64,000 nt of DNA, from contig CH672374.1 of the NCBI GenBank assembly GCA_000153385.1, forward strand, positions 1,207,198 through 1,271,197, written 5' to 3'. The DNA is from Flavobacteria bacterium BBFL7. Its GTDB lineage: Bacteria; Bacteroidota; Bacteroidia; Flavobacteriales; Flavobacteriaceae. Under the pieces are notes generated by a model. That model was not told where the DNA came from. It saw only the letters and a program-made list of their open reading frames with translations, and made no database searches. Positions 1-64,000 of this stretch are shown piece by piece. The translations under genes were made by a program, and so were the position numbers. Each line of letters starts with the position of its first letter. The stretch's first letter is position 1.

Positions 1-84
1 CTTGCATTCATTTGCAATAGCTATCGCAGGATATATATGACCGCCTGTGCCGCCACCTGATATGATAAATTTATAAGGCTTCAC
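1..84 (-). CDS. murG: MurG N-terminus (UDP-GlcNAc transferase), partial
   Basis: Only the first 28 codons lie in the window; the gene runs off the left edge. The translation starts MKPYKFIISGGGTGGHIYPA, the glycine-rich loop typical of MurG, the membrane-associated glycosyltransferase that converts lipid I to lipid II. The start is GTG at 84: the codon directly upstream is TAA, so no other start is possible. The gene overlaps the end of ftsW by 14 nt in another frame, which suggests translational coupling. Its position after ftsW matches the standard division and cell wall cluster. Confidence 0.93.
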   Translation of the reverse strand, partial: MKPYKFIISGGGTGGHIYPAIAIANECK

Positions 85-1276
85 TTAAAACTTCTAAAGG
101 GTTCAACTCTTCATCTTTTAGCGCTTCATTTTCCTCACGCAATTTTTGTCTTTTTGAGCTTACACTCAACACGATTCCCACTGCCATACATGTCATCCAG
201 ATTGATGTCCCACCACTACTAATAAGTGGCAACGTCTGTCCTGTCACTGGAAATAAATTAACTGCAACACCCATATTCATCAATGCCTGAATAACGATAG
301 GCAAACCTACTCCTATGACTAGTAAGCTACCGAAAATCGTTTCGGCTTTATTTGCGATAACGACGACTCGAAACAGAAAAAATAGATATACAGCAAGTAC
401 AACTAGACCTCCGAAAAGTCCGAATTCCTCTATGATAATTGCATATATAAAATCACTTGAAGACTGCGGTAAAAAATGTTTTGTAGAGCTCTTACCTGGC
501 CCTACACCAAAAGGGTAACCATTTGCGATTGCCGTCTTTGCTTTTTCAACTTGATAAACAGAGTCACTATCTCCATCACCAGCAAAACTTGCTATACGTG
601 ATGCCCATGTATCTACACGATTAGGTAAAAGCCCTGGAAAAGCCTTAGCAGTCAAAACAAACAAACCTAGACCTACAACTCCTGCTCCTATAATCGCAAG
701 TAGATATTTCCAAGGATAACCTCCTATAAAACACAGAATTAACACCATTAAAAAGATCAATGCTGTTGTAGAAAAATTGGAAGGCAAAATCCAAATTAAA
801 GTAAATGCTACAGGAAACCACAATGGCCATAATGACTGTTTAAAAGTCACCACTTTATCTTTAATACTACTTAAATATTTTGCCACATAAGTCATTAATA
901 CTACTGACGCTAATGTACTGGTTTGAAAACCAACCCCTAAAACAGGAATACGTATCCACCTACTAGCATTTGCTCCATCCATAGTATTGCCTTGGAAAGC
1001 AGTGTAGATAAGCATCAAAATTACAAACGGAAGCAGCATCACACTTAAACCTTTAAACCAGTTATAAGGAATTTTATGGACTGCATATGCGATACTCAAA
1101 CCTAAAACCAAATGGACAAAGTGCTTAATAATATATTTTGCCGTATCACCTTCCCCACCATTTAAATAAGCGAGATTACTACTAGCACTATATACTGGCA
1201 AAAAAGAGAATATAGCAAGTGCTAGGACTAATGCCCATAAAAATAAATCACCCGATATGTAATCTTTAATTTTCAT
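71..1276 (-). CDS. ftsW: FtsW, SEDS-family septal peptidoglycan polymerase
   Basis: 401-residue multispanning membrane protein with about ten hydrophobic helices. It carries SEDS signatures: the GVGPGKSSTKHFLPQSSSDF loop in the second half and ISSGGTS near the C-terminus. The family polymerises lipid II glycan strands at the septum together with a class B PBP, here the ftsI gene of the same cluster. The position between murD and murG supports FtsW rather than RodA. Its ATG follows the murD stop with no spacer, so the genes are almost certainly cotranscribed. The C-terminal tail after the last helix is acidic and short. Confidence 0.95.
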   Translation of the reverse strand: MKIKDYISGDLFLWALVLALAIFSFLPVYSASSNLAYLNGGEGDTAKYIIKHFVHLVLGLSIAYAVHKIPYNWFKGLSVMLLPFVILMLIYTAFQGNTMDGANASRWIRIPVLGVGFQTSTLASVVLMTYVAKYLSSIKDKVVTFKQSLWPLWFPVAFTLIWILPSNFSTTALIFLMVLILCFIGGYPWKYLLAIIGAGVVGLGLFVLTAKAFPGLLPNRVDTWASRIASFAGDGDSDSVYQVEKAKTAIANGYPFGVGPGKSSTKHFLPQSSSDFIYAIIIEEFGLFGGLVVLAVYLFFLFRVVVIANKAETIFGSLLVIGVGLPIVIQALMNMGVAVNLFPVTGQTLPLISSGGTSIWMTCMAVGIVLSVSSKRQKLREENEALKDEELNPLEVLSEAL

Positions 1277-2635
1277 TTATAGTGCTCTCACTGCATTTTT
1301 AAATTGTCTACCACGATCCTCATAATTTTCAAAAAGATCAAAACTAGCACAGGCAGGAGAAAGCAACACATTATCACCAGGTCCTGCTAATTTATACGCC
1401 ACTCGTACTGCATCTTCCATTGAAGAGGTCTCTACCATATTATCTACACAACCACTAAAAGCCTCGACAATTTTTGAATTATCATTTCCTAGACAAACTA
1501 TAGCCTTCACATTTTTATTAACCAGAGCAAACAAATCACTGTAATTGTTTCCTTTATCAACACCACCTACAATCCATACCGTAGGCTTCTCCATACTATC
1601 TAGAGCATAATATGTAGCATTCACATTAGTAGCCTTTGAGTCATTGATATACTGCACCTTATTAATTTTTAAAACCTGCTCAAGACGGTGCTCTACACCT
1701 TGAAAAGAAGCGAGACTTTGTCTTATTGTTTCTTTACGTATTTGAAGCAATTTTGCGGTAGTTGCTGCCGCCATCGCGTTTGCAGTATTATGTTGTCCTT
1801 TAATTGATAATTTTTGAATAGGCATAGTAAATAGGTTTGTGTCTAGGTTAATGTTGATCTGTTGGTCTTTTATAAAGGCTCCATATTCCAATGCCTGTTG
1901 CATAGAAAAAGGGACTAATTTTGATTTAGGCTTAAATTGAATTATAGCTTCTTGTATTGTTGGGTCATCAGCATTGTATATCAGAAAATCATTCTCATCT
2001 TGATTCATTGCAATGCGCATTTTACTTGCGACATAATTTTCAAATTTGTAATCATATCGGTCCAGATGATCTGGCGTGATGTTTAATAAAACAGCGACTT
2101 TAGGTTTAAAAGTTTTAATCCCATCTAATTGAAAACTACTTACTTCTAACACGCGGTATTCAGCAGGCGATTCTGCCACTTGTGCCGCATAGCTTTGTCC
2201 TATATTACCACCTATCGTGACGTCATAGTTGGCAATTTGAAGTATATGCCCTATCAAGCTTGTAACTGTAGTTTTACCATTACTTCCAGTTATTGCTATT
2301 TCTACTTCATCAGAAAATCTTGAAGCAAATTCGATCTCTGATATGACTGGAATATTTGCCTCTATAATCTTTTGTACTATTGTTGCGTTATCAGGTATTC
2401 CAGGACTTTTCACGACAACATCTGCGTTTAAAATTTGCTCGATATCATGTCCACCTGTTTCGTGCGGGATATGTTGATCTTGTAACGCTTTCGCGAAAGC
2501 GTCTTTTAAAACACCACCATCGCTTAAAAAAACATCATGCCCACGTTGAGTTGCTAGCATAGCGGCACCTACACCACTCATGCCACCACCTAATATGACG
2601 ACCCGTTTTTTGTTATTTATTCTCAGCCAGCTCAT
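1277..2635 (-). CDS. murD: MurD, UDP-MurNAc-L-alanine:D-glutamate ligase
   Basis: 452 residues, normal for the family. The N-terminal Rossmann segment has GGGMSGVG (residues 16-23). The ATP loop GSNGKTT is at 117-123, followed by NITPDHLDRY and, in the C-terminal domain, NDSKATN. The enzyme adds D-Glu to UDP-MurNAc-L-Ala in the cytoplasm. The ATG overlaps the mraY stop by one base (TAATG). Residues 46-50 (AFAKA) are encoded by a copy of the palindromic repeat at 2486-2501. It falls in a surface-type helix of the N-terminal domain that varies in the family, so function is probably unaffected. Confidence 0.96.
   Translation of the reverse strand: MSWLRINNKKRVVILGGGMSGVGAAMLATQRGHDVFLSDGGVLKDAFAKALQDQHIPHETGGHDIEQILNADVVVKSPGIPDNATIVQKIIEANIPVISEIEFASRFSDEVEIAITGSNGKTTVTSLIGHILQIANYDVTIGGNIGQSYAAQVAESPAEYRVLEVSSFQLDGIKTFKPKVAVLLNITPDHLDRYDYKFENYVASKMRIAMNQDENDFLIYNADDPTIQEAIIQFKPKSKLVPFSMQQALEYGAFIKDQQININLDTNLFTMPIQKLSIKGQHNTANAMAAATTAKLLQIRKETIRQSLASFQGVEHRLEQVLKINKVQYINDSKATNVNATYYALDSMEKPTVWIVGGVDKGNNYSDLFALVNKNVKAIVCLGNDNSKIVEAFSGCVDNMVETSSMEDAVRVAYKLAGPGDNVLLSPACASFDLFENYEDRGRQFKNAVRAL
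2486..2501. repeat. palindromic repeat copy 1 (in murD)
   Basis: Perfect 16-mer CGCTTTCGCGAAAGCG inside murD; encodes AFAKA at residues 46-50. Confidence 0.95.
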
Positions 2636-3870
2636 TATCTTACTTTCAGTGTTACAATGCTAATAATGGCCAGTAAAATCCCTACAATCCAGAATCTTAC
2701 AACAATTTTACTCTCGTGAATTCCTTTTTTCTGATAATGATGATGAAGTGGTGACATTAAGAAAATGCGTCTTCCTTCACCATATTTTTTCTTGGTATAC
2801 TTAAACCAACTCACCTGCATCATCACAGATAAGTTTTCCATTAAAAAGACTCCACAAAGTATAGGAATCAACAATTCTTTACGAGTTGCTATAGCAAGAA
2901 CAGCGATAATCCCACCTATAGTTAAACTACCCGTATCTCCCATAAAAACCTGTGCTGGGTAAGTGTTATACCATAAAAATCCAACTAACGATCCAGTGAA
3001 TGCAGTAATAAAAACTACCATTTCGCCAGAGTTAGGAATATACATGACGTTTAAATAATCTGAGAAAATAATGTTACCAGAGATCCATGCAAAAAGAGCT
3101 AACGTAATGACTGCAATTGCACTGGTTCCTGCAGCAAGACCGTCTATACCATCAGTAAGATTTGCTCCATTTGAAACGGCAGTAACTATAATAATAACTA
3201 TAGGTATAAATATTAACCATGCCCAAGATGCAAGACTAGGATCAATCCAGTCGATTAACGATGTGTATTCAAATTCATTATTTTTAAGAAAAGGAATGGT
3301 TGTTTTAGTAGATTGAATCGCTTCACCAAATGCAACTGGCAAATCTGTTCGATCCATTATTTCTTGAGCTATAACAGGATCTTTTATCTCTTCTTTAATG
3401 CTAATACCTGGATGAAAAAACATAGTTGCTCCAACAATAGCACCTAAACCAACCTGGCCTAATACCTTAAACTTCCCTTTTAATCCGTCTTTATCTTTTT
3501 TAAAGACTTTAATATAATCATCAGTAAAACCAATTAATCCCATCCATATAGTAGTGATAATTAATAAGACTACATAGATATTGTCTAGTTGTGACAACAA
3601 TAACACTGGTATAAGTGTAGCCATTATAATTATGACACCACCCATAGTAGGCGTTCCTGCTTTTTCTGACTGACCTTCTAAACCTAGATCTCTTACCGTT
3701 TCACCAACTTGCTGACGTTGTAGAAATTTTATAATACGTTTACCGTACACCGTAGAAATACCTAGAGACAGTAAAAAAGCAATGGCTGCTCTAAACGTAA
3801 TAAAACCAAACAATGATGCTCCAGGAAACTGGAACTGTTCTTCTAGATATTTAAATAAGTAGTATAACAT
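2635..3870 (-). CDS. mraY: MraY, phospho-MurNAc-pentapeptide transferase
   Basis: 411-residue polytopic membrane enzyme that makes lipid I from UDP-MurNAc-pentapeptide and undecaprenyl phosphate. Diagnostic motifs are GTPTMGG (72-78), the catalytic pair DD at 117-118, NLTDGIDGL (237-245), FMGDTGSL (309-316) and the cytoplasmic HHH at 376-378. It is about 50 residues longer than the E. coli enzyme, mostly because of an insertion around 155-210 between two membrane helices. I believe this is common in Bacteroidota. It sits 10 nt downstream of murE in the same transcript direction. Confidence 0.96.
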
Positions 3871-3880
3871 TTATGGTTGG

Positions 3881-5347
3881 TTATTTATTAAACTGTTTAA
3901 GTAAGTCTGCAACAATTAGGCGATCATTAAAGTCTGATCTCACACCATTAATCTCTTGATATGTTTCATGACCTTTACCAGCAATAAGGATGATGTCATT
4001 TTGTTGCGCCATTTGAACTGCTGTTTTTATGGCATTTTTACGATCTGTAACCGTTAGTGTTTTTTTAAAATCTATGGCCTCAACACCAGCTTCCATATCT
4101 TTTAGAATAGCATCAGGATTTTCAGTACGTGGATTATCACTTGTAAATATGATTAGGTCACTGAGCGATGCCGCGATATTTGCCATTACCGGCCTTTTAG
4201 ATTTATCTCTATCGCCTCCACATCCCACAACAGTAATTAATTTTTCATTACGGGTACGTATAGCATTTATAGTCTCTAATACATTCTTTAATGCATCAGG
4301 CGTATGCGCATAATCTACAATAGCAGTTATATGTTGGGCAGCTGTGGTGAAATACTGAAACCTTCCTGAAACACCATCTAACTGTGAAATGGCTTCTAAA
4401 ACCTCTGTAGATTCCAGCCCTAACTCAATAGCGCAACCATAAATAGCAAGAACATTATAGGCATTAAATTCACCTATCATCTTAGTCCACAACTCTTGAT
4501 TATTCACTTTTAATTGTAAACCACCAAATTGATTTTCAATAATTTGAGCTCTATAGTCCGTATATGTTTTTAATGCATAACCTAACTTGCGGGCTTTCGT
4601 ATTTTGCAACATAAACTCACCATTCTTATCATCGCGATTAGTTAATGCAAATGCATCTGAGGGCAACATATCAAAAAAACGCTTCTTGACATCTCGATAC
4701 TCAGCAAAAGTGTTGTGATAATCTAAGTGATCGTGAGTCAAATTTGTAAACATACCGCCTACAAAATGCAAACCTGTTATCCGTTGCTGGTCAATCCCGT
4801 GACTACTTACTTCCATAAAACAATAATCAACACCTGCGTCTCGCATAGCTGCTAGATGACTGTTTATAGTTACTGGATCTGGTGTCGTATGTTTGGTAGG
4901 TATAACTTTACCATCTATTAAAATCTCAACAGTCGAAATCAATCCTGTTTTAAACCCAAGTTTTTTAAATAGTTGATATAACAAACTAGTTGTCGTAGTC
5001 TTACCATTAGTTCCCGTGACACCAACTAATTTTAAATCTTTTGAAGGGTTATCATAGTAATTTGCCCCTATAAGTGCTAATGCTTTATGTGCATTATCAA
5101 CTTGTATATAAGTAACATGCTCTGCTTGATAATCCGGTAAGTCTTCTAGCAACACAGCAACAGCTCCACTCGCTACAGCTTTTTCGATAAATTGATGACC
5201 ATCGACTGCAGTTCCTTTAAGAGCTATAAAAACATCTCCTTTACGAATAGCTCTAGAATCAAACTGTACTTGTTCTACATCTATATCAGTAGGACCAATT
5301 ACCAACTCTAGGCTCACTTTATATAATAAGTCTTTTAAATTTCTCAT
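3881..5347 (-). CDS. murE: MurE, UDP-MurNAc-tripeptide ligase (meso-DAP type)
   Basis: 488 residues. The ATP loop TGTNGKTT is at 111-118 and THDHLDYH at 204-211. A lysine pair follows at the site usually carbamylated (DVKKRFF). DNPR at 404-407 is the motif associated with meso-diaminopimelate specificity rather than lysine. The product is therefore predicted to add meso-DAP to UDP-MurNAc-L-Ala-D-Glu, as expected for a Gram-negative wall. The start ATG overlaps the ftsI stop in an ATGA arrangement, indicating translational coupling. Confidence 0.96.
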   Translation of the reverse strand: MRNLKDLLYKVSLELVIGPTDIDVEQVQFDSRAIRKGDVFIALKGTAVDGHQFIEKAVASGAVAVLLEDLPDYQAEHVTYIQVDNAHKALALIGANYYDNPSKDLKLVGVTGTNGKTTTTSLLYQLFKKLGFKTGLISTVEILIDGKVIPTKHTTPDPVTINSHLAAMRDAGVDYCFMEVSSHGIDQQRITGLHFVGGMFTNLTHDHLDYHNTFAEYRDVKKRFFDMLPSDAFALTNRDDKNGEFMLQNTKARKLGYALKTYTDYRAQIIENQFGGLQLKVNNQELWTKMIGEFNAYNVLAIYGCAIELGLESTEVLEAISQLDGVSGRFQYFTTAAQHITAIVDYAHTPDALKNVLETINAIRTRNEKLITVVGCGGDRDKSKRPVMANIAASLSDLIIFTSDNPRTENPDAILKDMEAGVEAIDFKKTLTVTDRKNAIKTAVQMAQQNDIILIAGKGHETYQEINGVRSDFNDRLIVADLLKQFNK

Positions 5348-7335
5348 GATAGAGTTAATGTAATTTGATCATTAGTCTTTACTCGAGTTCCTGGTGCAGC
5401 ACTCTGCTCTTTAACTTTTCCCTTTCCTTTTAGCACTACTTTGGCTCCTAAATTTTCTAGTAACGTAATAGCATCCATAGCGTCCATTCCCTTTAAATTG
5501 GGTATCTTATTGGACGTAGATTGAGCTTGTGAATAAAAAGCTTCTTGTGATTTTATAATATCTGTTGTTGCTATTTGAGGTAACGGCACCTCATCTAGCA
5601 TTGGATTATTTGCATAAATCTTTTGAGCGATTTTTTTAAATACAGGACCAGCAACAATATTCCCATAGTAACCTTTGGCTGTATTAGGTTTATGTATTAC
5701 CACAATACAACTATACTTAGGCTTATCTGCCGGAAAATATCCTGCAAATGATGCTATGTATTCAAGCTTTTTATTTTTATCCCCATATCCTGTCTGACAG
5801 GTGCCTGTTTTACCAGCCATAGAAAAGCTTTCAGAATAAAGATTATCAGCAGTACCACGTTTCACGACATTTTCCATCATCACTTTAACTTTATCTACCG
5901 TTTCTTGAGAACAAATTGAAGGATTTAAAATACTGCGATCAAATCTTTCAATTAGCTGATCTTTAGAGCGCACTTCTCTTATTAAGCGAGGCTTAACCAT
6001 TACACCATTATTAGCAATAGCATTATAAAAAGTCAAGGTTTGCAAAGGCGTTAAATGCACTCCATAACCAAAAGCCATCCATGGTAAAGATGTACCGCTC
6101 CAGTGTTTATCCTCGGGATGTGGAATTCTAGGAACACCTTCACCAGTAATTGATAGATCTAATCTTTTATTTAATCCCATACTATATAGGCGATCAACAT
6201 ATCTAGCGCTTTGATCTTTACCTTTATAATTATCTGTAATCATTTGAACTAGAGCAGTATTAGAAGAAACCTCAAATGCTCTCGCAACACTTATCTTTCC
6301 GTAACCGCCATATTTAGAATCTTTTACATCACGCCCATAATATGAGATCTTCCCACCTCTAGTATCAAAGATGGTACTCGTATCCACCACCTTATCTTCT
6401 AGTGCTGCAACGACACTCATAAGTTTAAATGTAGATCCAGGCTCGTGTGATTCCCAAACCGCATAATTGCGCTTTTCAAAATATTTACCACTTTCTCCAC
6501 GACCTAGATTAGAAAGAGCTTTTATTTCTCCAGTAGCAACCTCCATAACGACAGCCGTTCCATGTTCTGCCTTAAAATACTCTAGTTGTTCTAGTAAAGC
6601 ATGATGGGCTACATCTTGCATATTGACATCTATGGTCGTGTAAACATCATATCCATCTTGTGGCTCAATCTCATTTGCACCACTAATAGGCTTCCATTGA
6701 TTTTGAGAAATTTTTTGTTTTTGACGCACTCCATTACTACCTCTCAAATGTTGAGAAAAAGCACCTTCTAAACCTACTGGCGCACTACCAGGTCGATCAT
6801 AGCCTACTATACGCTCTGCCATTTTACCTAATGGATGCTCTCTTACCACACGTTGCTCTACGATAATACCACCTCGATAAGGCCCTTTTCTAAAAAGAGG
6901 AAAAGACTTGATCTGTATATAATCGCTGTAGTTTAAATTTTTAGTTATTAGCAAATAACGATTACGGTTATTGCGAGCGGCACGTAATTTTTTTGTAAAA
7001 TATGATTTTGGACGGTTCAGCTTTCGCGAAAGCGAATCGCTTAAAGCCCCTATAAACTCATTAAAATCTGCCTCACTAGGTGCGATTGCATCAAATCTTA
7101 TATCATATTTTGAAATAGAAGTCGCAAGCAATTGCCCATTTGCATCATAAAGGTTACCACGATTTGCGGGAATGGTATCATTCTTAAAAATACGCTGCTC
7201 TGCTTTAGCACGGTATTTATCTCCATCAACAAATTGAATATTGATGATTTTTACAACAATACCTAGGGCAATGACTAAAAGCACTGCACCTACAATGTAG
7301 ATCCTATTCAGTATACTTTTTTCAGTTGTCGCCAT
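5344..7335 (-). CDS. ftsI: FtsI (PBP3), septal transpeptidase with PASTA domain
   Basis: 663 residues. One N-terminal membrane helix (about 10-32) is followed by a PBP dimerisation domain and a transpeptidase domain with the serine motif STFK (S301, K304), SSN (357-359) and KTGT (509-512). A single PASTA-like domain occupies about 605-663. It cross-links septal peptidoglycan in the periplasm, partnering FtsW and FtsL of this cluster. Residues 101-106 (SLSRKL) are encoded by the palindromic repeat at 7020-7033, in a different frame from most coding copies. The gene overlaps ftsL by 14 nt. Confidence 0.95.
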   Translation of the reverse strand: MATTEKSILNRIYIVGAVLLVIALGIVVKIINIQFVDGDKYRAKAEQRIFKNDTIPANRGNLYDANGQLLATSISKYDIRFDAIAPSEADFNEFIGALSDSLSRKLNRPKSYFTKKLRAARNNRNRYLLITKNLNYSDYIQIKSFPLFRKGPYRGGIIVEQRVVREHPLGKMAERIVGYDRPGSAPVGLEGAFSQHLRGSNGVRQKQKISQNQWKPISGANEIEPQDGYDVYTTIDVNMQDVAHHALLEQLEYFKAEHGTAVVMEVATGEIKALSNLGRGESGKYFEKRNYAVWESHEPGSTFKLMSVVAALEDKVVDTSTIFDTRGGKISYYGRDVKDSKYGGYGKISVARAFEVSSNTALVQMITDNYKGKDQSARYVDRLYSMGLNKRLDLSITGEGVPRIPHPEDKHWSGTSLPWMAFGYGVHLTPLQTLTFYNAIANNGVMVKPRLIREVRSKDQLIERFDRSILNPSICSQETVDKVKVMMENVVKRGTADNLYSESFSMAGKTGTCQTGYGDKNKKLEYIASFAGYFPADKPKYSCIVVIHKPNTAKGYYGNIVAGPVFKKIAQKIYANNPMLDEVPLPQIATTDIIKSQEAFYSQAQSTSNKIPNLKGMDAMDAITLLENLGAKVVLKGKGKVKEQSAAPGTRVKTNDQITLTLS
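7020..7033. repeat. palindromic repeat copy 2 (in ftsI)
   Basis: 14-bp core inside ftsI, read in the frame that gives LSRK. Confidence 0.95.
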
Positions 7336-7654
7336 CTTGCACTGCCGATTTAATAATTATTTTTTGTGGTGGATTTTTTGCAGGTGCAATTCCACGTTTT
7401 TTTAATTTACTAGCGATGGTTGATTCCATTTGTAAGAACATCAACTCTCGCTGACCATCCACATACTGACTGCGCAATTCATTTTCTTGCTCTGCCAGCT
7501 GCCCTATGTAATGTACTTTCTTCTCAAAACTATGCCCAGTATAGATCATAACTATAGATAGAAATACCGCAAAAATGATAAAACGCCAATTTTTGAACGC
7601 ATCATCATTAGTTAGGAAACTACCTTTCAATATGTCATAAACCTTAGACGCCAT
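7322..7654 (-). CDS. ftsL: FtsL-like septal membrane protein
   Basis: 110 residues: a short cytoplasmic start, one membrane helix (about 25-42) and a periplasmic segment rich in Glu, Gln and Leu that is likely coiled coil. The size, topology and place between rsmH and ftsI are those of FtsL, which scaffolds the FtsW-FtsI synthase. Sequence conservation in FtsL is weak, so the call rests mostly on architecture and gene order. It starts 2 nt after the rsmH stop. Confidence 0.85.
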   Translation of the reverse strand: MASKVYDILKGSFLTNDDAFKNWRFIIFAVFLSIVMIYTGHSFEKKVHYIGQLAEQENELRSQYVDGQRELMFLQMESTIASKLKKRGIAPAKNPPQKIIIKSAVQDGDN

Positions 7655-7656
7655 AC

Positions 7657-8571
7657 TTAATCCTCAATACGTTGTGCGATGCGCAATTTTGCACTGCGAG
7701 CACGATTATTCTCTTTAATCTGTGCAGCAGTAGGAATAATTAACTTTCCTACCTTTTTAAACGGCACACTTGCTCTACCAAAAACATCTTTTTCTGGCTC
7801 TCCATGAAAAAGACCATTACGCATAAAACGCTTAACAGGACGATCCTCTAATGAATGATAAGATATCACGCTAAGCCTTCCTCCTGTTTTTAATATTTCT
7901 TTGGACTGTATTAAAAACTCTTCTAACACATCCATTTCTTGATTCACCTCAATACGTATAGCCTGAAAAACTTGAGCTAGCATTTTATGCTGAATACGTT
8001 CTGGCACAAATGGAGCACATATCTCTTTTAATTGAGCGACAGTTTCAATAAGACCTTCTTGACGCTTTGCTATTATTGCTCTAGTTAATCTAGGCGCAAT
8101 GCGCAATTCTCCATATTCTTTAAAAATTCGATTTAGATCATCCTCTTCATAATCGTTAACCACTCTGACAGCGTCCAACTCACTTTCTTGATTCATACGC
8201 ATATCTAATCGAGCATCAAAACGTGTTGAAAAACCACGATCAGCCTCATCAAATTGATGAGAACTAACTCCTAAATCTGCGAGAATACCGTCTACCTCTT
8301 TTACACCATACATGCGCAAAAAGCGCTTCATGAACCTGAAGTTTTGATTGATTAGTGTAAATCGAGGATCCTCAATTACATTCTCCAATGCATCTAAATC
8401 TTGATCAAAGGCAAACAATTTACCGTCTTCACCCAACCTAGATAGAATTTCACGTGAGTGACCGCCACCACCATAAGTCACATCTACGTAAACTCCGGAT
8501 GGGTTAATAGCGAGCCCATCTATGGACTCTTCCAGCAGTACTGGACTATGATAAGAGCTCTGTTGTGTCAT
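7657..8571 (-). CDS. rsmH: RsmH (MraW), 16S rRNA m4C1402 methyltransferase
   Basis: 304 residues. SAM-binding motif VYVDVTYGGGGHSREIL near residues 28-44, then GILADLGVSSHQFD and SYHSLEDRPVKRFM, all typical of RsmH. It methylates N4 of C1402 in the decoding centre of 16S rRNA. It is the second gene of the cluster and overlaps mraZ by 26 nt in another frame. Confidence 0.96.
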   Translation of the reverse strand: MTQQSSYHSPVLLEESIDGLAINPSGVYVDVTYGGGGHSREILSRLGEDGKLFAFDQDLDALENVIEDPRFTLINQNFRFMKRFLRMYGVKEVDGILADLGVSSHQFDEADRGFSTRFDARLDMRMNQESELDAVRVVNDYEEDDLNRIFKEYGELRIAPRLTRAIIAKRQEGLIETVAQLKEICAPFVPERIQHKMLAQVFQAIRIEVNQEMDVLEEFLIQSKEILKTGGRLSVISYHSLEDRPVKRFMRNGLFHGEPEKDVFGRASVPFKKVGKLIIPTAAQIKENNRARSAKLRIAQRIED

Positions 8572-9013
8572 CTCCCATTACTTCTTCTGCGAGATCAGCA
8601 AAATCTACAGCAGCCTCATCAATAGCCTGCTCATAGCTTTCCTTATCCCATATTTCTATTATATTAATCGCACTCGATACGGTGAGATTTTTAGTGATAC
8701 TAGCGATTTGTATTAAATCCTTAGGAATTAACAACCTACCATTTGCATCTATTTCTACTGTTTTTACACCAGCAGTAAAACGACGTATAAAGTCGTTATT
8801 TTTTTTATTAAATCGATTGAGCTTGTTCATGCGCACCATCATTTCATTCCACTCTTTCATGGGATACAACTCTAAGCATGGTTGAAACACAGAACGTTTG
8901 AGCACAAAGCCTTCTTGCAAGACTGGCGCCAACTGTTTTTTCAATGAAACGGGCATCATAAAACGTCCTTTTGCATCGATTTTACACTCGTATGTTCCTA
9001 TGAAATTGATCAA
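8546..9013 (-). CDS. mraZ: MraZ, cluster transcriptional regulator
   Basis: 155 residues with two AbrB/SpoVT-like repeats (YECKIDAKGRFMMP and VEIDANGRLLIPKDL). MraZ proteins bind repeated TGGG-type boxes upstream of their own gene and tune the division/wall cluster. The start is TTG at 9013: reading upstream in frame there is no ATG before a TGA stop (9032-9034), and the family N-terminus aligns with MINFIGTYECK. A candidate operator and promoter lie just upstream (9033-9075). Confidence 0.94.
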   Translation of the reverse strand: MINFIGTYECKIDAKGRFMMPVSLKKQLAPVLQEGFVLKRSVFQPCLELYPMKEWNEMMVRMNKLNRFNKKNNDFIRRFTAGVKTVEIDANGRLLIPKDLIQIASITKNLTVSSAINIIEIWDKESYEQAIDEAAVDFADLAEEVMGDDTTELLS

Positions 9014-9032
9014 GCTTAATGAGTTATTGATT

Positions 9033-9040
9033 CAAATATA
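9033..9040 (-). promoter_or_regulatory. -7 promoter element of the mraZ cluster
   Basis: On the minus strand this reads TATATTTG, a full match to the Bacteroidota -7 consensus TAnnTTTG. It is 19 nt upstream of the mraZ TTG. No TTG at the usual -33 distance is visible, so the promoter may depend on other contacts. Confidence 0.55.
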
Positions 9041-9051
9041 AAATTATTACT

Positions 9052-9075
9052 CCACAATTTACCACTTTTTACCAC
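9052..9075 (-). promoter_or_regulatory. putative MraZ operator: three GTGG boxes at 10-bp pitch
   Basis: On the minus strand GTGG occurs at 9075-9072, 9065-9062 and 9055-9052, so the starts are exactly 10 bp apart; the first two are followed by TAAA. In other bacteria MraZ binds TGGG boxes separated by about 5 nt, giving the same pitch, upstream of its own promoter. The array is directly upstream of the TATATTTG element. Confidence 0.6.
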
Positions 9076-9280
9076 ATTGTTAATAAAACAAGCTTATTCT
9101 GAATAACTACGGGACTTATGAACAATTCAGAGACACTATGACCTACTCATTTATTCTAAAAAACTGAATACACTTGCGCAAAATTGAACATGAAAAGCAA
9201 CCATTGTGTCATAAAGTGGGATTGCATAAAAATCATTACACACTCATTTACAATGCGTGCATTATATAATGCAAATAAGC

Positions 9281-9288
9281 TATATTTG
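9281..9288 (+). promoter_or_regulatory. -7 promoter element of the alpha/beta hydrolase gene
   Basis: TATATTTG, a full match to TAnnTTTG, 22 nt before the ATG at 9311. No convincing -33 element. Confidence 0.5.
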
Positions 9289-9290
9289 CT

Positions 9291-9309
9291 TACTGTACTA
9301 AATACAGTA
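9291..9309. promoter_or_regulatory. perfect inverted repeat before the hydrolase start
   Basis: TACTGTA, 5-nt spacer CTAAA, TACAGTA. It lies between the -7 element and the ATG (9311), covering the probable transcription start and the ribosome binding region. It could be a repressor operator or a weak leader hairpin. Confidence 0.45.
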
Positions 9310-9310
9310 T

Positions 9311-10075
9311 ATGACGCAAGAGCTGATTACCGAAGGAAAATTTGAATACTATGCCACTGGCGAAGGAACACCCATAATCATACTACATGGTTTAATGGGT
9401 GGTTTAAGTAATTTTCAAGGCGTGATTGACTATTTCCCATCTCGAGGATATCAAGTAGTAGTGCCTTCATTACCACTATACAGTATGCCTTTACTAAAAA
9501 CAAGTGTAGGCACATTTGCAAAATATATCAATGAATTCATTGATCACATGGGTTGGAAAGAAGTTATTCTTTTAGGTAATTCATTAGGTGGTCATATAGG
9601 ACTGGTTACTACTAAATTATTTTCAGAAAAGATCAAAGCTCTTGTTATAACTGGAAGCTCTGGTTTATATGAAAGCGCGATGGGTGAAAGCTACCCAAAA
9701 CGTGGTAACTATGAATACATCAAGAAAAAAGCTGAAGGTGTTTTTTATGATCCTGCGGTGGCAACTAAAGAAATTGTCGATGAAGTTTTTGGTGTAGTAA
9801 ACGACCGTAATAAACTAATCAAAACCCTAGCGATTGCCAAAAGCGCTATACGCCACAATATGGCAAAAGACCTTCCTAAAATGCAAACACCTGTTTGCAT
9901 TATTTGGGGAAAACAAGACAGTGTAACACCACCAGAAGTCGCTACAGAATTTCATGAAAAATTACCAGATAGTGAGCTTTTCTGGATTGATAAATGTGGC
10001 CATGCTGCTATGATGGAGCATCCTGATCAATTTAATGAAATACTAGCGGCTTGGCTAGAAAAAAGAGAGCTGTAA
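9311..10075 (+). CDS. alpha/beta hydrolase
   Basis: 254 residues with the complete alpha/beta-hydrolase triad: nucleophile S91 in GNSLGG (89-94), acid D203 in WGKQDSVTPP and H231 in GHAAMMEHP. The oxyanion segment HGLMGG is at 26-31. No signal peptide, so cytoplasmic. The substrate cannot be read from sequence; relatives include esterases, lipases and C-C hydrolases. It precedes engB on the same strand by 110 nt, but engB has its own promoter. Confidence 0.85.
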   Translation: MTQELITEGKFEYYATGEGTPIIILHGLMGGLSNFQGVIDYFPSRGYQVVVPSLPLYSMPLLKTSVGTFAKYINEFIDHMGWKEVILLGNSLGGHIGLVTTKLFSEKIKALVITGSSGLYESAMGESYPKRGNYEYIKKKAEGVFYDPAVATKEIVDEVFGVVNDRNKLIKTLAIAKSAIRHNMAKDLPKMQTPVCIIWGKQDSVTPPEVATEFHEKLPDSELFWIDKCGHAAMMEHPDQFNEILAAWLEKREL

Positions 10076-10173
10076 ACGACTTATCATCACTATCGTTTCC
10101 TGATTTAATTACCCTAAACTTTTACACTACCTCATTTACCTATTCTGGTAGTATAAAAAATTAAGGACTAACT

Positions 10174-10181
10174 TATCTTTG
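10174..10181 (+). promoter_or_regulatory. -7 element of engB (probably leaderless)
   Basis: TATCTTTG ends 4 nt before the engB ATG at 10186. With this element centred at -7, transcription would start at or next to the A of ATG. The same 4-nt spacing is seen at era and at the oxidase gene ending at 54919. Confidence 0.55.
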
Positions 10182-10185
10182 CCAA

Positions 10186-10788
10186 ATGAAAATAACTAGT
10201 TCAGAATTTGTAATTTCAAATCAAGACGTCAAGAGATGTCCCGACAGCAAACTAGCAGAATATGCTTTTATAGGACGATCTAACGTAGGTAAATCTTCTT
10301 TAATCAATATGTTGACTAACAAGAAGAGTCTTGCCAAAACATCTGGAAGACCAGGAAAAACACAATTAATTAATCATTTTTTAATTAATAAGAGTTGGCA
10401 CCTAGTCGATTTACCTGGGTATGGATATGCTCGTGTATCTAAAAGCAGTAAGGCAAAATTTCAAAAATTTATCACTAATTATTTTCAGCAACGACGTCAA
10501 TTAGTATGTGCTTTTGTATTAGTAGATGTGCGTCATGAACCACAGCCTATAGACACAGAGTTTATGGAATGGTTAGGTGAAAACGGTATTCCTTTTGGAA
10601 TTGTTTTCACTAAAGCTGACAAGTTGAAGCCTAACGCGCTAGAGCGTAACGTAGAAGTTTATAAAAAGCAATTACTAGATGGAGTGTGGGAAGAGGTCCC
10701 TCCATATTTCATTACTAGTTCTAGTAATGGAACTGGTCAAGAAGAACTACTTAATTATATAGGAGAGATTAATGCTAGCCTCGATTAA
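10186..10788 (+). CDS. engB: EngB (YsxC/YihA), ribosome-assembly GTPase
   Basis: 200 residues, single G domain: G1 GRSNVGKS (30-37), G3 DLPGYG, G4 TKAD and G5 SSS near the end. The TrmE-Era-Obg-like GTPase EngB helps late assembly of the 50S subunit and is usually essential. It ends one base before the convergent DUF3820 gene with no terminator between them. Confidence 0.95.
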   Translation: MKITSSEFVISNQDVKRCPDSKLAEYAFIGRSNVGKSSLINMLTNKKSLAKTSGRPGKTQLINHFLINKSWHLVDLPGYGYARVSKSSKAKFQKFITNYFQQRRQLVCAFVLVDVRHEPQPIDTEFMEWLGENGIPFGIVFTKADKLKPNALERNVEVYKKQLLDGVWEEVPPYFITSSSNGTGQEELLNYIGEINASLD

Positions 10789-11037
10789 TTAAAAAACAGG
10801 CTTATCATTAACTGTTTTACGTCTTATCTCTCTTAATATTTCTTCAATACCATTGACTTTCATATCATATACGGTAGTCATATAACGCCCTAATTTACCA
10901 TCTGGAAATCCTTTTCTGCGAAACCAGACATAATAAGGTTCTGGCAACTCACTTAAGAATCGACCTTTATGCTGGCCAAATGGCATTTTATACCAAGCCA
11001 GCTCTATCAGTTGTTTATGATCAAAGAAAGGTTCCAA
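10789..11037 (-). CDS. DUF3820 family protein
   Basis: 82 residues with the family pattern MPFGQHKGRFLSELPEPYYVWF. It is small, soluble and without a signal peptide. Function is unknown; the motif resembles short nucleic-acid-associated modules attached to exonucleases in some proteins. It is convergent with engB and stands alone. Confidence 0.8.
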   Translation of the reverse strand: MEPFFDHKQLIELAWYKMPFGQHKGRFLSELPEPYYVWFRRKGFPDGKLGRYMTTVYDMKVNGIEEILREIRRKTVNDKPVF

Positions 11038-11167
11038 TATTGAAGAATTAAGTGTTTTGCAAATGGCAAAGCGCAGATGCTTAAAAGCTCTGGCTTTACC
11101 TTAACAACAACTTTACAGGTACAGAGTAACTCAATATAATCCTGTTAGATGATTTAATGGAGACTAC

Positions 11168-11506
11168 TTATTTCTTCTTAAGCTCTAACTTCTCTGCAAA
11201 GTAATCACAAAAATCAATCATCGTATCTCTCATTTTATCATCGTTTGTAGCACGATGATAAGAGTCTGCCATTGAGACTAAGGTTTGATGAAAAAACACT
11301 CTCATTTCATCTACTGGCATATCTTTAGTCCATAAGTCAATACGAAAACTTTCTTTTTCAACAGAATCCCACATAGAAACCATCATCGCTTTAGCCTCTG
11401 CTCCGGTGACTCCACCATCTGGCGCACTCCATCTTATTTGTTCTGGAACGCGATTTTCATCAAGTTCTATTCCTATTTTTATTTCTGATCTATGATTTTG
11501 TGCCAT
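11168..11506 (-). CDS. gldC: GldC, gliding motility protein
   Basis: 112 residues, soluble and acidic, without a signal peptide, matching GldC of gliding flavobacteria in length and in its IRWSAPDGG and DYFAEKLELKKK segments. In Flavobacterium johnsoniae GldC improves but is not strictly required for gliding. It starts where gldB ends (shared base 11506), so the two form an operon. Confidence 0.88.
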   Translation of the reverse strand: MAQNHRSEIKIGIELDENRVPEQIRWSAPDGGVTGAEAKAMMVSMWDSVEKESFRIDLWTKDMPVDEMRVFFHQTLVSMADSYHRATNDDKMRDTMIDFCDYFAEKLELKKK

Positions 11507-12492
11507 TATTGTTTCGGTTTATATCCTGATTTATTAAAAATTACATCTGCCGGTAATGTTAGCATTGCGTCTAGTGGAGTTTCATTATTCTCCATGTAAG
11601 CCTTTATAATGCGATATCCTATATATTGACCTACTCCACCTGGAGTGTCTTGATCAACTTCTAGGTAAAATTTTGAAAACGGTGCTGGCAATATAAATCG
11701 CGATTGCAGCTTTGGATCCGTACTATAGAGAATGTTTTCATCTACAAAGAAACTCCACATTTCAGATTCATTAAATACTGTAAAATCATATTTATCTGGC
11801 GCATAGTTAAACAATTGCGCACCCGTTGATTGTGGCGCAAACAACTCTTGTAAATAATGCAATTTACCGTGATATACCATAGACCCTAATAATGTTCTAT
11901 CCATTGATGGTTGCACAAATAGATATGCATATGCCAGACCTACATCTGCAGGTAAATGACTTATTTGCAAACCTTCTTTTTGATACGTATTGATGCCTGC
12001 ATATAGTTCGTGATCCTTACCCAAGTATGTATCAATCGCGATTAATAATTGTGATTGAGTAGGTGTGACTTTACGTCTATAATCAACTTCAGATATAACG
12101 GTGATAATATCAGGTGTTTCAAACTCTGGAAAATAATATTCGACGTGCCTAAAGACATCATCTACATCATCATGTATCTTTTGAAAATCAAAATTGCGAT
12201 CATCGACTGCGTTTTCTAACACTGATTGAATTGTATCTGCTCCTGTCAATTTGGCTATCCAAACACTGTCTGCAAACCGTTGCGGGAACAACATAGGATA
12301 AGTTTGCTTTAAATGATCTAAATCATCAGGACCAGACTGAGCAAATTCCTCATGAAATAATTTAATTTCAGAATGGATAGGTATTGCAGCGATATCCTGT
12401 TCGACTTTTGATGAATCGTTGCAGGATGAGAGTATGAATAACGCTTTCGCGAAAGCGAGATATTTAAAACATCTGTAAATCTTATACTTCAT
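11506..12492 (-). CDS. gldB: GldB, gliding motility lipoprotein
   Basis: 328 residues. Lipoprotein signal peptide with lipobox ILSSC (C24). GldB is required for gliding and for T9SS function in flavobacteria; its pairing with gldC and divergence from nadE supports the call. Residues 13-17 (AFAKA) come from the palindromic repeat at 12442-12457, placing a lysine inside the hydrophobic part of the signal peptide. The start is the ATG downstream of the TATTTTTG promoter element at 12533-12540. Confidence 0.9.
   Translation of the reverse strand: MKYKIYRCFKYLAFAKALFILSSCNDSSKVEQDIAAIPIHSEIKLFHEEFAQSGPDDLDHLKQTYPMLFPQRFADSVWIAKLTGADTIQSVLENAVDDRNFDFQKIHDDVDDVFRHVEYYFPEFETPDIITVISEVDYRRKVTPTQSQLLIAIDTYLGKDHELYAGINTYQKEGLQISHLPADVGLAYAYLFVQPSMDRTLLGSMVYHGKLHYLQELFAPQSTGAQLFNYAPDKYDFTVFNESEMWSFFVDENILYSTDPKLQSRFILPAPFSKFYLEVDQDTPGGVGQYIGYRIIKAYMENNETPLDAMLTLPADVIFNKSGYKPKQ
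12442..12457. repeat. palindromic repeat copy 3 (in gldB)
   Basis: Perfect 16-mer; encodes AFAKA in the GldB signal peptide. Confidence 0.95.
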
Positions 12493-12532
12493 AGTCCTAT
12501 AACGACGCTTTTTTTAATTAATTTTAAGGCTG

Positions 12533-12540
12533 CAAAAATA
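12533..12540 (-). promoter_or_regulatory. -7 element of gldB-gldC
   Basis: Minus strand TATTTTTG, a full TAnnTTTG match, about 40 nt upstream of the gldB ATG in the divergent gap with nadE. Confidence 0.5.
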
Positions 12541-12566
12541 CAGCTAATCTATATCAATTAAAGACT

Positions 12567-13355
12567 ATGAAAGTAGATAAAGTAACAGATCATATTGTAA
12601 CATGGCTTAAAGACTATGCCATTAAAGCTAATGTTAAAGGTTATGTAGTAGGTGTCAGTGGTGGAATAGACAGTGCAGTTACCTCATCATTATGCGCGAT
12701 GACCGGTCTAGAGGTATTATGTGTTGAGATGCCGATACACCAGCATCACGATCATGTTACACGTGCACAGGAGCACATTAAACAATTAAAGTCTAGGTTT
12801 AAAAATGTTACAGATGTACGTAGCGATTTAACTCCTGTATTTGATACCTTTATTGAAAACATGCCAGATATTAAGGACAGCGCATTAGTGGACTTAACAC
12901 GTGGTAACACACGTGCCAGATTAAGAATGACCACTTTATATTACCATGGTGGTGTTAATGGATTACTGGTTGCTGGTACAGGTAATAAAGTTGAAGATTT
13001 TGGTGTGGGATTTTATACTAAGTATGGTGATGGCGGAGTTGATGTAAGTCCGATAGCAGATTTAATGAAAAGTCATGTTTATCAAATAGGAAAATATGTG
13101 AATGTACCTGAAAGCATCATGGATGCAGCTCCTAGTGATGGACTTTATGGTGCAGAACGTACGGATGAGGATCAAATAGGTGCTAGTTATGATGAACTAG
13201 AACTAATTATGAATGAGATAACAAATGGTAAAAAAGAGAGTGATTTTACTGGACGAATGCTAGAAGTGTTTCATCTTTACTTAAATTTAAACAAAAAGAA
13301 TCAACATAAAATGAATCCTATACCTGTTTGTCACATTCCAAAAAGCCTCTTTTAA
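12567..13355 (+). CDS. nadE: NadE, ammonia-dependent NAD+ synthetase
   Basis: 262 residues. PP-loop ATP pyrophosphatase motif SGGIDS at 31-36, then GTGNKVEDFGVGFYTKYGDG, characteristic of NAD synthetase. No glutaminase domain is attached, so ammonia is the predicted nitrogen donor. It amidates nicotinic acid adenine dinucleotide in the last step of NAD synthesis. Divergent from gldB. Confidence 0.95.
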   Translation: MKVDKVTDHIVTWLKDYAIKANVKGYVVGVSGGIDSAVTSSLCAMTGLEVLCVEMPIHQHHDHVTRAQEHIKQLKSRFKNVTDVRSDLTPVFDTFIENMPDIKDSALVDLTRGNTRARLRMTTLYYHGGVNGLLVAGTGNKVEDFGVGFYTKYGDGGVDVSPIADLMKSHVYQIGKYVNVPESIMDAAPSDGLYGAERTDEDQIGASYDELELIMNEITNGKKESDFTGRMLEVFHLYLNLNKKNQHKMNPIPVCHIPKSLF

Positions 13356-13403
13356 ACGCACATAACAGCCTAGAAAGCAAGGAAATACTTACATCCTAGC
13401 TAA

Positions 13404-13434
13404 TTGTATAGCATAATTAAACGTTGTATATTTG
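13404..13434 (+). promoter_or_regulatory. complete promoter of the NarL-type regulator
   Basis: TTG at 13404-13406, 20-nt spacer, TATATTTG at 13427-13434. The tRNA-fMet promoter has the same geometry. It puts the transcript start near 13440, upstream of the ATG at 13456. Confidence 0.65.
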
Positions 13435-13455
13435 TACTTACAAATACCCCTAAAA

Positions 13456-14088
13456 ATGAACGTTTTATTAGCAGACCATCATCCTATTTTCCGCAGAGGA
13501 ATTAAAAGTCTGATGAAGGACAGTAAGCGTTTACGCTTCAACGGCAAAGTAGAAGATGGAGAGATGCTCCTAGAAGGCATCAAGGAGCATAAACCTGAAT
13601 TACTGATCCTAGAAATTGATTTACCCAATTCTAACGGTGCTGGTGCATTAAGAGACATAAGAGCTCACTTCCCAGACCTTAAAGTATTGATTGTAAGCTG
13701 TCACCCAGAAGAAATATATGCCATTAGTGCCATTAAAGCCGGTGCAAATGGATATATCGCAAAAACAAAATCTTCTAAAGAGATTAAAAAAGCAATAGAA
13801 ACTGTTATCAGTGGAGAAACCTTTTTATCAGACTCTATTAAAGAAGTAATGAACTCAAAAAGTAAAACTGGCAAGTCTGTAACATTGCGCTACAAGAAAC
13901 TATCTGCTAGAGAAATTGAAGTTCTTAACCTGCTTTCTAGAGGAAAGAGAAATAAGGAAATATCGCAAATTTTGAGTATTAACGAGAAAACGGTTAGCAC
14001 CTACAAAACTCGACTTCTCAAAAAACTTAATGTAGATAATATTGCTGACTTGATACATCAGTCACGACTTTTACAAATCACTTCTTAA
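13456..14088 (+). CDS. NarL/LuxR-type response regulator with atypical receiver
   Basis: 210 residues from the ATG at 13456. A TTG further upstream (13432) overlaps the promoter and is rejected. Receiver domain (about 1-120) and LuxR-type HTH (about 145-205, LSAREIEVLNLLSRGKRNKE). The receiver is unusual: where the phosphorylated Asp is expected (four residues before the conserved Pro in LLILEIDLPN) there is E53, and the N-terminal acid pair is D7-H8. The conserved Lys is kept (GYIAKTKS). It may act without phosphorylation or in a fixed active-like state. No kinase gene is adjacent. Its last 4 nt overlap the convergent dnaG end. Confidence 0.85.
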   Translation: MNVLLADHHPIFRRGIKSLMKDSKRLRFNGKVEDGEMLLEGIKEHKPELLILEIDLPNSNGAGALRDIRAHFPDLKVLIVSCHPEEIYAISAIKAGANGYIAKTKSSKEIKKAIETVISGETFLSDSIKEVMNSKSKTGKSVTLRYKKLSAREIEVLNLLSRGKRNKEISQILSINEKTVSTYKTRLLKKLNVDNIADLIHQSRLLQITS

Positions 14089-16046
14089 ACTACACGATTT
14101 AGGCGTCTTCCCAGATATCTATTCAACTTATTATAGTCTCTAACTGTAGATAATACATCTGTATTGTCTACAGAGGGATCTTTAGAAATACTCTCAAAAA
14201 GAGCTTTAATTTTTTCTTCAATCATTAATCTACGGAAATTGAGAATCGCATCCATTGTATAAGTCGATATCGTTTCATCCTTAGACTTTACAAAAATCAT
14301 TTTACCATCCCATTTGTGTAATTGATATTTATCTTCTTGCATCACTAAATCTGCAACTAGCATTGCCTCGTGCTCATTAAGTGTAGACATTACATGATTA
14401 AGATTTACTTTACCTTGCATGAGAAGAAGGTCCACTATTTTAGGATACAGAGTTTTAAATATAGCATTAGAAAATTCTATCTCATCATTTTGCAAGTCTA
14501 AATAGACCTTTTCATATACGGGCATGGTCACCTTAACAGGTTCAACAACCAGTTCTCCATCCTCAGATTCTTGAAGAAACTCTTCTTGAAAATCCTCCAC
14601 CTTATCCCCATACAATAGTAAGATTTTGATAATGGCATGCTCTAATACAGATCGTCTATCCACTTTTACAGCAGCCTCTGCACTTTCAACTTTCTTTAAA
14701 GGTTGTGACTGTTGATCACGGCGGTCTTTTTTGCGCTGTTCTTTAATTCCTGCATTGCGATTTTGAGCAAGGGAAGAGAATAATACATCTTCTCCAATAT
14801 CTAGTATCGCAGCACTTTCTCTAACATATATTTCTCTAGAGATATCATCGGGCACCTTGGCGATACTCTGTACGATATCCCTAATCATTTCTGCCTTCTT
14901 GATAGGATCTCCGGCAGCTTCATCTTTCAGTAAATTAGACTTAAAACTGATAAAATCAACGGCATTTGCTGTTAAGAATTCTTCTATTTCAGATTGTGTA
15001 TGTGCTTTGGCAAAACTATCTGGATCTTCACCTTCTGGAAAAGTACAGATACGCACATTCATTCCTGCCTCTAAAATTAAATCAATACCACGTATAGCAG
15101 CGCGCATTCCAGCGGCATCACCATCATAGAGAACTGTTATATTTTTAGTAAGTCGTTGTATTAATCGTATTTGTTCTTTAGTTAAAGCGGTACCAGAACT
15201 GGACACGACATTTTTAACGCCTGCTTGATGCAGCTGTATCACATCAGTATAACCTTCAACTAAGTAACACAAATCTTCTTTGGCAATAGATTGCTTTGCC
15301 TCATAAATACCATAAAGCACTTTGGACTTATCATAGATGTCGCTTTGAGGTGAATTGAGGTATTTTGCTGCTTTTTTATCGTTAGTCAGTATTCTACCAC
15401 CAAAACCTAAAACACGACCAGACAGACTGCGTATAGGAAACATGACACGACCTTTAAATCGATCAAATTGTTTTTCTCCCTTTACGATTGTAAGACCTGT
15501 TTTTTCTAAAAATTCTAATTGGTATCCTGATTTTATAGCAGCATCTGTAAAAGCGCTCCACTGGTCTGGCGAGTACCCTAATTGAAAGTGTTTTATCGTT
15601 TCATCAGTAAATTCTCGTTCTTTAAAATAGCTATAACCTATGGCCTTACCCATCTCGGTCTTGAGCTGTGACTCCATCCACTCTGACGCAAACTTTGAAA
15701 CTAGAAACATGGATTCTTTTTGATCCTGCGTTTGCTTTTCCTCATCAGTTTGTTGAGTTTCTATAATCTCAATACCGTATTTATTTGCCAACCACTTAAT
15801 GGCCTCAGGAAAAGTAAAATGCTCATGTTCCATTAAAAACGTGACTGCATTACCACCTTTACCAGAACTAAAGTCTTTCCAAATTTGTTTTACTGGTGAC
15901 ACCATAAAACTAGGTGAACGCTCATCAGAGAAAGGACTCAATCCTTTGAAATTTGATCCTGACTTTTTAAGCTGCACAAAATCACCGATTACCTCTTCTA
16001 CACGAGCGGTCTCAAAAACATTATCTACAGTAGTACGTGAAATCAA
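14085..16046 (-). CDS. dnaG: DnaG primase, without zinc ligands
   Basis: 653 residues. The N-terminal zinc-binding-type domain (1-100), Toprim core with EGYTD and DGDAAG, and helicase-binding C-terminal region are all present. The enzyme makes RNA primers at the replication fork. The CHC2 zinc ligands are absent: the region GLSPFSDERSPSF and KDFSSGKGGN has S37, S40, D58 and S61 where Cys, His, Cys and Cys are expected. I recall the same change in other flavobacteria, so it is probably a lineage trait and not decay. Confidence 0.93.
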   Translation of the reverse strand: MISRTTVDNVFETARVEEVIGDFVQLKKSGSNFKGLSPFSDERSPSFMVSPVKQIWKDFSSGKGGNAVTFLMEHEHFTFPEAIKWLANKYGIEIIETQQTDEEKQTQDQKESMFLVSKFASEWMESQLKTEMGKAIGYSYFKEREFTDETIKHFQLGYSPDQWSAFTDAAIKSGYQLEFLEKTGLTIVKGEKQFDRFKGRVMFPIRSLSGRVLGFGGRILTNDKKAAKYLNSPQSDIYDKSKVLYGIYEAKQSIAKEDLCYLVEGYTDVIQLHQAGVKNVVSSSGTALTKEQIRLIQRLTKNITVLYDGDAAGMRAAIRGIDLILEAGMNVRICTFPEGEDPDSFAKAHTQSEIEEFLTANAVDFISFKSNLLKDEAAGDPIKKAEMIRDIVQSIAKVPDDISREIYVRESAAILDIGEDVLFSSLAQNRNAGIKEQRKKDRRDQQSQPLKKVESAEAAVKVDRRSVLEHAIIKILLLYGDKVEDFQEEFLQESEDGELVVEPVKVTMPVYEKVYLDLQNDEIEFSNAIFKTLYPKIVDLLLMQGKVNLNHVMSTLNEHEAMLVADLVMQEDKYQLHKWDGKMIFVKSKDETISTYTMDAILNFRRLMIEEKIKALFESISKDPSVDNTDVLSTVRDYNKLNRYLGRRLNRVV

Positions 16047-16204
16047 TTTGTGGAAATTCTAAATTTTTATAACTTCTAATTCTACAATAAAAGTCGCTGG
16101 TTGCTTTTTACTTTGTATAAGAATCAGAATGTAAAAATAAGGATTAAGCACCATAAGTCTGTTAATCGACATGAGTGTAATTTCTTATTGAATGATAAGT
16201 TACA

Positions 16205-16220
16205 CGCTTTCGCGAAAGCG
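16205..16220. repeat. palindromic repeat copy 4 (intergenic)
   Basis: CGCTTTCGCGAAAGCG, perfect 16-mer (18 bp with flanking A/T). 53 nt past the stop of the barrel gene at 16273, just beyond its terminator. Confidence 0.95.
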
Positions 16221-16221
16221 T

Positions 16222-16251
16222 ATAAAAAAAGCTCTTCGATAACAAGAGCTT
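16222..16251 (-). terminator. Rho-independent terminator of the barrel gene at 16273
   Basis: Stem AAGCTCTT / AAGAGCTT (16229-16236 and 16244-16251) with a 7-nt loop, followed on the minus strand by a run of seven T. It ends the ECF operon/barrel transcript. Confidence 0.8.
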
Positions 16252-16272
16252 ATTATAATCTATATCTCTTTT

Positions 16273-17043
16273 CTATCTTAATCGAACACCTAATGTAACA
16301 TACTGTTGTTGCACTGGAGAATCTTTAAAAATATCATTGAGCCCATATGTTGCAAAGAGTTGTGCATCATTCCATCCTGCATAAACACTCAATCCATATT
16401 GGAAATTATTCACTTCAAAGTCATTAGTAAGTGTGTTAGTCACATCACGACCTTCACGATCATATTTAACTTCTTGAGAAGAGGTGGATACAAGACCTAC
16501 ATAAGCACCTACACCTACTACAAATGGCTTGTGTCCTCCATAGCGTTTAAGTCCATCTTCATAATCCATTAAATTACGTCTTCCAAACTCTAAGTGAACT
16601 GGCGCAATAACACTTACTTGTGTAAATCGAGATCTATCTAACTCAAATCCTGCATCTTCTAATCTAGTCACGTTGTCAAATGTGCTAAAAACCTTGTTAT
16701 CATTAATTCTAAGACTTTGTACACGCATAGTAAGGCCGTAGTTAAATCTTAATAAATCATCTTCTTTTTTAAGTCTAGTTGAGAACTCTAGTCCTACGTC
16801 AAACACACCAGATCCCCAAAATCGATAATCATCACCTATACCATTCCCATCTCCTAAGGCCTGATTGAATCCAAAACCGATATACAACTTTGTATTAGTC
16901 ATGACCATTTCTTGATCTCTTCTAGATTCATCAAACAGGTCTAGAAAATCGTAAGGCGCATCTTCCAACTCATTTTCTTCTTGAGCATAACCTAAATTAA
17001 ACAAACCGATAACTGCAATAATTAAAAGTAGATTAGTTTTCAT
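16273..17043 (-). CDS. outer membrane beta-barrel protein (paralogue of the next gene)
   Basis: 256 residues with a Sec signal peptide (MKTNLLLIIAVIGLFNLGYAQ) and alternating hydrophobic strands ending in the aromatic-poor QQYVTLGVRLR. The C-terminal half resembles the gene at 17169: both have YEDG, K-F-G-G blocks, a conserved KYD-GR turn and a final QYVT(L/F)G(V/I)R strand. No enzymatic motif. It is likely an outer membrane barrel of unknown role and the last gene of the ECF-associated group; a strong terminator follows. Confidence 0.7.
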   Translation of the reverse strand: MKTNLLLIIAVIGLFNLGYAQEENELEDAPYDFLDLFDESRRDQEMVMTNTKLYIGFGFNQALGDGNGIGDDYRFWGSGVFDVGLEFSTRLKKEDDLLRFNYGLTMRVQSLRINDNKVFSTFDNVTRLEDAGFELDRSRFTQVSVIAPVHLEFGRRNLMDYEDGLKRYGGHKPFVVGVGAYVGLVSTSSQEVKYDREGRDVTNTLTNDFEVNNFQYGLSVYAGWNDAQLFATYGLNDIFKDSPVQQQYVTLGVRLR

Positions 17044-17112
17044 AAAACATTTTTATTTAAAGTTAATGTAGTGATTGTAATGCGTTTATACATTAACTAA
17101 TTTTTAACCATA

Positions 17113-17146
17113 GAAACAGCTCATGTTATTAAACAAGAGCTGTTTC
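17113..17146 (-). terminator. hairpin between the two barrel genes
   Basis: Stem GAAACAGCTC / GAGCTGTTTC (17113-17122, 17137-17146) with a 14-nt loop, just past the stop of the 17169 gene. The T-run on the minus strand is weak, so it may be a partial terminator or an mRNA-stabilising stem. Confidence 0.5.
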
Positions 17147-17168
17147 ACTGGCTAATTCAAATCTTTAT

Positions 17169-18353
17169 TTATTGAATCCTAATACCGAATGTCACATATT
17201 GAGCGTCTACAGAATCGCTTTTAAATACGTTATTGAAATTCATACGACCAAAGAAGGTAAAACTATCTTTACCTACGTAGGCATCAATACCATATAACAA
17301 TACTTCGTTATCGAAATTATTAATTCGAGTTTCCTTAATCTCACGTCCATCTAAATCATATTTTAATTTTAAACGTGAACTCATATTAAAACCGGCAAAT
17401 CCACCGATACCAAATTTCCATTTATCATATTCTTGAAAACGTACACGACCATCTTCATACTCTTTACGGTCACTACCACCGAATTCTAAGTGAAGAGGAA
17501 ATACCAACTGATCCTGACGGAATTTTGCTTTTTTAGTATCAAAACCTATAGCCGCTACCTGCGCTTGATCGCCTTGAGTTATAAACCTATTACCATTAAG
17601 CTCTGTACCTTGTGTTTGATACTCTACACCATACATTAACCTTACATGGTTATTTTTATCAAGTGTCGTTTTCCATTGATATCCTAGAGAGAAATAATTA
17701 TTATTAGGATAACTAAAATCGTTGATTCCTAGATCATCACCATTCATATAATTGTACCCAAAACCTAATGTAAATCCAGATGTTGTTTTGATATACTTTT
17801 GACTTTGTCTAGTGTTTTCAATATTGATATTAATTCCTTTTTTAGTAGAGATTTCAAGTGTTGAAGTAGCACGATCCTCAAGCTTATAGTCATAAAATGC
17901 AGAAGTACGGTTCACTTTAATTAAATTGATTTCGGCATCTGTTTTTACTCTATGTTGGGTGATGATCTCTGCAAGATCTTCGGCAAACTTTGCTTTCGAT
18001 TCATCTGCTTGTTCTTCAGTAATTTTATTATCCTCTAAAGATTTATTAACTCGCTCAATCATCGTTTTGAATTGAGTCTTTTTATCAGACACGTAAAGAC
18101 TATGACTTTCTTCTAATGCCTCTATCGCAGACTCACTATTTTTTATTAATTCGTCATGTGCGCCTGGCGTACCATCCACATATTTGATGATTTTACCATC
18201 TACAGTATCCACCTGCACAGGATACTTTTTTTTCATTTTTGCAGCCCTTATAGAATCCCTTCTAGTTTGCTTCTTTTCTGTTTCCTGAGCCTGAGTAAAT
18301 AAGCCTAATAATAGACTAAAAACTAAGCTTACAATAAGTACATGTGTTTTCAT
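17169..18353 (-). CDS. predicted outer membrane barrel with charged N-terminal region
   Basis: 394 residues. Signal peptide to about residue 22. A highly charged, probably helical/coiled-coil region follows (about 25-150, KKQTRRDSIRAAKMKKK and a Glu/Lys-rich stretch), then a beta-rich barrel-like C-terminal half ending VDAQYVTFGIRIQ. The barrel part is paralogous to the 16273 product. Function unknown. It lies 77 nt downstream of the anti-sigma-like gene and is a plausible target or sensor partner of the ECF system. Confidence 0.65.
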   Translation of the reverse strand: MKTHVLIVSLVFSLLLGLFTQAQETEKKQTRRDSIRAAKMKKKYPVQVDTVDGKIIKYVDGTPGAHDELIKNSESAIEALEESHSLYVSDKKTQFKTMIERVNKSLEDNKITEEQADESKAKFAEDLAEIITQHRVKTDAEINLIKVNRTSAFYDYKLEDRATSTLEISTKKGININIENTRQSQKYIKTTSGFTLGFGYNYMNGDDLGINDFSYPNNNYFSLGYQWKTTLDKNNHVRLMYGVEYQTQGTELNGNRFITQGDQAQVAAIGFDTKKAKFRQDQLVFPLHLEFGGSDRKEYEDGRVRFQEYDKWKFGIGGFAGFNMSSRLKLKYDLDGREIKETRINNFDNEVLLYGIDAYVGKDSFTFFGRMNFNNVFKSDSVDAQYVTFGIRIQ

Positions 18354-18393
18354 AATATTTGGTTTTAGATATAAGTATGGCTGTCCGTTTTTA

Positions 18394-18407
18394 AAAACAG
18401 CTGTTTT
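18394..18407. repeat. 14-bp palindrome in the 18354-18430 gap
   Basis: AAAACAGCTGTTTT, self-complementary without a loop, between the anti-sigma-like gene and the barrel gene. It shares the ACAGCT core with the hairpin at 17113-17146. Role unclear. Confidence 0.4.
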
Positions 18408-18430
18408 AAAGGTTAATAAGTTGATTTAAA

Positions 18431-19201
18431 TTATTTATTACGATCTACAATCGCAACAGCTTCGGCTCTAAGGAAATCCAGTCCGCCTTGTATGCTGTTT
18501 TGTAGTTTACTTCTATTATCAGATTTGATATCCCATTCAGTTTCTCTTAACAATTTATCTGGATTAACTGTCTTAACGGCTACTTCTGTAACCTCTACTT
18601 TACCCATTGCTTTATTGAGTAATAGTTCCATTTCCTCTTCGGCAGTCAGTTGTTTTTCTATCATAGGCTGAGTAGATAAACTAGCCATAGCCGTATTATC
18701 ATTACTATCTACTAAAGGCTCATTTATTCCTGTAGTAGATGCAGAATTTTGCAAGTCTATTTCTTGAGTTTTCACTACAGGTTCCTTAGTCTTAACAGGT
18801 GTAGTATTATAAACAATCGCTTGATTTTCAATAGACTTATTAATGCGCTTATCATTATTTTGAGTCTCAGCACTAACTGTACTGGCAAGGTTATCGTTTT
18901 CAACACTTTCTAGCTGTGGCTCTACAATTTTTACGTCCTTGTTATTATTATCTATACTTTCTGGTATAGTGTTTACTATAGACCTATCATCACTTTTACT
19001 TACCGTATCCTTATTTAAGGATGGATACAATAATAACGCAGCAATAAATATAGCGGCGATAGCGCTTAACCAATAAATAACCACTGGCTTTTTACTCTTC
19101 TTATCATCTTCATCTAATCGAGCAGACAGCACGTCCCAAGAATCAGCACTAGGCTTTATCTCCCTTTTTTCAAAAGTGTTTTTTATATTATTAAGCTTCA
19201 T
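18431..19201 (-). CDS. anti-sigma-like single-pass membrane protein
   Basis: 256 residues. The N-terminal ~45 residues (soluble, PSADSWDVLSARLDED) are followed by one membrane helix (about 42-60) and a long, low-complexity Asn/Thr/Val/Glu-rich periplasmic part. The gene overlaps the ECF sigma gene by 11 nt, which is the usual arrangement for an anti-sigma factor holding its sigma at the membrane. No clear zinc-binding (ZAS) motif is present, so the family cannot be named; the call rests on topology and context. Confidence 0.65.
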   Translation of the reverse strand: MKLNNIKNTFEKREIKPSADSWDVLSARLDEDDKKSKKPVVIYWLSAIAAIFIAALLLYPSLNKDTVSKSDDRSIVNTIPESIDNNNKDVKIVEPQLESVENDNLASTVSAETQNNDKRINKSIENQAIVYNTTPVKTKEPVVKTQEIDLQNSASTTGINEPLVDSNDNTAMASLSTQPMIEKQLTAEEEMELLLNKAMGKVEVTEVAVKTVNPDKLLRETEWDIKSDNRSKLQNSIQGGLDFLRAEAVAIVDRNK

Positions 19202-19757
19202 AACGCTTCTTTTTCATCATTTTTAATTCATCTTGTAGCATCAAACGCGCTTTACGGAACTGTGTTTTTGAGGTATTCTCACTTATTGAAAGCACTTGAG
19301 CGATCTCACCATGTTTAAAACCATCTATTGCATACATTATAAAAACAGTTTTATAACCTACTGGCAATCCATCAATAGCCTGTTGCAAGACATTCATATC
19401 AATATCTTCATCTGTCTCTTCATCAATACAGGCAGGTTCTTTTTCTTCATCAATACTAGAAGAGTATTTAAAAGGGTCTTTTTTACGCAAGTAATCGATA
19501 CATTCTCTTACCATAATACGTCTCACCCAACCTTCAAAACTTCCCTGATGTGAAAAACTATCCAGCTTTGTAAACACTTTGAAAAATCCATTGAGCATCA
19601 ATTCTTCGGCCAGTTCCACAGGTGACACATATTGTCTACAAACGCTCAGCATTCTAGGTGCATGCTTTTCATAAAGATGCTTCTGGGCTTTTCTATCGCC
19701 AGCAGCAGCTTTTTCAATCAGCTTTTTTTCGTTAGTATAGAGTTGTATCACTTTCAC
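19191..19757 (-). CDS. ECF-type RNA polymerase sigma factor
   Basis: 188 residues. Region 2 (LYEKHAPRMLSVCRQYV..., EELMLNGFFKVFTKLDSF) and region 4 (LPVGYKTVFIMYAIDGFKHG, then AQVLSISENTSKTQFRKAR) are both complete. The start is GTG at 19757; a second GTG two codons in is equally possible. It heads the operon sigma, anti-sigma-like protein, barrel protein, and probably controls these genes. Confidence 0.88.
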   Translation of the reverse strand: MKVIQLYTNEKKLIEKAAAGDRKAQKHLYEKHAPRMLSVCRQYVSPVELAEELMLNGFFKVFTKLDSFSHQGSFEGWVRRIMVRECIDYLRKKDPFKYSSSIDEEKEPACIDEETDEDIDMNVLQQAIDGLPVGYKTVFIMYAIDGFKHGEIAQVLSISENTSKTQFRKARLMLQDELKMMKKKRYEA

Positions 19758-19838
19758 AATTTACAGACTTTCTATTAACATAGACGAGATGTTTTTAAAA
19801 AGGTTGTCTAGGTCATGAAAATAATTTTGTTTTTTTCT

Positions 19839-19854
19839 CGCTTTCGCGAAAGCG
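19839..19854. repeat. palindromic repeat copy 5 (intergenic)
   Basis: Perfect CGCTTTCGCGAAAGCG between the fasciclin terminator and the ECF sigma gene, 63 nt past the fasciclin stop. Confidence 0.95.
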
Positions 19855-19856
19855 CA

Positions 19857-19893
19857 CAAAAAAACCTCTCTTAATTTTACAATTAAAAGAGGT
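19857..19893 (-). terminator. Rho-independent terminator of the fasciclin gene
   Basis: Minus strand stem ACCTCTTTTAATT / AATTAAGAGAGGT with a short loop and two internal mismatches, then seven T. It lies just past the stop at 19917. Confidence 0.75.
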
Positions 19894-19916
19894 CTTAGAG
19901 TAATTTTTAGGGAAAA

Positions 19917-20495
19917 TTACTCCTTAGGCAGTACAACTGTATCTATGGCATGTATCAAACCATTAGTTGCTTCAATATCTGATAGAGTAATCATAGATCT
20001 ATCACCATTTGCATCTTGCAACACTAGTTTTCCATCTACGAGACTGGCATATATAGGCTGTCCTTGCGTCGTTGTTGCCATAAAGCCGCCACCATTAGCA
20101 TCTATATTTTTCATGATTTTTGCAGCGGTCCATTCGCCAGGAATAACATGATAAGCTAATATACTAGCGATTTTATCCTTGTTTTCTTTCTTTAAAAGTG
20201 TGGCAAGTGTTCCTTTAGGTAATTTATCAAAAGCACTATTAGTAGGTGCAAAAATTGTAAAAGGACCATCGCCCTGTAATGTTTCTTCAAAATTTGCAGC
20301 TTTTACAGCGGCTACTAATGTTGCAAATCGCTTATCTGACGCAGCAACGCCTACGATGTCATCTGACATAGTTTGTGAAGTGACAGATTGAGTAGCGATA
20401 GTTTGCGTAGAAGCGACTTGCTGATCTGATTGTGCATCAACCGAAATTCCTAATCCTATGAGAGTAAGTGTTGTAAAAAGGCTAGTTAGTTTCAT
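19917..20495 (-). CDS. secreted fasciclin (FAS1) domain protein
   Basis: 192 residues. Signal peptide (MKLTSLFTTLTLIGLGISVDA), then one FAS1 domain (about 45-190) with the family patterns GPFTIFAPTNSAFDKLP and AYHVIPGEW, and a C-terminal NGLIHAIDTVVLP. FAS1 domains mediate adhesion on the cell surface or in the periplasm. It is divergent from an ECF sigma/RskA-type pair. In mycobacteria SigK/RskA control FAS1 proteins, so the arrangement suggests that this gene is a target of the neighbouring sigma factor. Confidence 0.92.
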   Translation of the reverse strand: MKLTSLFTTLTLIGLGISVDAQSDQQVASTQTIATQSVTSQTMSDDIVGVAASDKRFATLVAAVKAANFEETLQGDGPFTIFAPTNSAFDKLPKGTLATLLKKENKDKIASILAYHVIPGEWTAAKIMKNIDANGGGFMATTTQGQPIYASLVDGKLVLQDANGDRSMITLSDIEATNGLIHAIDTVVLPKE

Positions 20496-20518
20496 TTTTT
20501 TGATTTATTTGTTAATTT

Positions 20519-20565
20519 TTTGAAAGTTGGATGCATCCATAGGTAATACGCCCGTAACTTTGAAA
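20519..20565. promoter_or_regulatory. divergent AACTTT(G/C)AAA motifs between fasciclin and sigK-like genes
   Basis: The plus strand has AACTTTGAAA at 20556-20565, within TAACTTTG (20555-20562), which also fits TAnnTTTG. The minus strand has CCAACTTTCAAA near 20519-20530. The shared core facing both genes could be an ECF -35 element. The evidence is similarity of two short sites only. Confidence 0.35.
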
Positions 20566-20604
20566 TGGATTTTTAACAAGTATTAAATAAAAGTTAAAAC
20601 AAAT

Positions 20605-21168
20605 TTGACTCCTATTTTAGAACAACATATCGTTGAATTAATAAAGCAAAATGACCAGCGCGGCATGAGTTTGCTTTATGAGCATTATGGTCCTGCTTTA
20701 TATGGTTGCGCTTTAAAGCTTACAAAAGATAAAGACGCATCTAATGATATATTACAGGACGCACTTCTTAAAATCTGGAATAATAATAGCTCTTATAATC
20801 CTAAGAAAGCCAAGTTCTTTACATGGTGTTATGGAATTACACGTAATACGACTATTGATTATTTAAGAAAAGTTCAAAAAAAACAGTCTAAAGAAATCCA
20901 AATCAAGGATCGAGACGTATATCCTATAGAGGACACTCTAAATCAAGACGATAAGGAAAGTCTTAAAAGGCAAATCAATACCTTAGATACTAAATACATT
21001 TCTGTGCTTGACAGCGTTTTTTATAAGGGAATGACACACATGGAAGCGGCAGATTATTTAGATATACCTCTAGGAACTTTTAAAACGAGAATGCGCGCTG
21101 CTTTATCAGAATTGCGAGCGATTAACAAAGGGATTACGGTCCTATTATGGTTTTTAATGACATCATGA
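20605..21168 (+). CDS. ECF sigma factor, SigK-like
   Basis: 187 residues. Region 2 (LLYEHYGPALYGCALKLTKD, DALLKIWNN) and region 4 (YISVLDSVFYKGMTHMEAAD) are clear. The start is TTG at 20605; the next Met is inside the conserved region 2.1, so TTG is preferred. The next gene encodes an RskA-type anti-sigma factor whose ATG overlaps this stop (ATGA), indicating coupling. Confidence 0.88.
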   Translation: MTPILEQHIVELIKQNDQRGMSLLYEHYGPALYGCALKLTKDKDASNDILQDALLKIWNNNSSYNPKKAKFFTWCYGITRNTTIDYLRKVQKKQSKEIQIKDRDVYPIEDTLNQDDKESLKRQINTLDTKYISVLDSVFYKGMTHMEAADYLDIPLGTFKTRMRAALSELRAINKGITVLLWFLMTS

Positions 21169-21962
21169 AAATAGAGAATCAACATATAGAAGAATTTTTA
21201 CAATCTGGATTACTAGATCGCTATGTTATTGGTGACACATCTGATGGTGAAAATATCGAAGTTGAGAATATGATAGCTCAACATCCAGAGGTACAATCAG
21301 CCTACAATCAATTACAGGATGAGCTCTACCTTTATGCCAACTTGAATGCTGTTACACCACCTGAATATATTAAAGAGCAGCTGTTAAATAAAGTATTACC
21401 TTTAAAAGAAGATGAATCGCACTACGGCAATCATGAAAACTGGCTGAGTATTGCTGCTGCCATCGTTGCTTTGCTGGCCTTATCTGGACTAGGATATTTA
21501 TACCAGCAAAATTCAGGTTTAAAGCAGGAAATTGTAGAAACTACTACTCAATTTGAAAATCTCGAGCGTGATTATGAACTTAATGATTCTCAAAAAAGAA
21601 TTTTAGAATTACGTCTTGCTTTTATTGAAGCTGGTGATACTGAAAAATATTTAATGAGAGGTTATATTAAAGATGAACCTTTGCGAGTTATTGCCTATTA
21701 TAATCAACCGGCAGGTAAAGCTCAAATAGAAATTGCAGCCCTACCGCCATTAGAAGCTGGGCAGGATTATCAATTATGGGCAGATGTCGATGGAGAAATG
21801 GTGTCTCTAGCAGTACTGAATGATCTGAAACCTAAAACAATTAGTGCTGAGATCCTTAAAAAAGCCTCAGACCTAAATATTACTATTGAAAAAGCTGGAG
21901 GAAGTAAGCAGGCAAGTGTTGAAAATCTAGTTTCATCCATCCCTCTTAATACGATACCATAA
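21165..21962 (+). CDS. RskA-type anti-sigma factor
   Basis: 265 residues from the ATG at 21165, which gives an ATGA overlap with the sigma gene; an upstream ATG at 21147 inside that gene is less likely. The N-terminal cytoplasmic sigma-binding part (about 1-88) is followed by one membrane helix (about 90-108), a short coiled coil and a C-terminal domain with LPPLEAGQDYQLWADVDGE, characteristic of anti-sigma-K (RskA) proteins. It would sequester the adjacent sigma factor at the inner membrane. Neighbouring FAS1 gene as for mycobacterial SigK/RskA. Confidence 0.85.
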   Translation: MKIENQHIEEFLQSGLLDRYVIGDTSDGENIEVENMIAQHPEVQSAYNQLQDELYLYANLNAVTPPEYIKEQLLNKVLPLKEDESHYGNHENWLSIAAAIVALLALSGLGYLYQQNSGLKQEIVETTTQFENLERDYELNDSQKRILELRLAFIEAGDTEKYLMRGYIKDEPLRVIAYYNQPAGKAQIEIAALPPLEAGQDYQLWADVDGEMVSLAVLNDLKPKTISAEILKKASDLNITIEKAGGSKQASVENLVSSIPLNTIP

Positions 21963-21998
21963 TCTAGTTTAGATTATTAAAATACTCTTTTCAAAAGT

Positions 21999-22030
21999 AA
22001 AGCCGATGTTGATTGGACAGCATCGGCTTT
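21999..22030. terminator. bidirectional terminator between rskA-like gene and era
   Basis: Stem AAAGCCGATG / CATCGGCTTT with a 12-nt loop between convergent genes, with T-rich sequence on both sides. Confidence 0.8.
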
Positions 22031-22053
22031 ATGATTTTTATTATTATAAGAAT

Positions 22054-22956
22054 TTATTTATTCTCTCCTTTATATCCAAAACGTCGCAACTGTTTCTCAT
22101 TGCTACGCCAGTTTTTATTCACTTTTACATAGAGTTCAATATGCACTTGCTTACCAAAGAATTTTTGTAAATCCTTACGCGCTTCAGTCCCTACACGCTT
22201 GATAGCAGCACCTTTGTGACCTATAATAATTCCTTTTTGCGTCTCACGCTCTACCATAATCACTGATCGAATTCTTATGATATCTTCATCTTCAAAAAAC
22301 TCTTCGGTATCAATTTCAACAGAATAAGGTATTTCCTTTTTATAGTGTATTAAGATTTTCTCACGAATGGATTCATTTACAAAAAATCTCTCAGGTTTAT
22401 CAGTTAAAGCATCTTTAGGATAAAAAGCAGGTGATGCAGGCAGTATCTCTACGATACGGGCCATTAATTGAGGAACACCAAAGTTCTCTAAAGCACTAAT
22501 TGCAAAAATCTCTGCATTTGGTAATCTTACTTTCCAGTGTTCAACAGCTTCTTCTAACTGGGAAGCCTGCCCTTTATCTATCTTATTTATTAAAACGATT
22601 ACAGGCACTTCTGCATAAGTTAATCGTTTTTCAAAAGCTTCATTTTTAAGCTCTTTCTCACCTAATTCAACCATATAAAGTATACAGTCTGCATCTTCAA
22701 AAGCATTTTTAACAAACTCCATCATACTTTCTTGGAGTTTATATGCTGGTTTTATAATACCAGGCGTGTCACTTAGTACGATTTGAAAATCTTCACCATT
22801 AACTATACCTAAGATACGGTGACGTGTCGTCTGTGCTTTTGAGGTAATAATAGACAAACGTTCTCCTACCAGCGCATTCATTAAAGTAGATTTCCCAACA
22901 TTTGGATTACCTACTATATTCACAAAACCTGCTTTATGTTCTACTTTCTCTTTCAT
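22054..22956 (-). CDS. era: Era GTPase
   Basis: 300 residues. GTPase domain with G1 GNPNVGKS (16-23), DTPGI and NKID, and a C-terminal KH domain (GHKGAAIKRVGTEARKDLQ). Era binds the 3' end of 16S rRNA and helps 30S assembly. Its TACCTTTG promoter ends 4 nt before the ATG, so the mRNA is probably leaderless. Confidence 0.96.
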   Translation of the reverse strand: MKEKVEHKAGFVNIVGNPNVGKSTLMNALVGERLSIITSKAQTTRHRILGIVNGEDFQIVLSDTPGIIKPAYKLQESMMEFVKNAFEDADCILYMVELGEKELKNEAFEKRLTYAEVPVIVLINKIDKGQASQLEEAVEHWKVRLPNAEIFAISALENFGVPQLMARIVEILPASPAFYPKDALTDKPERFFVNESIREKILIHYKKEIPYSVEIDTEEFFEDEDIIRIRSVIMVERETQKGIIIGHKGAAIKRVGTEARKDLQKFFGKQVHIELYVKVNKNWRSNEKQLRRFGYKGENK

Positions 22957-22960
22957 ATGA

Positions 22961-22968
22961 CAAAGGTA
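22961..22968 (-). promoter_or_regulatory. -7 element of era (probably leaderless)
   Basis: Minus strand TACCTTTG, 4 nt before the era ATG at 22956. A TTG lies 23 nt further upstream (22994-22992), within the end of the preceding gene. Confidence 0.55.
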
Positions 22969-22974
22969 GCCGTT

Positions 22975-23619
22975 TTAAAATTGTGGCTTTTCAATTAAGG
23001 CCTTTAAAAATGTCACCTCAACATTTTTCACATCATTTTCCATGGTCATAATCTTAACTTTTGATGCGATCGCAGGGAAACCTTTAAAATGATACGTAAG
23101 CCATTCAACCGTTTCACCATCACGATTTGTTACATCTTCAATAAAAAGAGTTTGTTGAGCCATCTTTTCGGCCTCTGGAAAAAAGTAAAGCTGGTCACTA
23201 GCTGTTAGATTATAATCCTTGATAGCTTTAATAAAACGCGCACCATTTTCAGAAGGCGAATCTCCATTAAACAACAACTCATCTGTATCTTCATCCATTT
23301 TTTCAAAATCACCCGTTTCTCCTACTTGATCATTAATCAAGGATCTCACATGTTGTAATTCTGTCAGTAATCGTTCTGATTTATTATGAAACTCATTCAT
23401 ATGATTATATGCACTTGCATAAACTGCAGGATTTGCCATGGCACTATCTGTCAATGTCTTCATCAACGATTTGATTTCTTTGGAGGTATCAAGTGAAGCT
23501 GCCTCCACATCAACTTCTATAGCTTCAAATGAATCGATAGTTTGTTTATTTAAAAAATTACAGGCTGTTGTGGTTAGTAATAATGATGCTGAAAACAGGA
23601 TGTATAAATGCTTTTTCAT
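22975..23619 (-). CDS. lipoprotein resembling the GldM N-terminal periplasmic domain
   Basis: 214 residues. Lipoprotein signal with TTTAC (C20). The rest is helical and aligns by eye along its length with residues 60-215 of the GldM encoded at 55901-57439. The best block is WLTYHFKGFPAIASKVKI, against YMEYNYKGYPLIASKTKL. Also comparable are DEDTDELLFNGD...GARFIKAIKDYN here and QDKTDILDNAFFQGD...GEEFKTKMTSYK in GldM. GldM spans the periplasm as part of the type IX secretion/gliding motor; a lipid-anchored copy of only its first periplasmic domain is unusual. The gene lies between a T9SS cargo gene and era, same strand. Function unknown. Confidence 0.7.
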   Translation of the reverse strand: MKKHLYILFSASLLLTTTACNFLNKQTIDSFEAIEVDVEAASLDTSKEIKSLMKTLTDSAMANPAVYASAYNHMNEFHNKSERLLTELQHVRSLINDQVGETGDFEKMDEDTDELLFNGDSPSENGARFIKAIKDYNLTASDQLYFFPEAEKMAQQTLFIEDVTNRDGETVEWLTYHFKGFPAIASKVKIMTMENDVKNVEVTFLKALIEKPQF

Positions 23620-23640
23620 TTGTAGTGTGGTCGTTTAATA

Positions 23641-23655
23641 CGCTTTCGCGAAAGC
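23641..23655. repeat. palindromic repeat copy 6 (intergenic)
   Basis: Core GCTTTCGCGAAAGC at 23642-23655, 12 nt past the stop of the T9SS cargo gene. Confidence 0.95.
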
Positions 23656-23667
23656 AAAATGATATAA

Positions 23668-25200
23668 TTATTCTTTAATTAGTTGTCTAATAGTTTTTAA
23701 ACCTTGCTGATCTATAATATTTAAAAAATACACGCCTGATGAAAGATCTGTGGTGTTAAGTTGGTTCTTATTATAACTAGAAATCACGGGTTGGCCCATT
23801 AAATTATATAAAATCAGTTGATTTACTCGCTCTAAACTCTTAACGTTAATCTGATTGACAAAGGGATTAGGAAATACTGATAGCTTGTGCCCAGCAGGCT
23901 TTTCACTAGATAAAGTAAAGGCATCTTTAAATCGTACGAGCATAGTTCTTCTAGTAGTTGTATCAGTATCCATTCCTACGACTATCAACTTTCCATCATC
24001 CTGTAATAAAACCTGTCGATTATAATCTTGGTGTGTACTGCGCGACAGAATGTACCTTCCATTATTTCCAAAGCCACTAACTAATGTACCGTCTGCACCT
24101 ACATTGAGTAATAATAAATCATAATTATTATTCCCTATAATGTCTGCTTGAGCGATAAATGAGCCGTCTGGCAACTCAACAACACTGTAGGCAAATGTGA
24201 CTCCATAGTTACTAGATCCATGATCAAAAAATGCCACACCGGTAGTATTAAATGTGGTATCTAATAAACCATTGCCAGTAATTTTATAAAGTGCAAGTTG
24301 CGTGTCTATAGAATTATTACCTGCTGCTCCGGTAATTAATAATCCACCATCTGAAGTGAAAATCATGTCTCTAGTAGTATAGTTTTCTAGCGAATCAGTT
24401 ATAGTTACTACACCATTAGTTCCATAAGAAGTAATAAATGAACCTTGAAGATCTAATTTCATAACCGTTGCATCGTACTCATTTGTGGCAGTATTAAGAA
24501 TAGTACCGCTTATAAAAAGTTCATCTTGATCATTAATAATTAATTCATAGAAACGAGAATCTGCTGGGACCGGTAGATCTAAAATTCCATTAATACCAAA
24601 GCTAGCATCTAACACTCCAGCATTATTATATTTAAGAAGCTTATTCACTACGCCTGAATGTTGCGTAGCCGCTAGCACAAATACTTCTCCTGTGCTGGAA
24701 ACGGCGACTTCCCATACCTCATCATCATTTGTACCTAGATTTGTTTTTACATGACCATTTATACCAAAGGTTGTATCTAAAGAACCATCAGGCATCAATC
24801 GAGAAACAAAAACATCCCAATAAGTCCCAAAGAGTGAGGCATCACTATCAGATGTTCCTGCTATAATAATTTTTCCGTCTGGCTGCACATACATTGCATT
24901 TGCGTTATCCTTAGAGTTGGCATTGATGTTTACTAAGACCAAACCATTAGTGCCAAATGTAGTATCTCTCAATCCTGTATCTAGGTATTTTTCTATATAA
25001 TAACTTGTATTAGAACCTGGATTTCCCGCCACAAGAATTTTATTACCTGTCAGTATTGTAGATACATTTAAGAATGTACCGTTAGTAGCACCAGATGCAT
25101 AACCGTTAACTCCATAAGTCTGGTCAATAGAAATATTTTGAGCTTTTGAATACCATATTGTAGAAATCAATAAGAGCGATAAAAAGAAGTTTTTATTCAT
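23668..25200 (-). CDS. T9SS-exported protein with delta-60-type repeats
   Basis: 510 residues. Sec signal peptide (to about 20), then repeated blocks of about 55-60 residues containing LDTTFG-NG and PDG-I-AGT patterns, as in delta-60 repeat/propeller-like proteins. A type A T9SS sorting domain lies at about 438-510 (VFPNPFVNQINV, LYNLMGQ, LSSGVYFLNI). It should cross the inner membrane by Sec and the outer membrane by the type IX system, then be attached to the surface or released. Binding partner unknown. Confidence 0.9.
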   Translation of the reverse strand: MNKNFFLSLLLISTIWYSKAQNISIDQTYGVNGYASGATNGTFLNVSTILTGNKILVAGNPGSNTSYYIEKYLDTGLRDTTFGTNGLVLVNINANSKDNANAMYVQPDGKIIIAGTSDSDASLFGTYWDVFVSRLMPDGSLDTTFGINGHVKTNLGTNDDEVWEVAVSSTGEVFVLAATQHSGVVNKLLKYNNAGVLDASFGINGILDLPVPADSRFYELIINDQDELFISGTILNTATNEYDATVMKLDLQGSFITSYGTNGVVTITDSLENYTTRDMIFTSDGGLLITGAAGNNSIDTQLALYKITGNGLLDTTFNTTGVAFFDHGSSNYGVTFAYSVVELPDGSFIAQADIIGNNNYDLLLLNVGADGTLVSGFGNNGRYILSRSTHQDYNRQVLLQDDGKLIVVGMDTDTTTRRTMLVRFKDAFTLSSEKPAGHKLSVFPNPFVNQINVKSLERVNQLILYNLMGQPVISSYNKNQLNTTDLSSGVYFLNIIDQQGLKTIRQLIKE

Positions 25201-25395
25201 AATCCTAAGGTACTATAATATATGACTATCTAACTCAATGATTATTATTATTAAAAATGTTAAATATTATAGATTATCTATCTAAATTTTAGTTTTTATT
25301 AAGAATACGTAGTTAAACCATGTTAAATAAGAAATTATAACTGTTAAATAGCTATACATTTATGAAAAATTAAGAATTAAACCAATCACCTATTT

Positions 25396-26346
25396 ATGAT
25401 ATTCCAACAGGAAAACACTGAAGAAATAGCCGCTGCAGCAGTAGAAGCTGCAGAAGCTGAAGCAAAATCCAACATGACCACTACAGAATTAATTGTAAAT
25501 CAATTAGAATCGTGGTATGAAGCTCTTATTACAAATCTACCAAGTATGGCAGTAGCGCTGATTGTACTTATAGTTACTTATTTCATTTCAAAATGGGTAA
25601 GTAGAGGCGTGCAAAGACTAGTGCAGCATAAGGTTAATCAAGTATCTGTACGTAAACTGATAGGTAAAGTAGCGGCTGCTATAGTTATTATAGGAGGATT
25701 ATTCATTGCCTTAAACGTTCTTGATTTAAATGAAACGGTACAAGCAATTATTGCTGGTGCTGGTGTATCAGGTTTAGTAATTGGTCTTGCACTACAAGGC
25801 ACATTATCTAATACATTAAGTGGTGTACACTTAAGTTTTAGAAAAATGGTAAGTGTAGGAGATTGGGTAGAAACCAATGGTTATGAAGGTGAAATCATCT
25901 CCATAGATTTGAATAAATTCATCATGCGTGAAGCTGATAACAATACAGTGATTATCCCTAATAAATTAATCATGGATAATCCTATGAAGAATTATGGATT
26001 AACTAAAACCATGCGTGTCATTGTACATTGTGGTGTAGGATATGAGAGTGACCTTGACCATGTAAGAGATGTAGCAAAGCAAGCTATACTAGATAGTTTT
26101 GACCAAATTAAATCAAAAGACGATGTTGAGTTTTACTATAGAGAATTTGGTGATAGTAGTATCAACTTTATGTTGAGGTTCTACTATGACATAGAAAATG
26201 GAATACAAAAATTAATTAATACCAGTGAAGCTATTATTGTTATTAAAAAAGCTTTTGACAAAGAAGGTATTAATATCCCATTCCCGATAAGAACATTGCA
26301 ATTTGATAATCAGTTACAAATGCAAAATGTACAAGAGAAGAGTTAG
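25396..26346 (+). CDS. MscS-family mechanosensitive channel
   Basis: 316 residues. An Ala/Glu-rich N-terminus (about 1-28) precedes membrane helices at about 50-70 and 85-105 and the pore helix AGAGVSGLVIGLALQGTLSN (about 120-140), the hallmark of MscS. The beta domain (VSVGDWVETNGYEGEI) and cytoplasmic cage follow. It releases solutes on hypo-osmotic shock. The start is an ATG; the acidic N-terminal extension is unusual but uninterrupted. Confidence 0.93.
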   Translation: MIFQQENTEEIAAAAVEAAEAEAKSNMTTTELIVNQLESWYEALITNLPSMAVALIVLIVTYFISKWVSRGVQRLVQHKVNQVSVRKLIGKVAAAIVIIGGLFIALNVLDLNETVQAIIAGAGVSGLVIGLALQGTLSNTLSGVHLSFRKMVSVGDWVETNGYEGEIISIDLNKFIMREADNNTVIIPNKLIMDNPMKNYGLTKTMRVIVHCGVGYESDLDHVRDVAKQAILDSFDQIKSKDDVEFYYREFGDSSINFMLRFYYDIENGIQKLINTSEAIIVIKKAFDKEGINIPFPIRTLQFDNQLQMQNVQEKS

Positions 26347-26368
26347 AGTAGTTTAGATTATAGATTGA

Positions 26369-26400
26369 AAATCCCTAGGCCATTATTGGTTTAGGGATTT
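26369..26400. terminator. terminator between mscS-type gene and HTH gene
   Basis: Stem AAATCCCTA / TAGGGATTT with a 14-nt loop. It follows the MscS stop and overlaps the last codons and stop (26383) of the convergent HTH gene. Confidence 0.65.
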
Positions 26401-27192
26401 TTTATGTATCATATCCCATGCTCTATATAAAAGTATAATTAGCATTATCTCAAAGGCTAAGGTTGCGAGCATACCTAAAGGAAAAAAAACAACTAGACAG
26501 AAGGATATGCCTCCTACTATACCTACGATTCCAGTCCATTTTGCCAATTCACTTAAACGATCACGATGTATAAAAAACCCAATCGCTAAGAAAAAGTATA
26601 TCAATCCATAGAGGAAAAGAGAAGAATATGACAATACAGTGCCTAATCCTTCATTCTCATCCAGTAAGTCGGAGTAAAAAAAGTAATCTAAAACATAAAA
26701 TATAGCAAGGAAAATAATTGCACCATAAGAAGCATTAGTAATTAATGATTGTTCATTCATTTTACCATAGTGGGCAACTGCTATAAGTAACATAGTCAGC
26801 GTTAGATACTCCATCGTTATACTTACACCATAAACTGAAGGTGACACTAACACTGTATGATACATTTCACTAATGCTCACTAATACATTTAAAGTTCCTA
26901 AGATTAGGTATATGATACCAGCAATCATTCCCCAACCTAATAAAGATTTATTATAAGTAATGGCTGGTAAATCTGCAGCTTTTTTTTCCACACTTTTAAA
27001 AACGTCATCGATGGATTTCCCTAGAGCTGAAAGAATATTTTTAATAGTATAACTTCTAGGAGTGACATCGCCATTTTCAATGCGCTGTATAGTGCGCACA
27101 TTTATATTACATAACTCTACAAGCTCTTCTTGAGTAAGTCCTTTTTCTTTTCTTAATTGTGCAATGTAGTTCCCTAATTCTGGCTGATTCAT
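26383..27192 (-). CDS. XRE-family HTH regulator with membrane domain
   Basis: 269 residues. Cro/CI-type HTH at about 6-62 (YIAQLRKEKGLTQEELVELC), a short linker, then six or seven hydrophobic helices (about 80-262). This architecture suggests a membrane-tethered regulator that may sense the membrane or a small molecule; the target is unknown. No partner gene adjoins it. Confidence 0.8.
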   Translation of the reverse strand: MNQPELGNYIAQLRKEKGLTQEELVELCNINVRTIQRIENGDVTPRSYTIKNILSALGKSIDDVFKSVEKKAADLPAITYNKSLLGWGMIAGIIYLILGTLNVLVSISEMYHTVLVSPSVYGVSITMEYLTLTMLLIAVAHYGKMNEQSLITNASYGAIIFLAIFYVLDYFFYSDLLDENEGLGTVLSYSSLFLYGLIYFFLAIGFFIHRDRLSELAKWTGIVGIVGGISFCLVVFFPLGMLATLAFEIMLIILLYRAWDMIHKKSLNQ

Positions 27193-27492
27193 AACGAGTG
27201 ACTTTTAAAATTCATGCTGCAATATTACTGGACAGAAAAGGTTAGGTCAAAATATTGAGAGCTATTTAAACCCGACATTTACACGGCAAAGCCTTGAACA
27301 GCCAGCAAAATAAGGAACTCACTTTATTAACACCTATAAAAAATAACTTTCTCTATTGCCACCATTATTCAAAACACCCAGTCTTTAATAATAAAAATAA
27401 CTAATTATTATACGCTAAAAATAGATCCTAAAAAAAATGGGCTCCAGTAACCATACCAAAACCCAAATTAATAAATGTCTCAAAACTTAAAT
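27193..27492. other. 300-bp gap without recognisable gene
   Basis: AT-rich sequence between two minus-strand genes. No ORF of note, no tRNA and no strong hairpin seen. Confidence 0.6.
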
Positions 27493-27942
27493 TTACAATA
27501 CATCTGGTAACGCTTCAATCCTGCCATAAAATGTTGCCGGTCTAACCGTATTGTATAAGTCTGCATAAGAAGCATCTGATTCAATTATATCCTTTAATGA
27601 TGGTAATTCAACACTAAGTTTAGAAATAAACTCTACTGAATCATTACTTTGATTTGCCGTTCTTCTTACCAACCTTAGATAATCAACTTCAGTCAGTGCG
27701 AAAATACGTTGACTACTATTGAAATTTAACGTGTTCTGCTCCATTTTAGCTATGCGTATTGCTTTTCTAAATTTAAACTTTTCACTGTTACTTATTTCAC
27801 TATTTATCAACTCAAAATCATTCACTTCTTCTTGAGCAATACCTAGATAAATTTCGTCTAAATTAAACTGATATGTTTGTCCTCTACTGTTTAAAGAAAA
27901 TAAAAAGACTATTACTGTTGTTATATATACGATTGTTCTCAT
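27493..27942 (-). CDS. small secreted protein of unknown function
   Basis: 149 residues with a signal peptide (MRTIVYITTVIVFLFSLNSRG-Q). The mature part is Asn/Ser/Glu-rich and ends TFYGRIEALPDVL. No recognised domain. A TAACTTTG promoter element is about 30 nt upstream, which supports expression. No operon partner. Confidence 0.6.
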   Translation of the reverse strand: MRTIVYITTVIVFLFSLNSRGQTYQFNLDEIYLGIAQEEVNDFELINSEISNSEKFKFRKAIRIAKMEQNTLNFNSSQRIFALTEVDYLRLVRRTANQSNDSVEFISKLSVELPSLKDIIESDASYADLYNTVRPATFYGRIEALPDVL

Positions 27943-27971
27943 GGCGATTTATATTATCGGTTATTACAATA

Positions 27972-27979
27972 CAAAGTTA
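27972..27979 (-). promoter_or_regulatory. -7 element of the small secreted protein gene
   Basis: Minus strand TAACTTTG, full TAnnTTTG match, 29 nt upstream of the ATG at 27942. Confidence 0.45.
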
Positions 27980-28089
27980 ATTTCATTCAACCGATAAATA
28001 CATAAACATCTTACATCTAAAATGGTACATTATTCCCTATTTTTATTTAGCTATTCATCTTTATCTTTTTTGCTAAATAAATATTTTGC

Positions 28090-28117
28090 TCATCTCGCTT
28101 TCGCGAAAGCGAGATGA
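28090..28117. repeat. palindromic repeat copy 7, extended to 28 bp
   Basis: The 16-mer (28096-28111) sits in a 28-bp perfect palindrome, the longest in the window, 15 nt past the acs stop. It could also serve as a 3' hairpin for the acs mRNA, although no T-run follows. Confidence 0.95.
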
Positions 28118-28132
28118 ACCAACATGCTACTT

Positions 28133-30043
28133 TTAAATAATTGCTTTTGCCATAACATCTTTAACTACCTCGGGATTTAATAGCGTGCTGATATCACCAA
28201 GGTTAGAGGTGTCATTACACGCGATCTTTCTTAAGATACGGCGCATAATTTTACCGCTACGAGTTTTTGGCAAACCTTGAGTAAACTGGATTTTATCTAG
28301 CTTTGCTATAGCGCCTATACGATCTGCAATCAATTGATTGATTTCTTTACGTAAATTATCGTGATCTCTTCCTTCTCCAGCTTCTTTTAATGTAATATAC
28401 CCATAAAGCGCATTTCCTTTAATATCGTGTGGAAAACCAACGATTGCACTTTCTGCAACAGCAGGATGTTCGTTAATCGCATCTTCTATAGGTGCCGTTC
28501 CTAAGTTGTGACCACTTATGATAATAACATCGTCTACACGGCCGGTAATCCTATAGTATCCTACAGCATCTCTTAAAGCTCCATCTCCAGTAAAATACAT
28601 GTTTTCAAAACTATTAAAATAGGTGTTTTTATACCTTTCATGGTCACCATAAATAGAACGTGCCATAGATGGCCACGGATATTTAATAGTTAATCTTCCT
28701 TCAACCTGATTACCTTTTATTTCTTTACCGTTTTCATCCATTAAAGCTAGTTGAATACCTGGCAATGGTAAAGTAGCATATGTAGGTATGGTAGGTGTAG
28801 AATATGGTATAGGCGAGATCATGATTCCGCCAGTTTCTGTTTGGAACCACGTATCGGCAATAGGGCTATTTTTCTTTCCAACATTATCATTATACCAGTG
28901 CCATGCCTCTTCATTTATAGGTTCACCTACAGTTCCTAGAACTTTTAAAGAGCTCAAGTCATATTTATCAACATAGCTTATATTTTCTTTTGCTAATGCT
29001 CTAATGGCAGTAGGCGCAGTATAAAACTGTGTTACCTTATGTTTTTCTACAATTTCCCAGAATCTACCATAGTCAGGATATGATGGCACACCTTCAAACA
29101 TAACTGATGTTGCACCATTTGCTAAAGGCCCATATACGATATAACTATGACCAGTGATCCAACCTATATCTGCCGTACACCAATAAATGTCATTCTCTCT
29201 ATACTGGAATACGTTTTTAAATGAATAGGCTGTATAGACCATATAACCAGCTGTGGTATGCACCATTCCTTTAGGCTTACCTGTAGATCCAGAGGTGTAT
29301 AAAACAAATAATGGATCCTCGGCATCCATTACTGTGGCTTTACAAGTTGGACTTGCATTATCTAACAAAGGCTGCAACCATATATCACGTCCTTCTTTCA
29401 TCACCACATCAGTATGAGTTCTTTGAACTACAAATGACTTTTTAATACCAGGACAACTTTCTAAAGCTTCGTCTACAATACTTTTAAGATCTATTGTTTT
29501 TTTACCACGGTAACTTCCATCACTACAGATTATCGTTTCACAATCACAATCATTTATGCGAGTAGCTAGTGCCGTTGAACTAAAGCCTGCAAACACTACT
29601 GAGTGTATTGCTCCTATTCTTGCACAAGCTAATATAGCGACCGCTAGCTCTGGTATCATAGGTAAATAAACGCAAACACGATCGCCTTTATCAATCCCTT
29701 GAGACTTTAAAACATTTGCAAATCTTGAGACACGCTCATGCAATTCTTTATACGTGATATGTTGCGAATCTTCATCTGGATTATTGGGTTCAAATAGAAT
29801 AGCTGTTTTGTCTGCTCTAGTAGCTAGGTGTCTATCCAGACAATTCTCTGTAATATTAAGTTTTGCACCTTCAAACCACTTTACTTCTGGTTTTGAAAAA
29901 TCCCAGCTTAAGACTTTATCCCATTTTTTACGCCATAGGAAATGTTCTTCGGCTATTTCTTCCCAGAAATTTTCTGGATTGCGTACTGATTTTCTATAGA
30001 CTTGCCAATATTCTTCGAGGTGTTTTATGTGATAATTACTCAT
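28133..30043 (-). CDS. acs: acetyl-CoA synthetase
   Basis: 636 residues, the usual Acs length. AMP-binding motif YTSGSTGKPKGM, later YFTGDGA, and the C-terminal TRSGKIMRRILRK whose lysine is the site of regulatory acetylation in the family. It activates acetate to acetyl-CoA via acetyl-AMP. It is the last gene of a module with a porin, a symporter and a two-component system, 25 nt after a second acyl-CoA synthetase. Confidence 0.93.
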   Translation of the reverse strand: MSNYHIKHLEEYWQVYRKSVRNPENFWEEIAEEHFLWRKKWDKVLSWDFSKPEVKWFEGAKLNITENCLDRHLATRADKTAILFEPNNPDEDSQHITYKELHERVSRFANVLKSQGIDKGDRVCVYLPMIPELAVAILACARIGAIHSVVFAGFSSTALATRINDCDCETIICSDGSYRGKKTIDLKSIVDEALESCPGIKKSFVVQRTHTDVVMKEGRDIWLQPLLDNASPTCKATVMDAEDPLFVLYTSGSTGKPKGMVHTTAGYMVYTAYSFKNVFQYRENDIYWCTADIGWITGHSYIVYGPLANGATSVMFEGVPSYPDYGRFWEIVEKHKVTQFYTAPTAIRALAKENISYVDKYDLSSLKVLGTVGEPINEEAWHWYNDNVGKKNSPIADTWFQTETGGIMISPIPYSTPTIPTYATLPLPGIQLALMDENGKEIKGNQVEGRLTIKYPWPSMARSIYGDHERYKNTYFNSFENMYFTGDGALRDAVGYYRITGRVDDVIIISGHNLGTAPIEDAINEHPAVAESAIVGFPHDIKGNALYGYITLKEAGEGRDHDNLRKEINQLIADRIGAIAKLDKIQFTQGLPKTRSGKIMRRILRKIACNDTSNLGDISTLLNPEVVKDVMAKAII

Positions 30044-30068
30044 AATTAAAAATTAATGGGTTAGTTTT

Positions 30069-31964
30069 TTATTGAAATTTTCCGATTCTGTGCGACATAT
30101 AAATATCTTGAATCTCACTTATGATTTGAACATCATTTAATGTCGAGGGAACTTTAAAATCATCTACGTCTGCTATGTTGCGCAATAACTTACGCATTAT
30201 CTTACCACTACGTGTCTTAGGTAATCTATTAACAACTAAAACATTTCTAAAAGAAGCAACAGCGCCTATCTCTTCTCGTACATTTAAAACAATTTGATTT
30301 TGTATTTGATCTAATTGATTTGAGGTTTCGCTTTTCAACACGATTAAACCTAGCGGCTGCTGTCCTTTTAAATCACAATGAATACCAAAAACAGCACACT
30401 CTGCGACATCGGTATGATTCGAGACTACCTCTTCCATCTCTGCAGTAGAAAGTCGGTGACCTGCAACATTGATAATGTCATCCACACGACCTGTTACAAA
30501 CACATAACCATCAGAATCTTTATAGCCTCCATCGCCAGAAAAATAAAAGTCAGGGAATCTTTCTAAATATCCCTTTTTAAATCGCTCTGTATCGCCCCAA
30601 ATATTCAATAATGTACCAGGTGGTAAGGGAAGTTTAATAGCTATATAACCTTCTTCGTCAGGTTTTGTTTCAAGGCCGTTTTCATTTAAAATCTGGATAT
30701 CATATCCGCAAACTGGTTTTCCTGCGCTACCTATTTTACTTTCTAACAACTCTACACCTACCATATTGGCTAGCATAGGCCAGCCACTTTCAGTCTGCCA
30801 CCAGTGGTCTATTACTGGTATACCAAGGTGTTTTTTAGTCCATAATAGCGTTGCAGCATCACAACGCTCACCAGCGAGAAACTGATATTTTAAAGATGAG
30901 AGATCATATTTTTTTATATACTCTCCATCAGGATCTTCTTTTTTAATTGCTCTTATTGCAGTAGGAGCTGTAAACATGACATTAACATTGTACTCACTGA
31001 TTACCCGCCAAAATGTACTTGCATCTGGCGTCTTTATAGGCTTGCCTTCAAACAATATTGTCGTATTGCGATTAATAAGTGGACCGTAAACAATGTAACT
31101 GTGCCCTACTACCCAACCTACATCACTTGCTGCCCAGTAAGTTTCACCTTCATCAACTCCATATACTTTTTTCATAGAAAACTTAAGAGCTGTTGCATAA
31201 CCACCAGTATCTCTTATAATCCCTTTAGGCGTTCCTGTAGTACCTGATGTATATAATATGTATGAAGGATGTGTAGATGGCAATTCAACAGCTGCCGTTA
31301 TCTTAGAATCTGCAACTAATTGCTGATAATCCACATCATAAGGTTTTTGTTCCATTACTGGCGCCTTTTCCCTTTTAAACAGGATTACTTTCTCTGGTTT
31401 AAAATCTGCTTTTTCAATCGCTATATCTACAAATGGTTTATATGGAATAACACGGTTTATTTCTATACCATGTGAAGCTGTAATAATAGCTTTGGGTTTA
31501 CAATCATTAATACGTATCGCTAATTCGTGAGGTGCAAAACCACCAAAAACAACTGAGTGAATAACACCTAATCTAGCACAAGCTAACATTGCAAACACTG
31601 CCTGTGGTATCATAGGCATGTAAAGCAAACAAGTATCTCCCTTTTTGAGACCTAGTGATTTTAATCCACCTGCAAGTCTAGACACCTCATCATATAATTG
31701 ATTGAATGTAAATGATTCCTTTTTGTGGGTCACTGGGCTATCGTATACAACAGCAAGTTGGTCGCCATATTCATCATTGATATGCTTATCGATACACAAG
31801 TAACTCAAATTTGTAGTTCCATCTTTAAACCATTGGTAATAATCATTTGAGTCTTTAGATAAAATTTCTTGAGGCTTTTTGAACCACTCAATCTCGTTAC
31901 TCTGAGTTTCCCAAAATAATTCTGGCGATTTTAAACTTTGTTTATAGAGGCTATCGTAATTCAT
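30069..31964 (-). CDS. acyl-CoA synthetase, propionyl-CoA synthetase-like
   Basis: 631 residues of the Acs/PrpE family: YTSGTTGTPKGIIRDTGGYA and DVGWVVGHSYIVYGPL, with the C-terminal TRSGKIMRKLLRN. The IIRDTGG segment after the ATP loop is typical of propionyl-CoA synthetases (PrpE) rather than Acs. The probable substrate is propionate or another short fatty acid. It starts 2 nt from the stop of the response regulator, so regulator and enzyme are cotranscribed. Confidence 0.85.
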   Translation of the reverse strand: MNYDSLYKQSLKSPELFWETQSNEIEWFKKPQEILSKDSNDYYQWFKDGTTNLSYLCIDKHINDEYGDQLAVVYDSPVTHKKESFTFNQLYDEVSRLAGGLKSLGLKKGDTCLLYMPMIPQAVFAMLACARLGVIHSVVFGGFAPHELAIRINDCKPKAIITASHGIEINRVIPYKPFVDIAIEKADFKPEKVILFKREKAPVMEQKPYDVDYQQLVADSKITAAVELPSTHPSYILYTSGTTGTPKGIIRDTGGYATALKFSMKKVYGVDEGETYWAASDVGWVVGHSYIVYGPLINRNTTILFEGKPIKTPDASTFWRVISEYNVNVMFTAPTAIRAIKKEDPDGEYIKKYDLSSLKYQFLAGERCDAATLLWTKKHLGIPVIDHWWQTESGWPMLANMVGVELLESKIGSAGKPVCGYDIQILNENGLETKPDEEGYIAIKLPLPPGTLLNIWGDTERFKKGYLERFPDFYFSGDGGYKDSDGYVFVTGRVDDIINVAGHRLSTAEMEEVVSNHTDVAECAVFGIHCDLKGQQPLGLIVLKSETSNQLDQIQNQIVLNVREEIGAVASFRNVLVVNRLPKTRSGKIMRKLLRNIADVDDFKVPSTLNDVQIISEIQDIYMSHRIGKFQ

Positions 31965-31966
31965 AA

Positions 31967-32332
31967 CTATGCACGTATTAAATGATCAACTGCTGTAACT
32001 AATTTTTTAACAGAAAAAGGCTTCGTGAAATACTGGTCAGCACCTAGCTTAAGACCTTTTTCTATATCTGCAGCTTTACTTTTTGCAGATAAGAATATGA
32101 CTTTCGCTTTCGCGAAAGCGGGATTACTTTTTATCATCTTAATGGTCTCATAACCATCTACCTGTGGCATCATGACATCTAGAATAACTAAATCAGGAAT
32201 CTCTCTTTCCATAATAACCAGCGCCTCACTTCCGTCACGAGCGATAAAAACTGAATATCCTTGCTTCTTAAATGCATATTCTAACGACATCACTATATTA
32301 GGTTCATCATCAACAATTAAAATCTTCTTCAT
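31967..32332 (-). CDS. single-domain response regulator (CheY-like)
   Basis: 121 residues, a receiver domain only: acid pair D8-D9, phospho-acceptor D52 (LVILDVMMP), and Lys in YFTKPFS. No DNA-binding domain, so the signal must pass to another protein. It starts 4 nt after the sensor kinase gene and is surely its partner. Residues 72-76 (AFAKA) are encoded by the palindromic repeat at 32105-32120, at the helix before beta-4 where the family tolerates variation. Confidence 0.9.
   Translation of the reverse strand: MKKILIVDDEPNIVMSLEYAFKKQGYSVFIARDGSEALVIMEREIPDLVILDVMMPQVDGYETIKMIKSNPAFAKAKVIFLSAKSKAADIEKGLKLGADQYFTKPFSVKKLVTAVDHLIRA
32105..32120. repeat. palindromic repeat copy 8 (in response regulator)
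   Basis: Perfect 16-mer; encodes AFAKA at residues 72-76 of the receiver protein. Confidence 0.95.
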
Positions 32333-32336
32333 ATTC

Positions 32337-35015
32337 CTACTTTTTTAATTCTACTATAAAACGTGCACCATTCACAAAGTCAGGATCTACCTTAATACTA
32401 CCATGATGACTTTCTATAATGTGACGGCTTATTGCTAATCCCATACCACTTCCCATGGGCTTTTTTACATTTTGGTTATTGGACTGATAAAATTTATCAA
32501 AAATGAACTCCATATCTTCTTGAGGTATGCCTTTTCCATTATCTTCAAAAATCATTAATACAGTTGTATCTGTTAATTGAATCTTCACTTTTATAACTCC
32601 ATCTTTACTTGAAACAAATTTTATACTATTAGAGAGGAGATTAGTGAATACTTGTAGTATACGATCCTCATCATAATAAAGATTTATGGATTCTATTTCA
32701 TCAATATCAACTTTAACTTGTTTTTTAAGAGCTAATTGATAAACACCATCTACAGCTTTATGGAGAGTATCTCTTAATGAATGTTGCTTTTTATCCATCA
32801 CTTCTCGCCCATTAGATAGTTTTTCCAGATCTAAAATATTTGTAATTAATGCTGCCAGACGATCAGAATCATTAACGATGTTATCTAGAAATTTTTTCTT
32901 TAATTCTACAGGCATATCATCATCGTCAAATAAAATTTCACTTGCTGCTCTAATGGACGCTGTAGGCGTTTTTAACTCATGAGCTACAGTATCTAAAAAC
33001 TCATCTTTCTGTCTATCTTTTTCAACAAGTGCTTGATTTGCATTTTTAAGCCTATCGCTTAAACGTTTTAAATCATGCGATTGCTGTTGTAACTGCTTAT
33101 TAATAGTAATGGTTTCCTTATTTTCTTCTAAAATCTTAAGTACTTCGGGTAGTGAAACTGGTTGCTCTTTAACGACACTACTTATCATCAATTTTGCACT
33201 TGCTGCTCCTATAGAACCGGTAAGTAACTTTTCTGAAAAATTAACGAGTCTAGCATCTGCCTTTTCTTCTTGTGGATCAATATCATATTTGCGATAAAAT
33301 AAATTCAATGCTCTTGTAGTACGTTTTTCTCCTAGAAATCTTATCAATGCTTTTCTGATCTCAGACACATAGGCTTCACCTCTCCAGACAAAAGCATTTT
33401 CTTGCAATTCTCCATAGCTCGATGCATTAACGACCAGTTCTGCATAATTGCGCTCTCTATAATCACCTTTTTGTAATACAGAAAAAACCAAATAAAACAT
33501 CACATTAAACACCATAGACCAGAAAAATGCATGAGTTACTGGCGGCATAAAGTCAACACCAAATAGCTCATACGGTTTTAAAAGTGCAATACCTGCTGGG
33601 CCGTTTTTTATAAGAGAACTACCATCTACAAAGACCTCTGTTATAAACGGCAACACTAATGTGTAAAAAGTAACTAAAGAACCTACAATTATACCTGTCT
33701 TTGCAGCAATGGCGCTTCCTCTATTCCAAAACAACCCTATAAAAAAGGCAGGTGCTAATTGCGCAATGATTACAAAAGCAATCAAGCCGATACTAAACAA
33801 TGATAATTCAATATTGAAATTTACATAAAAGAAATAGGCGCCTATAATTAGTATAAAAATAGAAACTCTACGTACATTTTTTATACGCTGTGCATTACGT
33901 TTAGGGTCACTATCATTAAGTGCTTTTATAAATCCATAAGGAATGATTAAATTATTACTTATCATCGTACTTAACGCTAATGCACTGACGACAACCATTG
34001 AGATGACCGAAGAAAGACCACCTAAAAAAACCATAAGTCCTAAAAACTTATGACCATGTGCTAACGGTAAATAGAGTGTGTAATAATCTGGATTTAACTC
34101 ACCGGATAATAATAATTTACCTGCCCATGCTATAAAAATCACAAAGACATTAAACAATAATAAATAAAGCGGAAAAACCCAACTAGCTTTCTTTAAATGA
34201 CTGATTGATGTATTTTCTACAACACTTACCTGAAATTGGCGTGGCAATAAGAAAATTGCAAAAAAGGACAATGCAATCATAAAGTACCAATTAATACTAG
34301 CTTCTATGTTTGAAAATGTCGCTAACTTTTCAAATCCATCTAATGCAGATATTTGGCTGTATATATCTGTTGTCCCATCAAACAGGTAGAATGTGACATA
34401 AACACCTATAATTAAAAAGAATACTAGTTTTAAAACACTTTCTACAGCTACCGTAAAAACCAATCCGCTGCGTCTTCGAGAAGCATCTGTTGTTTGTGTA
34501 CCAAAAAGAGCCACAAAAACCGCTAGTAACACAGCGATATAAAAAGTACTATCTGTAAATATGGAAACACTTTTTGAGCTACCTGAAAGAATATCAAATG
34601 TTTCAGAAACTGCTTTGAGTTGTAATGCTATATATGGAAATACAGCAATCACGCAAATAATAGTTACTAGCGCACCGATCGATCTTTTATTACCATATCG
34701 CAATGAAATAAAGTCTGCAATACTAGCTACCTGATATTGTTTAGAAATAACAACTATTCTTTTCAAGACAAGTATCCATAATGGCAAAGCTATAATAGGT
34801 CCTAAATAAGTAGTCAAGAAACTAACACCACTAGTGGCTGCGATACCTACACTCCCATAATAAGTCCATGCACTGCAGTATACAGCAAGTGACAAGGCAT
34901 AAACCCATGGGTTATGAACCCATTTAGATTTTGACCTGCGGTCTGCCCAGATACCTATCGCAAATAGAAGTGATAAATACCCAACAATAACTAATATAAT
35001 CACATAACTAGCCAT
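32337..35015 (-). CDS. sensor histidine kinase with sodium/solute symporter domain
   Basis: 892 residues. The N-terminal ~520 residues are an SSS-type transporter with about 13 helices. A STAC-like linker follows (about 545-625), then a coiled coil, a HisKA domain with its His near residue 679 (DTVAHELKTPTASIRAA), and an HATPase with NLLSNSIKF and GSGMGLAI. The architecture is that of the CbrA/CrbS family. CrbS controls acs and acetate use in Vibrio, which fits the acetate genes here. It overlaps the small upstream gene by 8 nt. Confidence 0.92.
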   Translation of the reverse strand: MASYVIILVIVGYLSLLFAIGIWADRRSKSKWVHNPWVYALSLAVYCSAWTYYGSVGIAATSGVSFLTTYLGPIIALPLWILVLKRIVVISKQYQVASIADFISLRYGNKRSIGALVTIICVIAVFPYIALQLKAVSETFDILSGSSKSVSIFTDSTFYIAVLLAVFVALFGTQTTDASRRRSGLVFTVAVESVLKLVFFLIIGVYVTFYLFDGTTDIYSQISALDGFEKLATFSNIEASINWYFMIALSFFAIFLLPRQFQVSVVENTSISHLKKASWVFPLYLLLFNVFVIFIAWAGKLLLSGELNPDYYTLYLPLAHGHKFLGLMVFLGGLSSVISMVVVSALALSTMISNNLIIPYGFIKALNDSDPKRNAQRIKNVRRVSIFILIIGAYFFYVNFNIELSLFSIGLIAFVIIAQLAPAFFIGLFWNRGSAIAAKTGIIVGSLVTFYTLVLPFITEVFVDGSSLIKNGPAGIALLKPYELFGVDFMPPVTHAFFWSMVFNVMFYLVFSVLQKGDYRERNYAELVVNASSYGELQENAFVWRGEAYVSEIRKALIRFLGEKRTTRALNLFYRKYDIDPQEEKADARLVNFSEKLLTGSIGAASAKLMISSVVKEQPVSLPEVLKILEENKETITINKQLQQQSHDLKRLSDRLKNANQALVEKDRQKDEFLDTVAHELKTPTASIRAASEILFDDDDMPVELKKKFLDNIVNDSDRLAALITNILDLEKLSNGREVMDKKQHSLRDTLHKAVDGVYQLALKKQVKVDIDEIESINLYYDEDRILQVFTNLLSNSIKFVSSKDGVIKVKIQLTDTTVLMIFEDNGKGIPQEDMEFIFDKFYQSNNQNVKKPMGSGMGLAISRHIIESHHGSIKVDPDFVNGARFIVELKK

Positions 35016-35199
35016 ACTTTTTAAGGACTGTAAATGTTATTATCACACTCAATAACCACACAAAAAAAATGTAAGCATACAACAAAGGAATCCCTAGAAT
35101 ATCAGTATCATTATTAAAAATGAAAATGACAGGCAGATTTAAGAAAATAACCAATCCTATCGATAGAATTACAAGTTTTTGTTGATGGCGTTTTTTCAT
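35008..35199 (-). CDS. small two-helix membrane protein
   Basis: 63 residues with two hydrophobic helices (about 9-29 and 38-58) and basic ends. It overlaps the start of the kinase gene by 8 nt in another frame, so translation is probably coupled. Unrecognised; it may be a small partner of the SSS-type kinase, by analogy with the DUF4212 protein beside the symporter. Confidence 0.7.
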   Translation of the reverse strand: MKKRHQQKLVILSIGLVIFLNLPVIFIFNNDTDILGIPLLYAYIFFVWLLSVIITFTVLKKYG

Positions 35200-35280
35200 A
35201 TTATCGTTTACAAGTAAACTCTTAAGGTAATATTTTTTAGGTTAAAATGAGATAGACTTTTTCTAGTACTAATTCTAAAT

Positions 35281-35320
35281 AATATCAGGCAGTACCTTAG
35301 GGATGGCACTACCTGATATT
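35281..35320 (-). terminator. long hairpin between the symporter and kinase genes
   Basis: Minus strand stem AATATCAGGTAGTGCC pairing with GGTACTGCCTGATATT (near-perfect, 8-nt loop), 5 nt past the symporter stop. There is no long T-run, so it may protect the upstream mRNA or give partial termination. Confidence 0.55.
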
Positions 35321-35325
35321 TTAAT

Positions 35326-37116
35326 TTAATGTCCAGTTGCTTCTCCTGCTCCACTAGGTATACGTATGTTTTCGACAATATCTTGCACATCTTGTGGTGG
35401 TGGTGATGTAAAATGACAAACTACCAGACTCACTACAAAATTGATTAACATCGCAACACTACCGAAACCTTCTGGAGATATACCAAACCACCACTCATCT
35501 TTACCTGGTAGTACTTCATCAAACCAACCCAACTTATATTTCATCATATAAATTAACATCGTTAAGATACCTATCACCATTCCTGCGATTGCTCCTTCTT
35601 TATTCATACGCTTGTAAAAAATCCCAAGTATTATTGCTGGAAAAAAGGACGCTGCTGCAAGACCAAAGGCCAGTGCAACTACTGCTGCTACAAATCCAGG
35701 CGGATTAATACCAAAGTAACCTGCAACACATACGGCTCCTACTGCACTTAAACGCGCGGCAATCAATTCTCCTTTTTCTGATATGTTAGGATTTACTACT
35801 TTCTTGATTAAATCATGCGAAACAGACGATGAAATCACCAGTAATAATCCAGCAGCAGTAGACAGCGCCGCCGCTAGTGCACCAGCAGCCACCAATGCAA
35901 TCACCCATCCTGGCAGATTAGCTATTTCAGGATTTGCCAGCACCATGATATCTCTATCCACATACAACTCATTTGCAGAAGTCATACTCGCATTAGTTGT
36001 TGCTCGATTACCCAAAGCTGTGCGTACTTTTTCATCATACATTGGTTTAGACTTATTACCTTCAAAAGCATTCCCTGGACTGTATTGAACAATTCCATCA
36101 CCATTTTTATCAGTCCAAGCGATTAGCCCTAAATCTTCATAATTCTTTAACCAGTCTGGTTGATCTGCATATGACTTACCCACTACACTATCAATCATAT
36201 TTGTTTTTGCAAATACTGATACGGCTGGTGCCATTGTATATAAAATAGCGATTAGTAGTAATGCCCATCCAGCACTTTTACGTGCATCTTTAACTCTTTT
36301 AACAGTAAAGAAACGCACAATAACATGCGGCAATCCGGCCGTTCCTACCATTAATGCTAATGTAATAGCAAACACATCCATCATTGATTTAGAACCGTCG
36401 GTATAAGCCGCAAATCCTAGTTCTGTACTCAATCCGTCTAGTTTATCTAGTAAGTAAGTTCCAGATCCATCTGCTAGTGTACTTCCCATACCTAATTGTG
36501 GTATAGGATTTCCAGTCATTTGAATTGATATGAAAATTGCTGGAACCGTAAAAGCAAATATTAAGACACAATATTGCGCCACTTGGGTATATGTGATTCC
36601 TTTCATACCGCCCAAAACAGCATAAAATAAAACGATAATCATCCCTATGATTACACCTGTATTGATTTCTACTTCTAAAAATCGCGAAAAAACCAGCCCT
36701 ACACCACGCATTTGTCCTGCGACATAAGTAAATGAAACTAGCAACGCACAAAACACAGCTACAAGTCTTGCTGTTTTGGAGTAATATCGATCACCTATAA
36801 AATCTGGCACTGTAAATTTCCCAAATTTTCTTAGATAAGGCGCTAGCAATAACGCCAGCAAAACGTAACCACCTGTCCATCCCATGAGATAAACTGACCC
36901 ATCATATCCAGCAAAAGCAATAATACCTGCCATAGATATAAACGATGCTGCACTCATCCAGTCTGCTGCAGTAGCCATACCATTTGCAAGTGGTGATACT
37001 CCACCACCGGCAACATAAAATTCTTTAGTAGAACCTGCGCGACTCCATATCGCGATCCCTATATAAAGGGTAAAGGTTAGTCCTACAAGTATATAAGTCC
37101 ACATTTGAACATCCAT
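35326..37116 (-). CDS. sodium/solute symporter, acetate permease-like (ActP type)
   Basis: 596 residues, about 13 membrane helices, SSS family. Segments TAADWMSAASFISMAG near the N-terminus, and later TAGLPHVIVRFFTV and AALSTAAGLLLVISSSVSHD, match the acetate/monocarboxylate branch. A large loop (about 310-400) precedes the last helices. Its pairing with the DUF4212 gene upstream and with acetyl-CoA synthetase downstream supports short-chain carboxylate uptake. Substrate not proven. Confidence 0.87.
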   Translation of the reverse strand: MDVQMWTYILVGLTFTLYIGIAIWSRAGSTKEFYVAGGGVSPLANGMATAADWMSAASFISMAGIIAFAGYDGSVYLMGWTGGYVLLALLLAPYLRKFGKFTVPDFIGDRYYSKTARLVAVFCALLVSFTYVAGQMRGVGLVFSRFLEVEINTGVIIGMIIVLFYAVLGGMKGITYTQVAQYCVLIFAFTVPAIFISIQMTGNPIPQLGMGSTLADGSGTYLLDKLDGLSTELGFAAYTDGSKSMMDVFAITLALMVGTAGLPHVIVRFFTVKRVKDARKSAGWALLLIAILYTMAPAVSVFAKTNMIDSVVGKSYADQPDWLKNYEDLGLIAWTDKNGDGIVQYSPGNAFEGNKSKPMYDEKVRTALGNRATTNASMTSANELYVDRDIMVLANPEIANLPGWVIALVAAGALAAALSTAAGLLLVISSSVSHDLIKKVVNPNISEKGELIAARLSAVGAVCVAGYFGINPPGFVAAVVALAFGLAAASFFPAIILGIFYKRMNKEGAIAGMVIGILTMLIYMMKYKLGWFDEVLPGKDEWWFGISPEGFGSVAMLINFVVSLVVCHFTSPPPQDVQDIVENIRIPSGAGEATGH

Positions 37117-37169
37117 AATATTAATATTTTGAGTTGTTAGTTGTTGTGTAAGATCTAGATGATTTAATT

Positions 37170-37193
37170 ATTACGCTTTCGCGAAAGCGTAAT
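37170..37193. repeat. palindromic repeat copy 9, extended to 24 bp
   Basis: The 16-mer (37174-37189) is embedded in a 24-bp perfect palindrome between the DUF4212 gene and the symporter gene. Confidence 0.95.
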
Positions 37194-37256
37194 GTTCCCA
37201 ATCCAGCAGCTACTACAACGGTATATTTTTTAGATTTACTTTAATTCTACTTTTGA

Positions 37257-37520
37257 CTATTCTTCATCATAACCATACTTTTTATCAAGCTTATTCATGA
37301 TGCGCACGTAAACAAAGATGAGAATGACAAAAACATATATAGAACCTTGTTGTGCAAACCAGAAACCTAGCTTAAAACCGCCTAAACGTATGGTGTCTAA
37401 TGCATCTTTAAATAGGATACCTGCTCCATAAGAAACGATAAACCAAATGAGTAATAGAATGGATAGATATTTTATGTTTTCTTTCCAGTATGCAATTGCG
37501 TTTGCTTTTTTATCTGACAT
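37257..37520 (-). CDS. DUF4212 small membrane protein, symporter partner
   Basis: 87 residues, two membrane helices (about 18-40 and 52-72) and the pattern YWKENIKYLSILLLIWFIVS typical of DUF4212. This family is almost always encoded directly upstream of an SSS acetate-type symporter and is thought to be a small subunit. Here it precedes the symporter by 140 nt, a gap that holds a palindromic repeat. Confidence 0.88.
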   Translation of the reverse strand: MSDKKANAIAYWKENIKYLSILLLIWFIVSYGAGILFKDALDTIRLGGFKLGFWFAQQGSIYVFVILIFVYVRIMNKLDKKYGYDEE

Positions 37521-37538
37521 AATTGATTGATTTTAAGA

Positions 37539-38783
37539 TTATAGATATATCATTGCTTGTAGGGTAAGTGTGCCTACAGCATCCAGATTTCCATATTTTT
37601 GATTAGAGTACTCGAGTGAAATTTTAGAATTATGACCGCTTAGATAAAGATTACCGCCTATACCATATCGCGTGGCATTATCATCAATGGCATCTATACT
37701 GCGAGATGACAATGACAGGTATGGTTGTATTTTAAGATTTGTATTTTCACTAGGTAATACATATCCCACATGACCATATAACATGGAGCCTGTTTCATAA
37801 GTTTGTCCTAAAGTAAAATTAGTACCGTAGTCATTATTCTGATAAGTAGCATATGCTGTTATCGCAGCACCTTTATCACCTACTGGCGCATCATAAAATG
37901 CGTCCACCGCAAAAATCGCAACGTCTTCACCTTGAAAATCATTGTTATCATCTAGACTTACACTACCATTAGGGTGATAGAAAAAACCAGCTCCAATATT
38001 GAAAACTTCCTTACCACCTAAGTAAGAACCGACTTTATAAGGCAAAAAGTTACTTTCTTGATCTAAGAAATGATAGTCAAAATAACCAGCATAATTCTTT
38101 CCAGCATCTTTACTTCCTAGTATCTCACGACCATTATAAGTCGCGTCATCAATTGCTGGGATTCCATTAACGTCAAGACCGTTTGTTAAAGCCTCATTAA
38201 TAGCAACTCGATATTGCAACCTATCAAACTTACCTTTAAAATAAACTCCCATATGTCGAGCAAACTGATCGCTTAAGCCTATGGTAGCCCAGCTCTGACG
38301 ATTATTATCTAGCGTCAGCATGTTGAGTGTACTTTGATTATTTAGTCGTGAAATACCATTCCAGTAATGTAAGCCACCACCTACCGCGTGATTGTTACTA
38401 AGTGACCATTGTCCCCATACGTCATGAAAAAACAATTGAGAACTATCACTTTTCCCAACTGGATTGAGATTATTTGCGTTCTGACTGTTAAGACCAAAAT
38501 GCGTCAATATTAAAAATTTGTCAGATACCTGTGCATACATTAATACACGAGCACGACGCATTGAAAAGTTTAAATCACTCTCCTCGTTGCCAAAACTATT
38601 TAAAGACTCATTATCGGAATGTTGAGCCCAGAACTGCGCCCAAGAAATAATGCGGAAATATTTAGATCCATCTTCATTAAGCTTCACCTTCATTCCGCCT
38701 GTATACTCACTAGAACCTTGAGCAAATCCAACAGCTATTGCAAGAAGAAAAAATGAGAGAAAAAAAGCGTATCTATTTTTCAT
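37539..38783 (-). CDS. outer membrane porin (phosphate-selective porin O/P-like)
   Basis: 414 residues, signal peptide to about 22, then a beta-rich barrel with short turns (FSMRRARVLMYAQVSDKF and later repeated YFDYHF, YLGGK). The layout resembles OprO/OprP-type porins of Bacteroidota. As first gene of the acetate module it may supply outer membrane permeability for the carboxylate; selectivity cannot be read from sequence. Confidence 0.75.
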   Translation of the reverse strand: MKNRYAFFLSFFLLAIAVGFAQGSSEYTGGMKVKLNEDGSKYFRIISWAQFWAQHSDNESLNSFGNEESDLNFSMRRARVLMYAQVSDKFLILTHFGLNSQNANNLNPVGKSDSSQLFFHDVWGQWSLSNNHAVGGGLHYWNGISRLNNQSTLNMLTLDNNRQSWATIGLSDQFARHMGVYFKGKFDRLQYRVAINEALTNGLDVNGIPAIDDATYNGREILGSKDAGKNYAGYFDYHFLDQESNFLPYKVGSYLGGKEVFNIGAGFFYHPNGSVSLDDNNDFQGEDVAIFAVDAFYDAPVGDKGAAITAYATYQNNDYGTNFTLGQTYETGSMLYGHVGYVLPSENTNLKIQPYLSLSSRSIDAIDDNATRYGIGGNLYLSGHNSKISLEYSNQKYGNLDAVGTLTLQAMIYL

Positions 38784-38902
38784 AAGATATTGTTTTTAAG
38801 ATTAGTATAAACCATTAGAATTCAATTCTAACCGCACTGCTAACCTCATCAAAAACTTATGTTAATAAAAATTTAATATAGTTATCTGTTAAGAGCTATA
38901 GT

Positions 38903-39316
38903 TTAATCTCTAAATCGCTCCCATTGTATAAGCATGAACTTATCACCTAGCTCAGTAACAACAGCGCCTGCACCTTTAATATTGAGTGGATTAGAGAAAT
39001 ACTCTCCTAACTCTACAGCATTTAAAATCTTATAAGTAGGATGATATTTTGTATTGCTAGGTCTTTTAATATTATACTTTTTCACCCAATTCAATATACT
39101 CACATGAGATATCCCAAGAATACGTTCTATCTCTCTATATGTCAATCCCTCAAGGTAAAGTTGCAAGGCCTTATTAACGTAGTAATCATCTATCTTTTTG
39201 CCTATTTTATCTACTGTAAAGAAATAATTACAATCTTTACATTTATAGCGTTGACGGTTATTAATAATTCCGCTTTTGATATGATTTTCAGACGAACAAG
39301 CAGGGCAAACTCTCAT
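38903..39316 (-). CDS. zinc-ribbon/HTH protein, InsA-like N-terminus
   Basis: 137 residues. A four-cysteine zinc ribbon (C4, C7, C26, C29) followed by an HTH (about 52-85, GLTYREIERILGISHVSILN), as in the N-terminal part of IS1-type transposases (InsA). The C-terminal third (PTYKILNAVELGEYFSNPLN...) has no DDE catalytic motif, and there are no inverted repeats around the gene, so I read it as a domesticated regulator. Tandem 19-bp repeats lie 11 nt upstream. It ends 119 nt from the porin of the acetate module and may regulate it; that is inference. Confidence 0.65.
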   Translation of the reverse strand: MRVCPACSSENHIKSGIINNRQRYKCKDCNYFFTVDKIGKKIDDYYVNKALQLYLEGLTYREIERILGISHVSILNWVKKYNIKRPSNTKYHPTYKILNAVELGEYFSNPLNIKGAGAVVTELGDKFMLIQWERFRD

Positions 39317-39326
39317 AACCTATATT

Positions 39327-39364
39327 AATTTAGCATAAATATATCAATTTAGCATTAATTTATC
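39327..39364. repeat. two tandem 19-bp direct repeats upstream of the zinc-ribbon gene
   Basis: 39327-39345 and 39346-39364 abut; each begins AATTTAGCAT and 17 of 19 positions agree. They lie just before the minus-strand ATG (39316) and face the divergent barrel gene. A plausible operator for the HTH protein. Confidence 0.6.
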
Positions 39365-39420
39365 TATTCTACTATGATTGTTTTTTATAGCAGCCTTTAT
39401 AGTTCTCATTTTATTAGTGT

Positions 39421-39428
39421 TACTTTTG
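39421..39428 (+). promoter_or_regulatory. -7 element of the barrel gene at 39449
   Basis: TACTTTTG, full TAnnTTTG match, 20 nt before the chosen ATG. This supports a start at 39449 instead of the upstream ATG at 39374. Confidence 0.5.
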
Positions 39429-39448
39429 CGCTTTGCACAACAATAAGT

Positions 39449-40270
39449 ATGAAATACTACATATTTACCTTTCTAGTAATCACTATTTTTAATCAGTCCT
39501 TTTCACAAGTAGAACCGGTTAATACATCAGGTCGCAAAGGAGATTTTTACATTTATTGGGGTTGGAACTTATCTGCCTATAGTAAATCAGATATTACATT
39601 TACAGGCGACAACTATGACTTTACTCTTGACGACGTAGTAGCATATGATCGTCAATCAGATTTTGATCCAATAAAGTATCTAAATCCTGGTAGTATTACT
39701 ATACCACAATACAATTTTAGAATAGGATATTTTATAAACGACAAGTATAATATCTCTATAGGAGCAGATCATATGAAGTATGTAATGCTAAGGGATCAAA
39801 CCGTGCGTATTAATGGCCGTATAGACGATACCTCTACCCTATATAATGGCGTCTATGATAATGAGGAAATATCGCTAGACCGCTCATTTTTACAGTTTGA
39901 ACATACTGATGGGCTTAACTATATTAACATAGGATTGCGTCGCATGGACCATTTATGGGATTATAAATTCTTTAGCCTTCAAGCGGTCACTGGTCTTGAA
40001 GGAGGAATTATTATTCCTAAAACAAATACTAAATTATTGGGTCGCCAGCGTTATGATGAGTTTCACGTATCTGGATATGGTTTAAGTGCTGTGCTAGGTC
40101 TTAATTTTGAGTTTTTTGAGCATTTCTTTGTTCAAACAGAATTAAAAGGTGGTTATATCAACATGAATGATATCAGAACTACTGCTGACACTTCAGATTC
40201 TGCAAGTCAAAGTTTTCTATTCCGTCAGGTAAATATGGTATTTGGAGCTCGTTTTAAATTGTGGGACTAA
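39449..40270 (+). CDS. outer membrane beta-barrel protein, unknown function
   Basis: 273 residues from the ATG at 39449. The in-frame ATG at 39374 would put 25 extra residues in front of a good signal peptide (MKYYIFTFLVITIFNQSFSQ) and lies upstream of the promoter, so it is rejected. Alternating-hydrophobicity strands (GDFYIYWGWNLSAYS, RIGYFINDKYNISIG) and a final aromatic-rich strand suggest an 8-12 strand barrel. No domain recognised. It stands alone. Confidence 0.75.
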   Translation: MKYYIFTFLVITIFNQSFSQVEPVNTSGRKGDFYIYWGWNLSAYSKSDITFTGDNYDFTLDDVVAYDRQSDFDPIKYLNPGSITIPQYNFRIGYFINDKYNISIGADHMKYVMLRDQTVRINGRIDDTSTLYNGVYDNEEISLDRSFLQFEHTDGLNYINIGLRRMDHLWDYKFFSLQAVTGLEGGIIIPKTNTKLLGRQRYDEFHVSGYGLSAVLGLNFEFFEHFFVQTELKGGYINMNDIRTTADTSDSASQSFLFRQVNMVFGARFKLWD

Positions 40271-40303
40271 TACTTCCTCACACCTTTCATACTTTTATTA
40301 ATA

Positions 40304-40319
40304 CGCTTTCGCGAAAGCG
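40304..40319. repeat. palindromic repeat copy 10 (intergenic)
   Basis: Perfect 16-mer (18 bp with A/T flanks), 34 nt past the stop of the barrel gene. Confidence 0.95.
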
Positions 40320-40491
40320 TGAACTGCACCATCTCTAATACATTTCAAAAGTTAATTCTTTAAGAGATCGTCTTGTTAATACACAAAATACTCTTAAATA
40401 AGCTATTTATTTTATCATAATAAATCCATTTTATTGATTTGCTCGTATCACCAACATGAGTCAAAAATCAAATAAATCAAAAATGTATATT

Positions 40492-41355
40492 ATGAAAAAA
40501 TCAAATTTATTTATAGCGGTAGCAGCCGCTGCAGTACTAGCAAGTTGTGTCTCTAAAAAGAAATATGTCGAGTTAGAAACCAACTATAACGATACTAGAT
40601 CTGAACTTCAAAAAACTAGAGTTGAAAAGGAAGATCTTGAAAATAAAATGGAGCAAATAGAGATGCGAGTGGAACGCTACAACTCTAAAATCGCTTCACT
40701 AAAATCAGACCAAGATGGTATGATGGTATCTACTGACGGAGGATCATTAGTGCTATCAGAAAACAATAAAAAAGCAATGCGTAAAACATTGCAAGATGTA
40801 CCTGCCGCAAAACTTGCTGGAGCTACTACCTTAAAAGATTCACTTAATATAGCCATAGCTCATAATATTGCAAAGAAAATGGGCTCCACATCTAGCGATA
40901 AAGATCTTAACGTGTCTATAGAGGAAACTGTAGTAATGATCAATATAGATGATGACCTTTTATTTAAAGACAGTAGCTATAGAGTTAGTAATGATGCTGA
41001 TGAAATCCTAGCTAAAATAGCCGAGGTTGTTGCCTCAGAACCATCATTAGAAATTCTAGTTGAAGGACATACAGATAGCCGTACGGTAAAACAAGGTAGT
41101 TATATAAAAGACAACTGGGATTTAAGTACAGAACGAAGTGCTGCTATCGTAAGAAGGTTAGAAGAAAAGTTTGGTGTAGCACCAGAACAATTAATTGTGG
41201 CCGGTAGAGCTAGTTATGACCCTATTGCTGCAAATGACAGCAAAGATAATATGGCTAGAAACCGTAGAACACAAATCGTTATCATGCCTAACTTAGATAA
41301 GTTTTTTGCGATGTTAAATAGCGACGAGCAACTGTTAAGTGAGAATGATAAATAA
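40492..41355 (+). CDS. OmpA-family lipoprotein
   Basis: 287 residues from the ATG at 40492, which directly gives a lipoprotein signal peptide with VLASC (C19); an ATG at 40456 adds 12 polar residues ahead of it and is less likely. A coiled-coil stretch (about 26-72) is followed by an OmpA C-terminal peptidoglycan-binding domain (about 165-275: EGHTDSRTV, NWDLSTERSAAIV, NRRTQIVI). It probably tethers the outer membrane to the cell wall. Confidence 0.88.
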   Translation: MKKSNLFIAVAAAAVLASCVSKKKYVELETNYNDTRSELQKTRVEKEDLENKMEQIEMRVERYNSKIASLKSDQDGMMVSTDGGSLVLSENNKKAMRKTLQDVPAAKLAGATTLKDSLNIAIAHNIAKKMGSTSSDKDLNVSIEETVVMINIDDDLLFKDSSYRVSNDADEILAKIAEVVASEPSLEILVEGHTDSRTVKQGSYIKDNWDLSTERSAAIVRRLEEKFGVAPEQLIVAGRASYDPIAANDSKDNMARNRRTQIVIMPNLDKFFAMLNSDEQLLSENDK

Positions 41356-41374
41356 GAATATGACTTATCATATA

Positions 41375-41407
41375 AAAGGCTCTCTAAAAATAGAGAGCCT
41401 TTTTTTA
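41375..41407. terminator. bidirectional terminator between ompA-type and M16 genes
   Basis: Stem AAAGGCTCTCTA / TAGAGAGCCTTT with an AAAA loop, followed by T-rich sequence on the plus strand. It serves the convergent gene ends at 41355 and 41427. Confidence 0.85.
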
Positions 41408-41426
41408 TAAATTATATTATCACAAT

Positions 41427-44276
41427 TTACTTTTTAAGTTCATTAATTTCTGGATTAAGTAAAATCGGAGCTCCATAGCCTAAGTCTTTCATGCGATTCA
41501 TTTGACTTGCTGCATCACCTACGATTAAATAAATCATTTGATCAGGATTTAGGTATTCACTACTGAGTCTTTTCACATCTTCAATGGTCATATTTTCTAC
41601 TTCTTGCTCACGCTTCTTGAGATAATCTTTATCAAAACCATAAGTACTCATGTTATCTAACATACCCAATTTTGCAGATGCAGTCTCTAATCTGCGAGCG
41701 TTACTCTTTATCATGTAGCTTTTTGTCACCTCTAAATCTTCTGCAGTAAAGCCTGCACCATATTGCTCTATAATTTCTTTTACCAAGGCCGCAGACTCAT
41801 AAGTCACATTAGTGCGCACACTACTAGAAACGCTAAAAGAACCTGCAAGATCAGTTCCTCCAAATCTAGAACCTATCCCATAAGTATATCCTTTACCTTC
41901 TCGTAATTGTTGTGTTAATTGAGAAGCAAAACTACCACCACCTAAACGATAATTCATTACCTGCGCAGCATAGAAATCTTTATCTATCGCTTTTAAAGCT
42001 GGATATCCAAAGTTAATGACCGACTGCTTTGCGCCTGGTACATCATAAAAATAAACGGCTGCTTTCTCAGGCCTGTTCACTTCGGGTAATTCTGGGAAGA
42101 CTACATCTTTAGCAGTCCAAGATTCATTTAAGGATTTTAAGCTTGACGCCGCTTTAGATTCATCAATAGCTCCCACAAATTTAAAGGTGGCTAAATTTGA
42201 AGCTACATAATTATTATAATAATCTTTTAAATCCTGAATAGTAATCGATTGAACACTTTGTTCTGTACCAGCACCATTTCTAGATAAAATATTGTTCTCT
42301 CCATACAGTAATTTAGAAAATTCGTTTGACGCGATAGCATTAGGGTTTGCTTTACGTTGCTCAATCTGACTTAAAACATCTTGTTTCAATAAATCAAATT
42401 CAGTCTCGTCAAATCGAGGTTCTAAAATCATTTCTTGAACTAGCGCCATTGTTTTGTCATAGTTGCGCGCGAGTGTCGTACCGGCAACAGTGATAGACTG
42501 GTCACCAGCATAGAAATATATACTAGCTCCTAATGATTCAATAGCATTTTCTAATTCTTCTGGTGTTTTAGTAGCTGTACCACGCATCATTAAATCTGCT
42601 AGTAAATTTGAAACACCAACTTTATCGATATCCTCTAAAAGCATTCCACCTTTAATATCCATACTAAATTCGACTAAAGGAACTTCATTACTAGTGATTC
42701 CATAGTATTTCATACCAGATGACAATTCATCTTGCCATACATCAGGAGTTTTTAAACCAGGTGCTTCTCCATAAGACGGTTCTACAGATCTATCAAAAGT
42801 TGATGGCGTTTTCTCATAAGTAGCTTTAATGCTCGCATCAAAACTTTCTTCTGCACCAGGAATAATTTGCTCTTCAACAACCTCAGCAAGTGTAGAACCA
42901 GTAAGGATTAAGTCTTTTTGATCACGAGGCACAAAGCTAGTAGCGATATAAGGTTTACCCTTTATATATTTCTCATAAACACGCATAACATCCTCACGTG
43001 TCACATTCAAAATATTCTTTACATCTTGAGACACAAAACCAGCATCACCTGCAAACATTTCATATTGAGCTAACTGGAAACCTTTGCCTAACGCACTGCT
43101 TAAACCTCTATAAAAACTGGTTTCTTGACCTGCTTTAATACGATCTAAATCCTCCTGTGAGATTCCATCTTTTTCAAAAAGTGCAAAACCTTTATTCAAT
43201 GCAGCAGCAACACTATCTAGCGCTGTCCCATTAAATGCATTTATGGAAATTGTTGTCTCACCAGCTAGTTCAGATCCATAATTATACATGGTTACATTAC
43301 TCGTTAATTGTTCTTGATCCACCAGCACTTTATTGAGTGGCGCTTTTTTACCAGATGATAAATACTGAGTTAGTATATCTAAGGCATATGCATCCTTATC
43401 ATACTCTGCAACTGTAGGCCAAGTGTATGTTAATTGAGGAACGCGAGCAAAGTTGTCTTCATAATACAATTTTTTTGTCGCGTCAATAGTTACTGGTCGT
43501 TTTGCTAATGGAGACACTTCTTCTCCTGCAGGGATTTCATCAAAATATTTATGTACCCATGCTTTAGTTTGTTCCATATCAAAATCACCTGCAATCGTTA
43601 ATACGGTATTATTAGGTGTATACCAACGACGATAAAATTCTTTCACGTCATCTAATGTAGCATTTTGCAAGTCTTCTAAAGAGCCTATTACTTGCCAGTT
43701 ATAAGGGTGATCTTTGGGATACAAATTTTTACCTACTACATAGCGTACATGACCATACGGTCTGTTGTCTACGCTTTGTCTTTTTTCATTTTTAACCACT
43801 TGTTTCTCCTTAGCAAGAACAGGATCAGTAACTGTGTTGACAAACCACCCTAGTTTATCAGCCTCGGCCCAGATCATTTTTTCAAGTGCATCCTTAGGCA
43901 CAGTTTGATAATAGTTTGTACGATCTCGACTCGTAGATCCATTTGCTCCAGAGCCACCTATACGAGCACTCATTGCATCTAGTCCACCTTTACCTAGGTT
44001 TTCAGATTCTAAGAATAATAAATGTTCAAAAAGGTGTGCAAATCCTGTACGACCTTCTTTTTCTCTCGCGCTACCTACGTGTACAGTAAGCGCTACAGCA
44101 GCTACAGGATCAGAGTGATCTTGATGTAAAATTACCGTAAGACCGTTATCCAGCGTCATTTTTTCAAACGCAACATCTAGTGTTACCTCATCATTATCTT
44201 GAGTAACTATCTTGTCGTTTTTACAGGATAGTAAAAACGCGACCATACATAAAGTCGCAAAAAATCTGATATTCAT
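41427..44276 (-). CDS. M16-family zinc metallopeptidase lipoprotein
   Basis: 949 residues with two M16 halves. Lipobox FLLSC (C18). The zinc motif HLFEH is at 81-85 (inverted HxxEH), with a further Glu in the KNEKRQS segment about 75 residues on. The second half (from about 520) lacks HxxEH and is the usual inactive half. It should degrade peptides in the periplasm or at the outer membrane. Monocistronic; the 3' terminator is shared with the convergent OmpA gene. Confidence 0.92.
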   Translation of the reverse strand: MNIRFFATLCMVAFLLSCKNDKIVTQDNDEVTLDVAFEKMTLDNGLTVILHQDHSDPVAAVALTVHVGSAREKEGRTGFAHLFEHLLFLESENLGKGGLDAMSARIGGSGANGSTSRDRTNYYQTVPKDALEKMIWAEADKLGWFVNTVTDPVLAKEKQVVKNEKRQSVDNRPYGHVRYVVGKNLYPKDHPYNWQVIGSLEDLQNATLDDVKEFYRRWYTPNNTVLTIAGDFDMEQTKAWVHKYFDEIPAGEEVSPLAKRPVTIDATKKLYYEDNFARVPQLTYTWPTVAEYDKDAYALDILTQYLSSGKKAPLNKVLVDQEQLTSNVTMYNYGSELAGETTISINAFNGTALDSVAAALNKGFALFEKDGISQEDLDRIKAGQETSFYRGLSSALGKGFQLAQYEMFAGDAGFVSQDVKNILNVTREDVMRVYEKYIKGKPYIATSFVPRDQKDLILTGSTLAEVVEEQIIPGAEESFDASIKATYEKTPSTFDRSVEPSYGEAPGLKTPDVWQDELSSGMKYYGITSNEVPLVEFSMDIKGGMLLEDIDKVGVSNLLADLMMRGTATKTPEELENAIESLGASIYFYAGDQSITVAGTTLARNYDKTMALVQEMILEPRFDETEFDLLKQDVLSQIEQRKANPNAIASNEFSKLLYGENNILSRNGAGTEQSVQSITIQDLKDYYNNYVASNLATFKFVGAIDESKAASSLKSLNESWTAKDVVFPELPEVNRPEKAAVYFYDVPGAKQSVINFGYPALKAIDKDFYAAQVMNYRLGGGSFASQLTQQLREGKGYTYGIGSRFGGTDLAGSFSVSSSVRTNVTYESAALVKEIIEQYGAGFTAEDLEVTKSYMIKSNARRLETASAKLGMLDNMSTYGFDKDYLKKREQEVENMTIEDVKRLSSEYLNPDQMIYLIVGDAASQMNRMKDLGYGAPILLNPEINELKK

Positions 44277-44361
44277 GGTTCTTGATTTAAGGCCATGAAG
44301 TTAATCAAATCTCTTATTATCTATAGTTAAGAAATTAGAATACGATAATCTTTTTCGATTA

Positions 44362-44376
44362 CGCTTTCGCGAAAGC
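44362..44376. repeat. palindromic repeat copy 11 (intergenic)
   Basis: Core GCTTTCGCGAAAGC at 44363-44376, 22 nt past the stop of the 44399 gene and upstream of the M16 gene. Confidence 0.95.
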
Positions 44377-44398
44377 ATTATGTAAAAACTAAAATGTT

Positions 44399-44641
44399 TT
44401 ACGAATTATCTGAAGCAGAAACATCTACTTTTTTAAAAAACAAGTAATAAGCGTTGATAGCAATGATGGCGAGGTTTGTAATTAAAACTGGCACACTATC
44501 TAACATAAAACCATAAATCACAAAAAGTAGACAACCCAAGGAATTAAACCAGCGAAGTTTTCTTAAGTCTTTACGAGTAAAAGAAAATAACAATACAGCA
44601 CTCGCTGCATAGCCTATAAATTCTGTAAGAGTAATATCCAT
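44399..44641 (-). CDS. small YgjV-like inner membrane protein
   Basis: 80 residues, three predicted helices (about 6-22, 32-48, 50-68). The pattern LLFSFTRKDLRKLRWFNSLG resembles the YgjV/Imp family of small membrane proteins of unknown role. A TACCTTTG promoter element lies 20 nt upstream, between it and the tRNA terminator. Confidence 0.75.
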   Translation of the reverse strand: MDITLTEFIGYAASAVLLFSFTRKDLRKLRWFNSLGCLLFVIYGFMLDSVPVLITNLAIIAINAYYLFFKKVDVSASDNS

Positions 44642-44660
44642 TGCAATAGTTTTAATAAGG

Positions 44661-44668
44661 CAAAGGTA
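44661..44668 (-). promoter_or_regulatory. -7 element of the YgjV-like gene
   Basis: Minus strand TACCTTTG, 19 nt before the ATG at 44641. Confidence 0.5.
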
Positions 44669-44681
44669 GTTTTAAAGAAAC

Positions 44682-44711
44682 AAAAAAGCCGATTCAAATG
44701 AATCGGCTTTT
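44682..44711 (-). terminator. terminator of tRNA-fMet
   Basis: Stem AAAAGCCGATTCA / TGAATCGGCTTTT with a 2-nt loop, then a run of T on the minus strand, starting 6 nt past the tRNA. Confidence 0.85.
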
Positions 44712-44717
44712 ACTTAG

Positions 44718-44790
<73 letters not shown>

Positions 44791-44823
44791 ATATTACGTT
44801 TCGTTGTTCTTGGCTCTCAACCT

Positions 44824-44840
44824 TCGAGTAATAAGCTCGA
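44824..44840 (-). ncRNA. tRNA anticodon-arm-like hairpin in the pre-tRNA leader
   Basis: On the minus strand a perfect 5-bp stem TCGAG / CTCGA closes the 7-nt loop CTTATTA. The surrounding 22 nt match the anticodon arm of the adjacent tRNA-fMet at 18 positions, and one stem difference is compensated. No acceptor or T arm is present. Probably a decayed duplicate or a leader structure. Confidence 0.4.
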
Positions 44841-44864
44841 CAAACTATCCGTTTTTATGGATGG

Positions 44865-44895
44865 CAAATATACATCTAATTTAGAGTTCTCACAA
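44865..44895 (-). promoter_or_regulatory. promoter of tRNA-fMet
   Basis: Minus strand TTG (44895-44893), 20-nt spacer, TATATTTG (44872-44865). Transcription would begin near 44858 and run through the leader hairpin and the tRNA. Confidence 0.65.
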
Positions 44896-45000
44896 GTAGA
44901 AATCTTAAGATATTTATAAATCATGTTAAGCTCTTCTCAATTGAGGCTAAATTAAGAAGTTAAGCCACTCTAGTAGTGTATCTTAAATAAAAAAATCAAT

Positions 45001-45465
45001 ATGAAAACTACAGTTCAAACAGAGAAATATTTAAATGATTTACTAGAAAAAACATATGATGCGCAACGCGGATACGCAAATGCGGCAGAAATTTCTGAGC
45101 ATGTACAACTTAAAAGATGGTTTGCAGAGCAAGGAGCTAGAAGAACACGTTATGCAGCGGCACTAACTAGTGAACTAAAGGATATGAATCAAAATCCAGA
45201 GTTAGACGGAAGTTTTAAAGGTGATATGCATAGAGGATGGATGAATTTAAAGGCAGCTCTTAGTATCAACAAAGACGAAGCTGTACTCGAAGAATGTATC
45301 ACTGGAGAAAAAAAAGCAATTGAAGAGTACAACGCAGTGTTGGAACACAAATCTGAGCTACCTCCTACAGTAGTCTCTATCCTAGAAGCACAGAAAGACG
45401 AAATTCAATCTACTGTAAACACCATTAAACGATTAGAAGATATTGCAGATGATCACAACCTATAA
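45001..45465 (+). CDS. ferritin-like four-helix protein (DUF2383/PA2169 family)
   Basis: 154 residues, all alpha, without a signal peptide. The pattern of four long helices and the segments DAQRGYANAAE and ECITGEKKAIEEYNAVL match the DUF2383/PA2169 family, thought to be stress-related. Metal-binding Glu/His residues are suggested but not certain. A strong terminator follows. Confidence 0.8.
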   Translation: MKTTVQTEKYLNDLLEKTYDAQRGYANAAEISEHVQLKRWFAEQGARRTRYAAALTSELKDMNQNPELDGSFKGDMHRGWMNLKAALSINKDEAVLEECITGEKKAIEEYNAVLEHKSELPPTVVSILEAQKDEIQSTVNTIKRLEDIADDHNL

Positions 45466-45482
45466 TTAATTGGTGAAACGAT

Positions 45483-45511
45483 AAAAAAAGCGGTTTTTAA
45501 CCGCTTTTTTT
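45483..45511. terminator. bidirectional terminator
   Basis: Stem GCGGTT / AACCGC extended by A7/T7 on both sides. It serves the 45001 gene and, on the minus strand, overlaps the stop codon (45510-45512) of the cysteine-rich gene. Confidence 0.85.
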
Positions 45512-45689
45512 ATTGCCCTAATTTTTTAGTATCAAATGAAATTAGCGTTCCTTCTTCAAAATCTACATGCAATTCTATGGGATTGCAACATACTTCACAA
45601 TCTTCTACATATGTCTGGCTGTATGCAGGATCTAATAACATAGATATCTCTTGCCAGCAATGTGGACACATGAAAAAGTGTTCTATCAT
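45510..45689 (-). CDS. small CPxCG-type cysteine-rich protein
   Basis: 59 residues: MIEHFFMCPHCWQEISMLL... with C8, C11, C31, C34 and C35, matching the small CPxCG-related zinc-ribbon family (here CPHCW). Probable zinc binding through C8/C11 and C31/C34. The ATG overlaps the TolC-type gene stop in an ATGA arrangement, so it is the last gene of the efflux operon. Easily missed because of its length. Function unknown. Confidence 0.82.
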   Translation of the reverse strand: MIEHFFMCPHCWQEISMLLDPAYSQTYVEDCEVCCNPIELHVDFEEGTLISFDTKKLGQ

Positions 45690-47053
45690 AAAGGCGTGTT
45701 TAAAATTTGACCTACTAGTTGTAGTAATTGATATTCAGCAAGCTTTGCATCATACTTTGCTAAGTTTTTAATAGTCACCGCATCCAGTAAATTAAGTTGG
45801 GCTTGCCTAAATTCAACACTACTTACTTGCCCTATTTTAAATTGTTCTTGGGTACGATTAAAATTATCATCATTAGTCAGTACATTTTGTTCTTGCATCC
45901 TATAAATCGCAAGTGCATTTTCATAATCACCTTTTGCATTTGCGATATCGCGCGCCACTTCTTGTTCTAGTTGACTTTTAAACAATGCTTCATTCTTATA
46001 AGCGATTTTGGCATTACGCAAATTATTGATAGTACTTCCACCGTCAAAAATATCCCATGTTAGATTTGCACCGACTGCAATATTTCCACTAGTTCTAGTG
46101 GTTGACGGGAAAAAGGCCGTGGCTGGATTTTCTGATTGATTCCAACCATAAGAACCACTTAAACCTATGCGCGGCAGTAGAAGTGCTTTTGTGGTTTTTA
46201 TATCATAATCACTGATTTGCAATGTACTTTCTGCTTGTAATAATCTTATATTATTCTGCTCTACTTTTTCTAAATAACTATCAATCATTAAGATATTTTG
46301 AAAGGTCACAGTTGTATCCACTGCATAAGACTCATTAAGATCACGATTTAATAATAAGTTTAAATCACGTTTTGTGTTGCGCAATTGCTGTCTTGCGTTT
46401 AGTAGATTAATACTATCTGCATTAATGTCAACTCGTGCATTTAAGACCTCTAATTTATTAACCTGTCCAAAATCAAATTGATACTGTGCGCGCTGCTCGC
46501 GTTGTTTAGAAATCTGTAAGTTTTCTTGAAAAATTTTCTCATTTTCTGTAAGTCGTGCTATTTCTAAGTAAACACTCATTAATTGGACAGTGGTCGTTTC
46601 TATCGTAGATTTTACCTGTAATTGACTCAGTTGATATTGTTCTTTCAGTCTTTTATAATTGTACAATCTACCCAATCCGTCAAATAGTGTATAGCTTAAT
46701 GATAAGCCTGCATTATACTGTGTAGTTTGCGCATTATTAATCTCAATATCTGTACGAGGCACACCATTATCATCTAGGGCACCATTAAAATCGGTTTTAG
46801 AATCATCCTCATCGATAGAGGCTCCTGCAGTTCCCTGTAAGCTTGGTAAATACCCAGAATTGAGTACACTTGTATTATTTTCGGCTATAAGCTCAGAGTT
46901 TTTTGCGATCTGTATATCGTAATTATTTGCTAGCATAAGCTCTACAGCCTGCTCACGAGTCAATAAAGAGGCATCTGGTTGCTGTGCATACGCTTTCGCG
47001 AAAGCGAAATACACCAAAGCAATTAGGCCATATAAAATTTTATGCTTCATCAT
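45686..47053 (-). CDS. TolC-family outer membrane efflux protein
   Basis: 455 residues with a signal peptide ending AYA-Q (cleavage after about 23) and two outer-membrane-efflux-protein repeats of long coiled helices. It forms the outer membrane channel for the RND pump encoded upstream, which it overlaps by 14 nt. Residues 17-21 of the signal peptide (AFAKA) come from the palindromic repeat at 46991-47006; this puts a lysine close to the cleavage site. Confidence 0.93.
   Translation of the reverse strand: MMKHKILYGLIALVYFAFAKAYAQQPDASLLTREQAVELMLANNYDIQIAKNSELIAENNTSVLNSGYLPSLQGTAGASIDEDDSKTDFNGALDDNGVPRTDIEINNAQTTQYNAGLSLSYTLFDGLGRLYNYKRLKEQYQLSQLQVKSTIETTTVQLMSVYLEIARLTENEKIFQENLQISKQREQRAQYQFDFGQVNKLEVLNARVDINADSINLLNARQQLRNTKRDLNLLLNRDLNESYAVDTTVTFQNILMIDSYLEKVEQNNIRLLQAESTLQISDYDIKTTKALLLPRIGLSGSYGWNQSENPATAFFPSTTRTSGNIAVGANLTWDIFDGGSTINNLRNAKIAYKNEALFKSQLEQEVARDIANAKGDYENALAIYRMQEQNVLTNDDNFNRTQEQFKIGQVSSVEFRQAQLNLLDAVTIKNLAKYDAKLAEYQLLQLVGQILNTPL
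46991..47006. repeat. palindromic repeat copy 12 (in TolC-type gene)
   Basis: Perfect 16-mer; encodes AFAKA in the signal peptide. Confidence 0.95.
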
Positions 47054-50000
47054 TATGCTTTTGTTCTTCTAGTTCTTTTGCCACACTTGTTAGGTCTCTT
47101 TTTGTTGCTTTTTTACCGGTACGCAACCAGTAGATAGCCGCTTTTCCATTATTTCCAAAACTAAGGAACAATGGTAGCATAAGTAATGTTAACACAGTGG
47201 CCATACCTATGCCATAAGAGATGGATATTGCCATAGGCTTTAAAAATTGTGCTTGCCTACTTTTCTCGAGTAACAGTGGTGCTAATCCTGCGATAGTTGT
47301 AATAGAGGTTAAGAAAATAGCTCTAAAACGGCTCTTTCCAGCTTCAAATAGCGCTTCATCAAACCCTAATCCTTCTTTAAGCAAAGAGTTGAATTTACCA
47401 ATGAGGACGAGCCCATCGTTAACCATTATACCTATTAAAGCGATAATACCTAAAAGAGACAAGATGTTAACTGGGAAACCATGTATCCAGTGTCCCCAAC
47501 CTACTGCCACAAAACTAAATGGGATTAATAATATGAGCATAATAGGCTGCAACCAACTGCGGAATGTAAAGGCTATTACAAAATAAATAAGCAATAAGAT
47601 AATAGGTCCTGCAACAGCAGCACTTTGTGAAAACTTATCGGCCTCGCGTGCCTGTCCGCTTAAATAATTAGGTGAGATGGTAGGATACTTTTTTTGAAGA
47701 TCTGGAATAATTTCAGATTTAATATTTGCAAGAATATCTGTAGCACTGCCTGAAGGATCTTTAAGATCTGCACTGATAAGCACTTCTCTTCTACCTTCTA
47801 AGTGATTGATCACCACATCACCACGTTCGATTGTGTAGCTGGCTATATCTCTTAACGGCACTCGATCACCTGATGGAGTTAATACTCTAAATTCATCAAG
47901 ATCTTTAATACTATTACGATTATCACGGTCATAACGTACCCAAACTCTTATCTCATCCTGACCACGTTGAAAACGTTGTGCCTCTGTTCCAAAGAATGCA
48001 GACCTTACTTGAGCCATTACTGTTCTGGTTGTAAGACCTAGTGAGTACGCTGTTTCTTTAAGTTCTAGGTTTATTTCTTTAATACCTGCTGGATCATTAT
48101 CCTCAATATCTTTAAGTAACGGATTATTACTTAAAATCTCTTTAAACTCTGCAGTAGCTGCTTTAAGTTCATTAATATCGTTACTGAGTAGAGATACAGC
48201 AACTGGACTACCACCAAAGTTACCACCAGACCCAAAAGTTAAGGTCTCTGCGCCAGGAATTTCTCCAACTAATTCTCTCAATCTATTAGATACAATTTCA
48301 GAATTCACGGTTTCTGGCCTACTTTCTCCAGGCAATAAATTAATAGACAGACTTGCTGCAGATGAAGATGTTTGTGATTTTATAATATTTTCAAAAAGCA
48401 TTATAGAATCCCCATATTCATCACCTTTTAAGTATTCTTCAGTTAATTGTTCATTAACTATTAATGCCTTTTTTTCTATAGAATTAATGATGGAGTCTGT
48501 TATAAACTCTGAAGTACCATTAGGCATAGAAAGATTGATACTAACTTGATCACTTGAAATTCTAGGGAAAAATGCTGTTTTAATAATTCCTCCATTCATT
48601 GAGCCAAATGTTAGAACAAGTGCTGCAATAAAAAGAGCAAAAGTGAAAAATTTATTGGCTAGTGAAAAGCGTAGCACTGGAGCGTACAATTTATCACGCA
48701 TCCAGTTCATCGCTTTATCGCCATAATCATTAACAACACGCATTTTTTGAAAAACTCTAGCTAGACCCTTTTTAGGTTGATCGTTTCTAGGTTGTAATGC
48801 TTTTGAATGAGCAAGGTGAGCTGGCAGTATAATAAGTGCTTCAACTAAAGAAACTAATAAAGTTAAGATTACAATAACTGAAACCTCACCAAAGATATCT
48901 CCAATTCTACCTTCTAAAAATAGGAAAGTTGAAAATGCTAGCAAGGTTGTTATAATAGCACTTAAAATGGGAGGAATCACTTCCATCGTTCCATCAATAG
49001 CGGCCTGTACTGGTGATTTACCATCTTCATAATGCTGATAAATATTCTCTGCTATCACAATTCCATCATCCACTAAAATTCCAATAACAATGATCATCCC
49101 AAATAAGGATAATACATTTATGGTAACATCAAATTGACCTGCAAAAATGAACATTCCTAAAAACGCGATAGGCAGTCCAAAAGCTACCCAGAAAGCCAAC
49201 CGTGTGTTGAGAAAAACAGAAAGAAAAATTAATACTAGCAACATTCCAACGATTGCATTCTCTGTTAATAATGCTGTTCGTTGATTTAAAGTAACTGACA
49301 AATCTCTTACGATATCTAATTGAACATTTGTAAAACGCTGATTATAATCTTCAATATAAAGCTTCACCTTATCTGCCGCGTCAATTAAATCTTCAGAATT
49401 AGTACTTGTTACGGTAATATTAACCGCAAGCTTATTATCATAATAAGTAGCATTAGGAGTTTCTGAAAAACGATCTCTTATAACAGCAACATCTTTTAAC
49501 AGCACGCTTGTACCATCTGCCAGCGTTTTAACTGGAATGTAACTTAACTCATTACCATAATATGATCTACTATTTGCTCTTATCAAATATTCTTCTCGGT
49601 CCGTTTTTATATTTCCACCAGTAGTAAGAATGTTTGAACTAGCTACAGCGTTTGATATCTCTTCAAAACTGATATCATAACCTAACAAGGTGTTCTCATT
49701 AACTGCTATTTCAATCTCCTCATCAGGATAACCCGATATTGCAATTTGTGAAATCCCGTCAATACCACGTAGGTCATTTTCAATATCTCTAGCGAGTTGT
49801 TTTAAGGTAATTAACGGTACGTTATCACCACTTAAAGCAAATGAAATAGTAGGTCTGGATTGTTCTTGCTTAGAAACGACTAATGGTTCCATTCCCACAG
49901 GAAAGGAGGAAACACGATCCACTGCATTCTTCACCTCAAGAAGCATGAAGTCAATATTGTATCCTTTAAGAATTTCAACTGTTATCGAGCCTGCGTTCTC

Positions 50001-50258
50001 TTTAGACGCAGATGTTACACGATCTATCCCTTCAATTCCTTTAAGGTTATCTTCAATTTTTAAGACCACTCCTTCCTCAATTTCTTGAGGAGATGCGCCA
50101 GGATAAGTAGCCGTTATATTAATAATTTTAGAGTCCGTAAGTGGAAAAAAGGAAGATTTAAGAGATAGCATTCCAAAAATTCCGAAAATCACAAATCCAA
50201 CCACCACTACATTAACGGCGACACTATGCTTAATAAAGTAAGCTATAACTTTTCTCAT
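47040..50258 (-). CDS. RND-family efflux transporter (AcrB type)
   Basis: 1072 residues, twelve membrane helices in the RND pattern: one N-terminal helix, a large periplasmic domain, then six helices, repeated. Characteristic LVDDGIVIAENI in the fourth helix and VNDGLVLIGKFN in the second half. It exports drugs or other small molecules by proton exchange, together with the adaptor (50264-51424) and the TolC-type gene. Substrate unknown. Confidence 0.93.
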   Translation of the reverse strand: MRKVIAYFIKHSVAVNVVVVGFVIFGIFGMLSLKSSFFPLTDSKIINITATYPGASPQEIEEGVVLKIEDNLKGIEGIDRVTSASKENAGSITVEILKGYNIDFMLLEVKNAVDRVSSFPVGMEPLVVSKQEQSRPTISFALSGDNVPLITLKQLARDIENDLRGIDGISQIAISGYPDEEIEIAVNENTLLGYDISFEEISNAVASSNILTTGGNIKTDREEYLIRANSRSYYGNELSYIPVKTLADGTSVLLKDVAVIRDRFSETPNATYYDNKLAVNITVTSTNSEDLIDAADKVKLYIEDYNQRFTNVQLDIVRDLSVTLNQRTALLTENAIVGMLLVLIFLSVFLNTRLAFWVAFGLPIAFLGMFIFAGQFDVTINVLSLFGMIIVIGILVDDGIVIAENIYQHYEDGKSPVQAAIDGTMEVIPPILSAIITTLLAFSTFLFLEGRIGDIFGEVSVIVILTLLVSLVEALIILPAHLAHSKALQPRNDQPKKGLARVFQKMRVVNDYGDKAMNWMRDKLYAPVLRFSLANKFFTFALFIAALVLTFGSMNGGIIKTAFFPRISSDQVSINLSMPNGTSEFITDSIINSIEKKALIVNEQLTEEYLKGDEYGDSIMLFENIIKSQTSSSAASLSINLLPGESRPETVNSEIVSNRLRELVGEIPGAETLTFGSGGNFGGSPVAVSLLSNDINELKAATAEFKEILSNNPLLKDIEDNDPAGIKEINLELKETAYSLGLTTRTVMAQVRSAFFGTEAQRFQRGQDEIRVWVRYDRDNRNSIKDLDEFRVLTPSGDRVPLRDIASYTIERGDVVINHLEGRREVLISADLKDPSGSATDILANIKSEIIPDLQKKYPTISPNYLSGQAREADKFSQSAAVAGPIILLLIYFVIAFTFRSWLQPIMLILLIPFSFVAVGWGHWIHGFPVNILSLLGIIALIGIMVNDGLVLIGKFNSLLKEGLGFDEALFEAGKSRFRAIFLTSITTIAGLAPLLLEKSRQAQFLKPMAISISYGIGMATVLTLLMLPLFLSFGNNGKAAIYWLRTGKKATKRDLTSVAKELEEQKHNDEA

Positions 50259-50263
50259 GCTAA

Positions 50264-51424
50264 TTAATTAAGGGCTGGTGATTCTGTTGAATTCTGATTT
50301 GCTTTTTCTTGTGCCGCTTGCTCTTCTGTTTTCACAATCATACCTTCATAAGCACCAGGAACAGATTGAGCAATGATTACTGTACCATTTTCTAAACCTT
50401 TAACCACTACTTTTTTATCAGAAAAGTGAACCGGTTGTATCGTTTCTAATATTAACTTTCCATCCTTAACAGCAAACAATTGGTTTTCATTTTGCAATAG
50501 ACTTCTATTTATCTCTATAGCATTATCTATTTCCTGAGCGTCTAGATTTGCCGTTAAATACATACCTTCTTTTAGATTCTCATCTTTAACTTCTATTACG
50601 GTTGTTATCGTTTGAGAAGCCTGATCAACCTTTCCATTTATACGAGAAACGGTTCCTGTATAAGTTGAAGCATCAGAAATATTTTTAAGTTCTACAGACT
50701 CACCTACTTTTAAGAAACCTGCAAACTCAGAACTTATAGCTACTTGAAGTTCATAAGTACCTGTTTGAATGAACTCACCTAATTGCTGACCACTTCTTAT
50801 CAAAGTACCTTCAGTAACCATTGCTTCTGTGAGAACACCGTTAAAAGGAGCCCTAATTCTATACTTTCCTAATCTGCTTTCAAGATTCTTGATGTTGTAA
50901 TAAGTAGTATAAATATTGCGGCCAGTAATGAAGTATTTTTCTTTATCATCAACTGGCTGCGGTAACGCTGGTGTAGTTGCATTCATATCCCATGAATCGA
51001 GATAAGACTGCCATTGCGCATATGATGATGGATAATCTAACCTTAAGTCCGGCATTATAGCCGTAATCTGATTATTAAGATTACTACGTGAACTTTGTAC
51101 CTGTGCATAGAATTCTGAATTCTCTATGATGATCATATTTTGACCAGCACGATACTCTTGACCTGTTTTAAACAAAATACCAGTAGGCTTAAAAACACCT
51201 GTTACCTCTGCAAACAGTTCAACGCGACGTTTTGCCTGTAAATTTCCATTTGCTGGTATTACTATCGATACGGTAGAATTTGTAATAGTATCGGTGGTAA
51301 TAATTTTGACCTCTTTTTTCACTCGAGGCTTAGGTGCTGTTTTACTATCAACAATGACTTTTGATGCATAAATTGCTCCGCCAATAATGAGCAATGCAAG
51401 TATGCCTAGTATAATTTTGCGCAT
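50264..51424 (-). CDS. HlyD/AcrA-type periplasmic adaptor
   Basis: 386 residues. N-terminal membrane anchor helix (about 4-24), a lipoyl/barrel-sandwich segment (VELFAEVTGVFKPTG), a helical hairpin, the second lipoyl half (YRIRAPFNGVLTEAMVTEG), and beta-barrel and membrane-proximal domains. First gene of the efflux operon, 5 nt upstream of the RND gene. Confidence 0.92.
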   Translation of the reverse strand: MRKIILGILALLIIGGAIYASKVIVDSKTAPKPRVKKEVKIITTDTITNSTVSIVIPANGNLQAKRRVELFAEVTGVFKPTGILFKTGQEYRAGQNMIIIENSEFYAQVQSSRSNLNNQITAIMPDLRLDYPSSYAQWQSYLDSWDMNATTPALPQPVDDKEKYFITGRNIYTTYYNIKNLESRLGKYRIRAPFNGVLTEAMVTEGTLIRSGQQLGEFIQTGTYELQVAISSEFAGFLKVGESVELKNISDASTYTGTVSRINGKVDQASQTITTVIEVKDENLKEGMYLTANLDAQEIDNAIEINRSLLQNENQLFAVKDGKLILETIQPVHFSDKKVVVKGLENGTVIIAQSVPGAYEGMIVKTEEQAAQEKANQNSTESPALN

Positions 51425-51504
51425 AGAATAGTTTTAGTTGCTACTTAGACTTGTAAAACTACTCAAGGTCTAAACTCAAGAGGTTAAAATTTCCTTAAAG
51501 GTCT

Positions 51505-53430
51505 TTAGAATTTATCTAGCTGCTCAGAGACATCTTCCCATTTTGTCATCCATTCGTCTAATGCTTTCTTCTTTGCTTGGTAAGCATCAAAAAACCCTGG
51601 TTTTGCAGCCAGCTCATCATAATTAGCTGCTAGCTCTTGATCTAATTTTTTAATTTCTCGCTCTAAGTTATTGATTTCGGCTTCTGCTTTGGAAAGTCTA
51701 TTATTTAATGACTTTTGCTTCTTTTGATCTTCATAAGAAAGCTGCTTCTTTTCTGTTTCTTGCTTTCGCGAAAGCGGATCAACTTTAGCCTCAGTAACTT
51801 TTTCTATCTCTCGCATATCTTGAGCCTTGCGTTGTTGAAGGTAATAGTCTATATCACCTAAATGCAAGTTTAATTTATGATCACGGAATTCATAAACAAC
51901 ATCGGTAAGGCCTTGCAAAAATTCTCTATCGTGTGACACAACGATAAGTGTTCCATCAAATTTAAGTAGAGCTGCCTTTAAAACATTTTTAGATTGTATA
52001 TCTAGGTGGTTAGTAGGCTCATCCATGATCAACACATTAAATGGCTGCAATAGCAATTTACAAAGCGCTAATCGATTGCGTTCACCACCACTTAATACTT
52101 TTACCTTTTTTTCTGCCTCATCACCACGAAATAAGAAAGAACCTAACATATCACGTACCTTAACACGGTTACTATCGTCAGCAGCATCTATCATTATATC
52201 CAAGACCGTTTTTTCACCATCTAAATATTCTGCTTGATTCTGTGCAAAGTACCCTAACTGTACATTATGACCTAAGTTAACCGTTCCTGTGGAATCGTTT
52301 ATATCACCTACAATAATTTTAGCTAGAGTAGATTTCCCCATTCCATTTTGCCCTACAAAAGCTACTCGAGAACCACGTTCTATCATTAAATCGACCTCGC
52401 TCAGTACTTTTTTCTCACCGTAAGACTTGCTTACCTTATCAATTTCTAAAACCACTTTACCAGGCTGTATAGATTTTGCAAAGTTGATATTCATCGCAGC
52501 GTTATCGGTTTGTTCAATCTCCACCACATCCATGCGATTCAACTTTTTAACCAGTGATTGAGCCATGGTAGCCTTACTTGCTTTAGCTTTAAATTTTTGA
52601 ATAAGCTTCTCAGTACGTTCAATCTCTTTTTGCTGATTTTTAAAGGTTGCCTCTTGTTGCTCGCGCATCTCTGCTCTTAATGCTAGAAACTGTGTATATG
52701 GTTTTGGGTAATCATATATACGACCTAAACTAATTTCTATGGTACGATTAGTCACATTATCCAAAAACATTTTATCGTGACTTACAATAACAACAGCTCC
52801 AGGATATGTCTGTAAGAATTGCTCTAACCATAAAATAGAATCGATATCTAAGTGGTTTGTAGGCTCATCGAGTAATAAGATGTCGTGGTTCTCTAATAAG
52901 AGTTTTGCAAGCTCAATACGCATGCGCCATCCACCAGATAGCTCATCAGTAAGCATCCCAAACTGCTCTGGCTTAAAAGCTAATCCCTTTAAGATCTTTT
53001 CTGTTTCTCCTTTGTATTGGTATCCTCCTATAATCTCATATTCATGAGTTAATGTACTCATGTCCTCAATAAGCTTTGAGTAAGAATCAGATTCATAATC
53101 AGTTCTTTCAGCTAATTGAATATTTATTTGATCCAGCTCTGCTTCTATTTCTCTCGCTTTCGCGAAAGCGGTATAAGCTTCTTCTAGAACGGTACGTCCT
53201 TTCTCAAAATCAATATCCTGTCGTAAGAAACCAATGCTCGTACCTTTTTCCATGGCAAGTTGACCTTGATCATACTCAATATCACCAGCGATGACTTTTA
53301 ATAAAGTAGATTTACCAGCACCATTTTTACCTATTAAACCTACACGATTCCCACCATTAAGTCTAAAAGTAATTTCTTCAAAAAGTGGCTCGCCGCCAAA
53401 ACTAACATGTAAATCGTGAATATTGAGCAT
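51505..53430 (-). CDS. ABC-F family ATPase (Uup/YdiF-like)
   Basis: 641 residues, two ABC domains without membrane helices. Walker A GKNGAGKST (34-42) and GQNGMGKST in the second half; signatures ELSGGW and LSGGERNRL; Walker B LLLDEPTNHLD and LIMDEPTNHLD. The C-terminal coiled coil (about 565-641) is Uup-like. ABC-F proteins act on ribosomes. It carries two palindromic repeats: 53155-53170 encoding AFAKA (88-92) and 51762-51775 encoding LSRK in the linker to the coiled coil. Confidence 0.93.
   Translation of the reverse strand: MLNIHDLHVSFGGEPLFEEITFRLNGGNRVGLIGKNGAGKSTLLKVIAGDIEYDQGQLAMEKGTSIGFLRQDIDFEKGRTVLEEAYTAFAKAREIEAELDQINIQLAERTDYESDSYSKLIEDMSTLTHEYEIIGGYQYKGETEKILKGLAFKPEQFGMLTDELSGGWRMRIELAKLLLENHDILLLDEPTNHLDIDSILWLEQFLQTYPGAVVIVSHDKMFLDNVTNRTIEISLGRIYDYPKPYTQFLALRAEMREQQEATFKNQQKEIERTEKLIQKFKAKASKATMAQSLVKKLNRMDVVEIEQTDNAAMNINFAKSIQPGKVVLEIDKVSKSYGEKKVLSEVDLMIERGSRVAFVGQNGMGKSTLAKIIVGDINDSTGTVNLGHNVQLGYFAQNQAEYLDGEKTVLDIMIDAADDSNRVKVRDMLGSFLFRGDEAEKKVKVLSGGERNRLALCKLLLQPFNVLIMDEPTNHLDIQSKNVLKAALLKFDGTLIVVSHDREFLQGLTDVVYEFRDHKLNLHLGDIDYYLQQRKAQDMREIEKVTEAKVDPLSRKQETEKKQLSYEDQKKQKSLNNRLSKAEAEINNLEREIKKLDQELAANYDELAAKPGFFDAYQAKKKALDEWMTKWEDVSEQLDKF
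51762..51775. repeat. palindromic repeat copy 13 (in ABC-F gene)
   Basis: 14-bp core; read in the frame giving LSRK, in the linker before the C-terminal coiled coil. Confidence 0.95.
53155..53170. repeat. palindromic repeat copy 14 (in ABC-F gene)
   Basis: Perfect 16-mer; encodes AFAKA at residues 88-92. The only gene in the window with two copies. Confidence 0.95.
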
Positions 53431-53441
53431 AGTGGTTTTTG

Positions 53442-53456
53442 TATCTTTGCAAAGAT
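53442..53456. promoter_or_regulatory. divergent promoter region on a 14-bp palindrome
   Basis: TATCTTTG (53442-53449) faces the DUF983 gene. It is half of the palindrome ATCTTTGCAAAGAT (53443-53456), so the minus strand offers CATCTTTG, one mismatch from TAnnTTTG, facing the ABC-F gene. Confidence 0.45.
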
Positions 53457-53488
53457 GCGTAACTGCGTATAAACACTAAAGCTTTCTT

Positions 53489-53872
53489 ATGCTAAAAGGG
53501 ACAAAATTATACAGTATTTTCACAGGAACATGCCCAGTATGTCAAAATGAATCCATGTACACGAGTTCGAATTTGTATAATCCCAATAAAACGCAAGAAA
53601 TGCATGAGCGATGCTCACATTGTGATACTAAATACAAGATAGAACCTAGTTTCTTCTATGGATCTATGTATGTGAGTTATGGTGTAGGTATAGCCATTGC
53701 AATGGCTGCATTTGTAATTTGCTATTTCCTACTAAATCTATCGAGGTGGAACATATTTTTAGTCATCTCATTTATCTCAATATTCAGTCTACCTATTGTG
53801 ATACGTATATCTAGAAACATCTGGATTAATATATTTATGGACTACGATAAGGCAAAAGCTAAGACTAACTAG
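53489..53872 (+). CDS. DUF983 family zinc-ribbon membrane protein
   Basis: 127 residues. Two CxxC pairs (C15/C18, C42/C45) form a probable zinc ribbon, followed by two membrane helices (about 60-84 and 88-108). The order matches DUF983. Function unknown. Divergent from the ABC-F gene. Confidence 0.85.
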   Translation: MLKGTKLYSIFTGTCPVCQNESMYTSSNLYNPNKTQEMHERCSHCDTKYKIEPSFFYGSMYVSYGVGIAIAMAAFVICYFLLNLSRWNIFLVISFISIFSLPIVIRISRNIWINIFMDYDKAKAKTN

Positions 53873-53881
53873 GGTCTTACA

Positions 53882-54919
53882 TTACACAAATCGTTTGATA
53901 TCTATCTCCTTATGAATAGGTTGATTTTTGAACATACAATTTATTAATTGTAAGGATGCCCACGGCGCAATAAGTACTGCTCTACTTCCCATTCCATTAA
54001 ATATCCAAACATTTTTATGTTGTGGATGATGACCTACAAAGGGACGCCTATCAATAGTTGTAGGCCGTATACCATGCTTATGCTCGATGATCTCGTAAGG
54101 CAATTTCATAAAACGTTCCAATCTTGAGGTTAAAAAATCCTTTCCTGCCATAGTTGCTATATCTTCTAAGTCTTCCCTATCATAAGTAGCTCCTACCCAA
54201 AACAAATCATCTTTATAAGGCATTAGGAATACTGATGATTTTATAATATGGCTTATAACCAAACCAGGAATCTTGATAAGTAGAACTTCACCTTTATTGC
54301 CTTGAATAGGTAAATCTTTAAAATATGGATTACCAAGAATGCGATAACCTTCGGCAAAAATGATATTTGTAGCTGTGATATCCTTATATCTAAGAGCATC
54401 AGTTGATAGGTCTAACTGGTTATAGTCGAATGTATCAACTAACACTGATCCTAGAGATTTAAAGTAAGAAATCGTGGTTGTCATAAACTGAACGGTATCC
54501 ACCCAGCCAGTTCCATTAACCAGGCCATAACCGTCTGGTGCATCAATACCTTCAATAAGCATTGATTCTAAAGCTGGATTCATAAACTGATTTAAATCAT
54601 CTCTAGCAGACTTTTTAACCCATGTTTGCGATTCTTTATTATCATGGAATCGGCGAGCTACTGTGATAGGTGTGCGAAGCTCGACAGAAGTGCTTTTCAA
54701 AATATCATCAAATAAATTATTTAAATCGGTTAGTTGAATATCTGCATTCCAGACAGCAGTAAATCTTTTCAAAACCATAGGATTATAAACTCCTGCAGCA
54801 ACCGCACTACTTCCTTTTTTAAGGTCCGTAATTATGACAAACGACTTACCTTGAAAATGCAATTGCCATGCTAGAGAGCAGGCTGCTATTCCACTACCAA
54901 CTATAATAATATCTTTCAT
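53882..54919 (-). CDS. FAD-dependent oxidoreductase, DadA/DAO-like
   Basis: 345 residues. N-terminal FAD-binding fold IIIVGSGIAACSLAWQL (GxGxxA form) and C-terminal HGIRPTTIDRRPFVGHHP, both typical of DAO-type amine/amino acid oxidases. The substrate is not evident. The TACATTTG promoter ends 4 nt before the ATG, so the transcript is probably leaderless. Confidence 0.85.
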   Translation of the reverse strand: MKDIIIVGSGIAACSLAWQLHFQGKSFVIITDLKKGSSAVAAGVYNPMVLKRFTAVWNADIQLTDLNNLFDDILKSTSVELRTPITVARRFHDNKESQTWVKKSARDDLNQFMNPALESMLIEGIDAPDGYGLVNGTGWVDTVQFMTTTISYFKSLGSVLVDTFDYNQLDLSTDALRYKDITATNIIFAEGYRILGNPYFKDLPIQGNKGEVLLIKIPGLVISHIIKSSVFLMPYKDDLFWVGATYDREDLEDIATMAGKDFLTSRLERFMKLPYEIIEHKHGIRPTTIDRRPFVGHHPQHKNVWIFNGMGSRAVLIAPWASLQLINCMFKNQPIHKEIDIKRFV

Positions 54920-54923
54920 TCTA

Positions 54924-54931
54924 CAAATGTA
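54924..54931 (-). promoter_or_regulatory. -7 element of the oxidoreductase gene (probably leaderless)
   Basis: Minus strand TACATTTG, 4 nt before the ATG at 54919. Confidence 0.5.
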
Positions 54932-54954
54932 CTACCTTAATAAATCTATTGAAT

Positions 54955-54982
54955 AAAAAAACGCCTTGCTAAGCAAGGCGTT
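54955..54982 (-). terminator. terminator of the gldKLMN operon
   Basis: Stem AACGCCTTGC / GCAAGGCGTT with a 3-nt loop, then a T-run on the minus strand, 24 nt past the gldN stop. Confidence 0.85.
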
Positions 54983-55006
54983 TAAATATTTAAAAAAGAC
55001 AAGAAC

Positions 55007-55882
55007 TTAATAGTTCCACATATCTATTTCTTTGTTTCTAACGATATCTTTTAAACGTTCAGATTCTAATAATTGCATCATAGAATTGTCTGCTATATAA
55101 GCCTCAATTTTACGATCACCATGCACGTTATCCATTTTATAAATAACACCACTGAATCTTCTTGAATTTAAAATGTGATCAAAAGATATAGGTTTAGCAG
55201 AATTAAGAGTATTAAATGCCTTTGCATTGTGTAATAGCTCGCGAACATCTGGATAATAAATCCAGAACAATTCGATTCCTTTTGGGTCATCCATAAAGTT
55301 AACATCTGGAGTAACCGGAGCTATACCTAAAATACGATATCTCATTTCGCCTTGACGAGTATCTAAGTACCATAAACCTCTTACATTATATGCAGAAACA
55401 TTATCTGCACCGATAGAAGTTTTAGTAATATACTCTGCATCTACACGACCTTCAGCATTAAACTGTTCAATACCGTAGTCAGATGTATCTACTCTAGAAA
55501 GTGAAGTTTCAATATCAGCAAATTCTCTTTTCTCATTGAAGTAAGAGTCAGAATAAAGATCTATTTCTCCATTTCTTGCAGCTGCTGCGATCACGTGAAA
55601 TAAAGCACGACGCTCTTTACCTACATAATTGGTATCAATAGGATAGTATAATGGAAAGTTTACTCTTTCATCTAGATCAATCTTTTCCCAAGTAGTTCTA
55701 GACCAAAGCACGTCACGATCACCAATGAAACCATAAGGTAAAGGTGTATCATTATCGTTTTCCGTTTGAGAAGCGGTTTTCTTACCTATCTCATTAGGAT
55801 CCTTTGCATTAAGTATATTGTTTTGAGCAAATGCAGACGAAGTCAACATTAATCCCAATACAAAAACAAATAACTTATTCAT
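55007..55882 (-). CDS. gldN: GldN, type IX secretion/gliding protein
   Basis: 291 residues from the ATG at 55882; an upstream in-frame TTG (55897) would add five polar residues ahead of the signal peptide MNKLFVFVLGLMLTSSAFAQ and is rejected. The mature part has the GldN features of a WEKIDLDERVNFPLYYPID stretch and a repeated DVN-MDDPKGIELFWI core. GldN forms a periplasmic ring with GldK under the outer membrane. Last gene of the operon. Confidence 0.93.
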   Translation of the reverse strand: MNKLFVFVLGLMLTSSAFAQNNILNAKDPNEIGKKTASQTENDNDTPLPYGFIGDRDVLWSRTTWEKIDLDERVNFPLYYPIDTNYVGKERRALFHVIAAAARNGEIDLYSDSYFNEKREFADIETSLSRVDTSDYGIEQFNAEGRVDAEYITKTSIGADNVSAYNVRGLWYLDTRQGEMRYRILGIAPVTPDVNFMDDPKGIELFWIYYPDVRELLHNAKAFNTLNSAKPISFDHILNSRRFSGVIYKMDNVHGDRKIEAYIADNSMMQLLESERLKDIVRNKEIDMWNY

Positions 55883-55900
55883 ATCTCTTTTTTTCAATAA

Positions 55901-57439
55901 TTAATCTAATAACTCTACCGCTACTGGAGTAACTGTTTTAAGCTTTACTCCTGGAACAGTCGCTTTGATACCAGCAAACTGTACGATATCTCCTTTACGT
56001 GCTTTTCTTAAGTTACCTTGAGCAGCACTATTTAATTTAGTTCCAGAAACTTTTACAGAAGGTGCACCAGGAACCTTAAATAAAAATTCTGTTACACGTG
56101 GTGTTAATTCAAAGTCAAAATCATCACCAAATGTAGCTCCAACAGTAGAAACTGCAAGGTTAGATCTGTTCTTCTTAACATCAATGTATTCTCTACTAAT
56201 GGTACCGATAGGTCTTGGAAGATCCTTGATACGGAAAGTACCAGAGTCAGAAACTCTTTCTCCACTTGGCAATTCACCAGTTACAGTAATCTTAACTTCC
56301 TTACCAGATGTAGGCTTCATAATATAACCACTTCCACTTCTAGTTAAACCAGGTGCAGATGCATTAACTTTATTACTAGGAACACCAGCAAAAGTAACTG
56401 TCATTGGATTGTCAACTCCACGATAAACAACATTCATCTTATCTGCAGAAATAGTTGCAGAATTTGGTTTTGGAATTACTGCATATTCTGATTCAATATC
56501 AATCTTAATTATAGAATCGTTTTCAACAAATTCCATATAACCAGTGATTTTCTTTTCACCTACACTTCCTGAACCTAACTTTAATGGTATTTGACCATTG
56601 ACAATATCAGCTTGAGCAATTTCTTGACCATTGATTACAACTTTGTTTGGAACAGTTGTATCATCATAACGACCTAATACTACTGTACCTGTAACTGTTT
56701 CACCATTAAAGAAAGCTGTTTTATCTAGATTAACTATAGACTTATAGTTATTCATAGAAGCAATCTTTATTAGCTCACCTTGTACTAATTGTCCCATTAC
56801 ATCAGATTCGATATTACGAATCTCATTTTGTAATAACGTTAATTTAGTCTTAGATGCAATTAAAGGATAACCTTTGTAATTATATTCCATGTATTCACGG
56901 TCAATATTTTCACGATCTTTTACATCACCAGTACTGAATTTCTTATTCAGTTCAGCTTTAACATCGTCATAACCTTCACCTAGTGCACTGATCATGTCTG
57001 CTTTGTAGCTAGTCATTTTAGTCTTGAACTCTTCACCAGCTTCACTAAGTTTATCTCCTTGAAAGAATGCATTATCAAGAATATCGGTTTTATCCTGTAC
57101 TTGATAATCCTTCTCAGATCCAGGCTCAATAGTTGAAGTCAGCATTTCCTTAATACCTTCTAAATAGGCATTATAATCATTACTTAACTTAGATACTTGT
57201 TGAGCACGATCAGCTGCAGCTTGATACTGAGCTGGCTTTTCTTTTGCTTTCTGGTTCAAGTCAATTAATGAATTTGAATTCACTGCAGCTAGTGCAGTAT
57301 TACTTGAACTTAAATTTTCCTCGATAAGACCAAAAGCTTGAAGAACCTCTTTACTCATATTTAATGCAAGCATTGCAATAAATACAAGGTACATCAGGTT
57401 AATCATCTTCTGCCTTGGGGACTGTTTTCCTCCTGCCAT
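55901..57439 (-). CDS. gldM: GldM, type IX secretion/gliding motor protein
   Basis: 512 residues. One N-terminal membrane helix (about 12-30, MINLMYLVFIAMLALNMSKE), a helical first periplasmic domain (about 60-225) and three beta-rich domains to the C-terminus. With GldL it forms the proton-driven motor of the T9SS; its periplasmic rod contacts the GldK/GldN ring. The helical domain is echoed in the lipoprotein at 22975-23619. Confidence 0.95.
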   Translation of the reverse strand: MAGGKQSPRQKMINLMYLVFIAMLALNMSKEVLQAFGLIEENLSSSNTALAAVNSNSLIDLNQKAKEKPAQYQAAADRAQQVSKLSNDYNAYLEGIKEMLTSTIEPGSEKDYQVQDKTDILDNAFFQGDKLSEAGEEFKTKMTSYKADMISALGEGYDDVKAELNKKFSTGDVKDRENIDREYMEYNYKGYPLIASKTKLTLLQNEIRNIESDVMGQLVQGELIKIASMNNYKSIVNLDKTAFFNGETVTGTVVLGRYDDTTVPNKVVINGQEIAQADIVNGQIPLKLGSGSVGEKKITGYMEFVENDSIIKIDIESEYAVIPKPNSATISADKMNVVYRGVDNPMTVTFAGVPSNKVNASAPGLTRSGSGYIMKPTSGKEVKITVTGELPSGERVSDSGTFRIKDLPRPIGTISREYIDVKKNRSNLAVSTVGATFGDDFDFELTPRVTEFLFKVPGAPSVKVSGTKLNSAAQGNLRKARKGDIVQFAGIKATVPGVKLKTVTPVAVELLD

Positions 57440-57487
57440 AATATTCTAATTAGCTGTTATTAATAGTTTTATAATAATTATTGCTAA

Positions 57488-58147
57488 TTATCCTTTCATT
57501 GCACCTAACATGTTCCCATAAACGCCATTAAGAGAAGACAAGTTGTTGGTAAGACCTGCCATTTGCTCTTGAAGTTTTGTTGCATTTTCAGCAATTGCCT
57601 CATTAGCTTGAGCCTGACGTGTAGAACTTTCTACTTGTACCTTATAAAGACTGTTTAATGATTCCATTTGCGCTGCAGCAAGAGCCATTTCTTCAGAATA
57701 TTTTTTAGTTGAAGACATTGCTTCAGCTGTAGGAGCGATACCTTTTGCAGCTCCTTCAAAAGAACGGATACTGTTTCCTAAACTAGACATTAATTCACCA
57801 TCAAGTTTAGCTTCCTTAAGCATTTCATCTAATTTCTTAGAAAGCAATCCTTGTGCGTCTTGAGGCTCTTCCTTTTTTCCTTTCTTAGCTACTGTCTGAC
57901 CACCAGATAATTCAGGGTAAACTAAAGACCAATCAAGATCGTCTTCCACCGGCTCAAATGCAGATATAAAGAAAATTAATGCTTCTGTAATCAATCCTAT
58001 AGCTAGTAAAGTTCCACCAGTTAATTTAGTAAATCCTAAATCTAGTTCCCAGTGAAGAATTTTAAATAATGCTCCAATGATTACTACTGAGGCTCCGATA
58101 CCGTAAGCCATGTTAAATAATTTCTTTGTTGTTTTAGACTGTGCCAT
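57488..58147 (-). CDS. gldL: GldL, type IX secretion/gliding motor protein
   Basis: 219 residues. Two N-terminal membrane helices (about 12-32 and 38-62) with a Glu in the second segment (LITEALIFFISAFEP), then a cytoplasmic helical tail rich in Ala and Gln. GldL surrounds the GldM helix dimer and couples proton flow to rotation. In operon between gldK and gldM. Confidence 0.95.
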   Translation of the reverse strand: MAQSKTTKKLFNMAYGIGASVVIIGALFKILHWELDLGFTKLTGGTLLAIGLITEALIFFISAFEPVEDDLDWSLVYPELSGGQTVAKKGKKEEPQDAQGLLSKKLDEMLKEAKLDGELMSSLGNSIRSFEGAAKGIAPTAEAMSSTKKYSEEMALAAAQMESLNSLYKVQVESSTRQAQANEAIAENATKLQEQMAGLTNNLSSLNGVYGNMLGAMKG

Positions 58148-58187
58148 TTTAATAAGGGTTTAGTTAAGTTAGTAGTTAAATTTTATT

Positions 58188-59555
58188 TTAGTTGGTAGCT
58201 GCGTTAAGAGTAACGTCAGTTCCCATATAAGATTGTACAGTACGGAAACCAATATAGCTCCTTGCTGAATCTGCATATTCATAATCACGAGTTCCTACTT
58301 GCAAGAAATAAGAAATATCTTTCCAAGATCCACCTCGCACACCTTTACGCATGTTGTTCTCATCATTCACAACTGGACTCATAGAAGACATAAACTCATA
58401 AGAACCTGCATCATAAGAAGAATTCACCCATTCTGCAACATTACCTGACATGTTGAATAAGTTATATTCATTAGGTTCATAAGAACGCGCTTCAACGGTA
58501 TACAAAGCTTGATCTGCTGCATAGTCCCCACGTAGTGGCTTAAAGTTAGCTAAGAAACAGCCTCTATCATTTTTCGCATAAGGTCCACCCCATGGATAAG
58601 TAGCACCTTCTAGACCTCCACGAGCAGCATATTCCCATTCTGCTTCAGTAGGAAGACGGTATGCGTTTACATTATGACGACCACGCTCTTTTCTAAAAGC
58701 GTTGTGATATAAAGTTCTCCACTGACAGAATGCCTTTGCTTGCTTCCAGTTAACACCTACTACTGGATAATCACTATAAGCTTCATGCCAGAAATAATCG
58801 TTATGCATCGGCTCATTATAAGAATAATTAAAATCACGAATCCAAACCGTAGTATCTGGATAGATCTCTACAGGTGTTTGAGTAATGTACTTACTTCTTT
58901 TATCTTTAGGATTACGAGCAGCTTTTTGAATATCCATTTCTGAATATGTAAAAACTAATTTTTTGACATCTAGTGTACGTTGGCCATTATACATTTCTTC
59001 AAAAGGAATGTACATAGAATCATAAACCTCAGCATAGAACTCATCTGGTATATCTTCTGTATCCCAAATTAAATCCACATCGTGGTTCAACTTACGACCT
59101 TCATAACCAGTTTCTCCCATACCAGCATAATTATCTTGATAATACTGTTCCCACGGAGTCAGCTCAGTACTTTCATCTGCATCTAAAAATGCAAACTCAC
59201 CTATACCATCATCACCAGGAGTAGAACCATTATCGTCTGCCATAATCGCTAGGCGAGTTCTAAAGATAGAATCTCTAACCCAATACACAAACTGACGATA
59301 CTCAGCATTAGTAATTTCTGTTTCATCCATATAAAATGATGGAACTGTAACGGTTTTAGTAGGCGCATTATTAGTAGCGGCAAAATCATCATCACTCTTA
59401 CCCATGATAAACGCTCCACCTGGTACTAATGTCATACCGTAAGGCTTTTCAGGATGCCATGCTTTTCCTTTAGCTCCAACCACCATTCCGCGGTCTCCTC
59501 GACCACAACTTGCTAGAAAAGCAACCACTGCTGCTAGGACAAATAACTTTTTCAT
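58188..59555 (-). CDS. gldK: GldK, type IX secretion lipoprotein
   Basis: 455 residues. Lipoprotein signal with FLASC (C17), then a formylglycine-generating-enzyme/sulfatase-modifying fold (MTLVPGGAFIMGKSDDDF, VGVNWKQAKAFCQWR, YRLPTEAEWEYAARGG, GNVAEWVN). As in other GldK proteins this fold is structural rather than enzymatic. It forms the outer-membrane-associated ring with GldN. First gene of the gldKLMN operon. Confidence 0.95.
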   Translation of the reverse strand: MKKLFVLAAVVAFLASCGRGDRGMVVGAKGKAWHPEKPYGMTLVPGGAFIMGKSDDDFAATNNAPTKTVTVPSFYMDETEITNAEYRQFVYWVRDSIFRTRLAIMADDNGSTPGDDGIGEFAFLDADESTELTPWEQYYQDNYAGMGETGYEGRKLNHDVDLIWDTEDIPDEFYAEVYDSMYIPFEEMYNGQRTLDVKKLVFTYSEMDIQKAARNPKDKRSKYITQTPVEIYPDTTVWIRDFNYSYNEPMHNDYFWHEAYSDYPVVGVNWKQAKAFCQWRTLYHNAFRKERGRHNVNAYRLPTEAEWEYAARGGLEGATYPWGGPYAKNDRGCFLANFKPLRGDYAADQALYTVEARSYEPNEYNLFNMSGNVAEWVNSSYDAGSYEFMSSMSPVVNDENNMRKGVRGGSWKDISYFLQVGTRDYEYADSARSYIGFRTVQSYMGTDVTLNAATN

Positions 59556-59670
59556 AAGGGTGTTTTATGTTTTCTTTATGAATTAAGGCCGTAAACCTAT
59601 CTAAAATATATATATCTGGCAACTTTTTTTTACCAAATAAATTTAGTTTGACAAATTACGTATTAATACG

Positions 59671-60831
59671 CTATACTTCATTCTTTCTTCTCGCTTTTAA
59701 CCATCTTTCTGGCAAATTTTGATCACATGCCAGTTCATAATCTTTACGAGTACAAGGTAATAACGTCTGTTGTTTTAGTTTATTATTAACATTTGAAAGA
59801 AATGGCAATTCAATCCACCATCTCCCAGTTTTATTAGATTTATAGAAGGTTAATACCTCATCCTCAATCGGTACGCGATACTTTAAACATTCATTTCCTA
59901 CATCAATCGGATGTTCACCTGCTCTATAATTATAGCCTTCTATAAAGTACCATATCATTTCTGCAATGAGTTGTGAACCTGTTACACTCGCATCATTTGG
60001 AATTTCAAAAATGCCAAAAACTTGAGTTCGATCACTTATACCTGCATATCTCGATAAACTACAAATTTGCTTCCCACTGAGACCGTTTGGATTCGCTTTC
60101 GCGAAAGCGGTATCGCCGGCTTTTACAACAGCCATATCAATGCCTACTACATCTGCATCACGCATTACCGGCTCTGCTAGCCTCATATCATCATCTAGAA
60201 CACCTAATCGAGTTGCGTCAAAATACATGCGCTCTAAAAGCTCTATTTCATCCTGACTATTAAAATAGGTCTGGAACCCAAGATTACTATAGTTAAAAAG
60301 GTTATAAGGCTGATCTGCCACCATTTTACCTACATAACTTCTTGAGCTAATAGGCATCTCAATATCTCCAATATCAAACCTACAATCTACATTAACGACA
60401 TTAATCATGTATTTAATCTCGTCAAATGCTCTATATATAGGATACATCAAGTCCTGACTACCACCTAAATATATTGGAATAATATCCTTTTTTAAAAACG
60501 CTGTAGTTAATTGCTGTAAAACATAATATGTATCCTCTACACTGTCGCCGGGATATATATCGCCCATGTCCACAATATCGAGTGCCCAGTTACCTGGATA
60601 AAGCTCATAGAATTGTTTCCTAGCTTGGTCTACGTTCTTAATTTGCAGCAAGGCATTTTCATCACGGCGATTCTCTAACACACCTACCAACACCATTTGC
60701 ACTCCTGTTAACTGAGGCAAACCTGTATGAGCCGTATGAATTTTAATTACATTCCCTATAGCATGTTGCGGTTGTAACATAGCATGCGCTTGCACCTCAT
60801 CACTTACCGGTTTTAAAAACTCAAATGCCAT
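59671..60831 (-). CDS. arginase-fold protein lacking metal ligands
   Basis: 386 residues of the arginase/agmatinase/formimidoylglutamase fold, but metal-binding signatures are changed. GGDHS is GGSQD here, DAHxD is DCRFD, and SxDxDxxDP is IDMAVVKAGDT. Three or more manganese ligands are gone, so ureohydrolase activity is unlikely. It starts 6 nt after topA and is followed after 115 nt by gldK, suggesting a link to secretion/gliding or to the topA transcript. Residues near 242-246 (AFAKA) come from the palindromic repeat at 60094-60109. Confidence 0.78.
   Translation of the reverse strand: MAFEFLKPVSDEVQAHAMLQPQHAIGNVIKIHTAHTGLPQLTGVQMVLVGVLENRRDENALLQIKNVDQARKQFYELYPGNWALDIVDMGDIYPGDSVEDTYYVLQQLTTAFLKKDIIPIYLGGSQDLMYPIYRAFDEIKYMINVVNVDCRFDIGDIEMPISSRSYVGKMVADQPYNLFNYSNLGFQTYFNSQDEIELLERMYFDATRLGVLDDDMRLAEPVMRDADVVGIDMAVVKAGDTAFAKANPNGLSGKQICSLSRYAGISDRTQVFGIFEIPNDASVTGSQLIAEMIWYFIEGYNYRAGEHPIDVGNECLKYRVPIEDEVLTFYKSNKTGRWWIELPFLSNVNNKLKQQTLLPCTRKDYELACDQNLPERWLKARRKNEV
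60094..60109. repeat. palindromic repeat copy 15 (in arginase-fold gene)
   Basis: Perfect 16-mer; encodes AFAKA near residue 242. Confidence 0.95.
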
Positions 60832-60837
60832 AGAAAA

Positions 60838-63363
60838 TTACTTCTTTGTCGTTTTTTTCTTTGTTGCTGGCTTCTTTTTTGCCGCTGTCTTTTTCTTTGC
60901 AGCAGCTTTTTTCTTAGGAGCCTTTTTCTCAATTAATTCTTTTGCCTTATCTAATGTAATAGAAAGAGGATCAATCGTTTTTGCCAACTCAACTTTGGTT
61001 TTACCTTTAATAATATTATGGCGTCCCCATCGAGCTTTTTCAATTCTAATCCCTTCTTCTTCCCAATCAACGATAAGTTTATCCTTTTCTTTCTGGATCT
61101 TATCCTTAATTAATTGTTCAATATCATCATTTGAAAGATTATCAAAATCATATTTTTTATTGACAGATATAAACATTCCAGACCATTTAATAAACGGCCC
61201 GAAACGACCTACACCTTTAGTAACTGGCTGCTCATCATACATATATATAGGAGCATCTGCTTTTTCCTTTTGTTGAATTAACTCTGAAGCTCTTTCAAAA
61301 GTAAGAGTCATAGGGTCATCTCCATCTTCAAGAGACACAAACGTTTTCTCATTGAATTTTACATATGGACCAAAACGCCCTTGATTCACCTCTACTGGAA
61401 AGCCGTTATATTCACCAACTGTTCTAGGCAGCTTAAACAAATCCATCACCTCTTCTAAGGTTATGGTATTTAATGACTGTGATGGCAATAAACTCGCAAA
61501 TTGTGGTTTCTCTTCATCTTCTACTGTACCTATCTGAGCCATCGCACCAAAACGCCCTAATCGCACACTGATAGGCTTACCTGTTTTAGGATCTGTACCC
61601 AGCACGCGCTCGCCGACTTCTCGCTCTGCATTTTCTGCAACGTCCTTTACTGTAGGATGAAAGTCTTTATAAAAGTGGTTCATCATGTCTGTCCACTCCT
61701 CTTTCCCTTCAGCGATATTATCAAATGACTCTTCTACCTTTGCTGTAAAGTTATAATCTAGCACATTACTGAAATGCTCTACTAAAAAATCGTTTACTAC
61801 TCTACCAACGTCAGTAGGTATTAACTTACCTTTATCAGAGCCAGTTTTCTCAGTCAGCTCATTTTCTTTAATATCATCATTAGATAGCACTAACTGCACA
61901 TATCCACGCTCCTCACCTAGAGAAGCTCCTTTTTCAATATATTTTCTATTCTGTATCGTTGTTATGGTAGGCGCATATGTAGATGGTCTACCTATACCTA
62001 ATTCTTCTAACTGTTTTACTAATGAAGCTTCAGTAAACCTATATGGTGGCCTAGTAAATCGTTCTGTGGCTGTAATCTTTTTATTCAATAAATCTTGACC
62101 TATTGATAATGCAGGTAGCAATCCTTGCTGCTCAAGATCTTCATCATCAGTACTTTCCAAATAGACCTTCAAAAACCCTTCAAACTTGACGATTTCTCCA
62201 CTTGCTGTAAAGTTTTTATCGTGCGTGTTTGCGCTTATTGACACATTAGTACGTTCAAGTTTTGCATCGCTCATCTGACTAGCAATGGCACGTTTCCATA
62301 TCAAATCATAAAGACGTGTTTGATCCCTATCTAATCCTGCACTATGTACAGCAAAATCTGTAGGTCTTATCGCTTCGTGAGCCTCTTGTGCTCCTTTAGA
62401 TTTCCCTTTATAATTACGTTCCTTGTGGAACTTTGCACCATAAGCACTTTCAATTTCTGCTTGAGCACCTTTTTTAGCTTCATTACTTAAATTAACAGAG
62501 TCTGTTCTCATGTAGGTTATTAAACCAGCCTCATACAAACGCTGCGCAAGCTGCATTGTACGGCTTACATTAAAAAACAACTTACGAGAAGCTTCTTGCT
62601 GTAAAGTAGATGTGGTAAATGGTGGCGCTGGACTTTTAGAAGCAGGCTTTTTCACTAAGTCTGCAACCTCAAACTGAGCTCCTTTATTTAATGCAAGAAA
62701 ATTTTGAGCCTCTTTAAGTGAGTTTAAATTCCCTGGTAATTTTGCTTTTAACAGACTTCCATCTTTTGTAGTAAAATCTGCATCTATTCTAAAAAAGTTA
62801 TCACTTTTAAAATTGATTATTTCATTCTCGCGCTCTACAATTAATCGTACAGCTACAGATTGAACACGACCGGCACTTGCTCCACCTTTAACTTTTCTCC
62901 ATAATATAGGAGAGATTTCATAACCTACAATTCGATCAAGAATTCTACGTGCTTGTTGAGCATTAACCAGATCATAATCGATCTGACGTGGATTCTCTAT
63001 TGCTTTTTGAATGGCGCTTTTTGTAATGGCATTAAAAACGATACGTTTTGTTTTATCCTTTTTAAGATCTAACTGCTCTGCAAGGTGCCATGCAATAGCT
63101 TCTCCTTCTCGATCCTCATCACTTGCTAGCCACACCATTTCAGAATCGGCAGCCATTTTCTTTAGCTTCTTAACCAGATCCTTTTTATCTGAACTAACAA
63201 TATATTTAGGATTAAAGTCATCATCTACATCTACACCTAGTTCCTTTGCAGGAAGGTCAGCAATATGACCAAAACTAGACGCCACTTTATAGTCTTTACC
63301 TAAGAATTTTTCTATGGTTTTTGCCTTTGCCGGCGACTCTACTATTACAAGATTCTTTGCCAT
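60838..63363 (-). CDS. topA: DNA topoisomerase I
   Basis: 841 residues. Toprim domain at the start (LVIVESPAKAKTIEKFLG and SDEDREGEAIAWHL), the catalytic tyrosine in the GLITYMRTDSVNLS segment, zinc-less C-terminal repeats (GRFGPYVKFNEKTFVSLEDG and similar) and a Lys/Ala tail of about 28 residues. It relaxes negative supercoils. Its promoter is at 63386-63418. Confidence 0.96.
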   Translation of the reverse strand: MAKNLVIVESPAKAKTIEKFLGKDYKVASSFGHIADLPAKELGVDVDDDFNPKYIVSSDKKDLVKKLKKMAADSEMVWLASDEDREGEAIAWHLAEQLDLKKDKTKRIVFNAITKSAIQKAIENPRQIDYDLVNAQQARRILDRIVGYEISPILWRKVKGGASAGRVQSVAVRLIVERENEIINFKSDNFFRIDADFTTKDGSLLKAKLPGNLNSLKEAQNFLALNKGAQFEVADLVKKPASKSPAPPFTTSTLQQEASRKLFFNVSRTMQLAQRLYEAGLITYMRTDSVNLSNEAKKGAQAEIESAYGAKFHKERNYKGKSKGAQEAHEAIRPTDFAVHSAGLDRDQTRLYDLIWKRAIASQMSDAKLERTNVSISANTHDKNFTASGEIVKFEGFLKVYLESTDDEDLEQQGLLPALSIGQDLLNKKITATERFTRPPYRFTEASLVKQLEELGIGRPSTYAPTITTIQNRKYIEKGASLGEERGYVQLVLSNDDIKENELTEKTGSDKGKLIPTDVGRVVNDFLVEHFSNVLDYNFTAKVEESFDNIAEGKEEWTDMMNHFYKDFHPTVKDVAENAEREVGERVLGTDPKTGKPISVRLGRFGAMAQIGTVEDEEKPQFASLLPSQSLNTITLEEVMDLFKLPRTVGEYNGFPVEVNQGRFGPYVKFNEKTFVSLEDGDDPMTLTFERASELIQQKEKADAPIYMYDEQPVTKGVGRFGPFIKWSGMFISVNKKYDFDNLSNDDIEQLIKDKIQKEKDKLIVDWEEEGIRIEKARWGRHNIIKGKTKVELAKTIDPLSITLDKAKELIEKKAPKKKAAAKKKTAAKKKPATKKKTTKK

Positions 63364-63385
63364 TCAGATTTGAATTTTTGGAATG

Positions 63386-63418
63386 CAAAGGTATGCGTAT
63401 TTTTTTTTAATCCTGCAA
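63386..63418 (-). promoter_or_regulatory. promoter of topA
   Basis: Minus strand TTTTG-type -33 (TTG at 63418-63416), 22-nt spacer, TACCTTTG (63393-63386), 22 nt before the ATG. Confidence 0.55.
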
Positions 63419-63561
63419 AAGTCTAATTACCAATTAATTAAAGATTTAAATAAATACACAATACGTTCACTATCGGCAGGTTATATATTAAAGACGGCAT
63501 ACAGCAGCATAAAAATTAAAATTAATAATAAGGTAAATGAACAATTAGATAATGGAGTATA

Positions 63562-63576
63562 CGCTTTCGCGAAAGC
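63562..63576. repeat. palindromic repeat copy 16 (intergenic)
   Basis: Core GCTTTCGCGAAAGC at 63563-63576 in the divergent topA-miaB gap; the only intergenic copy not placed after a stop codon. Confidence 0.95.
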
Positions 63577-63628
63577 AGAAAATAAAAAGCATTTATATGA
63601 CAATATGTCACAAAACAAGTAAAATTAG

Positions 63629-63636
63629 TATCTTTG
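63629..63636 (+). promoter_or_regulatory. -7 element of miaB
   Basis: TATCTTTG, full TAnnTTTG match, 25 nt before the ATG at 63662. No TTG at the -33 distance. Confidence 0.5.
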
Positions 63637-63661
63637 CACGCTTATTAATGAGGTAAAGCAG

Positions 63662-64000
63662 ATGGAAAAGATTATAGAAGAAGAAAAACAAGGAACGACT
63701 ATACAGCTAGAAGAAAATGGCAAGAATGGTCGCAAATTATATATAGAAAGTTACGGATGTCAGATGAATTTTTCTGACTCTGAAATTGTAGCTTCCATAT
63801 TATCAAAGGAAGGATTTAATACAACCAATGTATTAGAAGAAGCAGATCTAGTCCTAGTGAACACTTGCTCAATTAGAGATAAGGCAGAACAGACTGTGCG
63901 TAAACGCCTGGAAAAATATAACCGAGTTAAAGAACGACAGAATCCTAACATGAAAGTAGGAGTTCTAGGCTGTATGGCAGAACGTTTAAAATCTAAATTC
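63662..64000 (+). CDS. miaB: MiaB, tRNA methylthiotransferase, partial
   Basis: The first 113 codons; the gene continues past the right edge. After an acidic leader (about 1-25) comes [18 protein letters not shown], with the first cysteine of the MTTase domain, then [15 protein letters not shown] and [11 protein letters not shown] with the next two. MiaB adds the methylthio group to i6A37 of tRNAs using SAM and iron-sulfur clusters; the radical-SAM motif is beyond the window. Confidence 0.93.

Follow-up and report, generated by a model that had tools for sequence, protein, structure and literature searches.

A 14-bp palindrome iterated across the genomes of Nonlabens and related marine flavobacteria, tentatively read as an uptake-type self-DNA signal

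Palindromic sites in a 64-kb window

The 64,000-nucleotide stretch of Flavobacteria bacterium BBFL7 DNA analysed here (the window) raises the question of why one perfect palindrome, the 14-mer GCTTTCGCGAAAGC, should occur in it in 16 exact copies. A sequence-only reading had reported these copies, 11 of them as a full 16-mer and two with longer extensions, and each of these counts was reproduced: 11/16 sites have the full form CGCTTTCGCGAAAGCG, and the extended copies are perfect palindromes of 28 bp (28090-28117, with the 14-mer at 28097-28110) and 24 bp (37170-37193, with the 14-mer at 37175-37188). Sites, to none of which a strand is assigned, are found within the ORFs of murD (2487-2500, 16-mer 2486-2501; ORF 1277-2635, minus strand), in the 5' part of that of a penicillin-binding protein (7020-7033; ORF 5344-7335, minus strand), in gldB close to its start (12443-12456, a 16-mer coding for AFAKA; ORF 11506-12492, minus strand), in the signal-peptide region of an outer-membrane efflux protein (46992-47005, a 16-mer again coding for AFAKA; ORF 45686-47053, minus strand), twice in ORF 51505-53430 (minus strand; 51762-51775 and the 16-mer at 53156-53169), and in ORF 59671-60831 (minus strand; 60095-60108, 16-mer). 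Not within any ORF of at least 150 aa are the 16-mer sites at 16206-16219, 19840-19853, 32106-32119 and 40305-40318, and the sites at 23642-23655, 44363-44376 and 63563-63576.

The chance expectation, previously put at about 0.0002 copies, is lower still under Markov models of orders 1-4, which predict 1.1e-4 to 4e-6 exact copies in the window. Allowing up to two mismatches gave no match in the window beyond the 16 exact 14-mers (100 dinucleotide shuffles of the window at this threshold: mean 0.18, maximum 2).

Abundance and conservation among relatives

The whole source genome contains 551 exact copies, versus none for the reversed motif used as control, 645 copies with at most one mismatch (control 0) and 691 with at most two (control 16). 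The earlier statement that near-miss copies are lacking thus holds for the window, but not genome-wide. Sub-words of the palindrome were the top-ranked 8-, 10- and 12-mers in a 344-kb sample. All 23 genomes of the source genus Nonlabens are motif-rich (421-930 sites), as are two further sampled genera, whereas 244/249 genomes of the family contain 0-17 copies; the rich lineages are some marine flavobacteria, namely Nonlabens, Dokdonia and some of their kin. In a TopA tree the motif-poor G144 is the sister of the rich G190, and the motif-poor G087 is placed beside Nonlabens. A possible dialect of the motif in G053, GCTTCCGCGGAAGC, was weak (9 copies) and was discarded.

Sites hold their position while the flanking DNA drops to approximately 75% identity. 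The motif 14-mers were identical in 8/10 alignments with G242 and 6/8 with G010, versus 4.6% and 3.2% of all 14-mers, respectively. Both sites in ORF 51505-53430 are conserved in G242, where the penicillin-binding protein site and the site at 60095-60108 are aligned but absent, the latter through substitutions without an indel, and the efflux protein site is shared in position with G242, G010, G540 and G190, the last of another rich genus. Between genera, positions were kept in 0/3 cases from G190 to G000, 0/2 from G000 to G190, 2/4 from Dokdonia loci to G000, and, with G206 as target, 0/1 from G000, 0/1 from G190 and 1/1 from Dokdonia loci; these BLAST alignments missed the efflux protein signal-peptide site that Nonlabens and G190 have in common. 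In none of five non-conserved orthologous alignments was the word missing as a unit. The conserved positions, the lack of unit losses and the richness of all Nonlabens genomes bear out the earlier suggestion of active maintenance, as opposed to a decaying mobile element.

Spacing and placement of the sites

Within the window the sites are evenly spaced (gap CV 0.30 vs 0.91 in simulations, with 0/20,000 simulations equally even). Over longer stretches the CV is higher because of long gaps, with 0.63 for the 344-kb sample around the window (G000), 0.93 for G206 and 0.92 for G540, and the window stands out in the genome as uncommonly clean and regular. The mean density along the chromosome is about one site per 4-5 kb, and close pairs are avoided: gaps below 1394 bp made up 0/76 in the 344-kb sample (21 expected) and 6/92 in G540 (24 expected), while pairs closer than 1.5 kb numbered 3 versus 46.7 expected in Nonlabens (summed over G000, G242, G010 and 41 Nonlabens loci) and 18 versus 46.1 in the Dokdonia loci. 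This avoidance is not absolute, as gaps of 223 and 270 bp are present in G540 and one of 249 bp in G206; the smallest gap in G242 is 986 bp. Two close pairs in G540 are associated with an imidazoleglycerol-phosphate dehydratase gene (histidine cluster) and with a DUF7192 protein. An autoregulated reader gene was considered at these two pairs and dropped, the neighbouring genes being uninformative.

Sites are intergenic in 25-45% of cases, compared with a baseline of 8-12% (five genomes), which leaves a genic share of 55-75%. The first 45 codons contain 23 frame-0 sites versus 9.3 expected, and 17 of these 23, as judged by eye, resemble signal peptides, some of them orthologues; sites within signal peptides read AFAKA. 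The largest unmasked gap, of 16 kb, is the ribosomal-protein/secY/rpoA cluster (one operon), which is without sites, and the lowest-GC stretch sampled (one G540 region) has 3 sites in 32 kb. Over 22 stretches along the G540 chromosome, on which ori and ter were not located, the sites showed no positional trend of the kind that a tie to ori or ter would produce.

These features bring in the main rival to the uptake reading presented below, a chromosome-organising, repair or replication-associated homodimer on sites every 4-5 kb, which could serve as loop anchors, for sliding-clamp loading or as repair marks. Such a protein may spread or bridge over kilobases, so that a nearby second site would be redundant, in agreement with the scarcity of close pairs; the perfect dyad with its symmetric footprint, the strict conservation, the lack of a chromosomal trend and the sites on some phage contigs would also suit it. 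We nevertheless consider it rather unlikely: neighbouring genera in the TopA tree manage without sites, the empty 16-kb ribosomal-protein cluster is a hole which an architectural mark should fill, and no candidate protein was found. Exactly one ParB was present in 5/5 rich genomes tested, with no second copy, and the HTH segment of ParB in the rich G206 and G190 is that of poor genomes, which led us to reject an extra ParB or Noc as reader. Among the functions proposed by the sequence-only reading, self-uptake fits best, whereas a segregation or nucleoid site of the matS/Noc type is weakened by the absence of both a trend and a second ParB.

Flanking sequences and the predicted footprint

Letter preferences extend symmetrically for approximately 18 bp past the 14-mer on each side; beyond the core the flanks are T-rich and C-poor, with T upstream and A downstream, and their letters base-pair little beyond what the letter frequencies predict. 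Symmetric flanks with so little extra pairing point to a predicted protein footprint of about 50 bp. The even spacing, the genome-wide near-misses and the symmetric flank signal had been missed in the sequence-only reading.

Terminator hairpins or a small palindromic element, mobile or transcribed (REP- or MITE-like), would account for the palindromy and the high copy number, but appear scarcely credible and were rejected, given the lack of unit losses, the mostly genic location of the sites, with only 1/21 intergenic sites of G000 in a convergent gap, the weakly pairing flanks, and a T/A polarity which is the reverse of that of an intrinsic terminator. Similarly, an orphan DNA methyltransferase with the CGCG or TCGCGA core as its target could maintain a palindrome with a methylase-like core, as may be compared with cyanobacterial HIP1 (available text of PMC4390886). 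We regard this as very improbable, since elsewhere than in the sites TCGCGA is about as frequent as expected (19 vs 19.8), the recognition sequence is much longer than a methylase site, and, with regard to C5-methylases, PF00145 is absent from the rich genomes G242 and G190 and present in unequal numbers in the other rich genomes. The link to HIP1-like methylation suggested earlier is thus refuted for C5-methylases.

The half-sites CTTTCG/CGAAAG are depleted outside the sites in Nonlabens. This depletion follows a general depletion of CGAA, which is less pronounced for the Dokdonia loci (0.76) and minor for G190 (0.87), and half-site avoidance was therefore kept out of the mechanism.

Sites on metal-resistance islands and phages

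Metal-resistance islands in motif-poor genera bear conserved sites, which were identical in 92/158 directed comparisons (30 distinct sites) at a mean identity of 76%, versus 3.9% for random 14-mers; sites on islands alignable to one metal-resistance cluster were found in nine motif-poor genera. Two sites each, in 12-13 kb, are present on at least two viral contigs that include phage structural genes (a terminase on L082, a major head protein on L168); these contigs were picked by the presence of a site, so that no rate can be derived from them. No site occurs in the 71 kb of two phages, related to each other, whose host is a Nonlabens (Persicivirga).

The latter absence would suit a Chi-like mark, at which a helicase-nuclease halts degradation and begins recombination, so that the cell's own DNA survives while foreign DNA is broken down, and a chromosome-wide density of roughly one per 4-5 kb agrees with this. 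Chi-type signals are short and direction-dependent, however, whereas the palindrome here spans 14-16 bp and has preferred flanking letters out to +/-18 bp. The same two phages show avoidance of CGCG, GGCC and CCGG as well, and restriction may therefore explain their missing sites; as other phage contigs do carry sites, the phage absence was downgraded as evidence, and we consider a Chi-like mark improbable.

A predicted uptake-type self-DNA signal

The comparisons show hundreds of copies with position-specific constraint and strong avoidance of close pairs, an intergenic and signal-peptide excess, and sites on islands of genera that are otherwise without them. We tentatively favour the reading of the palindrome as an uptake-type 'self DNA' signal specific to its lineages, a prediction from comparative sequence data which we consider quite possible, if somewhat short of probable. 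Fragments with at least one full site would be preferred by a DNA-binding receptor that is dimeric or of higher order and perhaps belongs to the transformation machinery of the Flavobacteriaceae, and recombination of the imported DNA would spread and repair sites by molecular drive. As a single site per fragment would be enough, another one less than about 1.5 kb away would bring little benefit; close pairs would thus be avoided, and a mean spacing of 4-5 kb would result. Lineages that lose the reader, perhaps including G144 as sister of the rich G190, would retain scattered, mostly degenerate copies.

The available text of PMC8459023 describes a machinery for transformation whose outer-membrane and surface proteins are unfamiliar and which occurs mainly in Flavobacteriaceae. 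The one candidate pair scanned for the Riemerella-type combination of outer-membrane protein and DUF5689 (L243) was without DUF5689, and the literature matches listed included no report of competence in Nonlabens or Dokdonia. Against the uptake reading, a long palindrome equally suits an ordinary homodimeric DNA-binding protein, phage contigs with sites are not predicted by uptake drive, and a strongly selected intracellular site would give all the same comparative features. The full version of the uptake reading, which we put forward as doubtful but worth considering, is that of a palindromic self-DNA mark, to our knowledge the first of the uptake type in Bacteroidota, which would be read by the Flavobacteriaceae transformation machinery and not by a type IV pilus receptor, would rewrite signal peptides to AFAKA, and would brand metal-resistance islands exported by the rich genera.

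The data predict a reader protein for a symmetric site of about 50 bp, present every 4-5 kb across a whole marine genus and its kin, and suggest that selection or drive maintains this site letter-perfect even within proteins. As an uptake signal, it would carry a textbook phenomenon into another phylum, one whose machinery differs, and would provide a convenient marker for following gene export, as the islands in nine motif-poor genera indicate; as an architectural site, it would be a bacterial chromosome mark of high density and strict conservation. The poor sisters next to rich lineages (G144/G190 and G087/Nonlabens) offer a clean comparison for the reader gene.

Comparison with known systems

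The matS/MatP, NBS/Noc, SBS/SlmA and parS/ParB sites are palindromes of 13-16 bp bound by homodimers, and parS and NBS also carry TTTC...GAAA arms. Compared with these four, the palindrome has many more copies (551), shows no trend along the chromosome and is not accompanied by an extra ParB, and its arm spacing is 2 bp shorter than in parS. The density resembles that of Chi in E. coli, which occurs about once per few kb, but the site is much longer and palindromic, and hence has no polarity. HIP1 of the cyanobacteria (GCGATCGC) is likewise a perfect palindrome highly iterated across the chromosome (according to the text available of PMC4390886). Unlike the 8-bp HIP1, the site is 14-16 bp long, avoids close pairs, and is found in two rich genomes without a C5-methylase.

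The flanks of the Pasteurellaceae USS are A/T-rich beyond the core, a likeness to the flanks described here. In the available text of PMC1939737 and PMC7811141, USS and the DUS of Neisseriaceae have hundreds to thousands of near-perfect copies that are evenly spaced, overrepresented in intergenic regions but also numerous within ORFs, and depleted in constrained genes and newly acquired DNA; the palindrome shares the very many near-perfect copies, the spacing and the placement, and may be compared in depletion through one site-free operon and one sparse low-GC region of G540. Atypical distributions of uptake sequences also reveal mobile elements (available text of PMC7371117). The palindrome is less dense, at one per 4-5 kb versus about 1 kb for USS (PMC7811141, same text), and lacks the non-palindromic core which the known uptake sequences share, as a common trait and not as a definition (PMC1939737, same text). 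It differs from USS and DUS in combining perfect palindromy with a footprint that is symmetric over about 50 bp, in occurring in Bacteroidota, and in that its uptake role and its receptor are predictions; if it is indeed an uptake-type signal, it is an unusual one, being both palindromic and from this phylum.

Distribution of the motif

The palindromic 14-mer GCTTTCGCGAAAGC occurs as 16 exact copies in the window, 11 of these in the 16-mer form and two grown to perfect palindromes of 24 and 28 bp; this recovers the count of the sequence-only reading, while Markov models of orders 1-4 predict 1.1e-4 to 4e-6 copies. The accompanying claim that near-miss copies are absent holds in the window, where a scan gave no other match with up to two mismatches, but fails genome-wide, as the 551 exact sites in the 3.10 Mb genome rise to 645 with at most one mismatch and 691 with at most two. 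These counts are far above those of the reversed motif used as control (0, 0 and 16, respectively).

The genome is that of a gliding-type bacteroidete with gldB in the window, and its genus was taken as Nonlabens because named Nonlabens loci match it along 8 kb (82% identity) and match G540, a genome of that genus, at 80%. All 23 Nonlabens genomes searched contain 421-930 sites with at most one mismatch (reversed control 0-3). Five of 249 family genomes are rich in sites: BBFL7 itself (551), the Nonlabens genomes G010 (578) and G242 (664), and from outside this genus G190 (408) and G206 (857), which may be a Dokdonia; the remaining 244 have 0-17 sites each. A class-wide draw of 295 genomes gave matches in 16, with a maximum of four each apart from BBFL7. 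In a scan of named genomes the 24-bp extended form was present in at least 116 stretches, with 41 Nonlabens, 75 Dokdonia and no other genus among the matches listed. The site-poor genome G053 holds a slight excess of a symmetric variant, GCTTCCGCGGAAGC (9 copies), and 22 further genomes have 1-3 copies; in G053, which belongs to the group of G007 and lies near Nonlabens on a TopA tree, it could be a dialect or a relic.

On this tree (33 rows) the rich rows require three changes: Nonlabens is found together with the poor genomes G087, G007 and G053, and G206 together with rich G190 and poor G144. G144 has 9 exact copies, yet 86 matches with up to two mismatches versus 20 for the control, as expected of decay after loss, although part of its exact sites are on a metal island. 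One gain with subsequent losses and two gains both fit this history.

Conservation of sites

The word is constrained: within HSPs that span 250 bp or more and do not exceed 90% identity, 8/10 aligned motif 14-mers are identical in G242 and 6/8 in G010, whereas the shares for all 14-mers of these alignments are 4.6% and 3.2%. Sites retained with at most one difference numbered 13/16 in a first alignment of BBFL7 to G242, and in a stricter alignment 12/15 for G242, 8/11 for G010 and 14/14 from G010 to G242 (87% identity). Of the sites in the 344 kb of BBFL7 around the window, 66 are exact, 11 have one mismatch and 5 have two. In the five non-conserved alignments of the first comparison, with internal gaps of 0-2 letters, the word was never lost as a unit. 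That the copies belong to a REP/MITE-like repeat seems to us extremely improbable.

Spacing along the chromosome

Window gaps between sites are 1.4-6.9 kb, with a CV of 0.30 versus a simulated mean of 0.91, an evenness equalled in 0/20,000 simulations. The 344 kb contain zero gaps below 1394 bp, versus a mean of 20.7 and a minimum of 8 under random placement, and in none of 2000 such runs did the minimum gap exceed 449 bp. Of the 92 gaps between the 93 exact sites listed for 418 kb of G540, 6 are below 1394 bp versus 24.0 (minimum 11) in 5000 random runs. Pairs closer than 1.5 kb number 3 versus 46.7 expected in the Nonlabens sets (BBFL7, G242, G010 and 41 loci), 18 versus 46.1 in Dokdonia loci, 3 versus 7.2 in G206 and 1 versus 2.7 in G190; since a few short gaps remain (two of 223 and 270 bp in G540), close pairs are rare but not forbidden. 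Over long stretches the overall CV (BBFL7 0.63, G540 0.92) is raised by long gaps and no longer stands out. The largest unmasked gap in BBFL7, 16 kb, contains ribosomal-protein, secY, rpoA and enolase genes, and an 18.9-kb gap is inflated by 8.56 kb of masked sequence (N) at G000:C2:1295984-1304543.

No trend was seen along the G540 chromosome (106 sites in 432 kb, from 22 stretches, two of them picked for close pairs). The 20 position-placed stretches hold 94 sites in 400 kb, and as the variance per 20 kb is 2.3 for a mean of 4.7, scatter is below Poisson. Sites are sparsest at 280-320 kb, with 3 in 32 kb, and GC is lowest there. At locus L365 (G540:C4:78001-98000), a region with histidine-biosynthesis genes, 20 kb hold ten sites, double the average. 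We consider a chromosome-organising site the main rival explanation, if a rather less likely one, and a Chi-like site an improbable one.

Candidate readers and phages

Exactly one ParB is present in each of the five rich genomes examined, and an extra ParB as reader of the motif was therefore rejected; its HTH segment is the same in rich G206 and G190 as in poor genomes, and slightly different in Nonlabens. C5-methylases are absent from rich G242 and G190, which removes a HIP-like link to a shared enzyme of this type, and a methylase-linked role is judged highly improbable. The related phages P12024S (L333) and P12024L (L334), whose host is a Nonlabens (Persicivirga), have 0 sites in 71 kb, but they also avoid GGCC (0 in each, 91-98 expected), CCGG (4 in each, 61-67 expected) and CGCG (18-20, 85-88 expected), which points to restriction systems in their hosts. 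Phages are not uniformly motif-free, as viral contigs with sites include L082 (terminase) and L168 (major head protein), with two each.

Flanking sequences

The flanks of 226 Nonlabens and 114 Dokdonia/G206 sites (named loci counted without the extended form used to find them) have symmetric preferences, with C at -1 (91% and 86%, respectively), T at -3 and -4, and depletion of C to about -18. T at -10 and -13 reaches 61% and 56% in Nonlabens and is weaker in Dokdonia (42% and 48%). Left-right complementarity is about as letter frequencies predict (top Nonlabens excess at -2, 0.45 versus 0.36), and the Nonlabens profile is alike in 54 intergenic and 135 coding sites but not in 1456 random intergenic windows. 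The natural reader would be a protein with a reach of about 50 bp, not a longer hairpin. Outside the motif, CGAA/TTCG is depleted 2-3 fold in Nonlabens (O/E 0.35-0.50; BBFL7 344 kb, G242, G010, G540 and loci), less in Dokdonia loci (0.76) and slightly in G190 (0.87).

Sites in genes and metal-resistance islands

With a simple ORF picker, 25-45% of sites in five genomes are intergenic versus a baseline of 8-12%; ORFs of at least 150 aa contain 7/16 window sites. Coding sites prefer frame 0, Ala-Phe-Ala-Lys-Ala (75/126 in the Nonlabens samples), with 23 versus 9.3 expected in the first 45 codons; 17 of these 23, some of them orthologues, resemble signal peptides by eye. The efflux OEP gene at window positions 45686-47053 has a signal-peptide site in four Nonlabens genomes and G190, as does the metal-island OEP. 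In secreted-protein genes, the former included, AFAKA lies near the expected cleavage site. AFAKA in signal peptides was apparently written by DNA-level constraint.

In poor genera many sites are bunched in islands, which in G078 and G087 are annotated with RND pump, multicopper oxidase, P-type ATPase, OEP and membrane-fusion genes. Islands of seven further genera align with these, making an island family (L047-L059, L061, L368) common by alignment to nine Flavobacteriaceae genera, with conserved motif sites; one site pair is 933 bp apart, a spacing shared by G073 and G076. Between hosts, 92/158 directed comparisons (30 distinct sites) were identical versus 3.9% of random 14-mers, in HSPs of at most 90% identity (mean 76%) from 16 loci of ten genomes selected for carrying sites (G026 without alignment). 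The islands may have undergone most of their evolution in the presence of an active reader before being exported.

Comparison with known systems

Literature searches found no published text with the 14-mer or a 12-mer sub-word; a 10-mer sub-word occurs in ten papers, unrelated by title, and by title none of the matches listed describes the motif or, for an 8-mer, concerns these genera. The available parts of PMC3478194 and PMC5217627 do not mention it. The analysis establishes the motif's constraint, spacing, footprint and spread; to explain them we tentatively favour an uptake-type self signal, at slightly below even probability, with a putative reader of presumed uptake function. The uptake-sequence traits used for comparison come from parts of PMC1939737 and PMC7811141. 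Self-preference is reported for Riemerella columbina, without a proven word (PMC7965970), and a transformation machinery present mainly in Flavobacteriaceae is described (PMC8459023), to which PMC8383284 adds a role of TonB.
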